Below are positions 1 through 64,000 of a stretch of DNA of 64,000 nucleotides, one piece after another. The position numbers and the translations under genes are program-made. This DNA is from Henricia sp. BOLD:AAB3569 (taxonomy: Eukaryota > Echinodermata > Asteroidea > Spinulosida > Echinasteridae): positions 310,001-374,000 of the forward strand of contig JBBELK010000682.1 of assembly GCA_037783545.1 (NCBI GenBank), in the 5' to 3' direction. Positions within the stretch are counted from its first letter, which is position 1; every line of letters begins with the position of its first letter. The notes under the pieces are model-generated. The model had not been told where the DNA came from and did no database searches. It saw nothing but the letters and a program-made list of their open reading frames with translations.

Positions 1-76
1 AACAGTGCAATGGGCACTTTTGAGGAATCCTTGGTATGAATACCAGAAAGAAATAATAATAATAATAATAATAATA
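1..76 (+). repeat. SINE-A 3' end with (AAT)n tail
   Basis: Matches the last 60 bp of the SINE-A family (caaggattcctcaatagtgc region, reversed) and ends in an AAT run. The 5' part is outside the window. Confidence 0.75.
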
Positions 77-160
77 CACTGGTGCGCCTTACACAATATT
101 TACTTTTCCCCAGTGTGTTATGCGCCTTATACACAGTATTTTATGGTATGTGTTTTTCAG

Positions 161-416
161 AGCCAGGGCCATCTGTTCAAGACCACACAGATAACACGAT
201 AAGCGCCCTCAAGAAGAGCATAAAGCGCCGCGGTGTAGCCACGGTGTCTCCAAACATCGACGAGCATCACGAATCGCACATCTTCATTCATGAAGAGGAA
301 ACTAGCGATGACGAGGATTCAGTTCCCAGCCACCCACACACAAAGGTCCTGACTGGGAGACGGGGAACTCTGGTCTTAAAGAAGGGATCACTGGATCACA
401 GTGTTAGTGTCATAAG
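161..416 (+). CDS. ADCY10: Gene 1, visible exon 1
   Basis: Acceptor tgtttttcag at 151-160. Donor AG|GTGGGT after 416. The first two bases complete a codon begun in an exon before the window. Encodes the acidic linker (HEEETSDDEDSVPSH). The open frame runs on past the donor to 513, but bases from about 464 belong to a dispersed repeat, so the splice at 416 is preferred; it also gives the phase needed by the next exon. Confidence 0.75.
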
Positions 417-3400
417 GTGGGTCAAGCCAAAGTACCAAATACCTGATAGTTTCGCTTTGGTGGAGTGTCGAACCCCGAGCTTGGGATCAGTTTGCGGTTA
501 TGTAAGCAATTAATTTTTTCAACATCCGCTATATAGCCGTTGCAGGGGAAAGCGCGCAAAATTCAAGCAGGCTTGTACACAAGCGCAGTACAAATGTACA
601 CTGTATGTAAATGCACACATGTACAATGTGTCTTGTACTCACTTCCCACCGTAGATGTCCCATTGTTTCTTTTTTGTCTGGACTTAGCTTTTTAGGCGAC
701 CGCTCTAATTTGTTTTAGAAATGGTTTTGTCTGAAGCTCTATAGTCTTTGAGAAATTAGTAAAACAATTAGTTTTCGTCTCATGAGACGAAAATATAATT
801 CGCCCCAAAACCATTTCGCCCAAGTGCCATTTCATCCTAAACCACTTCGCCCGAGTGCCATTTTTCCCCAAATCACTTGGTCCAAACACTACATCGACCA
901 AATGCCACTTCGCCCCAAAACCACTTCGTGCACAGGGCGTGGTTCAAGGCGAAATGGTTCAGGGCGAAGTGGTTTTGGGGCGAAATGACTGCAAACCCTT
1001 TTTTGACTGTTTTCTCAAAAGTTAGACGAAGTAGGAAGCTGGTTTTTGCTCAGGTTGGTTTTAATCATGCATATCTTCAATCACACAGGACGATAAAACT
1101 ATTTGTAACAGTTTACCAATCATGTATACTATCTTTAAAATCTAATAACCATACGTACATAGGAAAAGAGGTGATCAGCCTCCTCGATCTTTCGGTCAGA
1201 GTATCTTTTGCATTTCATTTGTTGAACTGCATATAAACTGCCATTTCAGCTTTGGCGAGGCGTTAGACTCCCCAGCCAGCAGCCTAGCTGGTAGCCGCAC
1301 CACGCTAGATATTGAGCTGATGGACCTGCGTGAATGCCGGTGTAGCGACGTTCTCAACTCGGTCTATCCCCAGCTGGTGCGGCATTGGCGCGCAGCCTGC
1401 CAAACGGACAAGACGGTGCATTTCCTATCGGAAGCTGGTAGTGCTGCTGTAGCTACTGGAAACAACATGCAGGTATTCGAACGTAAAATTAATGCTTTGG
1501 TTTTCCCAACACATGTGTGACATTTTGTGTCTAGGCACAAAAATCACAAATTATCTATTTCACAAAATATATGTTTGATATAGTGAGTTGGTTCAGGAAT
1601 TTTGTATTGATGACAATAATTGGTTATGAGGGCTTAGAATAGAAATGTTTGGGTAAAAAAATGCATGGTCTCCCCCGTTATTGAAAATCATTTTTGTTCA
1701 ATTGACCACGTTCACAGACGCCATCTTCTTAGGAAAAAATGCTACTGCGTATTAAACACTATCAAGTATATACGCACACGCACACGCTGTAACATGTTCC
1801 AATGCTCAAAATTTGTTCGAAATACGGCGCAGCCCATGCGCGTCACAAAAAAATACGCTAAAAATTCTGATGCACATGGCGATTTGTAGGAAGCGACGTC
1901 ATTTGAACATGATCAATAGCTGAAATTAGCTTAACCCACAGTTTAAATACTGCTAATGATTCAAAAATACTTTCAGAAATACATTTTGCATCCTGTATTC
2001 ATGAATTAACACACCTACGTACATTTAAAGTTACATTCTACTTTCTACTTTTAACGAAACGAAAATTAATATTTGACGTGGATGAGATTTAAACCCACGA
2101 GTGTGAGCTCAATGGATCAGCAGTTCACCTCGTCTCACTCCATCTTTGAGTGTGTATCACTCGCTGTACTGAGCATGATTAACCTTTAACAAAAAAAGTG
2201 TACCGCCCCCAACCATAGACCTCGCATTTTAATTTGCATAATGGCTCCCGCCCATTCAGTTTTTCCCGTAAAGTAATCCCAGCTACAATGCTGTAACTTG
2301 TACACTGGACTCGTGGCTAGAAGCAAATCGAGCACGCGCAACGAGGCAGCTGATTTGGCACCGAAGGAGACTGCTGAAAGAATCAAAAACATCCTGCATA
2401 GCACCCACGTGGGAGGTACACTCCAAACAATTTTAAGTTGGGATAACACTGCAAAAAACGAAAAGGGCTGCATTATTTTTCACAATTCTGTAATTCACCC
2501 ACAGGATATTCATTCTAAAACACTTCCGAACTGGATGATGTACTTGGTTTGGTCTGGGCCGGTTTGCACATGAAAAAAAACAAAAGGTCATACCTAATAT
2601 TCGATTCAATAAAATGCTATTCGAACATTCGATGGAAGATCGAATATTCCATTCGTTTGGCACACCGCTAACACCCACAGGGATCCCATGCACTATAAAC
2701 CTACGGAACAACTCTAAACAATTCCACGTTTTTCCTTAGTAAATTCATGACACTTTTTCCTCCTAATTTGGTGTTTTTATCATCAAACTAACATTTTTAC
2801 ATGGTTTATAGTTAATAACAAGGGAAAATCCTGGGTGTCCGTGCAAGGTAATTAAAGGCCCAGTGTATCATTTGCAATGACCCCAAAAAGTAATCGACGA
2901 GTTTACAGGGGAAAAGTTCTGAAAGTAAAGATTGAATTAATAGCAACTATTCAATGAAAGGTTTTCGCTCAAAATTATAAAATTTTACCAGAAAATAATC
3001 CGTAAAGATGAAATTATTTAGATCGTTTGCAAACGATTTACTTATTTTTGGTCCAAAATGCATGGGCGCTGTGTACTCCGCGTGCGTGTTCCAATGCGAT
3101 GCATTTTTATGGATCGCGCGCACACGCAGTATATGATGTGCGCCACAGAGTGCATGACGCAAGCCACATAGTACCCGATCAACTGAGAACGAATATTTCA
3201 AACACCGCGCCAAGACCAGGAAAATGCATATGATTTTCATGGTTTTTTTAAAACGTAGTACATTTGACAAAGCTTAAATTTCTTCGGATGAGTTTGTTGA
3301 TGTCTTTCTTTTGATTTATAATGGTTTTATTCGCAGAATCGCTCAAAAACAGATCATCTACAGGGCCTTTAACCATGTGCATCTTTTATTACTTTACATA

Positions 3401-6400
3401 CTTCATTTTTATAACAGGCACTGTCATACCTGCAAGAGGCTGCTGATATCATCAAATCCATTGACAGTGGTCAAGACCCTCTAGCAGACGACCCCTCACA
3501 AGTTGTGGCAATCGACAGGCAAGAACGTGCCAAAATTGAAAGTACAATGGGCCAGGTAAAACTCAGTTGGTTTTATGAATTTTGCCAGGCCACAAAATCT
3601 GATGTTATCAAAGTTTGTAGCTCTAGGTAGGCTGAGGAGATGAAAATATTAAAGAAGTCGAGGTAATGTTAAAATCCCTCTGTTGGGCTTGTTATAAAGC
3701 TCTAGTGTTATACCAATTCCAATCAGTGAGGAACAACTGAAATACCGTGTTTTGAAACCACCAGTTGGCTTCATACATGTAGATCAATTGGTAGGGTGTA
3801 TGAACGTTAAGCAGAAGGTCCGTGGTTCGAATCCCGGTGGAGCCAAGTTGTTTTTCACTGCATCCAGATTTACCAAACTCATAGACATTTGTCGAAAAGG
3901 TAAAGTTGTTTTTTTATTATTATTATTTATTTCTGGTATTCATACCAAGGATTCCTCAATAATGCTCATTGCACTGTCACTCGCAAGCTAGAGGAAACCC
4001 ATGAAGAATTAGAATTAGAAATGGCCAGAGACACCGGGGATTCTCCTTGCTCTTCACGAAAGAATGCTCTGGAATCTTTAGAGTGCGTTACCGTTACCTA
4101 ACACACTTTATGAGTCTACTGGCTGATACAACGGGTACTCATCCCTGGTTTCTGCGAATTCGCGATGCGAAAACTTCACTGTGACGTCAAATTCACTTTC
4201 ACATTTCCGTTTAAATCAGGCTTAAAGGGGTTGTGTCACAGTTTGCGAATGCACAGCAAAAGTTGAGAAAGTTGGGCTAACTTTTTCAAGTTCCGTCGCT
4301 CAGGCTTTGCATATACTATTCAATCTTGGCCATCCCTTACAATTCTTTAGTAATTCTGGCATTGGTGCACTTGTCAATTGTCAGGTTGTCCTGATGAATT
4401 ACTTTTTAATTAAAATGGCACTGTTTGCCATATTTTTTTTAACGGGTGTGCGGCCGTTGTACGAAAAAGAGTATTTTCATCTCATAAAAAAAACCAGACA
4501 ATTTGTATGGCATTTAATAAGTGACTAAGCTTGTGAAAATTTAGCTTACAAAAATGGCTTCACAAGCACTAGTTTTTGAGCCTGTTCAAGCTGCGCTAGA
4601 TGTATTTTGCAGTGCATCACAATGCATCACAAGCAGTGCACAGGCCCAATGCAAGCATGTGCAACGAGCACAAGCAATATTTGGAAAATATATACATAAA
4701 AAAGTCTGATTTTTACTGAATTGGCAATTTTGGGAAACTTTGTGTGTGTCAACTTCGCCACAATCTCACTTTAAAGACAATTATATGAATGATGTCATTT
4801 GTTTTAAAATTTGGCAATTAAACAGGCTTTGTTCAAAATGGGCCGTCTGGACGAGTCCATGCCTCACTTTCACCAATCACTGCGTCTGCTTGGCAATAGG
4901 CAGCCAAAGTCTCGAGTCGGAGCCCACTTCAAATTGTTTGTTGCAGGCATTCGTCAGCTATTCCACGTCTGGTTCCCAGAGCGCGCCATTGGGAGTCCTT
5001 TGTAAGTATGATGCCGGCCAACTTAATTATCTTTCTGTTTTCACCGTTAAAGGCCACTGTATCATTTTCAATGACCTAAAATGTTTATCAACAAGTTGAC
5101 AATGAAAACCTTCCTCAAAGTAAAGATTGCATTGGTAGCAACTATCCAATGAAATGTTTCCACCTCAGATGATGTAATTTTACTAGAAAATAATCCATGA
5201 AGATGAAATTTATTTAGATTGTTTGCAATCTTTTTTCTCACAATTGTTGTGTCTGGTGCACCTAGACATTGAATTAAGATCTGTATTCATTAAAGGTGTC
5301 TGTATTAAATTAAAGGTATGCAATTTTGCATTAAACTAAATGTTCTTGCTTTGACCAATGTGCAGAAAGTGGGACGGATATGTGGAGCAGGCACGGTGCC
5401 TGTCACACATGTGGCACTCATACGGCAGACAGAAGGACATTCTTCGGTGTCTCCTAACAGCCCTCCAACAGGTCAATCTAGCGGAAAATGCAGACGATGA
5501 GCTCCATGAGGTATGAACTGTTGCACTACATGCATATTTGAATAAACTGGCGTTACCTTGAAAAGAGCTTCCTTTAAATAGGTTTTCTCATTCAGTTTTA
5601 ACAAAGTACCTCCCAAGTTTGTTTCAGATGCATTCGTTTTAGCACAAATTTGAATGCAGTTTGGGATCATCCTTTAATGAATTTGAGCGAGAAAACCTAT
5701 AATAATCTATCGAGAAACATTGACATTGCAGCTGACTTATTGACTTCACTACAATTGCGCTTGACTAACTTTATACGTCAGTAAGAAACGAATGTCGCCA
5801 AAGATGTTTTTGGCTATCTTTGCACTTCGATATGCCTTTTGCTTAGTATACAATAACACGTAAAACAGTCAACAATTACATTATGCTAATCTGGAGAAAA
5901 AAATAAAAAGACATCGCTTTTGCGACATGTTTTTTTAAATTTGGCTCAGAAGATGCGTTGCAAGAATGACAGGTTGCATCCTCGCTGTGCCTCGCATCTA
6001 TTGTTTCCTTTGTCTAAACTCTTCCCACAGGCTTAACACTGATATTACCTTGTGGGGTACTAAGTAGACAAAGACCGACTTGTGGGGTACCTTTGTTCGC
6101 CTTTGTTCCTTGTGGGGTACCTTTCTTCCGGGTACCCCATAAAGGTTCAAAACCATATTCAAAAATACTTGTGCATTCTACCAGTTGCTTGTTTGTGTGG
6201 AAGAATGGAAAATACACGTCCATTAAATTTACCTTGTTTGTGAAATTTAAGCTCTTCCTGTCCAAACTCAAACTATTACCCAAACATCTTTTACAGCTTG
6301 TTAGCGCCTATACGAATATGATCTTGTGCTGTCAAATGAGCAAATGGGAAAACACAGCCACCCGCTACGAACAGATTGCAATGAAAAGGTAAGAGGACAA

Positions 6401-9400
6401 TTGGTGTGTCAGTATGTGTACAAAAACAAGTTGTGTTAAAAACGATGTGAGCATAACAATTAATTTATGAACAAAAATGGGATTCGATCAATCCCACGCC
6501 TGTAAAGCACAATCGATTATAACAGTCCATCGTTTGATAAACTATTTGACATCCTTGTCTGATGAATTATTGTATTTATTAGATGCATTATTAGAAAGAG
6601 CAAAATTTAGCTGTGAGCATAAAAAATTACTAAGTTGATAAGGGATGGATTTGAACTGACATGCACGAAGCACAATAAATTTGACTGTTCAGCCACCTCT
6701 TCTGATAGGATGTCAGAGACCGGCCGGCACAGTTGCAAAGGCATATTTGAGCTATGAGCATAAAACTGAATTTGTCAACGAGGATGCGACTCGAACCCAT
6801 GCGTGCAGAACACAATGGTTTAATAGCGGTCCATCGTGGTATTCAGTCAACCACCTCATCCGACAACATTTTGGAGATGGTTGAAAAACGGTTTAGAAAT
6901 CGGTCAGCTTGTAAACTGACCGTGCCAAATGAGTTGGATGTACAGTCTGGGCCGAGTTTTTGCTACCAGTTCTAGAAACCAGCGGCTGATACAGGCACAG
7001 TAAAATACCAAAATACAAGGGAAATTCCAGGCAGTACCCGAACATTCCAGGGGCGGATTGCAATAAAATCGACTTAGCCACTGGTCTAAGACCGATTTTT
7101 ATAGCCGACTATCCGACTTAGCCGGTCTCAGCTTAGACACCTCTTTAGCCCATTGCAATAAACCAGTCTAACTGAAGTACGGCTGCGCCAGCCGTAAACA
7201 CACACATCTTAACGGAAAGTGACGCAGCCGGCTATCCTTGCGTGATTTCAAGCCAAACAAACGTCCTCACGAAGCCACTTGATGACGCGTGTGTAGTGCA
7301 GTTTTTGCAGAGAAACTGACCGCAAAAGTTATCAAATAGCACTATAAAGGATCTAATGGGCACAATGTGCGTTTTGTTCGTCTTTTTTCATGCAAGATTA
7401 GGAGATGTAGCGCGGTGTCTAAAAATTATAGCCTGCTCGCCGCGGGCTTAAATTTTAAGACTGGTCTAACTTTAAGACAACGATATTGCAAGCGGGCTAT
7501 AATTATAGACCGGTCTTAGTGGACGCCGCGTTAACCGGCTAAGCCTATAGACCGGTCTCAGACCGCATATTGCAATCCGCCCCAGGTGGTACCCAGAGGC
7601 GAGTTCAATAGCGCAATACGTATGCATACCGACAATACCTTCAACGGTGAAGGTATAGGAAAATACCCATACCGGCGTACGTATTGCGCTATTGAACTCG
7701 CCTCCGGTGTACTGCTCAGAATGTCCATTATATTTTTGCACTTTAATGGGCCCCGATCCACCGCTGATTTCTGGTTATGGTCGCAATAATTTGGCCCAGA
7801 CTGTGTGACATTCGACTCATTTCACACGGTTGGGTCACATTTGTACCTTAAAGGCCCTGTAGATGATCTGTTTTTGAGCGATTCTGTGAAAAAAAACATT
7901 ATAAATCAAAAGAAAGACATCAACAAACTTATCCGAAGAAATTTCAGCTTTGTCAAATGTACCACGTTTAAAAAAAACCATGAAAATCCATATGCGTTTT
8001 CCTGGTCTTGGCGGGGTAGTGGCACTCTGTGGCGCACATCATACATGTATACTGCGTGTGCGTGCGATCCATAAAAATGCATCGCGTTGGAACACGCACA
8101 CGCAGTACACAGCGCCCATGCATTTTGGACCGCGTAGATGCGAACCAAAAATAAGTAAATCGTTTGCAAACGATCTAAATAATTTCATCTTTACAGATTA
8201 TTTTCTGGTAAAATTATATCATTTTGAGCGGAAACCTTTCATTGGGTAGTTGCTATTAATTTAATCTTTCTTTTCAGAACTTTTCCCCTGTAAACTCGTC
8301 GATTACTTTTTGGGGTCATTGCAAATGATACACTGGGCCTTTAAGGCAGACTTGAGTCGTTCGAAACCAGAGTCTGAGATATTGGCTGTGTATATTTCTG
8401 CTGAGAACTGTATTTCACTATTATTTCATGTTTGTTAAATTACCAGATGCATTGATTCACCAACCGGCGTGGGTCCCGATGACCTCATTACCATAGGTCA
8501 CCTGTACGCTGTCTGTACCAGGGTGCGATTGGGCAATGGACGCATACAGGGTGCTATAGATACAGGTAGGTTGTACACAATTCATAAATGCCTTAATGGT
8601 CTTAATACAGACGATAAAGACCAGCTGCATTTAAACACTTTCTCTTCTGACTCTAGTCAGTTTCAGCATGTATGAAAAACGTGTACGTACACAAAAACTG
8701 TATATGCCAAAAAGCAAATTAGATGCAGTGTACGTGACACAAAATTGTGTACGTTTACCAGTGCGCGTGCACGTACAGCGTGCGCGATCGAACAAAAACA
8801 ACTCGATGCTTGTGGATGTGTGGATGCGTACACAAAAATGGCAAAAACAGGCCATATTTTTTAACGAGCGCCCTCAATTGATTCAGTAATTTTGCGAAGA
8901 AAACTTGTGCGAGTCTAGTTGTCACGCAAGTGCCATGACATACAGCGCTTTACCATGTATGTACTGTGCATGCCGCGCGCTCAGCAACCTGACGGAGTCT
9001 GCAACGAGTAGCGAAGCGGACGTGTATAAGTCTAATACATAAACAAGCACCATCTTTGCCTGCATCGCAACGGCCGAGCGTGTGGTGTGTGTGATGCGTG
9101 CATGTGTGCAGTGCTGTGGGGGCCGCGGCTGGCACGATGCGGTACGGTATATATAGGCCTACTGTGTATATTTACACGCGTTAATGCGTGAAAAACGATA
9201 AGTGGCTGTGGTGTGGTGCAATACAGTTTCATGAGGTAGTTAGTCTTCTCTATTGTACTATCTAGATAGATGTCCTGCATTCTCTCCTTGTTTACAGGTT
9301 ACAGTGCGCTGAAGATAGCTGAGAAGATTCACGATATTGACCTTCAGATGCAAATACTCCCCCTATTGGCCAGCGCCCTCATGCAGGCTGGAAGGTGAGC

Positions 9401-12400
9401 TTTGCAAATTCACAGTCATAGAGATAGTATGTAGACCCACTATTCCCGTGCTTAACTAGTATTAGTCCTCAAAGTTCCCAAAAACCACCTTTCAGCTTTC
9501 TCCTCACAGCGCCCAAAACCGCCCTGTATTTCTTCCATTTTCACCAGTGAAGTTCAAGTTTCTGTAAACATGCCCTCATAGCTTGACTCGTTCTCTTTCA
9601 GATCTTGTGTTCAGTAAGGTTGGCTACTATTGGATAAATGTAGTTATTGACCTTGACAAAGAACATTACCTTTAAAACATTACCAAAAAGCTCTGAGAAG
9701 TAATAAGATACACTACCCATCAAAACTTTTGAAACACCTTGAAAGTTTTAGGTTTTTGAGAAGGAAGTATTATTTTGTTTATTTATAATAAACCAAGCTA
9801 TTAAAGCAAACGGATGTGTAAGGGGTATCTGGAGAGAAAGCAGTCATCTGGAGTGCTGTCCATCATGGAATGGGCTGCCCAGTCACCTGATCACAATCTC
9901 ATTGAGCTCCTCTGGGAGGAGTTGGATCGTAAGGTCAGAAACAAATGCCCAACCAGTCGAGAAAACCTCTGGAGAGTCTTAAAAGAGGCGTATTTCCACT
10001 GAATGTTTGGAGAAACTGACAATCAGGATGCAGAGATTGTGTGTAGCTGTCATAGCTGCTAAGGGGGGATTCTTTGATCAACATCAAGTTTAGCCGTTTC
10101 TTTTTGCATTCTCTCCAATTTGTTGATAAAGCCCACTGCTGAGGCCGAAGATGGCACTAAAATGTATATATTGCTTTTTGTTTGAATACACCTACATTTG
10201 CTTTCACAAAATTAACATTCACAAAATTATACGTTTTCTTCTTAAAAACCTGAAACTTTCAAGGTGTTTACAAAGTTTTGATGGGTAGTGTACACAGTGA
10301 GTGTGGATGGGTTAACGCTGTGGGTCAATTTTGGGCAACGTCAGCACTGTGCCTGTTTGCCCTGATGATTGCTTGATTAATCGACGAAGATTTTTGTTGA
10401 ATGAAGCAGTTTCCCTAATGTCGTCCACATTATTTTGGAACATTAAATTTATTAAAACCCGCGGCATACGTTTGCGATTTACCGGCCAACCGGACACCAG
10501 AACATTAGATGCAGAAAATTCAATCAAGTTTGATTTGCCCCGGTCGTGGGTCGGTATGTGGGCCAATGAGCCGATTGGCCGGTAAATCGCAAAGGTGTGC
10601 GGCGGGCTTTATGGAGCGACGTGCACACACATTGTGTTTATGGCACACACATATGTAGTCTTGTACCCACCTCCCACCGCGGACGTCCCATTGTCCCTCT
10701 TTTGTTTGTACTTAGTTTTTTTTGGCGACTGCTCTCATTTATTTTGTACACGATTTCAAATCACGGACGTCCTCAGCAATCAGGGACTCTATTGTTCATA
10801 TTATTTCTCTATTTTATCCAATGGGGCGACACTTTCTGTGTAGAGAGCCCTATTAGGGTGACCCACTCTATTAGGGCTACAATTTGGGGTAGCCCCAATA
10901 TTTTGGAAGTCAAAATCAATTTTTTTAGGTCAAAATCCATCTTTTTCAAATCGACAACCATTTTTATTAGGTCTAGAACCGTCTCTCTTAGGTCTGGAAC
11001 CATTTTGAGAACCTCAGGTTAACAGAAATTTGGTGTCCAATCGATGTCTTTTAGCCGAAATTTCGGTGTCGCCCCTTTGCTGCATTAAGAGATATTATTA
11101 TTATTATTATTATTTATTTCTGGTATTCATACCAAGGATTCCTCAATAGTGCTCATTGCACTGTCACTCGCAAGCGTGACGAAACCCATTAAGAATTTGA
11201 ATTAGAAATGGCCAGAGACACCGGGGAATATCCCCTTGCTCTTCACGAAAGAATGCTCTGGGATCTTTAGAGTGCGTTACCATTACCTAACACACTGGAC
11301 CAATTGCTTTTCATCCCTTCCGAAGGATGGAGCAAGTGTGGTTGAGTGCCTTGCCCAAGGGCACAGGTACCGCAGCCGGATTTGAACCCGCAACCCCAAT
11401 TTTTCACCCATGATTGCGAGTCAATGACCCAAACCACTTGGCCACGGTACATCCCCCATTTGAATACAGCAACTCGCACAATGTGTTTAAATGAGCCAAT
11501 GGCATTCCTTCAATCAACTCCCAAATTGTTAGTAGTGATTGCACATGTTTTAGCACAACTCATCCCCACCCTTTCGTTTAGGATGACATCCTGCGTGGAG
11601 ATGTTAGGCAAGTTATCGTACGCAGCAACTGAGGAGGAGAACTTCCGGGCCCGTGGGGCCTATTACTGTGGCTGCATGGACCTACTGCTAGAAGCAGGTA
11701 CTCAATGCGTACTTTTGAGAAAATTCCTGATTATTCTTCAAAGGTATTTGTGCTACAGGGTTGACAGTTGTGTCAGTACACACTGAATAAGAAGACTACT
11801 ATATGCAGGGATGTCATTGATCTATAAAATATGTCTTTGAACATTTTGTTTTTGTCCACATGCCAAAAGCCATGCAAATGGATTTAACCAATAATGGATT
11901 TAATCGATATTTAGACGCCGATATATATCGATATATATCGATATATATCGATATCAGTAAAATGCCTATAACGACAGAGCTTAATTGAGCATGGGTCTGT
12001 TCTTCTGGGTAGAGGAAGCCTTTACTTGGGACTATTAACATCAAAGTTTATGATTGTGACAATTCAAAGACATGTCTTTGAATTGTAAACTCATTTTGTA
12101 TTATATTTTGCTTCAGGATTTGTCTTGGAGAACCACGATACGTGTGTGGACTTCTGTACTTTGGTTACCACTGATCCGGCCTATGCAGCCAACAAAACTG
12201 TCAGATACTACCTGATGACGTCACTTGCACTATGGTAAACAACTGTAATCGCTGATCTTGAAAAATCATATTGTCCTCATCGGGATTCAAACCCGAGACC
12301 TCGGGCACACCAGATACATGCTCTACCAGCTCAGCTGTAGAACCCTATTAATGCAGTAGGACGGTTCGTGTTCCCAGAATCAGTCTTAGGGGCTTTTCCA

Positions 12401-15400
12401 AATCTCGGCTTCGTCTCCGTCTCAGGCTCCATGTGGTTTACATGGAGCCGGAGCTTGAGCCTGAGCCCAAGTCGAGATTTGGATAAAAGGCCCATAATGC
12501 AAACCTCTAACTGGAAAGGTGCCAGACTATTTATGCATTCCAATCCTATGGCTGCATTCGAATTACTGGCCTTGGCTGTGGATTTGGCTGTTGCTATGAT
12601 GTTTCTACGGACTGCTATTGTTCGCTCGTAACAACAGCATAGCAACAGCCAAATCCACAGCCAAAGCCAGTAATTTGAATGCAGCCATAGTTTTAACCAC
12701 GAGGCTTGGAACACAGTAGTCTGGCATTTATCCAAGAAATGCACATTGTGTAGTATACAAATACATGTAATGAATTTAACATGCACATAGTCATACTGTA
12801 CACGCGCACAGTGGGCGCGGGCGCACCGTGCAATGGAAAAACGTATGGAACAAAATCGCACGGCAAATGGAACAAAATTGCACGGTTAGTGACGTTGCAT
12901 TAAATGGATTAAATATTAAACGACACGTGACCTGCCATCGTCCAATCAGATCACAAGGATCTACTTGGGCATTATATAAAACTGATTTAGGGGACATGAT
13001 TGATCTGTCTTTTTGTGTAAATAGAAATAACCAACACAGTATTTGGTATAGTGCCTGATCACCATTGAAATGAAACAATGGTGATTAAGTACCATGCAAA
13101 ATATTGTTGGTAACTTACTTTGCCCAGTTGCACTCCCATGCAACACCGAGAGAAAAATTTGGTTCGTAAGGAAAACCTGAGAGAGTATACCACTGTGCTT
13201 TATAGCTCAGCTGGTAGAGCATCTGCCCGGTGAGTCAGAGGCCCATGTGATTTTTCTCTTATCCCACGTTTTGAGTGAATAAAGTCCATGGGCCACAATG
13301 GTATTATTCCTTCCGGCTTCTCATAGACCCATTTTTTGTGTGTCTTATCTTGAATGGATGCGCAACAGGGCAAAGTAACCAGTGCAAATTTATGGTGCCA
13401 CTTGAACGATATATAATGAAATGAAAAAATACTGAGCATCAAAAGAAAGTGACTAAGCAATTTTTTTTTGGGTAAGCATCTATGTTCAAATATTTATAAC
13501 TCATGACAACTGTTCTTAAATGTCAATTTGACCTATTGAGCTCGTGCTGATGACGTCATTTTTGGAGTCAAATAATGCCGCGTCATTGTGGAAGCAATGT
13601 GCGTGCGCTTTGTGTCCATAGCGTGCGTAACGCGCAATGCTAAGGCTCCCATTGGTGAATTAAACCGCGTTACGCCCACCAGAGACACGCACAACGCGCA
13701 CGTACGCACAACGCGCACGTACGCACAATGCGCACGTACGCACATCGCTTCCACAATGACTCAGCATTATTTGACTCCCAAAATGGCGTATTTGCAAGTG
13801 TTCGAAGGGGGTCAATTGGTAACCTGAAATTGAGCATGACATGCTTGAGTGCCTTTCTATTTGTGAACTGCCCAATTTGACCTTTCTGCTGAAAATAAAA
13901 GAACAAAATCTTGATAAGATTCTTTTAACTTTCAGTATAGATAGACACTCGGGTTTAACATTCTACCCAATTCTCATCCTAGGTACATGCGTAAGGACTG
14001 CATCGAGCTAGCCCGTAAGTGGCTCGTCACCAGCCAGGGGGCTCTGCCACCCAGTAAACTACCCAGCTTCATGGCAGTCAAGGCGGGATTGAAGATGCTT
14101 GAATGCAGGCTACTGGAGTACTACCACGCTATCAAGTCACACAGCAGGAAGGCGAATAAAATCAGAGCTACCGTCAAGAAGGTGGGCATAACCTACCGTG
14201 GTTTGCAAAATTATTTAAACATCTGGGACGGATTGCAATAAAAGTCCAGTGTTGTATAGCTGGCTATCCAAATTAGCCAGTCTCGGCTTAGTCACTAGTT
14301 TTATAGCCCATTGCAATAAACCAGTCTAACTGAGGTACGGCTGCACCAGCCGAAAAACAACTCAATGGAAAGTGATGCAGCTGGCTATACACCAATCCGG
14401 TAACTAAGGTCTCCTTCCCTGTACATCCGCCATAGCTGGGGGGCTTCCACTGAACGAACTGTATGTTTTTGCTGTTGCTGAAGCTGCATTTGTTTACTTC
14501 AAACAAGTTGCGCGTCTTTGTAGGGTTGTGTACGCGAAGGCGGGCGCGTCGCGTGTACCTGAAGGAGGCGCGTCGCGTGCATGCGGAGGGGCGCGTTCGT
14601 GCATGTAATGGATGAACGCTTTTCGTTCTAACAGCAACACAAAATGCACAGCCCATGCACTGGACGCCCCCCAGCTATGGCGGATATACAGGGAAGGAGA
14701 CCTTAGTTACTGGATTGGTCTATACTTTTATGTGTATTTCAAGCCAAACAAACGTCTCCACGAAGACACTTGATGACGCAGTTTTTGCAAAGAAACTGAC
14801 TGCGGAAGTTATCAAATAACACTAAAAAGGCTTAAATGGGTATGTGTGTTCTGTTCGTCTTTTTTCAACCAAAATTACAAGATGTAGCGCGGTGTCCAAA
14901 AATTGTTGCCAAAATTGTTGCCTGCTCGCCGTGGGCTTAAATTTTAAGACTGGTCTAACTTTAAGACAACGATATTGCAAGCGGGCTATAATTATAGACT
15001 GGTCTTAGTGGACGCTGCGTTAGCCGGCTAAGCCTATAGACCAATCTTAGACCGCATATTGCAATCCGCCAACGATGACATTGATATTTAATGCCTTTGG
15101 AGCCGTCCAAAGTTGTCATAATTTTTGCAGTTCTAGGAAGGGGGGAAGGGATTGAGGGCAGCGTAGGACTTTACATGCACTATAAAAAGTTAAGCAGTAT
15201 TTTTGGGGGAGAGAGCGGGGTCTTGAAAAATACTACGCTTAGTAGAACTGTGAAAATGTTGACAACTTTGGAAGGCCCCTTACAATGCCTGGTTTACATT
15301 TTTTTTCACCTGTATTAAAGACATATTACATAATTAGAAAACTTTTTAAAATATTAACAACAGAAGAATAAGATTGATAAACTCCCTTGCAGAAATGTCA

Positions 15401-16492
15401 CCCTCATAAATGAAGTAATACTTCAGAAAACCTGAACAATCCAAGCATGGTTTTCGTGTTGAATGAGTGGTACAAAAAATTGTCTGCAGACAAACAAAAA
15501 AGCACCTTCATTTGGCAATTTCTCTCACAAAGGTACCATTTTACACAAGACAAAAAATCATGTGGTGTTGGTTTACCATTGCTATCAACACTTTTAGTCA
15601 GTTTTGGCGCTTTAAAGCAGGCCTCTCACTGTGCGATTTTTGCCACGAATTTCCAACGATTAGCTACGATTAAATACGATTGTGTATACAGCGTTTGCCC
15701 TTAACTTTTTTTCCCAACTGGCCAACAGGGCCAGTTGGCTTAAGTCTTCACTGGCCCGTCAGCATTTCAAGTGGCCCAGTTAAAATTTCCGGTTGTTCTT
15801 TTTACACACAGTTGACCTTTAATGTTTGCAATAACCACATTTGAGTGAATAAATTAGGAAAATTTGGTAGTCATGAGGTTCTCCCCAGTACATGTTATAT
15901 TTTAACTGGACAGCCGGACCATTTGGGGAGGCTTTCCAACTGTCCCGAGATGATTTCAACTGTCATTTTGCCAAGGGACCAGTGCTAATTCGAATGCTGG
16001 TATAGAGTCTATAGACAGTCTCTGGTAATCTCATCAAATCGTACCTAATCGTAGCAAATTTGTGGCAAAAGTCGCACAGTGGGACGAGGCCCGCTTAAGG
16101 CATAACAGTAATATACCCTTTTAGTGTACTAAAACTGTTAACTTGTATTATTTCTCATCTAATAGTTGATGAAGGCACTCAAAGGCCACACTAAGCGATA
16201 TCCCGGTCTGAAGCCACGCCTCGAACATCTCTCCGCCTATAAGTCCAAACTCGACGGCAGTGACAAGGCCGCCGGGGACCAGCTAGCCCGTGCAGTACAG
16301 ATAGCCAGCGAGGCAGGGAACCAGCTGGAAGCATCCTGGGCACAACACAGCCAGTCAGTGTGGTTTGATCCGGATCACCCTAAGACGCAAGACGAATTCT
16401 GGCAGAGGTCGACCGAAGAGGACCTCGATTGGCGCGCAGCGGGGAGTTTGGAACCAGTGGTGGTTAAATTCTCGCTGCCTCTGGTTGGCTAG
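161..16492 (+). CDS. ADCY10: Soluble adenylyl cyclase (type 10)-like protein, C-terminal part, 12 exons, 5' end outside window
   Basis: Spliced exons: 161-416, 1250-1472, 3418-3555, 4826-5001, 5366-5510, 6297-6388, 8447-8565, 9298-9394, 11582-11697, 12117-12234, 13983-14181, 16166-16492. Phases join without a break and give about 667 residues ending at the stop at 16490-16492. The protein begins with an acidic, Ser-rich linker. After that it is almost wholly helical, with TPR-like pieces such as HFLSEAGSAAVATGNNMQAL and ALFKMGRLDESMPHFHQSL, a Cys-rich middle, and a basic region before the C-terminus. This layout fits the long helical tail of ADCY10, the bicarbonate- and calcium-stimulated cyclase that makes cAMP; the two catalytic domains and the NTPase domain would lie upstream. 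No catalytic residue is visible here, so the name rests on family resemblance from memory. Another TPR-rich ATPase is the main alternative. Confidence 0.7.
464..640. repeat. Fragment of GTGTTTACAC-ended element
   Basis: Shares gagcttgggatcagtttgcg and the following 100 bp with the element at 52678-53650 (around 52825-52920). It overlaps the end of a reading frame from exon 1, which argues that frame is intronic there. Confidence 0.6.
600..712. repeat. Dispersed repeat shared with 10615-10750
   Basis: Both copies hold a near-identical run through cttgtac-cac-tcccaccg, gacgtcccattgt and ggcgac-gctct. Confidence 0.6.
782..990. repeat. Foldback built on a CGCCCCAAAACCA motif
   Basis: The left part repeats variants of cacttcgccccaaaacca about every 25-50 bp on the + strand; the right part carries the same motif inverted (tggttttggggcga). 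An inverted-repeat element with internal tandem motifs; a related motif lies near 43875-43955. Confidence 0.55.
1250..1472 (+). CDS. ADCY10: Gene 1, exon 2
   Basis: Acceptor ccatttcag ends at 1249; donor CAG|GTATTC. Encodes FGEALDSPASSLAG, then MDLRECRCSDVLNSVYPQLV and HFLSEAGSAAVATGNNMQ, a paired-helix TPR-like unit. 223 nt, ending in phase 0. Confidence 0.82.
2075..2140 (-). repeat. tRNA-like sequence (SINE head)
   Basis: On the - strand it holds a B-box-like gggtttaaatctc preceded by a tRNA-like D/anticodon region. It does not fold to a sound acceptor stem, so it is a SINE relic rather than a tRNA gene. Confidence 0.45.
2170..2665. repeat. Dispersed repeat, paired with 49135-49800
   Basis: Shares in the same order or inverted: gcacccacgtgg region, the cccacaggatattcattc segment, and an ATTCGAATATTCGATGG-rich end typical of decayed hAT-like DNA transposons. 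The two copies carry their internal parts in different orientations. Confidence 0.5.
2856..3368 (+). mobile_element. TTAA-flanked MITE, family T1, full copy
   Basis: Starts AGGCCCAGTGTATC and ends CTACAGGGCCT, flanked on both sides by TTAA (2852-2855 and 3369-3372). Full-length partner inverted at 7852-8340; partial copies at 5051, 17718, 26118 and 48093. TTAA target choice is that of piggyBac and some Kolobok elements. No coding capacity. Confidence 0.75.
3418..3555 (+). CDS. ADCY10: Gene 1, exon 3
   Basis: Acceptor ttataacag, donor CAG|GTAAAA. 46 codons (ALSYLQEAADIIKSIDSG...IESTMGQ) that finish the helical unit begun in exon 2. Confidence 0.8.
3765..3900 (+). repeat. SINE-B, tRNA-derived
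   Basis: Contains tRNA-like gatcaattggtagggtgt (A-box region) and ggttcgaatcccggtgg (B box), followed by the tail ttcactgcatccagattt shared with 23810-24000. Confidence 0.7.
3909..4110 (-). repeat. SINE-A, 5'-truncated
   Basis: Inverted copy: the (ATT)n run, then gtattcataccaaggattcc, ending near the 'taacacact' part of the family. The tRNA-like head is missing. Inserted directly after SINE-B. Confidence 0.8.
4826..5001 (+). CDS. ADCY10: Gene 1, exon 4
   Basis: Acceptor ttaaacag, donor TTT|GTAAGT. Encodes a clear TPR-like pair (ALFKMGRLDESMPHFHQSL) followed by FKLFVAGIRQLFHVWFP. The frame would stop two codons past the donor, which supports the splice. Confidence 0.8.
5051..5232 (+). mobile_element. 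TTAA MITE family T1, left half
   Basis: Begins after TTAA (5047-5050) with AGGCCACTGTATCATT and follows the left half of the 2856 copy until the gtttgcaatc segment, then diverges. No right end found. Confidence 0.6.
5366..5510 (+). CDS. ADCY10: Gene 1, exon 5
   Basis: Acceptor aatgtgcag, donor GAG|GTATGA. Encodes KWDGYVEQARCLSHMWHSYG and ILRCLLTALQQVNLAENADD, helical. The long frame reported over this stretch in another phase is a shadow; this frame is the one that continues exon 4. Confidence 0.8.
6051..6141. repeat. Short tandem-like repeat, cttgtggggtac
   Basis: Three copies of cttgtggggtac in about 75 bp, then an inverted ggtaccccat. Lies 155 bp upstream of gene 1 exon 6. Confidence 0.5.
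6297..6388 (+). CDS. ADCY10: Gene 1, exon 6
   Basis: Acceptor tcttttacag, donor AAG|GTAAGA. Encodes LVSAYTNMILCCQMSKWENT and TRYEQIAMKR. Confidence 0.78.
6476..6865 (-). repeat. Trimeric tRNA-like SINE array
   Basis: Three related blocks, at about 6476-6565, 6640-6715 and 6776-6862. Each reads on the - strand as a tRNA-like unit with an extended variable arm and a B-box-like element (the best is gggttcgagtcgc); two are separated by a shared gagc-atgagcataaaa spacer. Confidence 0.5.
7050..7583. mobile_element. Palindromic MITE family M1, copy 1
   Basis: Ends GGGGCGGATTGCAATA and its inverse TATTGCAATCCGCCCC. The whole element is an imperfect palindrome rich in 'agaccggtct'. Related copies at 14225-15070 and 60471-60987. 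Confidence 0.75.
7597..7704. repeat. Hairpin repeat next to M1
   Basis: GAGGCGAGTTCAATAGCGCA at the left is inverted at the right (7685-7704), with a further inner stem. Part of the end also appears at 20990-21035. Confidence 0.65.
7852..8340 (-). mobile_element. TTAA MITE family T1, full inverted copy
   Basis: Same element as 2856-3368 on the other strand, flanked by TTAA at 7848-7851 and 8341-8344. Short internal indels distinguish the two. Confidence 0.75.
8447..8565 (+). CDS. ADCY10: Gene 1, exon 7
   Basis: Acceptor aaattaccag, donor CAG|GTAGGT. Encodes CIDSPTGVGPDDLITIGHLY and VCTRVRLGNGRIQGAIDTG, a TPR-like helix pair. Confidence 0.8.
8855..9128 (+). repeat. Dispersed repeat shared with 37476-37735
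   Basis: Both copies share cctcaattgattcagtaatt, gcaacgagtagc, caccatctttgcctgcatcg-like runs and a gtgtgatgcgtgca end. Function and class unknown. Confidence 0.6.
9298..9394 (+). CDS. ADCY10: Gene 1, exon 8
   Basis: Acceptor ttgtttacag, donor AAG|GTGAGC. Encodes YSALKIAEKIHDIDLQMQIL and PLLASALMQAGR. Too short to stand out as an open frame, but the phase fits both neighbours. Confidence 0.78.
9711..10290 (+). mobile_element. Internally deleted Tc1-like DNA transposon
   Basis: Perfectly placed ends CACTACCCATCAAAACTTT, inverted at 10272-10290, with about 50 bp of terminal inverted repeat. Flanked by TA at 9709-9710 and 10291-10292, the Tc1/mariner target. Only the tail of the transposase gene remains (see 9844-10002). 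Confidence 0.85.
9844..10002 (+). pseudogene. Tc1 transposase, C-terminal remnant
   Basis: Encodes WAAQSPDHNLIELLWEELDR then VRNKCPTSRENLWRVLKEA. This is the conserved end of Tc1-type DDE transposases: the second catalytic Asp in SPD and the last acid in the I-E-L-LW block. The N-terminal DNA-binding part and the first Asp are gone, so it cannot act. Confidence 0.8.
10466..10598. repeat. Inverted repeat, TTTGCGATTTACCGGCCAA
   Basis: Left copy at about 10468-10487, inverse at about 10575-10596, with 90 bp between. Possibly the ends of a very small MITE. Confidence 0.5.
10615..10750. repeat. Dispersed repeat shared with 600-712
   Basis: Same family as 600-712; here it continues through gtttgtacttag into a region with three attaggt/gg-type short repeats (10850-11000). 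Confidence 0.55.
11095..11457 (-). repeat. SINE-A, full-length copy
   Basis: Most complete copy. On the - strand: tRNA-like head (gtaccgtggccaagtggttt A-box region, gggttcaaatccgg B box), a body with 'tgcccttgggcaaggcact' and 'ggtccagtgtgttaggtaat', then an (AAT)n tail. About 360 bp. The single-strand frame across it is a shadow. Confidence 0.85.
11582..11697 (+). CDS. ADCY10: Gene 1, exon 9
   Basis: Acceptor ttcgtttag, donor CAG|GTACTC. Encodes MTSCVEMLGKLSYAATEEEN and ARGAYYCGCMDLLLEAG. Confidence 0.8.
11922..11953. repeat. Microsatellite-like (CGATATATAT)n
   Basis: A 10-bp unit repeated about three times. Confidence 0.7.
12117..12234 (+). CDS. ADCY10: Gene 1, exon 10
   Basis: Acceptor tttgcttcag, donor ATG|GTAAAC. 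Encodes FVLENHDTCVDFCTLVTTDP and NKTVRYYLMTSLALW. Not seen as a long open frame; supported by phase and splice sites. Confidence 0.78.
12274..12346 (-). repeat. tRNA-like SINE head
   Basis: On the - strand: gctgagctggtagagca (A box) and tcgggtttgaatcccga (B box with a perfect T stem). The two ends do not pair as an acceptor stem, so a SINE relic is preferred over a tRNA gene. Confidence 0.55.
12391..12490. repeat. Hairpin repeat 1 in intron 10
   Basis: Arms of about 45 bp meet near 12438: ccaaatctcggcttcg on the left, cgagatttgg on the right, with CTCCATGTGGTTTACATGGAG at the tip. Confidence 0.7.
12548..12691. repeat. Hairpin repeat 2 in intron 10
   Basis: Arms of about 57 bp: ctatggctgcattcgaatta to the left, its inverse ending gcagccatag to the right, loop about 28 bp. 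Only a few mismatches. Confidence 0.75.
13118..13255 (+). repeat. SINE-C, tRNA-derived, 3' part missing
   Basis: Shares tttgcccagttgc, catgcaacaccgagagaa and tatagctcagctggtagagc with 36665-36835. The B-box half is lost at about 13237. Confidence 0.7.
13536..13815. mobile_element. MITE family M2, copy 1
   Basis: Inverted ends carry GGAGTCAAATAATGC and CATTGTGGAAGCAATGTGCG-like sequence; the outer ends match TTGACCCC...GGGGTCAA of the copy at 27561-27813 only loosely. Palindromic interior. Confidence 0.65.
13681..13746. repeat. 17-bp tandem repeat inside M2
   Basis: Unit cacaacgcgcacgtacg repeated about three times with one or two changes. Confidence 0.7.
13983..14181 (+). CDS. ADCY10: Gene 1, exon 11
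   Basis: Acceptor catcctag, donor AAG|GTGGGC. Encodes YMRKDCIELARKWLVTSQGA, then KAGLKMLECRLLEYYHAIKS and a basic stretch ending TVKK. A MITE starts only about 45 bp after the donor. Confidence 0.82.
14225..15070. mobile_element. Palindromic MITE family M1, copy 2, with nested insert
   Basis: Ends GGACGGATTGCAATAAAA and ATATTGCAATCCGCC. Over 300 bp longer than copy 1 because of the insert at 14391-14719. Confidence 0.75.
14391..14719. mobile_element. Nested MITE in M1 copy 2
   Basis: Inverted ends ACCAATCC-GTAACTAAGG run for about 52 bp each (through the ccgccatagctgggg part). Flanked by CTATAC at 14385-14390 and 14720-14725. M1 copies 1 and 3 lack it at the matching place. A related end occurs at 62695-62735. 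Confidence 0.8.
15617..16093. mobile_element. MITE with GCAGGCCTC...GAGGCCCGC ends
   Basis: Left end gcaggcctctcactgtgcga; right end is the inverse with tcgcacagtgggacgaggcc. The match extends about 60 bp through the acgattagctacgatt part. Interior holds ggccagttggc motifs. Ends 72 bp before gene 1 exon 12. Confidence 0.7.
16166..16492 (+). CDS. ADCY10: Gene 1, exon 12 (last), with stop
   Basis: Acceptor catctaatag ends at 16165. Encodes LMKALKGHTKRYPGLKPRLE, a final helix (ARAVQIASEAGNQLEASWAQ) and a Trp-rich end, with the stop TAG at 16490-16492. An internal ATG is not a real start; the exon joins exon 11 in phase 0. Confidence 0.82.
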   Translation: MMKALKGHTKRYPGLKPRLEHLSAYKSKLDGSDKAAGDQLARAVQIASEAGNQLEASWAQHSQSVWFDPDHPKTQDEFWQRSTEEDLDWRAAGSLEPVVVKFSLPLVG

Positions 16493-17074
16493 GCCAAGTT
16501 TAAATTGTTCGGTCGCCACAAATTGTTCAGAAACAAAGATTAAATTTAATTCGCCAGTGGAGAAGTTTATAAGTCCCAGATCCGATTGATGTCGCTCGTC
16601 CAATTTTAAGATAAATTAGCTTCGGCATTCCCAGGTCCATGGGTGTCAGTGTACCTTCCATTCATTTGTTTTCGATTTTAAAACAAAAACCAAATAATTG
16701 AAAAATGAAATCGTAAAGAAAATGTGAACATTGGATGGCTTGTGAAGTCCAGCGTGATCGACCCTTGCAGAATTCTTCCGGTTCTGGCAGATTTAAAAAA
16801 AAAAAATGAAACTAGCAGAATTTTGCTACATGTATTTGCATCTGCGCCTGTAAGGTATATTTTGCCATTAAAGTTTCAGAATATTAGCATGTTTACATTT
16901 ATTTCATGTGATTTGGGGTGATTTGCCAGATTTTAAAAAAATCTACAAGAAGTTCCAGACGCGTCGAGCAGAAGTTTGCGATTTACAACTGGTCACACTA
17001 TTTTGAACATAATGTCATATGTTTGCAAACAAACGTGTTAAAATCAACATTGAAGTGCAGCATGCAATGTTCAA

Positions 17075-17080
17075 AATAAA
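17075..17080 (+). terminator. Candidate poly(A) signal, gene 1
   Basis: AATAAA about 580 bp after the gene 1 stop. It is the first clean hexamer downstream that is not inside a recognised repeat. Confidence 0.4.
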
Positions 17081-17256
17081 ATGAATTGAGGGTACCAATG
17101 CATTGTTGAAAATATTTGGTGGTCTATTTTCACTTAAACCTTTCGTTAACACCACTGATTGTTGAATAGTTTTATTTATTTATTAATGCTTCCTGAACAT
17201 TTCTATTAAATTTTTTAACTCGGGATTACAGGGTTAAAAATGACATTTATTGTGAA

Positions 17257-17262
17257 ATAAAA
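17257..17262 (+). terminator. Second candidate poly(A) signal, gene 1
   Basis: AATAAA about 765 bp after the stop, with T-rich sequence following. An alternative to the one at 17075. Confidence 0.4.
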
Positions 17263-17340
17263 ATGAAAGTTGTTATTGAATTTACCATTTTGTCTGTTGG
17301 ATCTTTTAGTGTTAATTTTCATTTCATTAAAGGAGTGTGA

Positions 17341-17690
17341 CCAGATCACTTTTTTTTTACCCATAACTCCCCGGGACTTACCTTATGGGTCATGAGATTT
17401 TTATATCATAACATCCGTTATATTTTTCTGATTACGAAACTGAAACTCCCGCGCTTCTAGGCCGCATATTTCCGAGGATATCGTCGAAAATCCACCGATT
17501 ATTTGTAAACTAATTTTCCAGTATCAACGTTTATCCGCTGAAAGCATACTCGATAGTTTTGTTCAATTTTTTACTGGAAATTGCGAATGTTTTCGGGTTT
17601 TTGGGACATGGGAGGTGTGTATGGGAGTTACTTGATAATATTGGTAAGTTACATCGAAAACTATTTTCCAGAAACTCTGGTCACGCTCCT
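17341..17690. mobile_element. TTAA-flanked MITE, family T4
   Basis: Ends AGGAGTGTGACCAGA and the inverse TCTGGTCACGCTCCT, flanked by TTAA at 17337-17340 and 17691-17694. 350 bp, non-coding, just after the gene 1 poly(A) candidates. Confidence 0.7.
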
Positions 17691-17717
17691 TTAAACCCTT
17701 AAATTGGACAAAGTTAA

Positions 17718-17820
17718 AGCCCAATGTATTATCTGCAATAACCCAATTTTTTACTTCATGAGTTGACAAGGGGGGGTGAAAGCAAAGTGTTGATAGCAGT
17801 GGTAATAATAAACACCACAT
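17718..17820 (+). mobile_element. TTAA MITE family T1, left-end fragment
   Basis: After TTAA (17714-17717): AGCCCAATGTATTATCTGCA, then catgagttgac, in the order of the T1 left end; divergent. Confidence 0.45.
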
Positions 17821-18152
17821 GAATTTATCTGTCCAAGATGGTTCTTTTTGTAAGAAATTAAATATCTGAAAGTGGTTTTAAAAAAATAAAATGTGTGTGC
17901 CCACATTTTTACTATTCACATTACAAAAACCGTGCATACATGTACTTTTGAAAGTTTTATGAAGCATTGATGCATACGTAGCCGAAATGTCTGCAGGCTA
18001 CCATTTTCTTTTATACCCAGCACGATATTGGGCCTAGGGACTCGGAGTCCCCCTAACGCCCCTATGTGACTCGACAGGTACACTCTTCCCTTTTGTTAAT
18101 GCACCAACGCCCCCTAAAAACTAAAAGGAATTCCTTTGATGTTTGAGACACA

Positions 18153-18320
18153 ATAGACTGCCGAAGTGAATACGTCATCTTTTGTTGGTTGCCTTGGCAA
18201 TTGGCTCTAAACTAAAAATCACTCAACCGTGTCCCTGTGCTTTGCAATGGTACGTTTTCCGACGGCCATGATAGTTTAGAGCCAATTGCCATGGCAACAC
18301 GTCACACTTCGGCTGTCTAC
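18153..18320. repeat. Hairpin MITE, TAGACTGCCGAAGTG type
   Basis: Inverted arms about 55 bp, containing gttgcc-tggcaattggctcta. A sister element follows at 18357-18523. Confidence 0.7.
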
Positions 18321-18356
18321 TGGGGAACAATGGTAGGGTGGGGTTAGCCCTACAAA

Positions 18357-18523
18357 TAGACTACTAAAGTGTGACGTCGGTTGCCATGGTAATTGGGTCT
18401 AAACATTCGCTGGTAATCTGAAACGTCCATTGGTATAGCGCAGGGAAACAGTTCACTGGTTTTAGTGTAGACCCCAAAACCATGGCAACACACAAAGGGT
18501 GACGTTTTCACTTTAGTAGTCTA
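18357..18523. repeat. Hairpin MITE, TAGACTACTAAAGTG type
   Basis: Ends TAGACTACTAAAGTGTGACG-like and inverse ctttagtagtcta. Same family as 28942-29100. Confidence 0.7.
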
Positions 18524-18770
18524 GGTTCGAACCTCCCCACGGCTACGGTACCTGTGCCCTTGGGCAAGGGATGTAAAGCCGTTGGTCCAGTGTGTTAGGT
18601 AATAGAAACGCACTCTAAAGATCCCAGAGCATTCATTCGTGAAGAGCAAGGGGATCATCCCCGGTGTCTCTGGCCATTTCTAATTATAATTCTTCATGGG
18701 TTTCCTCACGCTTGCGAGTGACAGTGCAATGAGCACTATTGAGGAATCCTTGGTATGAATACCAGAAAGA

Positions 18771-18801
<31 letters not shown>

Positions 18802-18802
18802 T
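18524..18802 (+). repeat. SINE-A, near full length
   Basis: ggttcgaacctccccacgg (B box), then the body and a long AAT tail. The head 5' of the B box is missing, and it abuts the hairpin MITE before it. Confidence 0.8.
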
Positions 18803-19450
18803 TGCGACTGTAATAAGTCAGATTTGAAAAGCGAGCTATTTACAGCCCTATTTGTAGGGCTAGGGTGGGGTGTACCCTCGGCCCCATATCGTGCTGCATA
18901 TGAATTTGTTTAACTAGATTTTTTATGCCCTCGGGCTTATTCCAGGAATCCGTTAAAAAAAAGTTAAATGGCCTTTAATAAATATAATGGCACAAAGGGC
19001 AACTAGTGTGCCAAATGTGGCAGAGGGACTTTCTCGCAACAATATTCTTTTATGTTCACGCCCCGGGTTCACGCAACGCCCAATCGCCCTCCTACCTCCC
19101 CTGAAAACATGAACAGAATTCAGTCTTGAAATTCCTTGGATGTTTTAGACATAATGGACAATAAAAGGGGCGGGGGAGGTGAGGGCGCCCTTTGCCACAC
19201 ATCGTGCATGCACCGAGTGGTAATGTATATGAGCAACCAACCGGAACCAAAGCATGCATTATGCAGACACCTGTTGCGTGAACTGTCAACAGGTAGCCCG
19301 TTGTGCATGAACGGCAGACGGATCCCGGAACAGTTAGTAGTGATCGCAAGTTGCGAGGTTTTACTTGATCTCTTCTTACTTGCGAAGCAAAAGCAACACA
19401 AATCAACACACTAATCACCTCTTGCAGTCACCAATCGATCGGTTTGAGTC
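18803..19450 (+). other. Intergenic stretch upstream of gene 2
   Basis: Contains fragments of a repeat also seen at 18000-18140 and 22040-22180 (gaaattccttggatgtttta-like). No TATA box or clear promoter was recognised; any regulatory elements would need transcript-start data. Confidence 0.4.
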
Positions 19451-19627
19451 ATGGCGTCGAAACTGAAGAAAACTTTCCGTTTCAAGACGGTGAAACCCCC
19501 AGCGATTGTGAATCCAATTTTGACAGACGAGGAACGAGAAGAACTGTCTGGTTACGAGTACCCGTGGCACAACATTGCGTTTGAGGGTGGCGGTAATAAA
19601 GGCTTGGCCTATGCTGGATCCGTGCGG
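19451..19627 (+). CDS. Gene 2, exon 1 with start codon
   Basis: 59 codons; donor CGG|GTAAGT. Encodes a basic N-terminus, then IAFEGGGNKGLAYAG, the oxyanion-hole loop. The upstream sequence ctcttgcag at about 19418-19426 could be an acceptor from a 5'-UTR exon that is not located. Confidence 0.88.
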
Positions 19628-22600
19628 GTAAGTTTGGGGTAGCTGCGCTGGGCTGCGCGCGGTAGGCCGGCCGATCAATGTACCGACCGCTGGCACGGCG
19701 TAGCCTGGGACTAGACAGAATAATTCTGTCCCTACGGATTTCCCGTAGGGACAGAAGGTACCTCTTTCATACAGTGGATTGTTGTCATTTTGCCTCCAAA
19801 TTAGAATCACACCCAAAAAATTCCTCCTAGTTGTGTCCTGCAATGGTTTCAGATGTCCATGATTGGAAAATGATTGAAAGAAAATACTTACAACACCGTT
19901 TTTGAAGCAAAAATGTTCTCCCAAATGCAAACTGACCGACAGATTTCCTCGTTATATGACGTGTTAATAATTCTGGAGTTGAGAACCAGCCGGAACCTAG
20001 CACGAAATTCGGGCCGGAATTTCGGCTGGCTGGATTTTGTACATATTGTTATTTTTACGGCTTCCGGAAATGCTCGAAAGGTCGATGGAAAGTTAGGCAC
20101 AATTCTACGCACAGATGCCGCGCTTTTCAAATGATTTTGTAAAATCGTAAAAAGCAAAAATTCCACAATTTTTTTCTTCTAATCGGTAAAGAATATCCTC
20201 AAGTTTATTTTATAAGCGCCCCGAAAGATTTGGTCATGGAAAAACTTCGAATTTTTCCTTTTTACGATTTTACAAAATCATTTGAAAAGCGCGGCATCTG
20301 TGCGTAGAATTGTGCCTAACTTTCCAGAGACCTTTCGAGCATTTCCGGAAGCCGTAAAATTAACAATATGTACAAAATCCAGCCAGCCGAAATTCCGGCC
20401 CGAATTTCATGCTAGGTTCCGGCTGGTTCTCAACTCCAGAATTATTAACACGTCAACGAGGAAATCTGTCGGTCAGTTTGCATTTGGGAGAACATTTTTG
20501 CTTCAAAAACGGTGTTGTAAGTATTTTCTTTCAATCATTTTCCAATCATGGACATCTGAAACCACTGCAGGACACAACTAGGAGGACATTTTTTGGGTGT
20601 GATTCTAATTTGGAGGAAAAATGACAACAATCCACTGTATGAAAGGAAAGCTGACTGACTAGCCTGGGACACGCCGCAGTGCGAATGGAAAAGCTGTTTT
20701 CAAACTGTTGTAATTTTCGTAATCCTCTGACTATGGGGAGAGAAGATGATAATAATTTTTTCTTTAAAATTACTCGCCAAGCATATGCCGGATGATCGGT
20801 AATGAAGATTTGGAAAGAATTGAGTAGGGTAAATGTTAGACCCGTGAACAGGGCTTCGGAAAATCCTCAGCCCTGGAGCCGTTTCTAACCCCAAATCTGT
20901 GGCAATTAAAATTCACGCAAATGAGTGCACAAGCCTCGCTCTGGTTACGTTCATTTTAATAGAAGAAAAGGGAAGATGGCCGCACCGTGACAAAGGTCTA
21001 TACCGCGTACCTATTGCACTATTGAATTTGCCCCTGGTTTTGTCTTCATTGTGCACAATAGCTTTAGTAGTAAAATAATTGCTTCCTATGTGTACCGTAC
21101 GTATCCTGCATGCTAACTGCTTCTGTATGCAACTAGCCCCATTCATAATGTAACACTAGTCTTTGTAAAAGACGTTCTAACTTAGTTCCGTTCGTGTACG
21201 TACACGCAAGCAACATTTCACCGTAGGGACTGGGAACTTGTTTATTTTACGGAGACTGTTAGTATATCTTTGGTTACTTGCCCAGAAAATTCCGAGCACA
21301 TTACACGAATACCATGCACCATAATCAGTCTTATGATCATTATTCATGAAGAAATGTAGTTAGTTTTGCGTTTGGGTGTTTCCAGGTCGGGCGAAGTCGG
21401 GCGAAACGAACATGTTCATACACATGTACATGTTGCAACTACCGGTAGTTGGATGTTGTTGGACGCTGTCTGGAGTGACATCCAAACCATCCAACTTTTG
21501 GTCGGCCGACATCGTCAGACACGAACGGAACTATTGTAGAACGTCTTGCACAATGACTAATGTAACACACATGCACATGGACTATGTAAATATTTGTTTA
21601 CAAACCACAGTATGATTTGATTTGTTTCTGTGGATCTAGGTGTTAGAGGAGATTGGAGTATGGAGCCAAGTAAAGCGACTAGCAGGCAGCAGTGCAGGAG
21701 CAATGGTAGCCGGCCTGCTAGCAGTGGGCTACAATTCTCATGACATTGAGGCATTCTTAACACAACCAAACCTGGAGAATATCTTTCTTGGTAAGAAATC
21801 AAGCATTCTGACCCTGTACATGTATTTAACCAAATGTGTCTGCCCAAATGCGGATGTGCATGACTGTTATGAAGGGTTCTCCACTAGCTGTATTGTCTGG
21901 GGACACAAAATAATTGTGATGGTTGATGAATATGGTGGCCACGATGGTTTTGTAGTCACAACTGCATGGCAAAACCATTGAATTTGTGGCCGTTTACACT
22001 AATGTTAACTTTTCGTCTAGACAGTGGGCTATGCAGCATCAAACAACTCTTTTTCCATATATGCAGCACGATACAATGTACATGTATGTGGCAGAGGGTA
22101 TTCCCCCTACTATTGCTCCCCCATTGTGTCTCAAACATCCAAGGAATTTCCAAGAAATTCCTTTCAGTTTTTAGGGGGCATTGGGGTTCGACCTCCGCCA
22201 ACGCGAGACCAAAATCTCGGAGTCTGATCCGGGGCCAATTTGGTCCTCGGTTTGTAATCCGGAGCTGATCCAGAGCTTGGTGCATGTTCGACCCTGAGCT
22301 CGGGATCAAGTGTAAACAGGTTGAGAAAGGGTACGTTCAGACGAGGTGTAAGTTAATCGTTAATCCGAAAATACTAAGTTATTCCTCGTTGGAATGCTCT
22401 AATTCACCAGCGGAGGAATAAGTTACGCCATCAAGGTGGCGTAACTTATTCTTGCAAAAAGTGGAGGAATAGCGCAAGTTGCTCCAAAGATAACGATCTC
22501 CCCCTGCTGTGCTGAGTCGTGAATCTCCGTTGGAACGCAACTGATGTGCCACTTCCTGTAGTAGTTTATTCGCACTTCTCCAGCGCAAAAACGCGAGAAA

Positions 22601-25600
22601 TACAACGTTGATCAAATTGCCCAGCGCCATTTTGACATATCCCACATTGCGCGGTGAGCATACACGATTGTGTGTACGTACGTGTGCAGTACATGTATTT
22701 GTACATGTGCAAGTACAGGGCCTTGTTTATTATGTTGTGCATGCATTATGGCGCGCCGCCGTTTTCCCGCACGCGCAATTGCGTGCCCGGAAGGTCACAA
22801 AATTTGGGCGTTGCATAACCTCAGAGGAATAACTTGAGCCACTTTTCTCGCGAAGTGCCGGCGTAACTTTTCTGTATGAACGCAACCGTATTTTGGATTA
22901 AAGACTTCTTATCTCTAAACAACCCAAGCGGAATTAAATTTGTACCAACTTGTGCCTCCATCTGAACGTACCCAAAGCCCTACAAGATAGCAGCTATTTT
23001 ATACTGTCTGTCTGCATTATGCCACTGACTGCTATGGCCACTAAAGGGTTAATCCATCCACCCCTACTTGCAAAAAAAATTCATTGCAGAAGATCAAGAC
23101 AGGATATGGCCCCATGTAGGCCTATAACTGTATGCTATTGTAAAGTATTGTATATGCTTGCAGAGGTTTTGCATTTCACTTCCCACAGATGATAATAAAA
23201 ACAGGTCAGGCAGAGTCCTTGGAAACCATTCATGTAGGAAGTCACTCCCATACATGTAGGATAAGGTGTTGAATTGTGTGCATAATTTGTATTGTGTATA
23301 CATATATATAATTACCAAGCTGTGTAGGAGAATGGCCTGGAGTGGTTTTACTTTAATACAAGTACTGACATTGGGTTTTTGTCACTTTTGTGGTTGCCCG
23401 CAATTCAGTGTTATTTGCACAATTCTTATTGGACATCCGTTTCACTTGAACTTTTTCAACTCGGAAGTGCTGGTCAAATATGTAAAGGTGCTTTTATTCT
23501 CGAAGCATTTCACAAAGTTTTTCAGTTACGCACATCGTGAGATCCATACAACATCATGGTTATTAATTATCTTTGAAGGATTCTTTAAAAATGACTGAGG
23601 CACTCGAGGCTTGTAAGCCTGAAGAAACGTGTGAATTCATTCACCCCGACAGTCCCTGGGTCACAATCCTAAAAAAAAAAAAATTGGTGCGAGCCAGGCA
23701 GGAGTTTGGGGCGTATCTTAACGATCTCTGGGAGGGGTGGTTATATCTCTGTAGGGCTTGCTAAGCTGACGTGATAGCCAATCCCAATCATTGAGACCAC
23801 CATGCAGTTGGCGTCGTAGCTCAATTGGTAGGGTGTCTGCACGTTAAGAAGGTCCACGGTTGGAATCCTAGTGCAGCCAAGTTACTTTTCACTGCATCCA
23901 GATTTTCCAAACTCACGGACATTGGTCCACATTTGTATCGAATTCTTTCACCCTGGCGGTCCCTGGGTCTTAATCCCTAAAAAAATAAATAATAATAATC
24001 ACCATACTCATAGACATTGGTCCACATTTGTATCGAAACCTGTGAAAAGAAGACAATGAAGAAATGATCAGTTTTAGAGGGGGAGGAAAACCCCTAAATA
24101 TGGGGACACCAACGGAATCAAGCAGGGACTGAGAACCCAAACCACATACTGACCATTATGGGATTCGAACCAGGGCCACAGAGGCGGAAGGCGAGGAAAG
24201 TACCACTACGCCAACCTGATTCCCCCTAATTACAAGTAATTAAAAAAAAGATGTTAGAATCTAACAGTAGCCATGAGTGATGCATGTTTTCTATGGTATA
24301 TACATGCAGCAGAATGTTTATTTTATTTTCATTGTACCTCGTTTGAAAGGAAAGTCTTTGAATGTGCTACTGACCAATCGCAGCATTTCTGCAAAATGTC
24401 ATCACCATGGTACCGGTACATTCAACCCGTTGAGGGTGTCCATGCACCAGCAGAAACCATACAAAAATTTTACTGCGAACACTTTCTTGTTGGTGGGAAA
24501 TTGGTTGCTAAAGTGGTGTTCCCATTGGACTAATTTTTGTAAAACTCCCGTGGTTGTGCGGGAGAGTAACAAAATTTAGTCCAATGGGGACGCACAGAGA
24601 ATTAGCGTCCCTGTAAAGTTACCGCGACCACGATGTAAAACTTACAGGGCGAGAGAGGCCGCGGAAACTTTCCGCTCAGCCACGGGAGTTTTACAGGGCC
24701 CTCGAAAAGTCCAATGGGAACAGTTTTGCCACGGGCTGTAAAATTAACACGACCCTGCAGTAAAGGGAGACACTGGGTCCCGTATTTATGGAATGACCCT
24801 TATACACACACACTTGGGATGGTTGTAGGCTAACTGATGACCCTGGAGTTTTCATTGGGTTTTTATGAAGAACTAAAAGTGCACAGGACACACTGCAGTG
24901 CACTCAATTCTACAAAGAGCACAATTTTTATTTGACACTTTTAAAGTTTAATAACTTCTAAACTACATTTTCGAACAACTGGCTATTGTATGCTCCATGT
25001 ACCGTATAAGACCTTTGTTTGTTTGTGTTACTCTCATCTGTTTTAAAACTGTTTTTCTGAATTTTCTGAGCTCATACCTCAATGCATAGTTCCGACCTGT
25101 CAATCGAGCCTAACCCGCCGACCAATCACAACAGAGCTATCAGACAGCGCCCACATAGGTCAAAGTGATGCAATCATCATGCAATCACGCGATTTTCTGC
25201 CCATACAGTTTGTATGTTGTATGCGCCAGTGACCGGGTGAATTTTGGTTTCAATGTCGGGCGATTCGCTGTTCAAAGGTAGGAAAGCGCATTTTTATGAA
25301 TATATGTCATCCCCGCATTACTAGCCCTTCGCTCAGTGTGTGCTACGGTAACCGTCGACCTTAAAACATAAATACCTTTGAGTTTTCTCCAATGAATCTG
25401 TGCTTTCCATGCCGAGTCCCGTTGGTTTGTACGTTGTGTCGCCATTTTTTGCGATGGCTTGTGAGCACATAGCAACAATATTTAAGGGGCGGGGTTAACT
25501 GGGCAATCTCGGAACTATGCATTAATGCTTGGCAAATGATCCGTTTCAACTTTGGTGCATTTCACTAAAAATCCTTTGCTCTGTTGTGTTCACACAATTT

Positions 25601-28600
25601 AATAAGCCTTTTAAGTGTGGAATTATGTAATGATTGGGGTTATTTATGACAAAGAAAGGCTCTATATACACAAGCCAGCGAGGTCACTTTCAAACAAACC
25701 TGCAGTTCAAAAACAAAATGTATCCAAACTTCGCCCGACAATTCTTTTACAGTGGGTACATAATAGCCAAGGCGAAATATGTTTGAAATAGTAGTTTGGG
25801 AGTAACTTTAAAATGTCAAATACATGTACCGGTACCGTACATTTACATGCACTAGGCACATGTTACTGCACCTATGGTTTTTGGGAAATTGTTGAACCTG
25901 TAGAAGCCATTAAATGTGGTATCGTGGAATCTGGAAACATACATGTAGTAGAATGTCTTGTCCTCTGACAATGACAGTGAATATTAGGCAGTGCCATAAG
26001 GACTTTCGTTTAAACAGTTTTGTAAAGTGAATAAGGTCATGTGAAATGTACATTTATGTTCCTTTTTTTCACGAAGGAATTGTGAAACACTTATGTTCAC
26101 TACTATTACTAGCTTAAAGGTCTGTAGATGATTCTGCAAATAAAAGCATTATAAATCAAAAGAAAGACATCAACAAACTCATCCGAAGAAATTTCAGCTT
26201 TGTCAAATGTACCACGTTAAAAGAAAAATGAAAATCCATACGCGTTTTCCTGGTCTTGGCGGGGTGTTTCAAATATTTGTTCTCAGTTGATCGGGTACTA
26301 TGTGGCTTGCATCATGCACTCTGTGGCGCACATCATACCGGTATACTGCGTGTGTGCGCGAAAGTGTGTATAGATGGCAGTGCCCACCACATGCCATCAA
26401 AGTTTTTTTTCTTCAAAATTGCTTGCTTTAGGTTACATGAAATTTGTTCCAAAATGAAGGCATGGCGTCTAAAAAATTCTGAAGCCCGAAGCCCCCGATT
26501 TTAACTCAATGTTGCAGAGTATTTGCTCAGTTCTGCAGGCTCAAAGCGAAGGATGGTAAACAGCAATTGACCACTCTCACAGACACCATATTTGTAGGAA
26601 AAATGCTGCTGCATATTAAATGCCATGAAGTGTGCACACGCACACCCTGGAAAATGTTTCAAATGCGAGAAATATTTTCTAAATATGGCGCAGCTGATGC
26701 GCGTCACAGATATTTACGCTTAAGATCCTGATGCACGTGACAATTTGTAGGCAGTGACATCATTTGAGTGTGATCAATTCTCTACTTGCACAGAACCACC
26801 ATGGCAAAACAGCGAAGCTACAGGGAAATTTCAAATTGTCATAGAAAACGGCTCTTGGTGCTTTCTTTTGTGAGGAATTTTGCAAACTGAATAGATGCGT
26901 GACAAAGGCTAATTCAATGGGTCGGCATCTACCAGTGCTATTAAATTTGAAATTTGTCCTGAAGTACTTCCATAAACAATGACCCTCTATCATTGTTAAT
27001 ATGTCAGTTGCTGTCATGTTGACTTTTGTCCATTGTCACTGATTGTATAATATGATAGGTACAATGTACAGTATGTGCAGGAAACCCTCGTTTTAAATGC
27101 AGCTACATGTATGCAGGTGGTGAATAGAAAATAGAAAAATATGAAACCTACATACGTACATGACGTACATGTATCACTTGGCCTATTTATACCTAAAGCT
27201 ACTTAAATAGGCTATGTGATACATGTACATGTAGGTTTCATAATCAACTGGTTTTGAAAGCACATCAAAAGTTACAATTCTCTTATATCTGACTAGACAG
27301 TACAACTTGTAATGGCAGTCATCTGTGCAGCATGCTTTTGTTGGCCTAGTATACCCTTGGCATTCACTATTGATCACTTTGTTCTCTGTACAAAACCCCA
27401 GGACGAAACACCGTTGTACAGTAACAAATCCAGAGTTTTACACTTGCACACAGGCAAAGGCTTCTTCGTTTTACTGGCATGAGACAGTGATTAGCATCAA
27501 TTCTTTGTTACCCGTAACAAAAACAAGGATTTCCCAGAAGCATGTGCACTCATGACACTATTGACCCCTTTCAAACATGTGCGAATACGCCATTTTGGGA
27601 GTCAAATAATGCTGAGTCATTGTGATAGCAATGTGCGTGTGTGTGTCTCTGGTCGGCGTAATGCGGTTCAATTCACCAATGGAAGCCTTAGTATAGCGTG
27701 TTACCGGTACACGTGATTATAACGGTCACACACACACAACGCGCACGCACATTGCTTCCACAATAACGTAGCATTATTTGACTCCCAAAATGACGTCTTT
27801 GAAAAGGGGTCAATAGGCCTGTTGTAACTCATAAGCCCGAGAGAACCTGTGAAGAGAAGATAAAGAAATGCTACATATTGTGACGCCACACCCTTTTGGG
27901 GGTGTGGTCGTCGGACGGCACGACCGGAACGTCCCTGAGCGGTAGAGACGCGTCCGTTGGGATGGAAATATACCGTCCCAGTATTGGTTGCAGTATTTGG
28001 GGTAATTAACTGAACAGTATATGAGTAATGGATGCGATGAAGTAACGTAATAAACGCCTTGAGCGAAGACTAGTATGATTCATGTGATTTGCTAATGACT
28101 TCACTTTGCCCTTAGGTCTTGATAGAGGGCGTCCTTAATTAGTTTATTAGCGGTGACGATTCTTTATTAGTTAACCCACAGGTGCTCAGACTCGGGTCAA
28201 TAGGGGGCGCTCTGCAGACAAAACACATGCATAGACCACCCGGACTAAAGGCTTAGTTTGAATACCGCACACACACTTAGAGCAGTGTGCCAAACTAGCG
28301 TATTACGGGAGCCAGTGCCTTTAAGCTCTGGGATATGACGTCACCCGTCCACGCCTTGCAACCGACAATGCATAGGCACGGGTAGCGTTCCCAGACTTCT
28401 CTAGTGTTCCTGGATATGGAACACTACACCACACGTAGGCTTCAGCCGTACTAATACGTCCTGGCTATCTGATGCACGGGTGTTATCCTTGCCAGCAATC
28501 GGGAATACAGCCCAACTATAACGTTGTACAGTCCTTCAATCAGGATCTAGTAGTTGTGGGCTCGACGCTGCACAGCATCGAACTGAACTAGCTCTCTCTG

Positions 28601-31600
28601 TACGCGACTTATATAGATGCCTTGCGGACACCGTAGAACACACACAAAATATCCCGCACGTCAGTCACATACACAGTGACCGTCACGGACCAATCAGCGC
28701 GCACCGGGGAGGTGCTTCACGGCTGCTGTATTGGAACTACATGGTGTGTTTGAACTGTGCCGTGTGCAAAATATGTGTGTGCTCCCTTTGTAGGCGGCCC
28801 GCAGCAATCCATATACCCCTGCCGCGTTACAATATATATACATTGTAGCTGTAATATGTGGGAGGAAAACCCAATCAATATACCCAGGTGGGAATTGAAC
28901 CACAAGGGGAAACAGAATTAGTATACTAAAGTTACACAAAATAGACCACTAAAGTGTGACGTCAGTTGTCAGAGTAACTGGGATGAAACCTTTGCTGGTA
29001 ATGAAACGTCCTATAGCACAAATAGTTCGTTGGTCTGTGTACAACACATGTACATCCAGTAACCATGCCAACATACACGTAATTCTGAAAGTCGAAAGAA
29101 ATGTATCAGCAGAAAGGTAAAATTGGGCAGTGCACAAACAGACGGGCACTCAAGCATGTCATGCTCAAAACTGAGTTAACAATAGGTGAAACTTATATTT
29201 AAGAATAGTTGTCATCAGTCATAAACGTTTTTAAAACATACAAATAGAAAAAGTGCATACAAAGGAAAAAGGAAAATATATTGGTAAGTTTCTTTTGATG
29301 CTCAGTATATATAGGGTGACATTTTTACTTTAATCCTCTTGAAAAATTCTTTCAAATGATGTTGAAAATGCTCCCTGTAGAATTTGGAGTTTTCAACCCC
29401 ATGTGCTATAAAGCTTACACTTAATTTAGCCAGCACTCTAACATCTTTAGTACAGCACTGGTTACAAGTGCTAAACGGGGTGAAACACTTGATACCCTTG
29501 TGGATCACTAGTGTACATTTATGATATGCCATTTGAAGTATAGTGTAAACACCTTCAACATGTATGCTTTTGTGTCAAATTGGCCTACGTGTACACTGTA
29601 GAGTTAATTGAAAAAAAATTGCATACATTTGGAGCACTCTGTAAGACCAACTTAAAGGTACATGTAGTATAGACCGTATCGAATAGCCGCTATTTCATGG
29701 GGCAGTTTCTTTGTTCCTTGAGGACATGCATGGTTGCACATATTGTGCTTCCATTGTTGAACAGTTTAAGTAACAAAAGGTGCTCCATGAAATGGCGGCT
29801 ATTCGATATGGTCTATACTGTACTTGTTTGGTTAACTGTTAAGAACGGCATGATTTCCATTTATTAAAAGAGAAAACTACCTTGTAGAAATGTCAGCTAC
29901 ATCATGGAGGCTACATACACTATGAGCAACTAACAATGGAAATTGGGCACAAACCATTGTTATTAATAATGGTGTGTGCTTAATTTCTATTGTTAGTTGC
30001 TCATAGTGATAGATGCAGTAATACTACTAAAAAAATATTTTTGTGCATGAATGAATGGGTCTGTATCAAACTTTTCCGGTTCCAGTGTTTGGCAGTCACA
30101 TGACCTACATGTACAAGGATATCCTCTATGGTTCAAGGTTGTGTATAAAATATTGTAGATCTGAAAATATGAAACTGCTTAAACGAGGGTGTCCAGATCG
30201 CATTTGTGAAAACCTTTATACCATATCATTTGTCATATTTTTCATATTACCGTTCTGAAATTTTGTGCTCTCAATCCGGTATTTATTTAAGGATATCATT
30301 AAAAAACCAAATGTTTTGTAAACTAATTTATTCGGTTCCATAAAGCAGTGCAGTGATTATACCGACTTTTTTGCTTCCACATCCAAATTGGAGATTGCAA
30401 ATTTCCTGTTTTCTTCCCATGGATAGTATTTTGGGGAGGTATTTTGTATGATTCTTAGGTTAAACGAAATCAATTTTCTGGACAAATCTCTTCTTTAACA
30501 AAAGAATGTGACATAGTAGTTATTTGAATTTGTTGATGGCAATTGATTTTACAGACGTGGGGTCATGTTCGGGATCCAGGGCTGAAGTGTTACCTCCCAT
30601 CTGACAGGTCTTCTGGCTCTCATGTGGTGTTCACAGAGCCTGTTCCCCACTGTCTAGTCACAATTTCCTGTCCCAGTGCCATTTTGAGGGTCACTTGACA
30701 TTATCACCATGTTTATACTCGGACTCCGAAAAAAGACATTAAACAACAAACATTGCATTTGGATTAGGCCACAGCCAAAAAGATGTTTTATTTAAAAAAT
30801 GTCCTTATCTGCCGAATACCAAAAATGCAACGGGCAAACGGCCAAGAAAAAGCATACAATAAAAATGGGCACACCAGACCCAACCGGGGCATACCAAGCC
30901 CTTTATCATGGGCATACCGAGCCCGACCCGGGGCATACCAAGCCCTTTGTCATGGGCACTAGGCCCGAACCAGATTTATGTAAAAACCAACACTGGGCTT
31001 ACAGGCCCAACCAAATCAAACTGAAATAAAAAACATATCCCGAATACAGTGTTGTGAATTGTTGGTGCAGTTGAGCCCCCACCGCGCTAGACATTCGGTC
31101 GGGGTGCTAGTCACATGATAACTTTCGTGCACTATGTCAACTGCACAAAAACAGTGATAAAAGAAAGAGCATTGCGTTCGAGGCATGGAATGGGCTACTG
31201 GCGGTCTGAACTCGACCCGAAAATGCCACAGAACAACAGAGAAATTGGAGGAGAATGGGGGTGGTGGTGGGGCAAAATTGAACACAAAATTGTTGTTTAT
31301 GTTGTTAAACAAACGGCTGTGACAAAGTGAAAGCAAAAGCTAAAGCCAAAGGTCGCGCGCTCGCTCCAGCTAGCCAGCAAAACAACAACGCGCAGCGGCC
31401 ACCTCTGATTGGACAGAAGTTATCAGCTCACTGCCCGGCCGTAACCAAAACAAACCAGAGGGGGCGTGGATGCAGCGTTCGTTCCTAAGCCAAAGCCAAT
31501 CACAAACTCGGACGGTGACCTAAAAAGGCAAAGCATGACCGACAAAAATATCTATGTCAACATCAACAGCCCACGCGCGCGCGCGACCCAGATCTCGCCG

Positions 31601-34600
31601 AGCATAACCCCTTTTATCAACAAGTGATAAAAGGCTTTATACTCGGACTCCGAAAAAAGACATTAAACAACAAACATTGCATTTGGATTAGGCCACAGCC
31701 AAAAAGATGTTTTATTTAAAAAATGTCCTTATCTGCCGAATACCAAAAATGCAACGGGCAAACGGCCAAGAAAAAGCATACAATAAAAATGGGCACACCA
31801 GACCCAACCGGGGCATACCAAGCCCTTTATCATGGGCATACCGAGCCCGACCCGGGGCATACCAAGCCCTTTGTCATGGGCACTAGGCCCGAACCAGATT
31901 TATGTAAAAACCAACACTGGGCTTACAGGCCCAACCAAATCAAACTGAAATAAAAAACATATCCCGAATACAGTGTTGTGAATTGTTGGTGCAGTTGAGC
32001 CCCCACCGCGCTAGACATTCGGTCGGGGTGCTAGTCACATGATAACTTTCGTGCACTATGTCAACTGCACAAAAACAGTGATAAAAGAAAGAGCATTGCG
32101 TTCGAGGCATGGAATGGGCTACTGGCGGTCTGAACTCGACCCGAAAATGCCACCCGCGCAAGGCGCGCCCCACAGAGAACAGACAGCCAGAGTCCACACC
32201 GACGCTCCAAAAACAAAGCGGGCAATTTCAAAAAACAAAGCCGTACAAGTTGGACACAAACGAACGTTGACCGAGCGGAGAAAAGCGGACGCCATCGCTG
32301 AGAAACAACGAAAAATAGGACCAAATGAACTAAAGGTGATGCAAGTAAAGAGCGCGAGGATTATCCTTTTAACACAATCAACGATCACACCAATATAATT
32401 ATTGGGAAGATCACGGCTTGCAGCTGTGACCTGGTTTATTCAGCTATATGTACAATCCAGTCACTTTGATCAAAAAGTTGTTTAAAAGCGACAATCGTCA
32501 ATTACGACAACACTTGATGATTGTTACGATGCAAAGTAAACTTAAAACCCCGTAACAAACCGAAGATCATCGCCGAGTGTGATCAGACTGCAAAAAAATG
32601 TGCACATTTTAACAGTTGCTGTGTTGGTTGCCAGATACGAAAAACCACAAAAACCCATTGGGAAAAATGGAAACGTACGCCTGACCTATGCAAACCAACG
32701 GCATTCAGGCCAGCAATGCAACTGATAAAATTCTGAAAAACACAAAATTTTAGCGATGTGCGCTGCAGTATGCAAGCAACGTGAGAATGCCCAACACCCG
32801 TGAACACCCCTTATTAATCAACCCCCTAGAGCACTGAACCGTTGCTCTTACATAACAAGGATAAAGCAGATTTATTCTAATTCACCGGGGCTCAAACGAA
32901 AAAATCTATATGTCTTCGCGCACTGAGATTTGGCCTAACGATAATTGTTCAGTACTTGTGCTCCAAGGCCGATTGAGAACGGGCCCCGAAGCAAAACACC
33001 CGGGAGGACATCCGACCAGATCACAAAGGAGTTTGGAAAAGTCGACGACGGCGCAAGCAAAATTCGTTCACATCACGAGGTCGTTAGAACCGAAGTGAAA
33101 AAATAAAAAAGAACCGGGGACAAGCGTGAATGTCCTTCAACAACTCGGTCAAAATCGCCTGGAGATCACAAATTTCGGCACCGCCTCTGCCCTAGGGCCC
33201 TGGCCCGCCGCGAATGCAAAACGGGAAAGTTGCACGTCTCTCCGATTGAGAGGAAACATTCCGTGCGAAAAACACAAACATCGCGCATCGGGGCCATTTT
33301 GCGCTTCCAAATTGCGATCCACAACTCCCTACCTCGATCCGCACTACTTAAAAGACGCCCAAGGTTCGTTGGAAAACAAACGTCTCAGTTGCGGGCGCTA
33401 CAAAATTAACGCAAGGGTACAAACTCTGCACTGACAAAAGAAGCCCACGCAAGGCTTGCAACCGCCGATCTGGCGACCGGACGGCGCAGAGTACATAGAA
33501 GGGGGGTGGGGGGAAACAGACCGTGAATGGCAAAAATTTAACAATACAAATAAAAATAAATACCAGCTATCTTCGGGTAAAAGTAAAATGGTCCCAAGTT
33601 TGTTTGTTTGTTTGTTTATTGGCTGGGTTGTTTATTTGTACGGTATGCATTTACATTGAACAAAGTGTACATGTAGTATTATACAGCATGCAGTTTTACA
33701 TGCATACAAACATACAACAAAAGAAAAGCGGAAAGCCATATGCTCTGTTATCAACAGACATACCTCTAGTTTTTTATTTGTTTTGTCTTGTTTTTCCACT
33801 CCCCCACAAATTTGCAAAATTGCACGTCCGGCGTTGCAAAACAAAAAAGGGGGTGGGTTTTGGGGGTGGTGAGGGTGGAGGTGGGAGTTGGGGGCGTCGA
33901 CAGAACGTTCATTGTTCGGCCAATCGTGGCAAAGAGACTGAAGGCAGTTGACTTTCCAAGCCGTTAGTTGAAGCAAAAAAGATGATTCATGGACAATGCG
34001 GCAACTACCATCAAGTAGTCAAGCACGACACAAAGGGAAGAACAAGTAGGCCTACATCAGTACATGCGATTCTTTATTGCTAGAACGTCTGCAAACAATA
34101 TTTAATGAAATCATAAAAGACAATAAACTTAACGTATAGTACTCTACTAGGCTAAAACTTAAAAGGCAACCACATGTAGGATACCATGAAAAAATCAGCC
34201 ACCGGTAGAAAAATTGGTAAACAACACCGATACACAAAAACATTAAAATGAAAAGCGCCACCAATCGTCTTTCAGAAAAATTAAAATCTCGTGATGTCAC
34301 TGTCTGGTGACCTAGAAACGTTAACGCCACGCCCCGAAAATCTGAAGGACCAAATGTGATCCACGCGGTCGTTTAGTGATGATCCAAACGATGAGCAATG
34401 ACGATACTGCGCAGATTCAACGTGGGCGGGGCTTAAACTAGTACTCAAACAAATCCGGGTGCGAACAAGAACAACCGTGTCAATTTATGCACAAACTTGT
34501 CTGAAATGAGGCCACGGTCATGAAGGATTTGTTTTAAAAATCACAACCCGCACCAAAATTGTTTGTTGTTGAATGTGACTGTTAATTGGACAAAAATGTG

Positions 34601-37600
34601 TGTTCGTTGCAAATGCAATTCAGCCTCGACTGCGATTACGAAAACGCACAAAAAATGTAACTCTAGGCCTATTCAACAATACTAGCCCGACTCGAAAAAT
34701 TGCAAACATTGCATTATTAATATAGGCCCTAGATGATCACGGTAGAAAAACATAGGCCTACATATACCTAGGCCTAGTAGGCCTAGGCCTAAATGAAAAA
34801 GTACAACAAGTGTGGGCGGTTTCGGACTGTTCAAGAGTGGGCTGTTGGGCCGGGGTACCGGGTACCGCAAAAAGAAATGTGAAAATGAAATGGACAGGGA
34901 AAAACCAACCATGACATTTTTGTCAAAAATGGGCGGGGGAATCCCTTCTGGCCCTATATAAAACTAAAGCAACGAAAAACATCATCAGGACTGCCCCTCC
35001 CGCCGAGGACGAAAAACCCCATTGGATTGCGACTAGGCCTAACAATAACGGTAAATTAAACAAGCAAGTTGGCTCGAAGTTGGCGGCCAAACGTTTTCCA
35101 TCGGTGACAAGAATCACCGAACGGGGAAAAGAACGAAAATACTTACCAAACTCACACGCATTCAAGTTCCTGTTAATACACCGTGGAAAATCATGGAACA
35201 CATTTAGGCCTAGGCTACAAGAAACTGGCTTGAAAATTTCTCATCTTAAGCGCTAAATTAACTCAAGACAAAAATCCGTCGCGGAAATTGTTGTTGTTGT
35301 TGTTGTGGTTTTTTTTTTTTTTTAAATCAAAAATTATAAGCGGCCAATTAATTAAGACCCCAAGCATGCTGAGGCCGAGCTGAATGCTCAAAAGATAAAA
35401 ACAAACGTTGAGAAATGGCCCAGCAAAGTTAGTGGCCACCTGGCCACTTTCCGGAAGCGTGACGTCGAAAAATGTCATAGCCTTTTAGGGGCCTCCTAGC
35501 CTGCTTAATAAAATAGGCCCACGCCGAAGCAGTACATTCACATTGTCTATGTCCACGCGAGTAGGCTGGAATGTTTTCCTTTCAAAATTAAACGCAGGTC
35601 ATTCCGCAATCGATCCTTCATCCCCGCTCCCTCCAACTCTAAGTTTCAATTAGGGCCTAGAAGAAATCCGCTTTCTATGTTTCCGCAATCTGTCATCATA
35701 CTAGGCCTATCAATCTGTGGTGAATTACGGAGAACCAAATCATTCAAAATCAAAATGTTACGGGTGGCCGGCTGTGGTGACCGCCAGCTATTCGTCCCGT
35801 TATAGCTTGTTCAACGTGCTCAATGCCGTCACACCATCATGACCATCGCCGAGGAGAATGATGAGGTAGGCCCTAGCAAGCCGCTGATTCAGGAGAATGA
35901 TGTCGCGGACTCCCCTGTTGACATTTGTGATAGGCCTAGGGCCTTGGCTTATGTTGTTTCCCAGCCCTCGGTCCGAAACAACCGCGTCAGTGAATGTTAA
36001 TGTTACGCAAGAAGTTGAGGTCCAGCTCGAGAGGCAGGCACGCAGCGGTGACCACGACCATGATGGTTATTGACATGCCAATGACGAACCTGGTGCTAGT
36101 AAAATGCAAGCAGTGAAAACATTCGAAGTTGATGTCGCATGTCAACCCGAAAACACCGCGGAGTGCTGAACAAATGTAACTGCAGCGCATGCGTGAGCTG
36201 TAAGGTGTTGCTGCACTAGTGCCAGATTGGTCAATTAAATCTACTTCACTGCGGGCACCGCCCCAAGGACACTCAAATTGCCGAATCTGTATTCGGGTAG
36301 CGTTTACACTACAAGCGATCTTGACGATTGCAGGGTTCAACGGGAAAGTTGCACGTCTCTCCGATTGAGAGGAAACATTCCGTGCGAAAAACACAAACAT
36401 CGCGCATCGGGGCCATTTTGCGCTTCCAAATTGCGATCCACAACTCCCTACCTCGATCCGCACTACTTAAAAGACGCCCAAGGTTCGTTGGAAAACAAAC
36501 GTCTCAGTTGCGGGCGCTACAAAATTAACGCAAGGGTACAAACTCTGCACTGACAAAAGAAGCCCACGCAAGGCTTGCAACCGCCGATCTGGCGACCTAA
36601 ACTTGTTTGTTTCGTTTCAATCGTGATTAGGCACCATACCATACCATACCATATGTTGTGTTCATTACTTTGCCCAGTTGCGCCACCATGCAACACCGAG
36701 AGAAGAATTGGGTCTATAGGGAAGCCTGAGGGAGTAATACCAACTGTGCCTTATAGCTCAGCTGGTAGAGCATCTGCCTAGTGAGTCAGAGGTCTCGGGT
36801 TCAAATCCTGATAAGGCCCTTACGATTTTTCTCTCATCCTAAACTTGAATATTTCTACCAGTATGCTCTGCACCTGGCCTACGGAACCGTATATAGTGTC
36901 CTCTGTATACTTTTGATCAGTAGTCTGGTTCTGCAGTACTATCATGAATGATACGGTCGGTTGGAACACAGACATTCTGTATGCTTGCACGGGAAATCAT
37001 TGAAAAAGTGCTACATGCGAGTACATACTAGGGGCATTTGAGATGTACCGGGGAAGCCTCCAGAAGATGCAAAATGAACGACACAGGATTTCGCTTTGAA
37101 TTCTGGGAACACGGGTCAAAGGGTGTTGCCTTGCAGGGCTTTATAAACGCTGTTATTGTTTGACTCGCGATAAAAAATGAAGCCGGCACCATGCAATAAT
37201 AGTTGTCCCAAAGTACCGCAATAAAGTTTGTCAATGCCCACAGACATGTATTTACAGCCCTATTCCCTTCTATTTTGTGTCATAAATCTGTGTTTTTCTT
37301 CGTACCAGGGGTGAGATTTGTCCGGATTTTTCCAGATTTCCTGAATTTTACCGACGCTCCCGGATTTGAGTTTTCTGTTTTTTAGTGTGAATTCCCTGAT
37401 TTTTAGAATTTTTCTGCTTTTTCGTTGTGTGCTCCACGATCCACATTTTATTTTCTGCTTGTTTGCCCTTCCAGCAGGCCATATTTTTTTAACTAGTGCC
37501 CTCAATTGATTCAGTAATTTTGCGAAGCAAACTTGTGCAAGTCTAGTCGCCACGTGCCACGACATACAGCGATGTACATGTACTGTGCAGACCATGACTG

Positions 37601-40600
37601 CAACGAGTAGCAAAGCAGACGTGTACAAGTCTAATCCCTAAGCAAGCGCCATCTTTGCCTGCATCGTAAACTGGCAACTGTCGTGCGTTGCGTGTGGTGT
37701 GTGATGCGTGCACGTGTGCAGTGCGTGGCTGGTGGGCAAGCAGTGGGCAACAGACCGATTTTACCCTCGGCTTTCGCTTCACCGTATTCAGCGATCGATG
37801 TTGCCTAAATTCTTTTTAATATTATCCACATCTGTACAAGTTAAATATTTAAAACAAAACTGGTTCTTGTGATAGCTGGTTAAAATGTTTTTGACATTGC
37901 AATTTGCATGATGGTGGTGTTTAAAACGATCCCCAAAGGTAAAAATATTTGTCTCTCCGATGCCCAGCCCCCTCCCCAAAGTAAGCCACGCCCCTTCCAG
38001 AATTTGTTTTTCTCCAATCTCACCCTTTTTGTACTTGCGTCACGATTCCAAACTGTCCGCCATGTTTTACTGCTCATGGTTACTAGGTGACGTCATATAG
38101 CGAGCTTTACACTACAGACCTGCTCGCGATCTCGGGTAGTGGTAGCTGCCATCAGGGCAGACTCGTGTATCACGTGATGGCTAAAAGAATGCTCCGGTGT
38201 AAGTTGGTGTTACATGGTGTAATCATCTCGAACGACCCTACTGTAGGCCTACAATGTACATGGCATACAGACATATACATAATTATGTCATACGTGTACT
38301 GTACTGTATGTACAGCACATGTGTGAAAGGACCAATTTCTGGCCATCGTCGGTCGATCAGGAAGAAATTTCTCTGCATTTTTGGAACTTGCATGCCTGTG
38401 CATACTGCTGCAGTCTGTGTACTTTTATATATTGTTACCTATGTATGATTATTCTTTTGTCCTCCCCAGATGCAAAGTTTGGCATTTTAAGCGCCCTGCC
38501 CAACATGATGAAGGGGTTTGGCTGGCATCCAGGCAACAAATTGTATTCTTGGTTTGGCAAGATGATACGCAAGAAAACGGGGGATCCAGACATCACGTTT
38601 GAAGAGGTGAAACTTATATACACTTGAATTAAATCAGTTTTTTTTTGTAATCTGTTGGTATGAGGGAACAAAAGTGTGGGTGGTCGGTACTGGCAAAAGA
38701 CCTGAATGCTGGTAATAGCTCAAGTTGAAGGTGAGGGTCATTATTAGTGTCCAGGGGCCGATTTCACAAAGCACTAAGACACGTCTTACTCCTAGGAAGG
38801 GTCATGCACTCTTCTTATCTTTGGACGTTGGTATGAGAATTGGGACGCATTAAACGCATAGTAACTTTTGTGAAATCTAGCCCAGGTTCCCAGCCAGTTG
38901 TAAACATATTGTTTATTAAGGTGGATTCACACTTACTTTTTTTTTTTCATGTATTAATTTTGCGTAAATTTGACATGCGTTGCCTCAAGAAAAATGTGGC
39001 TTGGATAGAATTTAGTTTGAACCGACGCACTAAAAAAAATTACAGAATCACAAAAACACTTGTTGCCCAAATTCAGTGTTGTTTTACACAAGTCCTTCCA
39101 CCCGCATTTTCTCGAGGTGACCAGTGTCAAAGTTACTGTGGAAATCCACCCTTACGATTGGCATGCAACCACACGTTTGAAACGACTTGACACACAACAC
39201 TTTCAGGCAAATCCGGACACTCCTTTAAGTTAAGCTAGAGACCTGAATGCTGATAATAGCCTAACCCCAAAGGTTAAGTCACTACATTGTCCAGTTCCTA
39301 CACTGCAAGTTGGTTGTAAACGTACTGTTTAAGACTGGCCAATCTCGCCTTTAAAACCACCCAACACAGCAGCACTTTGAATGAACGCGACGTGCGTAAC
39401 AAGACTTGCAGATAAGTACACAAAATGGCAAAACGGCAAAGTTTACTATCCATGTCTATCCACACTAAACCTTGTCGCGCGTAAATTTGATGTACACTAT
39501 TAAATGAGAAAAAGCATTTTGCAGGGAATTTGTAGTGGAAAAACAATGAAAATCACAAAAACACTTCACGCTTCAAGTTGATTCTTTGGTTTTCAGTGTA
39601 TTGTTTCGCTCTAAATCCCCTCAATGCTTGAAGCGACGCACGTCAAATTCATGCGCCAAAAGGCTCTGTGTGAATTAGGATGTAATGTTTGTTTCCTTGT
39701 CAGGTTTACAAGAGATATGGGAAGGAGCTATGCATCTGTGTGACCAACATCAACTTCCTAGACTGCAATTACTGTCACGTCAAGACTACGCCAGACATGC
39801 CCATCAGGAAAGCTATGAGGATGTCGGGATCCATTCCAGGTAGGTTTTGGCATTTTATGAGCTGTGACATTTCACAGACTAGCCTTTGCCTCAGGAACTA
39901 GTTTGTCAGCTTTCATTTATAACATTGACTCTCCACCAAGCATGCAACTTTTCTGCTTTACCAGGTGTCCAAGAAAAAAAAAAACCGAGATTAAAACGCT
40001 TCATGTAAAAACTTGGTGATTACCGCTATACTTTAATCCAGAATACTTTTGACTAAGACCGTGTTTACACTGGTCCTGAGCTCGGGATCAAGATTTATCC
40101 CTTGATAAGAATGCGTCAGTGTTAACTGCAATGATTCTGAGTGCCGCGTTTACATTCTGTAGTTGATCTCGAGTGCATGTACAGTGTACAATTTCGCAGG
40201 CTTTCCACCGCGGATGCGGCACGTTGCGGTAAAGATTAATTGGTTTTCTAACCGCAAACTGATCCCGAGCTCTGGATCGAACCCTCCGCCAACGCGAGAC
40301 CAAAATCTCGGGGTCTGGTCCGGGACAAATTTGGTCCCGAGAGCGTTTACACTCGGTTGTGATCTGGGGCTGATCCCAAGTGTAAACGGGGTGTGAGCAT
40401 CAATGGTTCAAAATGACCCTGTCAGAAATAGCTTTGTAACAGGTTTATTGGCTGAAAAGGATAAGCAGAATAAAAGAAGACAAAATAAAAACTTTGAAAA
40501 TTCTTGAATCAATCACAAACTATAATGTTTCCAATGAGAGCACTACATGTATGTGAAGGATTTTAATGGATAGTTGTTGCTGTTTTCCAAATTCCTCGGT

Positions 40601-43600
40601 AATTAGTTACCAAATAATTAGCATTTTAAACTAATTGTTTGTGATAATTTTCTGTTGCCAGGTGTTTTCTGCACAGTGAAGGATTCTTTAAGTTCATTCC
40701 CCGATCACTACGTAGATGGTGGGCTGTTGGTTAATTACCCTATTCATGCATTCGATGGTAAGTAAACTAAAAATAAATGGCAAATCGAGGAGGCTAAGAT
40801 TTAACATACATGACCATCTCTTGTGACAAGGCTGACTTTTGCTAAAATGAGTTGAGCTTTTTGGCATGTTTGGCCCACTCGGGGGGATCAGGGAGCATAT
40901 TTACAATAAAAGGTGTAAGTAACATCAATCTATACTGTATCTATATTATACAAATATTGACTGCTTCGAGTGGTATAGTAGAACTAGCCTCCCGAGGTGA
41001 CCCATGGAGCATTCTATTTTCCCGAGGTGAAGCCGAGGGAAAATAGAATGCTCCATGGGTCACCGAGGGAGGCTAGTTTTACTATACCACGAGATAAAGC
41101 AGTCAATATTTGTTTTATAACACCTCTCCCACAGATTCTGCTTAATTAAGCTTAAACAAAAATCAATAATAAAACACCTAAAGTGGAAATCGGTTTCATC
41201 AAATTAAATTCAGAAATTCCAATGGAACAGCAATGTATTTAAGGCATGTAGTTAAATTTATGTAATGAAACTCTTCTAAACAAAGTCACTGAAGACTAGG
41301 GGTTCCGTTTACAGAAGCATCAATCTCTTTATTTTCCCATCAAACCTTTTACACTGTTGATACTGTCTGCTCTCAATCGTATCTCCATCGTAACTCTCTC
41401 CTTCAAAAATGTGTTATTGCTTATAATTCCAAAAGAAGGGCTGCGCGTATCTTAGGCCCCGGACGCGCACATCCCAGGCCCCGGACGCGCGCCGGATATA
41501 GTACTTTCCTGGAACAATGGTGCATGGAATAGTCTTTTTGGAGCACTTGTACAAAAATAGCAAAAATAGCCAGCGTCACGTGACACGCTCTCGACCAACC
41601 ACGATACAGAATCTGTGGGTGAGGTGTTATAATACTATTTATGCTAACATTTCTGATTTCTCAGCTATAAAGAAACTTTAAAACTCGTTTTTCTCAAAAC
41701 ATCATTTTTGGACATACATTGTAGAATGTTCCGGTTTTAAGAGGACAATTAGCGATTTGCATTTCTCTTTTTGGACGCGTAAATAAGTCAAATATTTGAT
41801 CTTTTCAGGTTGGTATTTGTCGATGAGACCTGAAGACACTTTCCTTAAGAGAATTCAGCCGCTGAGAGACATCCGAAAACTGTGGGACCGCAAGGAACGC
41901 TTTGGTCATAAGAATGAGAGGACGCTTGGCATGTTGCTGGTAAGTTGTGCGAACAATAAACAGTGTATAGTCAAAACCCACAAGAACCCACTTTTACTGC
42001 TGTTTAGTATTAAATGTTTAAAGAAGCGTTACCAGATTTTTCCAGAAAATAAATTTTGTTCTAACCGAACCATCATAAAATACCTCCCCAAAATACTATC
42101 CATGGGAAGAAAACAGGAAATTTGCAATCCCCAATTTGGATGTGGAAGCAGAAAGGTTGGTGTAATCACTGCACTGCTTTATGTACCGTAATTTTCGGAA
42201 TATAAGCCGCCCGGGGTATAAGCCGCGACGCCCGAAAATTCCAGAAACAAGATTCACCGTCGGCGTATAAGCCGCCCGGCTTATTAGCCGCACCATTTTG
42301 TCGGCCACAGATCGATCACAATATATAAAGAACTGCCGCCGTAAGTGCCTCACCGCGGGCCACGTGCGCGCGACCGCGCACTGCACAGTAGTCACACTCT
42401 CTGTCGGCACGGCATGTCGCCTCAAAGAGAGCTTTGTGGTCCAGGTTGTTTTGATGACTGCACACTCAAGAGAAAACCTTATTGAAATCAAGAAGTGGCT
42501 TTATCGGAAAAGGCGTTACATGTTTATAATAAGTTATATAGCAAGGTGCAATGCACTCAAAGTAGGCTAATCTTGTTTCAGTTTGTTTTGTAAATAGATA
42601 AAGTACATGTAACTTGACATATTTTAAAAATGCCTTGGAATGTGCATAATAAGAAATCTCCAAAAAATAAAGGAGAGTATATTAGAAGCCATCGATGACG
42701 ATCGAAGGCCGCAAGCCATCAAGATATTCGCTGGATTCTCCGACGGCGGCCACACGGCAGTGCACCAGGCCGACAGGCCATGCACAAACACGGTAAGTGA
42801 AAGCATAGAGCAGGGCTTCGTTCCAAATACGCGCACATTGTTAAACGTTTGCAACGTTCGCCAACAACATTCCCAGCTTGTACGCATGCACAAGATAAAA
42901 GAGCGCAGAGGCGAACGTTGCCAACGTTCGCATGAGTGGAACGCAGCCCACGTGTACAAATTGTACACTGCTTTCGCCCGGGCCCGACGCATGTGCTATG
43001 CATGTACGATAATAGCCGGCCGAGTCTCTCCATTACGCGCACCGCGATTGGCTATTTTCAATGCACATGGTGACTTGGCGATTTTGATCTCACCGGCCAA
43101 AATAAAATATGCCAAACGTTTTATGTTTGATTGCTTCCGTATTGTACTGCCACTACATTGCATTTGTCATGCGTTTGGGTCCATCACGATTAAACTAAAA
43201 ACGCAAAGGACATGACAGTGACAAAGAATTAGACATTGTACTGGACCAGATGGACGGGGGTTTAGACCGAAGCTGCAACATCAATAATTGGACGGTTCAT
43301 GGGGCCTCTCCATTTTTGCAAAAAGAGTTTATAAATAAGAAAACCAGCTTCACGGTGGTCCTTGCCTGCACGGCCAGCGGCAAAAAACTGAAGCCGATGG
43401 TCATCATCAATGGGCGTCTTGAGCGGAGTATACCAAGGCTGTGCAAACGCTATGCCTTCTTGTTTTCCGAATTCGGTTATCTCAATAGATCATTCTATGT
43501 TGATTCACTATACATCATTCAAAATTACTTGAAAAAGAACATTGCAACTGACATAAAAGGGGCTTCATGGGGATTGGGTGATTGATATTAATATTTGTAA

Positions 43601-46600
43601 TTCAGCGAAAATTCAGCGGAATGCTACATAGATCTATCGTCTTTTGCTTGGTACCGGTATTCCCGATGATTTCTCGCATTTGCGTCCGCCCCATATTTTT
43701 GTGCACGACGCCGCTATAGTTCATTCACCCCCAATGGCGGTGAATGAACTATGGCGGCGTCGTGTTCCGAATTTACCTTTGACCTCGCCACCGCGCGCGA
43801 GATACCGAAAAGGCTTATTAAAATAGGGCACCGTTTGCCTGCCTGCGCCTGCGGACGTACGTAAACGTATGCCGCTTGGGCGAAATGGCTTTTGGGCGAA
43901 GGGGCTCAAGTTGGGCAAAGCATGGAGGCTTCCTCCATGGGCAAAGTGACTGTACATCGTTGGAAAACATCGTTAATTAAAATTACTTGTAATGATTTTC
44001 CATCTAAAACACACATTTCCACAGACAATGACAAACACAGAACAACGCCAACTAAAAGTAAAGAATTGAAGAAAACACGGAAGGAACAGACGCACCAAAC
44101 GATTTGTTTGGCGTTGGACGAGTACTCACGACCGATGGCCGTGGTCCGATGGCGAACTGGTTGCCTGCGCTTGTGCTGTGTCACATCGATGTATGGGTCA
44201 CCAACGAAGATCGGTACACTCTCTGCACCTGGAAAAATTGCACACCTTTTCGTGCGCGTGCGACGGCCTTCAACATCGTTTTTTGACAATAAAAAATTCC
44301 CGTAAAAGATTGATAGAACTATTTAACTACATTACATAATGTATATGAGCATATCATGATTTTTATCTTTAGAGCTCGGCGTATAAGCCGCCCGGTTTAT
44401 AAGCCGCCGGAACCTTTTTTTTTGCAAAATCAACGTATAAGCCGCGGCTTATATTCCGAAAATTACGGTAACCGGATAGATTAGTTTACTAAACTTCGCT
44501 GCAGTATCCCTGGAAATATGCGAATTGAGGGCATGGAATTTCAGAATGGTAATGAGAAAAATGACAATTGATACGGTATCAAAATTTCAACACTCATGGG
44601 AAAAATGGGGGTATCAAAAGTATGATCGCGTCACCCCAGCTAACCAAATAACGTCCCCCGAAGTTTAACGTTCGCGGAACGTTAGGAATGAACGTCCAGG
44701 GAACGTAAATGTGTAGAGTTTTCTGGATGTCCTCGGAACGTTCGAAACGATTGTTACAAAAAGCTGTCGGACGTACATGTACGTGTCAAATAGTACTTAC
44801 GACACCTTTATTATGACGCAATTGTGATGTAATCAATGACATAATCGGAATCAATGACGTAATCGGAATATTTCAATGCGTAATTACATATCAACTATAT
44901 CGCTTACCTGAAGTAGGTATAGTATAAGGACGCCTGATATATATGCTCGAAGTTCCTTCGTATGTAGTCACGGTTGGCGGACATTGGAAACCACATTTTT
45001 CTGTTATTTCTTCAAAATATTACCTTTTTAGACTATAGATGGGGTATACAAAAGTACATACATGAAATCAGGCAGTGGGTGGTTACGACGTGAAGCTTAA
45101 AGAGGAAGAATCCCCCTTGACGAAAATCCAGCATTAAGGCTTTTTTCGATAGTCCAAACATTCCTCTTGCCGACGTGGATTTTTATTATTTTTTTATTGT
45201 CGGTTTTAAGTGGATAAATTGCAAGCAAAAGTGCGCTTTTCGAAAATGAGATTTTCGCGATTTCTGAAACGCTCATTAGGTATTCATGATATGCGCGTGA
45301 CCCCGTGACGCAATCCTGAGAAAGAGAAGTCAACACGATTGTTAGCTCCATACGTTTACACGCAAACAACTTGGAAAACCGTCTCTGTTACATGGTGTTT
45401 TTTGAAGAATTTTGTTGGTACAAAAAGCCAGATATATGCCCAGTAGCTGCGTGGTTGTATGTTTTACCAGACACTATGAAGAAAAAAAAGAGCAGAAAGA
45501 TTTTCTTTTCTGTTACCAAGAGAGAAAAATGAGTCGCTCATTCTAACTTGTACCGGCCGATGTAACACGTGGGAACTATACGGCCCGCAGGAACGCATTC
45601 CATGCTGTACACAGACCGCTGTGAATGCTGTTCGTTCCGTGACAAAACCACCCTTCGCAATGCACCAGTATTTACTTCAAAAGAGCTTCATTGTGAGCTA
45701 CTATTTCACCGTTTTTTTTTTACAAAACAGGTAATAGTAGATTGTTGTCATATTACATGAAGTGTTTTTCACGTTTGTATTTTAAATTACAAGGACAAAA
45801 CAGGCATGATAAACATTCACTTCGTGTATTTTCAATTCAATACTGCACAGACCGTTTTGTATGTTTCTCAGGATGATTATGTTTCTCTGTTGATAAACAG
45901 ACCAAGTGACCTCGAGCGTTTCAGAATTTCGGGTGAAGAGGGTCGGAACTGCTTTACGTTTAAAGCAAAAGCCTGTCGGTTTTTTTTGTGAAAAACAAGT
46001 TGTGATGGTGTTGTAGACACATACACCTCCATGATAAACAGAAAAACTCAAAATGTGGAAGGGGGATTCTAGCTGTTTAAAACAATGAATTTTTTTCGTG
46101 AAATTATCTCCGCGCGATCTAATTTGTTTTAAAACAACCTTCTCAGAACGTTCCTAGATTCAAACGTCCACAGAATGTCCCCTCGACGTTCAAAACGAAT
46201 GTGACCAAGAACGTTTTCAGAATGTTATAGTGCAACGTTAGATTCAAACGTTGGCAAAACGTCCCCTCAAAGGTTCGAAACGAACGTAACTTCCACAAAC
46301 ATTCGGGGAACGTCCCCTCGACGTTCAAAACAAACGTGACCAAAAACGAACATTCAGCAAACATTCGCAGAACGTTATGTTTTAGCTGGGACTCTCCTTT
46401 AAAAGTAAAAAAAAAACACACAAAAATCTCCATTCTCTTTTTTCGAAAAGACCTTGGTTTACTGCTCATTATAACGACAGTAAAATAATCAGTGTACTCG
46501 AACTTGGGTCGTTTTGGTGTTCTTTGCAATGAGGAAATAAAATGTGTCTGTAAGATTAGGATGCTTTTCATCGGTGTAATTTCTAGTACTCGCGCAATTC

Positions 46601-49600
46601 GATAGCTTTAAAGCTTTTAAGCATCCCAGGAACAGCTGTAAAAGCTGATAGGAAGGATTAATTTCAGTGATTCTTTCTTTCCGATGTGAGAAAGAACATG
46701 TTAGTTTCAATATGCAGTTCACTTGTAAATCAAATGTAATCTATCTTCTATTTAGGAAACAATCATTAAAGGGCCCCTGAAATGGTGTTTTTATCAATGA
46801 AATCTGTGCTATGGAACTAGTCCATTATTTTACAATCATAAAAACCATATTTGAAAGTTGTTTGGGGTTTTAAAATCAAGGTTTTTGATTGTTATGCTAA
46901 CGCAAATTTACATATGCATGAGCAAAGTGGTGATGTCACTTTAGGAAAACCTCATTCAACTGTGCACAAAAGTTTCCACAATTTTCTCCAACTTGCTGAA
47001 ACTTTTGTAACCCATAATGGTTTAGGTTTGTTTTACATGTTGCCTGTTGCAAACCATGAAAAAAACTAAGGCTGGAAACTGCAGCATTTTTCCACAATTC
47101 CAGTTTGAAGTCTTGTTTTTTCTTTGCTTTTCTGCTGTGTGTTCCTAAAGTGACATGCCCCAAACAGTGCCCTCTATCTGTGAGTTTATGGGAAGAAATT
47201 TTCAAAGTTGAAAAAAAGCCACTTTTTATTCATGGGGCATCAAAATTAACAGTAGTATTTGTCTTTCTACACAAGTAATCCTTCATATGCCGCAAAAACT
47301 GCATAAAGTTATTGAGCATTTCAGGGGCCCTTTAACCCTTTCAATACCGCATTGTTTTCTGGGGTCACACTGCCCTGTACCGCATTCTTTCACACAACGC
47401 ACTGTTTTATGCAACTTGCAATGTTTACTATTTGTAAACCTCAATTTTCCATTTGAAGACTTCGTTTTACAGAAATTCATTGTGTATATTATTTGTAGGC
47501 AATGAAATGGTCTTTTATTTGATACCAAACACTCGATTTGGTGGCATTGTTTACCCTTTTTACGACCACGAGCGGCTCCCCCACCTTGACCAGCTACCCG
47601 AGACCCGGCGCATCCACCGGCAGCCCGTCCACGACGGGCCGTTGTAGTAGAAGCACTCGGACCAGGCATATCGTTGTCATCCAACGACGTAGACATGGAA
47701 GAAACTTCACTAGATTCATCGGAATCCTCACTAAGTTCTCTTCAGAACTTTCCAAATCTATATCGGAGTCACTATCAGCAAATAACTCTGCTATTATTTA
47801 CGCATCACTATCAGCCATAATGGTGATATTTTGTCCATAAAAAAACAGAAGAAAATTTGTTGCGTGTTGTTTTTCTCGGAAAATCGTAATGGAAACCCCA
47901 CACTTGTTATACACCATTGTAAAGCTAGGTCAATAGACTTCCTGACTATATAAAATCCAACAGAGGGCAGCAAACGCAAATAATGGAGCTTCTCGAAAAC
48001 AGCGACCTTCTGTTGTCGAGTTTACTCGACATTGGTACGGAAGCACACTGCGTTGCGCTGAGTAAACTCGACATTGGTATTGAAAGGGTTAAAGCCTCAA
48101 TGCATCATTTACAGTTACCCAACTTCACGAGTTGACACGAAAAACACCCAACTAAGGCCGGGGTCACACGAATTACAACATCCCAATTTATTGTAGTATT
48201 ACTATACAGTGTGAGTCAACAAAAACTATACACTTTTAAAATTACCTGTTGTTTTAGTGTACCAATATGTATATCAGATGTTTTGATATTTATTTTGGAT
48301 AAGTTCTCCTGTGTCTTTTTAAATTCAAATTCGAATTGTTTTTATTTGTCCAAGTTAAAAAATACAATTTAACATAGAAAATTGTCTTTTGATCACATGC
48401 TCCATGCAAAAAAAAAAAATGTATACATGTATATTGCTTCACACTAAAAATTACAGTATACAACACAATACAAATTTTAGTAGCAGTTTATTATGTTTCA
48501 TGCATGACCGCACATGAGGCAAATAAGGGTGTCAGGTGAAACAAAATATGCGCCAACTGATCAGAATTGAAAAAAGAGACCAAAACAAATCCCCAAAAAC
48601 TTGTTATGGCTTGGTAATTAGGAACATTTGAGTAAACGGTGGCACCAGTTGGACATCTTGCATTAAGAAATTACTGGCGGAAGCTTTGGAACACAGCCGT
48701 GGCACTTTGTGTGCGGTGAAATTCGCTTACCAAGTAGGCCCTTTGCTGGGGTGTGAGCTGAGGACGAGCCATGTTTTAAGATGAAGAATAGCCCACAAGA
48801 TGTTTCATTGTACGTATGTTCAACAAGGCTCTGTTGATTCTTGACAACCAAGTCACTGGTTCAAATCCTTTTCTTTTTCCTAGCCATACTGAATTGCCGC
48901 AAGTCGTGTTCCACCTGACACCCTTATTTGCATCATGTGTGGTCATGCAATTAAACTTCTACCAAAAGACACAGGAGAACTTATCCAAAATACTCGTCAA
49001 AACATCTCATATAAATATTTATATACTAAAACACAACTAATATTAAGTGTTTTTTAATTTTTTTTTTACTCGCACTATGATTACGGTATTTTGTGTGTGA
49101 GACCCTAAATATATTGTAAGCGTATCATATTCGGTCAACGACGTAGGCCTGTGCATTTTCGGATAATTGACTATTCGGAATTCGATTCAATATCCGATCC
49201 GTAAACATTTTCAAACATTTCCGCACATTTTTTCGCAGTGTTATCCGAACCTAAAGTTCCTCAGAGTGTACTTCCGGCATGTGTGCTATGCAGGATGTTT
49301 TTAATTCTTTCAGCAGCCTTCTTCGATGTCAAATCAGCCGCCTCGTTGCATGCTCGATTTGTTTACAGCCACGAGTCCAGTGTACAAGTTACAACATTGA
49401 AGCTATGGTTTCAGCTGGGATTACTTTACGGGAAAAACTGAATGGGTGGGACCATTATGCAAATTAAAATGTGAGGTCTATGGTTGGGAGCGGTACACTT
49501 TTTGGCTTTTTGCAGAAATTAGTGTTGGCTCCGCCCTGTACAAACCATAAGTCCCTTGTTGACACAATGTGACATCAAAGTAAATGGTCATTTCGGCAAC

Positions 49601-52600
49601 GAAAATGGCGTCGTTATTCAATAAAAACATCCTGTAATTCACCCACAGGATATTCATTCTAAAACACTTTCGAACTGAATGATATGTTGGGTTTGGTCTA
49701 GGCCGGCTTGCACATGAAAAAAAAAGGTCATACCGAATAATCGATTCGGTAAAATGCTATTCGAATATTCGATGGAAGATTGAACATTCGATTCGTGTTG
49801 ATGGCAATGGTAACAAACGCCACATGATTTTTTCCCCCCGTGTAAATTATTATTTCTTTCTGGTATTCATACCAAGGATTCCTCTAAAGTGCCCATTGCA
49901 CTGTCGCTCTCAAGCGTGAGGAAACCCATGAACCTATAATTGCAAGTCAATGACCCAAACCACTCGGCCACAGTACCCCAAATAGTACCATTGTTGGACA
50001 AATTGCCAACTGAAGGTGTTTTTAAAAAAAAAAATTGTTTAGCTTTCATTCAACACAAAAACCATGCATGGATTTTAAGGTTTTCTGAAGTATAAGATTT
50101 CCCTGTTATTTTAGCACTTGCATGTACATGTATATCAAACAAATTCCATAGAAGGATACTTTAATTTCGTCCCCAAAAAGCAATGAGCTCACTTTTTGAT
50201 ATTCGTCCTAATTGCGCGTAATTCATCTCGTACGTTGATTTGCATTGCATTGGTATAGTGAATTCATCTTTTGTCATTTATTTTAGCACTTTGGTTTTTA
50301 CATTTCGATTCTGGTAATTTCAATCATTTTTTTCTATTCGCATTAAAATCCTTGTTTTATCTGCCTCTCTAAACTTCAGCATCGGCAGCCGTCTTTTCCC
50401 ATCGGATCTAAGCGAACATTTAAGAAAATGTACAAATACCAGGAACATTTATAGGCTTTAATGGAGAAGGAAATGCAAAGAATGCACTCTAAATTTAAGT
50501 GACCAAAGTGTTCACTTTTTCAATACAGTGCCGATCACCGCACGAGACCAATTTCATGCAATCGGAACGAATTGGAACGCCGTCAATTTTTAATTATACT
50601 GCACAGCAAATTAAATCCATTGGCGACTTGTCTAAATTCAAATTGTGAAGTGAGCTTGTCGGGGAAGAAATTAAAGTATTGTTTTGGGGAATTTGCTTGA
50701 TATACATGTATGTGTTAAAATAACCGTAAAATCCCATATTACTTCGTCTATGTGGCTGAAATGTCTACAAGGCAGTTTGTTTCTGCTAAGTTTTCCAATC
50801 ATGTAATCTGTCTTTAATCTTGATTATAACTTTCTTTTTGACTCGCCCTCTATTGTACAGAATAATTTTTTATCCTGAATTTGAATTAGGCTGCATTGTG
50901 AATGATTGCGACTTTAGGCCCGTTTACACTCGATTCGCCTTTGCCGAATCGAACTCCGCGATATTCAAAAAGGGGAGTTCAAGCCGGGTATGCACTAAGT
51001 GTAAACGCAAAAGGTGACTTGAAAAAGGCGGATCACACCCGGGTCCGATTCGCCTTTTTCAAGTCACCTTTGGGGTAGGGATGAACCCCGCAATCGTCAA
51101 GGTCGCTTGCTTGTAGTGTAAACGCTACCCGAATACAGATTCATCAATTTGAGTGTTCTTGGGGTAGTGCCCACCGTGTAGTAGATTTAATTGACCACTC
51201 TGGCACCAGTTCCGCAACACCTAACAACTCACGCATGCACTACAGTTACAATTAGTGGTGACTTTTGCGGTTTCTGAAGGCGAGTTGAAGCCGGATCAAG
51301 GTGTAGTGTAAATGCGGCAAATGTTCAGTTGTGTGGTCGCAATAAAAATGCTGGGTCTGTATCCACCTTTGCCGGTTCGAGTGTAAACACGGTGTTGGTG
51401 TCGGATGTTATTGCACTGACCTTGCAAACAAAATTGTTACGGTGCAGAAAAATTCCAGACCGTGACAAGAATAAGAAAAAAATGGAAACTCGCCAAACAA
51501 GACACAAAGGAGTCAAACAAGTTCACTCTTATGTAAGCAACAAAGAAATTATATAATTTATGTACTGATCTCCAAAAAATCAATACTAATTGCACAGTGA
51601 TTAAGTTTAGAAAATTTAGAAGTGAGCACGTAAGATCTTATACAATATAAATAAATGACCTTACGGACTAAGCAGGACTTGATGACAGGAAAAACGACGG
51701 CAGGCTGACGACTTCATGAATACTCAGGCGAACCAAGTTCTTAGTACGGACTTTAAAGCAGGACTTGACAGGAAAAACGACGGCAGGCTGACGACTCCAC
51801 GAATACTCAGGCGAACACAGTTTATGACGATAGTAGGCTGCGACACAGTTCCCGGCCACGACGAGACGACAAAATGAACTCAGTTCACAAAAGGTCTGTC
51901 CCAGGATAAACTCGCGAATCCCTCGTCACAAAAACGACTCCTTCTATCAGGATGATCGCCAGAGGAAGAAACACCGAAAACTATACTCAGCTCGGCAGAC
52001 AACGTGGATCGATATACTAGCTCCGTCGACAAACAAGTTTCCACGGCGCACGTGTAATAGCGAGACCCGGTCCCACGTCGGTAAAACTGACGCCTCGACG
52101 ATACGTACCAAGTCCTGTCCAAAATTAAGTTGAATGCTTGTCCAAACTATTGGAGTGCTTAGTTGAAGTCCTTAATCTTATTCCACAAACGTGCTCACTT
52201 ATATACACAGTGATTCCTTCTAGAAATTACTCGAACCATCTATAATTTGCTTTTTTATACTACACATATCTGGTACTTATATATGAGTGTGATTGCATGT
52301 CCAAAAAGGGATTTCCCAGCAATCATGTGATGTCAACAACAAAAATCCTCCACATCATTGGTTGCTAACAGAATCCTGAATATATATGAGTGTAAGTCAT
52401 CACACGGGTTCAATGAAAGGTCAATGGCAGTCTCTGCAAAAATAGGTGTGACAGAGGTCACAAACTTTCTGGTAATACAACAACGGAAGTCTCTGCCAAA
52501 AAATAGGTGTGACAGAGGTTCACAATATTATGCCTGGGGTGATTGAAAAGTACTGGCAAGTTACAAACATGGTAAACCACAGCCCACTCCCCGCTCGCAC

Positions 52601-55600
52601 CAAATACAAAGGTGAATAAACCTTACTCATTATCAAATGTTTCAGAATAACTTGGCTTATTTTGTGTGTGTACATAAGACCGTGTTTACACTTGATCCCG
52701 AGCTCGGGATCGAACACCGAGCTCGGGATCAGCCCCGGATCACAAATAGGTGTAAACGCTCTCGGAACCAAACTGGCCCCGGATCAGACCCCGAGATTTT
52801 GGTCTCGCGATGGCGGAGGGTTCGATCCCGAGCTCGGGATCAGTTTGCGGTTAGCTGGGCAATAAATCTTCCCCACATCCTGTTGCGGGCTAAAGCGCGC
52901 GAAAATTCCAGGGGAGCTCGTATTATGTACACGTGTACACGTAGTACATGTATATATACACGCACACAGGTACCACTGGTTCCATGCATTGTGTGCAGGC
53001 ATATATGCCTGGACAAAATGCATGATACCCCGACGCGACTCATGTGATGCAACGCTGAGAATCTCGATCGAAAACACAACGTACTACAAACGTAATTGGT
53101 ATCCTGCATTCAGCAATCTCTTTTGCGTGTCCGATACAAACTTCACACGTTGAGAAAAAGTGTTTTGTATTTCCTCTACTTTCTGCAACTTCTCTACTTT
53201 CTGCAACTGTCTAGCGACACTTTGTCATTATCATACAGCTTAGTTTTTAGTTGTTATATCAAGGATTTCGGAGTGTCATTCAACGATTTCCGACATAGCA
53301 TAAGTTGACATTATTTCGTCGTGAAGAGAAGTTGACGAAGACGAAGTAGCCGAGTCGAGTTGTCTTCGTGTGAAAAGATGGCAAACGAAGTTCGCGGGCG
53401 CTCGTGGAGCAACGACAAACTGGCGAAGTTTTTGGACATTTGGGCCAGCGCAGAAATAATGGCTAAACTAGACGGAACATCTCGGAATTCTGCTGCGTTA
53501 GCTTGACCTTTGACTGCAACTTCTGGCTCCGCGCTCGGGATCAACAACAGATATAAACGCGGCACTCGAGACCATTGCGGTTAACCTAAACACATTCTTA
53601 TCAGGGGGTCAATCTTGATCCCGAGCTCGGGACCAGTGTAAACACGGTCTAACAAAATCTAATGTGGTTATGATTTCCTTTTTACAGTATTCTGATTTTG
53701 AGCCTGAGGTGATGAAGGACGCCCTCAATGCTCGTCATGCCTACTACCAAGACTATTCCCAGGCTGTACCCAACACCAAACTAGCAAAGTGAGTGATCGG
53801 TACACATTCACTTTTTGCCTCAACTTCGTGAAATGACCCATTTACTTTTTTCACATGCCAAGAAACTCTATGTTTGACAGATTTTCACAATGGATAAGAA
53901 ATGGGTCTTTCCACAGTAAAGGGGGCATTTTGGCAACACGTACCATATTTTCGAGGAAATACCTTTGCCTGGTCTCAAAATAAAAGAATAAGTTTAAGTT
54001 GTTCTGAAGAGATAACTTGGGCCCAAAAAAGGTCACAAATAGTGTGACAACATGCCTTTTTTAAAACCCTGTGTACAAATTTCCAATATACGCTCGTAAC
54101 CGGGACAGATACTTTAGTTTTTTCATGGTTTGCAACAGGTAACATGTAAAACAAACCTAAACTGTCATGGGTTACAAAAGTTTCTGCAAGTTGGAGAAAA
54201 TTGTGGAAACTTTTGTGCACAGTTGAATGAGATTTTCCTGTGTTTTCCTAATGTGACATCACCACTTTGCTCATGCATATGTAAATTTGCATTAGCATAA
54301 AAATCTAAAACCTTTATTTTAACCCCCCAAACAACTTTCAAGTAGGGTTTTTATGATTGTAAATTAATGGACTAGTTCCATAGCACAGATTTCATTGATA
54401 AAAACACCATTTCAGGGGCCCTTTAAGATACTTCTCGAGGCATGTAATGTGCATATTTAGGGTGGCCAGTTTTGGCCTTTTTTTGTTTTAATACCGAGCA
54501 ACAAAAGAAATGCAAAAACATTCTCCACTTTTTGATTGCAGAAGCAGTCAATCTGAGAGTGGGAATTTTCAACACACAAACTTTATACACAGTCATGCAT
54601 AATGACGCTGTTATATGAATATTTTGATGTCAACTTAATTACCAGGATTGTAGTCGAGTTCATCAACCCTTCACAAGTCCACGACAAGTCCCTGGGTCTT
54701 AATTCTAGTCACAAGCTGTTCAAATGAACTCTAACAAAGGCATTCTTTTGTGCGTGTTCATCCTTTGCTTCTTGTTACTGGACTTGTGACAGACTTGTGC
54801 GGGACTTGTCACGGACTTGTGATTTTTATCGGCTCTGGAATTGTGATAGACTTGTGATGGACTCTACTTATTACCCTGTTAATTACAAAATAATTTTTTT
54901 TTCAAATTGATTAAACTGAAAATATGCTTTTTGTCACTCTTTCACGCTTATCAACATTACCATATGCAGTCTTGATTTTTACGTTTTGCATTTTTACCTT
55001 TTTTGTTTTTCAGGAAACGCACAAAGAAGAAAAACAATGAGTACATTGAGGCACAGCACAGCAGCCTGGTGGAAGCAATGGACTTGCTTGTAGCAGAGTT
55101 GAATGTACAGGACCTGGATAAGGATGGGAATATCTCGCTGGAGGAATGGAAGAAAGCATTTTCAAATGTAGGTTCGAGGTCCATTTAAACTTAATTCGGC
55201 TTGGCAAATTGAACCCTGTATTTTCTGTAATTGTATCCCTAAACACGGCAAGTTGCAGCCGGCTAGGCGCTACGTGTAAACACAAAAGGTGAATTGAAAA
55301 AAGGCGCGTCAGACTTGGGTCTGATTCGCCTTTTAGGTAGGGATGAACCTAGTCCAAATGCTTCAGACGCTCACGGCTCTCGGGAAACAAATCTGACATT
55401 TAACTTGTACCGTGAACGTCTGAAACTAGAGCAGGAGTCCTTTCCACTGTGAAGGGGGCATTTTGGCAACACATAGGCCTACCATATTTTTTCAGAAAAT
55501 ACCTTTGTCTGGTCTCAAAATCAAAGAAATAAGTTTCAATTGTTCTGAAGAGATTCAAAAAAGGGTTACAAATAGTGTGACAACATGCCTTTCTAAAAAC

Positions 55601-58600
55601 CCGGTGTACAAATTTCCAATATGCGCTTGTAACCCGGGATAGACACTTGTGTTACATTTTAGGCAGTCTCGGTTACTAGCGTATATTGGAAATTTGTACA
55701 CGGGGTTTTTAGAAAGGCATGTTGTCACACTATTTGTAACTCTTTTTTAGCCTAAGTTATCTCTTCAGAACCAAACTCAAAATGTTGTCGTACGACTGTC
55801 CTACGACATGCGTATGATTTTAGGGTCTTTCAAGGCCCTCAAAATTGTACGATAATCGTACACATGTCATAGGACAGTCTTACGATTGACGTACGATTGT
55901 CGTACAATGGTCCTGTGATACTCGTACTTTGGTTGTTTAACTTGTTTTGTTTTGCAACAATTACACGACGAAAAAACATTGTACGACAAACGTAGAACAA
56001 TCGTAGGACATTTGTGCGATTTACCTACGATAATGTGCACATTTTTTCCCACGACGGACGCACATGATTTTCCCTTGGAACTGCGGCTAAGATTGTAGCC
56101 TAAGCATCGTAAAATCCCACCCCAACATCGTTGCCCAAGAATTTCGATCGATAAAAAATATCCTGTGACGTATGTGACATAGGCTTAAGCACTAAGCAGT
56201 GCCATGAAATTGGCCCCTGGATGAAACGGTCTTGAGATCACTTTAGGAAATTACATATACCAAACAGTGTGAAATAATGTGCTTGAATTATGTTTACTTT
56301 TATTCACAGAAAGATTCTGCTTTTACTGATGAGCACAAACGGATGTTGTTTGGAGAAGATGGACTAAACCCTGAAGAACTCTTCAATAAGTTGGATTTTG
56401 ACCAAAATGGAGAGGTGAGCCAAATATCGCTGGAATATCATAGGTCTTTTTATAAAATTGTGAGCCAAAGTGTGACATTTTGATGCAATTGGCTTTTCCA
56501 AGTTATCAAAATTGTTTAAAGAAATTCCTGTGCAATTTTTTAATCGTGTGGAATACGCAGAGTTTTTCTCCACATTTTGTTTAAAATAACAATCAATCTG
56601 GAAGTGGAAATTTTCACCACACAAAAGCTTTATGCAATCATGCATTATTATAAAGCTGTTATGTGAATATTTTACTGTCGACTTACTAACAAAAGAAATT
56701 TTGAAATTTTGATAAAACTGATCATTTGCATTTCTTCAAGGTGTCCGCGTGTCTTAAAAAGTCTTAAATTATTTTTCTAAATTTGAGGCCTTAAAAAGCA
56801 TTAGAAAGCATTATAAAGCATTATAAAGCATTAAAAAGTATTAATTTATTAGCTAGATTTTGGGCCTGTGGTGGCATTAAAAAAAGGTCTTAAAAAGTCT
56901 TAAATTTGACTTGCTGAAACCTGCAGACACCCTGCTCTTGTTGCTTGGCATAGTTTGATATTCTTTTAAAATATTCTAATTATGTAAGGGAATTTTCAAC
57001 TGTTTAAATTTAATTTGAAGCCTTTTGGACCAGTTCATTTTTGGAAAAGGTAGCTGTTGGTTTTACCCACCCTATAGAACCTGTAGTTTATCAATTCAAA
57101 TTACATTGGGTGAAATTTTAGAAAATCTTTCAGTAAATGTTTCAAAATGTCACACTTGAATTTTAGTGAATCGTTCTCATCACATTTTTTTTGGTATTAA
57201 CAAGTAAAGATGTTTGATTAACATGGCATACTTTGTATATATGCTAAGATTAATCGTTCTCTGAAGCTCAATATTTATACAAAATCTATTCCAAAAGTCA
57301 TGGAATGACCCATATGGGACCATTGATGCAATTTTGGTTGTACATGGTATAAGTTATTGTTGCTCGTCCTTTCTCCACTACTTAGGTCAGTTTCCGAGAG
57401 TTGGTGTACTGGGCCGAGCAGCGAGGTCTCAAGCTTCTATCAGCATTCAGGGGCTATGAGAGACGCGAGATCAAGTCCATGATGGAATTCTTCTCCACAA
57501 TGATGGAATGTCTACTGCTCAACATGAAACGAGTCTTCATTCAGGTTTGTCTGCCGCTGTTGTCTTCGTCGAATATGTGACCCACTGAGACCTCCCTGAC
57601 ACCTTTCTAAGACCCAAGTGTGAATTCACGTAAATGTGACGTGCGTTGCTATGATAAAGTGGGGAGGAGGGAATTTGGGTGAAATAATGCACATGACTGG
57701 GTACATTTTTTTGTGTCACAGTGCATCTAAGGGCAAAACAAACCCTAATAGACCGATCCAGTAAGCTCCGCCCATTTTGGAATTGACCAATCACAGCCTC
57801 AGGTTCAGGTAACCAAAAAGTGGATCTATATTTAATTTTGGTTACCCGAGTCCTCAAAATGCAGCACAAGTGTCGCAAAAACACCATAAACATCATTTTT
57901 ATCAGCGCAGACGAGGCCTAGCGGGTTTAAAACGGATTGTATAACACTATCCTAACCTACTTTTAATCCCTTCATAAATGTATTTTTGTGTAAACGTGAA
58001 AAACTTACCAAAATTAGCTTGTCGTTTTTGCTAAGTTGTGCATTCACTTCGATCTAGATGTGTGTCGAGATGTTTTGGTTCGATGGCGCGTGTTACGCGT
58101 ATTGCAGGCGCGCGTGTTGTACGTGCACGCATACGACCGGATACTTAAGTGCACATTTTGCTTTCGAGCGTGCAGTTTCTGTGTGCGTGTGCGTGTTTCA
58201 ATACGCGCTGACCAGGACGCTGAAGCACGGCATGGCCACGCGACTCTACTGCACACGTGCATCGCAAGTGTGGCATGTTGCTAGGCAATTTCTAAATGGG
58301 CGGAGCTTACTGGATCGGTCTATTAACAGTGCGTCTAATTTACTTTCTGACACCTGCAGTTTCTGTGTGCATGTGCGTGTTCCATACATGCTAAAACTTA
58401 CTAGGGCGCGGTCACGGCCGCTGGCCAGACTAAAAAGTCGGTGTTCGTTTAAGACGGGCCACGTGATGTGCTCTCAGTTAATAGGGATGCATATTAACTG
58501 TCTATGGTATTCATATTAAAACAATTCTTCATTATCACTGAATTATTCTGATTAAAATTTCAAAGGTCTCTGAATGGTCTCCACTACACCTTGCTGTGCA

Positions 58601-60334
58601 AAAAAAAGGCAGGGTTGAGTTCGCAAATCTGACCGAGCTTAAATAAAAATATTTTGAAGCATTGCTTACTGAAGCATGCAAGGGTACCAGTTTGTGAATA
58701 AAATTAATGAAACTCACAGATTTCCATGCACCAATAATGGCAAGAGATTTCTATTCAAGAACGGATAAAAACTGGGAGAAGAAACAGCCATGTGAGCCAG
58801 TAAGGTCGTGAACCAAATCAAGGCTAGAAATGCTAGACCACACGTGGCGAGCACGTGTGGTCTAGTGGGTATTAAGCCGTGCTCCTGATTGAAGGATTAT
58901 GTGTTCGAGCCCCACTTGTGCCAACATGTGTTTGTGTCTGTGGGCAAGACACTTAATCTCAATTGCCTCGTCAACCCAAGCGATATTTGGGGAGCTGTTA
59001 GTGTGCCTTGGCCAGGAAGCCACCCAGTTGAAGCGAAATGGTTCTGGTGATTTCCTGATGGCAGCGATAATGCTAATGGCAACAGCACCAGGAGTACCCT
59101 AGGGTAGACATGTGTGCTATACAAGTGTCCACCATTACATTACATTAATAAACGGCTTAAACAAAAGCTTGTTTTTTTCAATCAGGAAAATGATTTGTAC
59201 CGGACGGTAGGAATTGACTGTAAATATCTGGAGGCTATGGACTTTAACATGGACCCCGAAGACCAGAGATATCTCGTTCAGGTATGACCTTTCTAACCTT
59301 TTAATTAACTTATCCAAAATATTTACCCTTTAAAATGGCCGTCTAAAGTTGTCAACATTTTTACAGGTCTACAAAGCATAGGAAAGGGGGCGGCGGTTGG
59401 GCATGTCAAGGGCAGCGTATGACTTTACATGCAATGTAAAATGTTGACATTTCATAGTAGTGACAAAAGTTGGTAAGTAGTTGAAAATACTATGGTCTGT
59501 AGAACCATGAAAATGTTGATAACCTTGGACGCCCCTTCTTCTAGGCATCGTCCATCCACTGCAGGATGTAGCCCTCTGTCAGACTGCCCCAGGATGTTCT
59601 CTGCTTTGCTATATCTTGCTATTCTTGTCTAAGTACTGAACAGTACTGAACAGTGCACATGTATGGTATGTGCACGCACATGGATAACATCCCACAATTT
59701 TGTCGTACTGTATAAAACAAATTAAGCATGTGTGACCGCATTTTCCATATGCACTGAAACTGACTACGACCAGACGAGAAAGTGATAAAAACCAGCCGGG
59801 TCCTTCATCTTCCATTTTAGACACGAGACATGCTTTCAGCCAATAGAAATGCATTTATAAACTATTTTTTATGAATATACATTTTTATGATTAAACTTCC
59901 TTTTAACAACATATGTGCATATATGGAAATTATTTTCACAGCAAGGTAAACTGGGCTGCCTGTCCTACCTGCGAGAATTCATTGACAAATTTAAACCAAA
60001 CCTGCGACACAAGAAACCAGCGCCACGCGACAGCCGCAAACTCCACCGCGTTACCATGGAATTTTCGCGCCTGCTGAACAGCGAGTCGGACACAGAGCAT
60101 GTTTTTTCACCAACTCCCGAACCCTACGAGGGACACGATGATGTCTTCAGCACGCAGATGAAAGCCATGAATGGGAAGACGGCGGAGGCAAACAAAGCGT
60201 GGAAGGATGAGGCGTCGACGAACGCTGAGAAAGTTAGTGCTAAACGGGTCACCATTGTCGTAAATGAAGAAAACGAGGATGATTCTGAAAAAGATGACGT
60301 GTCTTCTGCGGAAGGGGGTACCACTTACCTTTAA
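19451..60334 (+). CDS. Patatin-like phospholipase with two EF-hands, 12 exons, complete
   Basis: Exons: 19451-19627, 21640-21790, 38470-38606, 39704-39839, 40662-40757, 41809-41939, 53688-53788, 55014-55167, 56310-56414, 57386-57544, 59186-59281, 59942-60334. They sum to 1836 nt, 611 residues plus stop, with all phases closed. The patatin fold spans about residues 40-235: oxyanion loop GGGNKG (46-51), elbow GSSAG with Ser77, and dyad Asp219 in DGG. A linker (KLWDRKERFGHKNE) follows. EF-loop 1 is 343-354 (DLDKDGNISLEE) and EF-loop 2 is 390-401 (DFDQNGEVSFRE). The tail is acidic and ends TTYL. No signal peptide or membrane segment is seen, so it is probably cytosolic. Family knowledge predicts a Ser-Asp dyad lipid acyl hydrolase; calcium control is inferred from the EF-hands. 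The start has a good context (gtcATGG). It matches no named PNPLA that I know. Confidence 0.88.
19724..19756. repeat. Perfect small hairpin
   Basis: 14-bp stem TTCTGTCCCTACGG with a 5-nt loop. It abuts the big foldback that follows. Confidence 0.7.
19761..20646. repeat. Long foldback, two 400-bp arms
   Basis: Left arm about 19761-20163 and right arm about 20249-20646 are near-perfect inverses, separated by 85 bp. It lies in intron 1 of gene 2 and would form a very long hairpin in the pre-mRNA. Open frames on either arm mirror each other and are not thought to be genes. Confidence 0.8.
21640..21790 (+). CDS. Gene 2, exon 2
   Basis: Acceptor gtggatctag, donor TTG|GTAAGA. Encodes VLEEIGVWSQVKRLAGSSAG and MVAGLLAVGYNSHDIEAFL, with nucleophile Ser77. 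Confidence 0.9.
22040..22180. repeat. Dispersed repeat also at 18000-18140
   Basis: Shares gcacgata, tgtctcaaacatccaagg-like and cagtttttagggggc segments with 18020-18135, partly inverted. Confidence 0.45.
22183..22322. repeat. Fragment of GTGTTTACAC element
   Basis: Contains cgcgagaccaaaatctcgg and gagctcgggatcaagtgtaa as at 40260-40395 and 52780-52850. Confidence 0.6.
22329..22973. mobile_element. MITE with GGGTACGTTCAGA ends
   Basis: Left end GGGTACGTTCAGACG; right end is the inverse, ccatctgaacgtaccc. About 645 bp, no long frame. In intron 2 of gene 2. Confidence 0.65.
23810..24000 (+). repeat. SINE-B, tRNA-derived
   Basis: gtagctcaattggtagggtg (A box) and ggttggaatcctagtgcagc (decayed B box), then the same tail as at 3845, and an A/AAT-rich end. 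The piece before it (23590-23690) is another copy of the family's 3' part. Confidence 0.7.
24140..24232 (-). repeat. tRNA-like SINE head
   Basis: On the - strand it ends in a B box (ctggttcgaatcccataatg) after a tRNA-like body. The flanking text (gggaggaaaaccc) recurs at about 28860. Confidence 0.5.
24505..24720. repeat. Inverted-repeat cluster
   Basis: A hairpin with cccattggactaatttttgt on one side and acaaaatttagtccaatggg on the other (24517-24590), followed by a third copy of gtccaatggga near 24708. Confidence 0.6.
26118..26372 (-). mobile_element. TTAA MITE family T1, partial
   Basis: Follows the inverted form of the 2856 copy (gtctgtagatgattctg, then tcttggcggggtgtttcaaa) and stops near 26370. 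TTAA at 26114-26117. Confidence 0.65.
27561..27813. mobile_element. MITE family M2, copy 2
   Basis: Ends TTGACCCCTTTCAAA and the inverse TTTGAAAAGGGGTCAA, flanked by TA at 27559-27560 and 27814-27815. Clearer ends than copy 1. Confidence 0.75.
27881..28700 (-). mobile_element. Probable solo LTR
   Basis: On the - strand there is a TATA box (tatataagtcgcg, + coordinates about 28608-28620) and, about 450 bp on, an AATAAA (28163-28168), and the segment ends gtgtggcgtcaca at 27881. TATA, then poly(A) signal, then a CA end is the LTR layout. No primer-binding site or gag/pol frame is nearby, so it is solo. The other boundary is approximate, and it interrupts a SINE-like repeat. Confidence 0.5.
28942..29100. 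repeat. Hairpin-MITE relative of 18357-18523
   Basis: Starts tagaccactaaagtgtgacg and continues in parallel with the 18357 copy (gctggtaat-gaaacgtcc). Confidence 0.6.
29105..29315. repeat. Dispersed repeat, uninterrupted copy
   Basis: Inverted match to both halves of 13425-13905; it lacks the M2 element and so represents the pre-insertion form. Confidence 0.6.
29668..29817. repeat. Hairpin MITE, TATAGACCGTATCGAATAG type
   Basis: Arms of about 36 bp, nearly perfect, through gccgctatttcatgg; the loop holds about 75 bp. Confidence 0.75.
29920..30010. repeat. Hairpin, cactatgagcaactaacaat
   Basis: Arms about 40 bp with a tip at ttgttattaataat. Confidence 0.7.
30160..30545. repeat. Dispersed repeat R, intact copy
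   Basis: Inverted match to 41941-42183 joined directly to 44471-44640. It gives the empty site for the pogo-like element at 42186-44468. Confidence 0.7.
30712..31229. repeat. 518-bp direct repeat, copy A
   Basis: Repeated 924 bp downstream at 31636-32153, apparently without difference. Holds internal 40-bp near-repeats (ggggcataccaagccctt). The same small frame is present in both copies; it resembles no known protein and is probably incidental. Confidence 0.8.
31610..31634. repeat. 10-bp-stem hairpin just before copy A'
   Basis: CCTTTTATCA, a 5-nt loop, then TGATAAAAGG. It ends one base before the second direct repeat and is absent in front of the first. Confidence 0.7.
31636..32153. repeat. 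518-bp direct repeat, copy A'
   Basis: Second copy, offset 924 bp. The spacer between the two is 406 bp. Afterwards the sequence is unlike that following copy A. Confidence 0.8.
32154..33219. other. Unassigned stretch in intron 2
   Basis: A-rich, with no repeat partner, splice-site-linked exon or transposase motif recognised. The short frames on both strands match no family. Confidence 0.4.
33220..33478. repeat. 259-bp direct repeat, copy C
   Basis: Repeated 3119 bp downstream at 36339-36597 without visible difference. It ends in tctggcgacc; that end, with the following ggacggcg, looks somewhat like a retroelement primer-binding site, which is weak evidence only. Confidence 0.8.
33479..36338. 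other. Stretch between the C repeats
   Basis: Has a G-rich tract (33840-33895), a poly-T/GTT run (35288-35325), GC-richer sequence than the surroundings at 34320-35900, and a fragment of the 50917 MITE at about 36190-36338. No coding match found. A short ATG frame with a donor-like end (ccgaggagaatgatgag|gta, 35838-35867) would not join gene 2 exon 3 in phase. Confidence 0.4.
36339..36597. repeat. 259-bp direct repeat, copy C'
   Basis: See copy C. It is flanked by unrelated sequence on both sides: a MITE fragment to the left and a T-rich stretch to the right. Confidence 0.8.
36665..36835 (+). repeat. SINE-C, tRNA-derived, with intact T arm
   Basis: tatagctcagctggtagagc (A box) and gtctcgggttcaaatcctga (B box). 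The terminal stem is nearly closed (ccttat...ataagg), but the anticodon stem is broken. The 5' extension is shared with 13118. A SINE head is preferred over a working tRNA. Confidence 0.7.
37476..37735 (+). repeat. Dispersed repeat shared with 8855-9128
   Basis: Parallel match over about 260 bp with several small gaps. Confidence 0.6.
38470..38606 (+). CDS. Gene 2, exon 3
   Basis: Acceptor tcctccccag, donor GAG|GTGAAA. Encodes KFGILSALPNMMKGFGWHPG and KLYSWFGKMIRKKTGDPDIT. Preceded by a 16.7-kb intron. Confidence 0.88.
38754..38883. mobile_element. Small MITE, GGGCCGATTTCACAAAG type
   Basis: Ends GGCCGATTTCACAAAG and inverse CTTTTGTGAAATCTAGC, flanked by CCAGG on both sides. The direct duplicate at 39225-39330 lacks it. 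Confidence 0.7.
39704..39839 (+). CDS. Gene 2, exon 4
   Basis: Acceptor tccttgtcag, donor CAG|GTAGGT. Encodes ELCICVTNINFLDCNYCHVK and PDMPIRKAMRMSGSIPG, the conserved patatin core strand and the A-R/S-x-IP segment before the dyad. Confidence 0.9.
40057..40395. mobile_element. GTGTTTACAC element, 339 bp copy
   Basis: Ends GACCGTGTTTACACTGGTCC and inverse-type gtgtaaacggggt; the interior has repeated gagctcgggatc palindromes. Intron 4 of gene 2. Confidence 0.7.
40662..40757 (+). CDS. Gene 2, exon 5 (catalytic Asp)
   Basis: Acceptor ctgttgccag, donor ATG|GTAAGT. Encodes DHYVDGGLLVNYPIHAFD; Asp219 of DGG is the expected dyad partner. Too short to be found as a long frame, but unmistakable as a patatin motif. 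Confidence 0.9.
40949..41119. repeat. Hairpin MITE, 65-bp arms
   Basis: caaatattgactgcttcgag and its inverse enclose gaccatggagc-type sequence; arms meet near 41032. Intron 5 of gene 2. Confidence 0.75.
41118..41631. mobile_element. MITE, TAACACCTC-CCCACAGATTCTG ends
   Basis: Left taacacctctcccacagatt, right the inverse at 41607-41631. Directly abuts the hairpin before it and ends about 180 bp before exon 6. Confidence 0.65.
41809..41939 (+). CDS. Gene 2, exon 6
   Basis: Acceptor gatcttttcag, donor CTG|GTAAGT. Encodes WYLSMRPEDTFLKRIQPLRD and KERFGHKNERTLGMLL, the end of the lipase domain and start of the linker. Confidence 0.87.
41941..42183. repeat. Dispersed repeat R, left part of split copy
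   Basis: Inverse of 30335-30545; continues at 44471-44640 on the far side of the pogo-like element. Confidence 0.7.
42186..44468 (+). mobile_element. Dead pogo-like DNA transposon
   Basis: Ends CCGTAATTTTCGGAATATAA and inverse, followed inwards by several 'ataagccgc' repeats at both ends. TA at 42184-42185 and 44469-44470. The DDE-type fragment at 43246-43585 gives the class. A 28-bp-stem hairpin lies at 43704-43764. Confidence 0.75.
43246..43585 (+). pseudogene. DDE transposase fragment, pogo/Tigger type
   Basis: Frame on the + strand with SFTVVLACTASGKKLKPMVI and FYVDSLYIIQNYLKKNI. The T-V-x-L-A-C...G-K-L-K-P-M-V-I block is typical of the pogo/jerky DDE_1 superfamily. The rest of the gene is broken into separate pieces (another at 42640-42790, ATKIFAGFSDGG-like), so there is no working transposase. 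Confidence 0.6.
44471..44634. repeat. Dispersed repeat R, right part of split copy
   Basis: Inverse of about 30190-30330 (aatttcagaatggtaat region). Confidence 0.65.
44635..46390. mobile_element. DNA element with CCCAGCTAA ends and ACGTTC clusters
   Basis: Left cccagctaaccaaataacgt, right acgttatgttttagctggg. Beside both ends lie many copies of gaacgttc-like motifs (44655-44760 and 46140-46380), as in subterminal repeats of transposase-binding elements. No transposase-like frame in the 1.75 kb, so non-autonomous. Superfamily not determined. Confidence 0.65.
46770..47331. mobile_element. TTAA-flanked MITE, family T2
   Basis: Ends AGGGCCCCTGAAATG, exactly inverted as CATTTCAGGGGCCCT, flanked by TTAA at 46766-46769 and 47332-47335. 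A partial copy lies inverted at 54116-54422. Confidence 0.8.
47336..48088 (-). mobile_element. piggyBac-like element, internally deleted
   Basis: Ends CCCTTTCAATACCG and GGTATTGAAAGGG, flanked by TTAA on both sides (47332-47335 shared with the previous element, and 48089-48092). CCC-start ends plus TTAA are the hallmarks of piggyBac. It contains a decayed coding remnant on the - strand. Confidence 0.75.
47338..47818 (-). pseudogene. piggyBac-like transposase remnant
   Basis: Starts at ATG (47816-47818, - strand). An acidic Asp/Ser-rich N-terminus (FADSDSDIDLESSEE, then EDSDESSEVSS in another phase) is followed by a Gly/Arg-rich stretch and then a Cys-rich end. Acidic N-terminus and Cys-rich C-terminus fit piggyBac/PGBD proteins. 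One early stop and one frameshift are present, and the catalytic core is missing. Confidence 0.5.
48093..48150 (+). mobile_element. TTAA MITE family T1, end fragment
   Basis: After TTAA (48089-48092): AGCCTCAATGCATCATTTAC, then cacgagttgac, divergent T1 left end. Confidence 0.4.
48246..49035 (-). mobile_element. Decayed Tc1/mariner-like element
   Basis: Inverted arms: ggataagttctcctgtgtct (about 48298) against its inverse near 48967, and ttatttgc-ctgacaccctta segments at 48510/48915. Between them lies a transposase N-terminal relic. Confidence 0.55.
48671..48772 (-). pseudogene. Transposase N-terminal HTH remnant
   Basis: ATG at 48770-48772 (- strand): MARPQLTPQQRAYLVSEFHR then ATAVFQSFRQ and a stop. 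After the stop the frame goes on with ARCPTGATVYSNV. This is the style of the N-terminal helix-turn-helix of Tc1/mariner-type transposases. Early stop and missing catalytic domain make it non-functional. Confidence 0.5.
49135..49805. repeat. Dispersed repeat, paired with 2170-2665
   Basis: Shares gattcattctaaaacactt-like, cggcttgcacatgaaaa and the ttcgaatattcgatggaaga end in parallel; the middle (gcaggatgtttttaattc to gtgagg) matches in the opposite orientation. Confidence 0.5.
49845..49977 (-). repeat. SINE-A, internally deleted
   Basis: Tail and 3' part (ttcataccaaggattcctc...gaaacccatgaa) join directly to the tRNA-like head (attgcaagtcaatgacccaa), lacking the whole body. Confidence 0.75.
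49978..50916 (+). other. Unassigned part of intron 6
   Basis: AT-rich sequence; no recognised gene, repeat partner or inverted structure. Confidence 0.4.
50917..51393. mobile_element. MITE, GGCCCGTTTACACTCGATTCG type
   Basis: Left cccgtttacactcgattcgc; right inverse ccggttcgagtgtaaac. Internal palindromes around gcctttttcaagtcacctt. Partial copies at 36190-36338 and 55245-55345. Confidence 0.7.
51436..52525 (-). mobile_element. Probable solo LTR with internal 87-bp repeat
   Basis: Read on the - strand it begins TGTGAACC and ends CACCGTAACA. It has a TATA-like tatataagtgagcac (+ coordinates about 52190-52205) and an A/T-rich poly(A)-like run near 51650. Two blocks repeat: caggaaaaacgacggcaggc at about 51688 and 51770, and aggtgtgacagaggt at 52445 and 52507. 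No gag/pol frame. Ends are estimates. Confidence 0.45.
52678..53650. mobile_element. GTGTTTACAC element, long copy
   Basis: Ends AGACCGTGTTTACACTTGAT and inverse agtgtaaacacggtct. Left and right parts are rich in gatcccgagctcgggatc palindromes. 973 bp, interior without a recognised gene. It stops 37 bp before exon 7 of gene 2. Confidence 0.75.
53688..53788 (+). CDS. Gene 2, exon 7
   Basis: Acceptor ctttttacag, donor AAA|GTGAGT. Encodes YSDFEPEVMKDALNARHAYY. The acceptor lies only 37 bp after the end of a 973-bp repeat element (52678-53650). Confidence 0.85.
53905..54422 (-). mobile_element. Composite repeat: T2 MITE fused to another repeat
   Basis: 54116-54422 is an inverted T2 end (matches 46770-47050), with TTAA at 54423-54426. 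53905-54115 matches 55438-55650 (agggggcattttggcaacac, agtgtgacaacatgcc). Confidence 0.65.
55014..55167 (+). CDS. Gene 2, exon 8 (EF-hand 1)
   Basis: Acceptor gtttttcag, donor AAT|GTAGGT. Encodes a Lys-rich linker, the entering helix (SSLVEAMDLLVAELNVQ) and the complete EF loop DLDKDGNISLEE with WKKAF as the exiting helix. Confidence 0.9.
55245..55345. repeat. Fragment of the 50917 MITE
   Basis: gtgtaaacacaaaaggtga and gtctgattcgccttttaggt in parallel with 50995-51070. About 80 bp after exon 8. Confidence 0.55.
55438..55790. repeat. Foldback repeat
   Basis: acaaatagtgtgacaacatg on the left, its inverse catgttgtcacactatttgt on the right; arms about 90 bp. The left arm is shared with 53905-54115. 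Confidence 0.7.
55795..56060. repeat. Cluster of TACGAC motifs
   Basis: Repeated variants of gtacgattgtcgtac / cctacgac on both strands, mostly self-complementary; likely a decayed palindromic MITE. Confidence 0.55.
56310..56414 (+). CDS. Gene 2, exon 9 (start of EF-hand 2)
   Basis: Acceptor ttattcacag, donor GAG|GTGAGC. Encodes DSAFTDEHKRMLFGEDG and the first seven positions of EF loop 2 (DFDQNGE). The intron cuts the calcium loop. Confidence 0.88.
56785..56845. repeat. Short tandem repeat, agcattataa
   Basis: About five imperfect units of aaagcatta. Confidence 0.6.
57386..57544 (+). CDS. Gene 2, exon 10 (end of EF-hand 2)
   Basis: Acceptor actacttag, donor CAG|GTTTGT. Starts with VSFRELVYWAEQRG, finishing EF loop 2, then SMMEFFSTMMECLLLNMKRV, a long helix. 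Confidence 0.87.
57749..58322. mobile_element. MITE, TAGACCGATCCAGTAAGCTC type
   Basis: About 31-bp near-perfect inverted ends (inverse at 58292-58322, gagcttactggatcggtcta). Interior GC-rich with cgtgtt/gcgcg motifs; no gene. Confidence 0.75.
58843..59150 (+). repeat. SINE-D, tRNA-derived with (ATTAC)n end
   Basis: gtggtctagtgggtatta (A box), gtgttcgagccccacttgtg (B box), body with gtgggcaagacacttaat, and a short attacattac tail. Ends 36 bp before exon 11. Confidence 0.75.
59186..59281 (+). CDS. Gene 2, exon 11
   Basis: Acceptor tcaatcag, donor CAG|GTATGA. 32 codons: ENDLYRTVGIDCKYLEAMDF then NMDPEDQRYLVQ. Confidence 0.83.
59282..59941 (+). other. Intron 11 of gene 2
   Basis: Holds a segment (59340-59540) sharing agttgtcaac-ttt and tttacatgcaatgtaaa-like motifs with 15095-15300. 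No coding features. Confidence 0.45.
59942..60334 (+). CDS. Gene 2, exon 12 (last), with stop
   Basis: Acceptor attttcacag ends at 59941. Encodes GKLGCLSYLREFIDKFKPNL, a basic stretch, then a Ser/Glu-rich low-complexity tail (EENEDDSEKDDVSSAEGG), with stop TAA at 60332-60334. Confidence 0.85.
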   Translation, partial: QGKLGCLSYLREFIDKFKPNLRHKKPAPRDSRKLHRVTMEFSRLLNSESDTEHVFSPTPEPYEGHDDVFSTQMKAMNGKTAEANKAWKDEASTNAEKVSAKRVTIVVNEENEDDSEKDDVSSAEGGTTYL

Positions 60335-60470
60335 ACATGTTAAACTTGCCAAATATAGCTGCACATTACACTGTTAGAACTGGTTCCAAGTTGGGAAATA
60401 GGAGGTACCAGGCAATTCTGACGGTTATTGGATGCAGAAATTCCAGGAAATTTGGCTGTGTTTTGTTTCA

Positions 60471-60987
60471 GGGGTGGATTGCAATATGCGGTCTAAGACC
60501 GGGCTTAGTTGGCTAACGCGGCGTCCGCTAAGACCGGTCTATAATTATAGCCCGATTGCAATATCGTGGTCTTAATGCAAGACTAGTCTTAAAACGTATG
60601 CCCTCGGTGAGCAGGTCCATAAGTTTTGGACATGGCACTGCATCTTGACATTTTTGCTGAAAGAAGACGGAGTGTTGTGAGCAGAATGCACATTATGCCC
60701 ATTGGTGCATTTTTTAGTGCTATAGGGGATAACTTTCACGGCAGTTGCACGCGCCATCAAGTGGCTTTGTGAGGACGATTGTTTGGCTTAAAATTATGCA
60801 AAAATAGCCGGCTGTGTCACTTTCCATTGCGTGTTTTTTAGCTGGTGCAGCCTGCTTCAGTTATTAGACTGGTTTATTGCAATTTGAGCTAAACCAGTGA
60901 CTAAGCCGAGATTGGCTAAGTTGGTTACCCGGCTATAAAAGACCGGTCATAGACCAGTGGTTAAGCCAACTTTATTGCAATCCGCTC
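60471..60987. mobile_element. Palindromic MITE family M1, copy 3
   Basis: Ends GGGGTGGATTGCAATATGCG and inverse ttattgcaatccgctc, in the orientation opposite to copy 1. Uninterrupted where copy 2 carries its insert. Confidence 0.75.
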
Positions 60988-61303
60988 TAGGTGTGCGAAA
61001 TGGTAAACATGCACTAATTGTGCCGTTTTTGTCTGGGCCATATCTTCCGGTACATTTGGCATTTCAGCACTCGTGTGCATTTTTAGTTCTTGTGATTGCT
61101 AATCAGGAGAGGTGGTTCCCAGCTAAATGCAATACATCTTGGAGGGATGGGTACCAGTGACTATAGAGCAACCATACCCTGGGCGATATGCAAAACGTCA
61201 TTCTTCAGCCACAAAAACGTCATTCTTCAGCAAGTTTGTGGACAAAACGTGAGCCGCATAACTTGAAATTAAAATCAGTGACAAATCTAAGCTCAATAAA
61301 ATT

Positions 61304-61309
61304 TGTAAA
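61304..61309 (+). terminator. Candidate poly(A) signal, gene 2
   Basis: AATAAA 970 bp after the stop. A MITE (60471-60987) lies between, so it would be part of the 3' UTR if this site is used. Confidence 0.35.
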
Positions 61310-61528
61310 TACAATGTAATTTCCTGATGGTCTTTCAGGCATTATCTGGGTCACTGCTAGGAATTTCCATTGTGTTTTCATATTTTCGTGACCGTGGATC
61401 TGCCACATTTTTCTGGTTATGCTCGCAAGTCACAAAAAATGGCCCCGACTGTGTGCTCGTACTACAAGGTCATTCTCTGTCAAGTTTCATAATGGTTTTT
61501 CAGTCTTGTTGGCCTATAATCTCTTAAT

Positions 61529-61694
61529 AGTAGTAATACGACCACTTGCGAGCAGACGACGACGTCTCAGAAACTAGTCTGGTAACGCACTCCAACCTAC
61601 ATGTTTCGCGATGGTAGGTGCATGGTAATCACGACCACTTAAGCGAGCACCTGATTTGGACACTGCCGTCTGCTCGCAAGTGGTCGTATTACTA
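61529..61694. repeat. Hairpin MITE with perfect 28-bp ends
   Basis: TAGTAATACGACCACTTGCG and the next 8 bp are exactly inverted at 61667-61694. Confidence 0.8.
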
Positions 61695-62689
61695 CGCATC
61701 CACTATTACGAAACATACAGACTGAGGAACGTTACCAGACAAAATTTTAATTCTTAATGTTTGTCTTCAAAAACTGCTTCAAAAACACCTTTCCACTCAA
61801 AAGAAAAAATTAGATTTTTAATATGTTGTTTATTGAATGTTGTGGCCTAGATTCATGTTAGAATGATTTCTATTGCAATTAGTTCTAGGTCAAATCGTAA
61901 ATTGACTAGACTATAATACGCTAGGCGCTATGCATACAACGCATGCAAACTAGAGATGCAGAGATTTCGTCCCTCTTTTCACCCATAATGCACCGCGGTA
62001 AACATTGCGTGATGTCATAGGTCTATTCAATGTTGCACTTGTTTATCACAATGTTTTATTTCCTGGGTAAACTGGGTTTTTAAATGCAGCTGTAGTGATT
62101 AACCGTTTCTTGGTGGTAAATGAGCATTTTAGGCACCTTATTTTGCTGAAATTGTCACTTTCTATAAAACAGTAATTACTATACATTGTATTTTTTTACC
62201 ACATTGTGATGCCAAGCCTATTGTTGACAGGCCTATAGATCTTTCCCAGGACACCTTCTATAACGTGTACATGCTCGTCATTTGCTGGGACGCAGCTTTT
62301 TCCAATGCATGGACTGTGCATTTTGAGTTGTTGTTAAATCGAACAGCGCGCATACATGTTGCGTACAACACGCTCTTTGCACACACAAATTTACACTGAC
62401 TTCTTTTGTGTCTGATTGCCACGTGCGTCGCTTTGAGAAAATGCAGTGTGGAAGAAATTGAGTGAAACGATGCACCGAAAACCACAGAATTAGCTTGGAC
62501 ATATTGGACGGAAAGTGTTTTCATAATTCAGTGATTTTCAGTGCATCACTCAAAATTCCCTCCACAGCGCTTTTCCTCAATGCGACGCGCCTCGCAATTA
62601 CGTGCACAGTGAATTCACCATTACAACAAACGCGCAAATTGTTTGAAGTGACGATACAATAACCATCATCACATAACGCATGTAGTTCA

Positions 62690-62740
62690 TGCACTGACCG
62701 CATCCCAGCTATAGCGGACATACAGGATAGGTTTCCATGG
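62690..62740. repeat. Fragment related to the 14391 MITE
   Basis: atcccagctatagcggacat and acaggatagg match its right end. Confidence 0.5.
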
Positions 62741-62745
62741 TAATG

Positions 62746-64000
62746 GAAAAGGTCTGTAGGCTAAGAAGTACGAAAGGAGATGGGGCAGGTTTTTCATTCC
62801 CCAATCCTATAGCCTGAGGTTGGCTCATTTTTGGATATACATCATGACATCACACCCTCTTTCCAGGACTTCTATTGTCATGACGTCATTGGCCCTCTCA
62901 AAGGGCAACTAGGTTCAACTATTTTGGCCAAAGGACTTGAAAGTGAACGTTAAGTACATAGTATAAATGTTTAAAATAATGTACATTATTGTTTTATTTT
63001 TGTGCCTTAAAGTCTTGGTTTTCATATTAAAAACAAATTTTTTTTGAAATGTTCTCAGGCGTACTGATATTAACATTCCCATAGGCAGGGTGTAAAGGGC
63101 AGGGGTTGTGAACCCATCAAAATGTGGACCTTTTTCTGACATTTGCATAAAAAATGGCAGATATTTATGTACTTCGGTCACACTACTTGGTTGAAGGGTT
63201 CTGTCCTTCACAATAAAGCAGATCCTACCAGTTTCGGAGGGTGCCTCTGCATGACCACCCCTTACCTATGGGACTGTTTAAAATGTGAGATTTTTATGAT
63301 GCAGGGAATTTATGTACGTATATTTGTTAGTGTTGTAAAGTGTATTATGTTAATATGATAAATATACATTTCAATTTCAGCATTTTAAAATACATTGCAC
63401 TCTCAAAACCTTTTGTCGGAGAGGTCATTTTCTTTGTGATTATATTAACATTGATGCATATTTGTTTTTTTTAATTTGTTGAAGTTGGTTAGGAAGCCAT
63501 AATTTCAGTAACACTATTTGAAGAGAAAAAGTCAATGCGTGTTTCTTGTTCACCACACATGGCACTGTGCATGTCAACCTCTCGTGACACACAGCAAAAG
63601 CATAATTGCCCAAATTACAAGATAGTGCCGATTTCCACTTTAAAACTCCAAGCTTAGTTGCACGTGCAGTCCATTAAAAAGTCTATTTAGCTATTCCAAG
63701 GCCATCTCAGGCCTGTAAGTCGGTGTGTTTTGATCGAAGCAGAAGTTATTTATTTTGGTGGACCAATCATCTTTGAGCTTCCAAACGAGTTTGATACAAA
63801 CATTGATTTTAATAATCGTGATGGATTACTCTGGCAAATAGTTAGCTTTAATATTACAATGATGGTGGCTATATAGAGCAATTTTTGCATAAACATTGCC
63901 TAATTTTTAAAACTTTTTATAATGTAAATAGTAATATTTTCATATTTTTTTATTACTTGTTTTTTTGTGTGTTTAACTATTTTTGTGAGAGCTTTTGCAG
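62746..64000. other. Window end, nothing recognised
   Basis: AT-rich. The window stops at ttttgcag, which could be a splice acceptor of the next gene but cannot be tested here. Confidence 0.3.

What the first reader, a model, noticed from the sequence alone, without database searches (positions are those of the whole stretch)
19451..60334. Animal patatin phospholipase with a bacterial-looking core joined to two EF-hands
Seen: GGGNKG, GSSAG and DGG are all intact, followed by two EF loops with acidic or oxygen ligands at 1, 3, 5 and Glu at 12. Known: vertebrate PNPLA1-9 have different accessory parts (ankyrin, cyclic-nucleotide or membrane regions) and usually an Arg in the oxyanion loop, whereas bacterial patatins commonly read FEGGGxKG...AG(T/S)SAGA as here. 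Inference: a calcium-gated lipid hydrolase lineage distinct from the named animal PNPLAs.
Basis: partly seen in the sequence, partly recalled or inferred. Interest (0 to 1): 0.7.

Follow-up and report, generated by a model that had tools for sequence, protein, structure and literature searches.

The report
Calcium-sensor patatin shared with bacteria
This animal gene encodes a lipid-cutting enzyme with a two-part calcium sensor built into the middle of its catalytic fold, and the same unusual arrangement also occurs in some environmental bacteria, although calcium control itself has not been tested.

Summary
Twelve GT-AG exons at exactly 19451..60334 (+) give a 611-residue protein with GGGNKG, GSSAG (Ser77), DGG (Asp219) and two canonical EF loops. 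All 12 exons recur on a second haplotype, with 26 silent and 5 replacement codon differences.

The interpretation needs changing. The EF pair is not an animal add-on to a bacterial core. It is an insert of about 145 residues at one site inside the patatin domain. Intronless bacterial proteins (Myxococcota, Acidimicrobiia MAGs) carry the same insert and align over residues 38-491 at 33-36% identity. Ordinary patatins lack it. Core-only trees unite animal and bacterial EF-patatins (99/99, 100/100), but AU tests do not exclude named PNPLAs. A model of a bacterial member shows the nesting.

Most likely a Ca2+-switched phospholipase A outside PNPLA1-9. Calcium gating, transcripts, direction of transfer and spread in other eukaryotes are untested. 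New variant of a known kind.

The parts
19451..19627 (+). exon 1, residues 1-59; oxyanion loop GGGNKG at 19586-19603
   Evidence: haplotype C822 100%; matches at C139, C245a and both C887 copies
21640..21790 (+). exon 2, residues 60-110; nucleophile elbow GSSAG at 21685-21699 (Ser77)
   Evidence: Ser77 invariant in A1 and A2
38470..38606 (+). exon 3, residues 110-155
   Evidence: matches in 5 of 5 paralog loci
39704..39839 (+). exon 4, residues 156-201
   Evidence: matches in 5 of 5 paralog loci
40662..40757 (+). exon 5, residues 201-233; catalytic DGG at 40715-40723 (Asp219)
   Evidence: Asp219 invariant in A1 and A2
41809..41939 (+). exon 6, residues 233-276; ends with the TLGMLL strand after which the insert begins
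   Evidence: A5 alignment of relatives
53688..53788 (+). exon 7, residues 277-310; start of the insert
   Evidence: 5 of 5 paralog loci
55014..55167 (+). exon 8, residues 310-361; EF loop 1 DLDKDGNISLEE at 55111-55146
   Evidence: 4 of 5 paralog loci (not found in C245b)
56310..56414 (+). exon 9, residues 362-396; first seven positions of EF loop 2 at 56394-56414
   Evidence: 5 of 5 paralog loci, weakest in C139
57386..57544 (+). exon 10, residues 397-449; rest of EF loop 2 at 57386-57400, end of the insert, then the helix before the last strand
   Evidence: A5 alignment
59186..59281 (+). exon 11, residues 450-481; C-terminal patatin motif RTVGID....DF
   Evidence: 4 of 5 paralog loci (not found in C139)
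59942..60334 (+). exon 12, residues 482-611 and stop; end of the fold, then an acidic tail not seen in the bacterial rows aligned
   Evidence: haplotype C822 99%
55015..57400 (+). EF-hand pair (residues 311-401) nested in the patatin domain
   Evidence: Pfam 343-405; spacing DGG to RTV/RTI 234-240 in 3 animal rows, 223-228 in 8 bacterial EF rows, 70-87 in 3 ordinary patatins

Best explanation
A cytosolic serine lipase of the patatin class (most likely a phospholipase A on membrane phospholipids, with a Ser77-Asp219 dyad) whose catalytic fold is interrupted by a calmodulin-like EF-hand pair. Shown: intact motifs, the nesting, two canonical loops, the same architecture in bacteria, and purifying selection between haplotypes. 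Inferred: Ca2+ binding to the pair moves the long helix before it and the last strand-helix unit after it, which opens the active site or docks the enzyme on membrane, so that it works as a calcium-switched phospholipase (activation more likely than inhibition). It belongs to one lineage of EF-patatins that gained the insert once and is now found in this animal, in Myxococcota and in Acidimicrobiia.
Confidence: 0.6

Rival explanations
1. The EF pair binds Ca2+ (or Mg2+) constitutively and serves as a structural brace or a docking module; activity is not switched.
For: One loop is degenerate in several members; gating was not tested.
Against: At least one canonical loop in 16 of 16 fully read copies; the insert sits beside core strands of the catalytic domain.
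Confidence: 0.25
2. Origin: a eukaryote lineage made the nested enzyme and bacteria received it, rather than the reverse.
For: Bacterial occurrence is sparse: 2 of 247 in the class of G004, 4 of 71 in the class of G001, 1 of 396 in the phylum of G005. EF-hand pairs are commonest in eukaryotes (recalled). Animal and bacterial rows are sister groups, so the trees do not tell direction.
Against: The most similar insert-free patatins seen are bacterial (L066, L076), though no eukaryote patatins of this type could be sampled. Two bacterial phyla carry the insert.
Confidence: 0.3
3. Two genes or a chance exon chain: patatin exons and EF-hand exons are not one transcript.
For: Intron 2 is 16.7 kb and intron 6 11.7 kb; no RNA evidence.
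Against: Phases close to a 611-codon frame; the C887a copy packs exons 1-11 into about 9.3 kb; bacteria encode the whole in one ORF.
Confidence: 0.02
4. It is a named animal PNPLA (for example PNPLA8 or 9) with an extra domain.
Confidence: 0.03

Closest known systems
Bacterial EF-patatins of Myxococcota and Acidimicrobiia MAGs (L037-L046, L074, L075; no name found)
   Same: same order: oxyanion loop, GxSxG, DGG, TLG strand, EF pair, RTV/RIV..I.TDY...F motif; 33-36% identity over about residues 38-491 for the 11 full-length ones
   Different: intronless, no acidic C-terminal tail, one EF loop usually off the canonical pattern
ExoU/VipD-class and PlpD patatins
   Same: closest solved patatin folds by sequence and by model
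   Different: no EF-hand pair noted; per PMC12871566 (passages seen) VipD activity is raised by Rab5 and ExoU needs ubiquitin
Animal PNPLA9 (iPLA2beta)
   Different: ankyrin repeats, regulator not built in, counted as calcium-independent
CapV/CapE CBASS phospholipases
   Same: patatin phospholipases solved with a bound cyclic-nucleotide messenger (titles)
   Different: messenger is not calcium; no EF-hands noted

Membership tests
Patatin-like phospholipase (PF01734) | profile match over the domain above the curated cut-off | tested here: met
   94.8 bits against 27.7, residues 43-231
Patatin-like phospholipase (PF01734) | oxyanion G-G-G-x-K/R-G, GxSxG Ser and DG[GA] Asp (motifs recalled) | tested here: met
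   residues 46-51, Ser77, Asp219; G46-48, K50, G75, S77, G79, D219-G221 invariant in A2
Patatin-like phospholipase (PF01734) | lipid hydrolase activity | not testable with these tools
   no assay
EF-hand proteins | 12-residue loop with ligands at 1, 3, 5, 12 in helix-loop-helix, in pairs | tested here: met
   two canonical loops; EF-hand_1 above cut-off, pair profile slightly below; helix-loop-helix pair in the model of a relative
EF-hand proteins | Ca2+ binding | not testable with these tools
   no assay
Named animal PNPLA1-9 | core groups with a named PNPLA in a tree | tested here: inconclusive
   best tree separates them, AU tests do not reject grouping; PNPLA rows recalled, five of nine used, plus one partial exon of this genome
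PNPLA9 and PNPLA6/7 | ankyrin repeats (PNPLA9) or cyclic-nucleotide-binding domains (PNPLA6/7), as recalled | tested here: not met
   Pfam shows only patatin and EF-hand families at E up to 1
NCBIfam named patatins and calcium-binding effectors (VpdC, XopAW, CBASS lipase, RssA) | score over the curated cut-off | tested here: not met
   5 families at E up to 1, all far below cut-off (best 66.2 of 1000 bits)
EF-patatin lineage described here | EF pair inserted between the TLG strand and the C-terminal RTV motif | tested here: met
   DGG to RTV 236 residues in the window protein, 223-228 in 8 of 8 bacterial rows measured, 70-87 in 3 ordinary rows

The most novel reading that the evidence does not exclude
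A built-in calcium switch inside a patatin phospholipase, evolved once, passed between bacteria and animals as a whole enzyme and then expanded in the animal to at least six loci; it would make some members of the so-called calcium-independent phospholipase class directly calcium-driven, and give bacteria a one-protein calcium-to-lipid signalling device.
Probability: 0.35. Interest if true: 0.78.

Novelty: new variant of a known kind. Interest (0 to 1): 0.55.

Why it matters
Human patatin-type phospholipases are classed as calcium-independent, and PNPLA9 is linked to calcium through inhibition by a separate protein, calmodulin (PMC12871566, passages). A patatin with its own EF-hand pair inside the catalytic fold would be a direct route from a calcium signal to lipid hydrolysis. 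The bacterial members are small and intronless, so the switch could be tested in a laboratory E. coli expression host. The shared insert is also a clean marker for following a gene exchange between bacteria and animals.

Tried and rejected
Tried without result: viral-contig scans with A1, A2 and a single ordinary patatin (given with untranslated upstream residues, a poor query) found no relative. The A4 scan found 20 patatin loci; 13 were aligned in A5 and lack the insert, the other 7 were not aligned. Plasmid tblastn with L037 found nothing at E 1e-20. The first structure job from 9 rows was poor (pLDDT 50.8) and was not used. In the viral structure library patatins of giant and insect viruses match; I did not look at them for EF-hands. 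One search used a Pfam accession that I remembered wrongly (PF18150, unrelated). L001-L003 (Pfam hits) gave no readable patatin frame on the strand shown and were left aside. Two short conserved stretches at 49979 and 50725 were first taken for exons and dropped: stops in the frames shown, and the exons at 53688 and 55014 fill the gap.

Rejected: separate genes; an animal-made fusion; contamination of the animal assembly (introns, two haplotypes, paralogs); eukaryote contamination of the MAGs as the explanation of the bacterial rows (two phyla, no introns, GC 71% for L037 and L038, and neighbours that look bacterial by eye: an elongation-factor-G-like ORF in L038, a sugar-kinase-like ORF in L043).

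Rows dropped: tree left out L041, L042, L044 (near copies), L046 (partial), C822, C887b, and L049, L052, L055, L057, L059, L060, L062, L063, L067 (no ORF found by my filter, or too unlike). Tree also left out the recalled PNPLA rows, L050, L053, L058 (long branches), and of the 20 viral-contig rows L079, L083, L086, L088 (apparent near copies), L084 (stop, because I set its start out of frame) and L092-L096. Paralog models: my exon search imposed the window's phases; exon 1 of C887a/b was set by hand from a BLAST match, exon 12 of C887a/b accepted with poor scores (6 and -13); exon 12 of C245a, exons 1, 8, 12 of C245b and 11, 12 of C139 were not found in what I fetched.

Print: eight searches of the PMC library showed no paper that, by title or start of abstract, describes a patatin with EF-hands; four of the lists were cut at 20 rows (of 108, 138, 103 and 217). 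Passages were seen of PMC12871566, PMC11077975 and PMC6523306 only. Subscription papers and eukaryote protein databases were not searchable, so annotated but unnamed proteins of this kind may well exist.

Full report
WHAT IS THERE. The window lies at G000:C682:310001-374000 of a 740.7 Mb genome in 2104 contigs. Using paralogs in the same genome as guides, I rebuilt the gene: 12 exons on the + strand, 19451-60334, 11 of 11 introns GT-AG, 1836 nt, 611 residues. Pfam gives Patatin 43-231 (E 9.9e-27) and two EF-hand stretches between 343 and 405 (EF-hand_1 E 9.5e-9; the pair profile EF-hand_7 at 28.1 bits is just under its cut-off of 30) and only EF-hand families besides at E up to 1. NCBIfam matches (five, best the effector family VpdC at 66.2 bits) are all far below their cut-offs. 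Ser77 and Asp219 are the catalytic pair by position. Both loops, DLDKDGNISLEE and DFDQNGEVSFRE, are canonical.

THE GENE IS UNDER SELECTION. All 12 exons lie in order on contig C822, which I read as the second haplotype: 606 of 611 residues are the same, with 26 silent against 5 replacement codon differences, NG86 dN 0.0035 and dS 0.070. Five paralogous loci (C887a, C887b, C245a, C245b, C139) show the same exons in the same order, as far as they could be read. The C887 pair recurs on C773, read as its haplotype. One search, with a peptide of exons 4-6, placed the family on C682 and C822, twice each on C887 and C773, twice on C245 and once on C139, that is six loci if the haplotypes are paired so; more exon-1 copies lie on C245. 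No RNA was available.

THE EF PAIR IS INSIDE THE PATATIN FOLD AND IS SHARED WITH BACTERIA. A scan of genome contigs (84,980 species) with alignment A1 used two 8-residue patterns, so it was not sensitive; 48 stretches matched and 10 encode relatives: by title one Deltaproteobacteria (ranked Myxococcota by treekit), one Myxococcales and eight Actinomycetota records, two of these titled Bifidobacterium breve, which I take as mislabelled bins. Nine carry the full protein; L046 is cut by the contig end. The nine align with the window protein over about residues 38-491 at 33-36% identity, EF region included, without introns. Profile searches then found full-length matches in 2 of 247 genomes of the class of G004 (both seeds), 4 of 71 of the class of G001 (two seeds, and L074 and L075 new, and on the same 71), 4 of 377 of the phylum of G001 (the same four) and 1 of 396 of the phylum of G005 (a seed). 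So the trait is real in bacteria but rare and patchy in what was searched. Pfam finds Patatin, EF-hand_1, EF-hand_6 and EF-hand_7 at E up to 0.01 in 9 of 9 rows of A2, four animal and five bacterial.

Ordinary patatins show what was inserted. From DGG to the C-terminal RTV/RTI motif there are 234-240 residues in the three animal rows measured, 223-228 in the eight bacterial EF rows, and 70-87 in three ordinary patatins. In the 22-row alignment A5, the 13 ordinary rows lack the block at one and the same place, after the TLG strand and before the helix that leads to the last strand. In the class-wide profile search, ordinary patatins such as those at G201 and G015 (L066, L070) match on both flanks and skip the middle.

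TREE. With the insert left out, IQ-TREE puts the five animal and eight bacterial EF-patatins in one clade, 99/99 with recalled human PNPLA rows present and 100/100 against 16 ordinary patatins. Animal rows are one group (100/99; 95/88) and bacterial EF rows another (95/90; 92/88). AU tests do not reject animal rows with Myxococcota rows (p 0.11, 0.33) or Acidimicrobiia rows (0.06, 0.26), so the direction of transfer is open. They also do not reject animal rows with PNPLA2/3 (0.099), PNPLA6 (0.225) or PNPLA8/9 (0.39); of those PNPLA rows, 6 and 8 were flagged as very long branches. I weigh this against the best tree, the shared insert and the strong pairwise similarity to the bacterial EF rows, but it is a result against a firm claim.

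HOW IT MOST LIKELY WORKS. Shown: intact catalytic motifs, EF pair in the fold, conserved loops, selection. In 16 of 16 copies where both loops could be read (five animal, eleven bacterial), at least one loop has the full canonical pattern, but which loop is kept differs between groups. I infer that calcium binding is what selection keeps. The pair is wired between two core elements of the catalytic domain, so binding should alter active-site access or membrane docking. I noted no signal peptide or membrane segment by eye, so I take it as cytosolic. Calcium gating, its sign, and the substrate are inference.

WHAT IS KNOWN. A 2026 review (PMC12871566, passages seen) describes the human PNPLA family as calcium-independent, with calmodulin inhibiting PNPLA9, Rab5 raising VipD activity and ubiquitin activating ExoU. 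Eight literature searches showed nothing on a patatin with EF-hands in the rows listed. I file this as a new variant of a known kind. The interest is moderate because the function is untested and because similar unnamed proteins in other animals could not be looked up here.

Noticed in passing
window 19764-20645 (intron 1): A foldback element with long arms (three stacked pairs, 96-98% complementary). The stretch 19712-20658 has no counterpart on the other haplotype C822, whose intron 1 is 1,039 bases against 2,012 here: a recent insertion or loss.
   Followed up: partly
window introns 2 and 6 against C822: Intron lengths differ between the haplotypes (intron 2 16.7 kb here and 20.8 kb on C822, intron 6 11.7 kb and 4.6 kb), as if mobile elements come and go.
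   Followed up: no
G000:C955:8261-40981 and G000:C2104:7096-7374: A cox1 stretch recurs three times on C955 at steps of 16,221 bases, with TGA inside the frame: a mitochondrial genome of about 16.2 kb apparently assembled in tandem. It could name the species.
   Followed up: partly
G000:C245:2056001-2141000: More exon-1 copies of the family (reading VVVEGGGNKGLSS or close to it) whose remaining exons were not looked for; possibly more genes or broken copies.
   Followed up: partly
C887a/b, exon 8, and C245a, exons 9-10: EF loop 1 of the C887 pair is degenerate (LDSNTGTVSKKEL) while loop 2 is canonical; in C245a loop 2 has Lys at position 3. Paralogs may differ in calcium response.
   Followed up: partly
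window 16166-16492 (+): A 108-residue open stretch that looks like a coding exon by eye, without a Pfam match above cut-off.
   Followed up: partly
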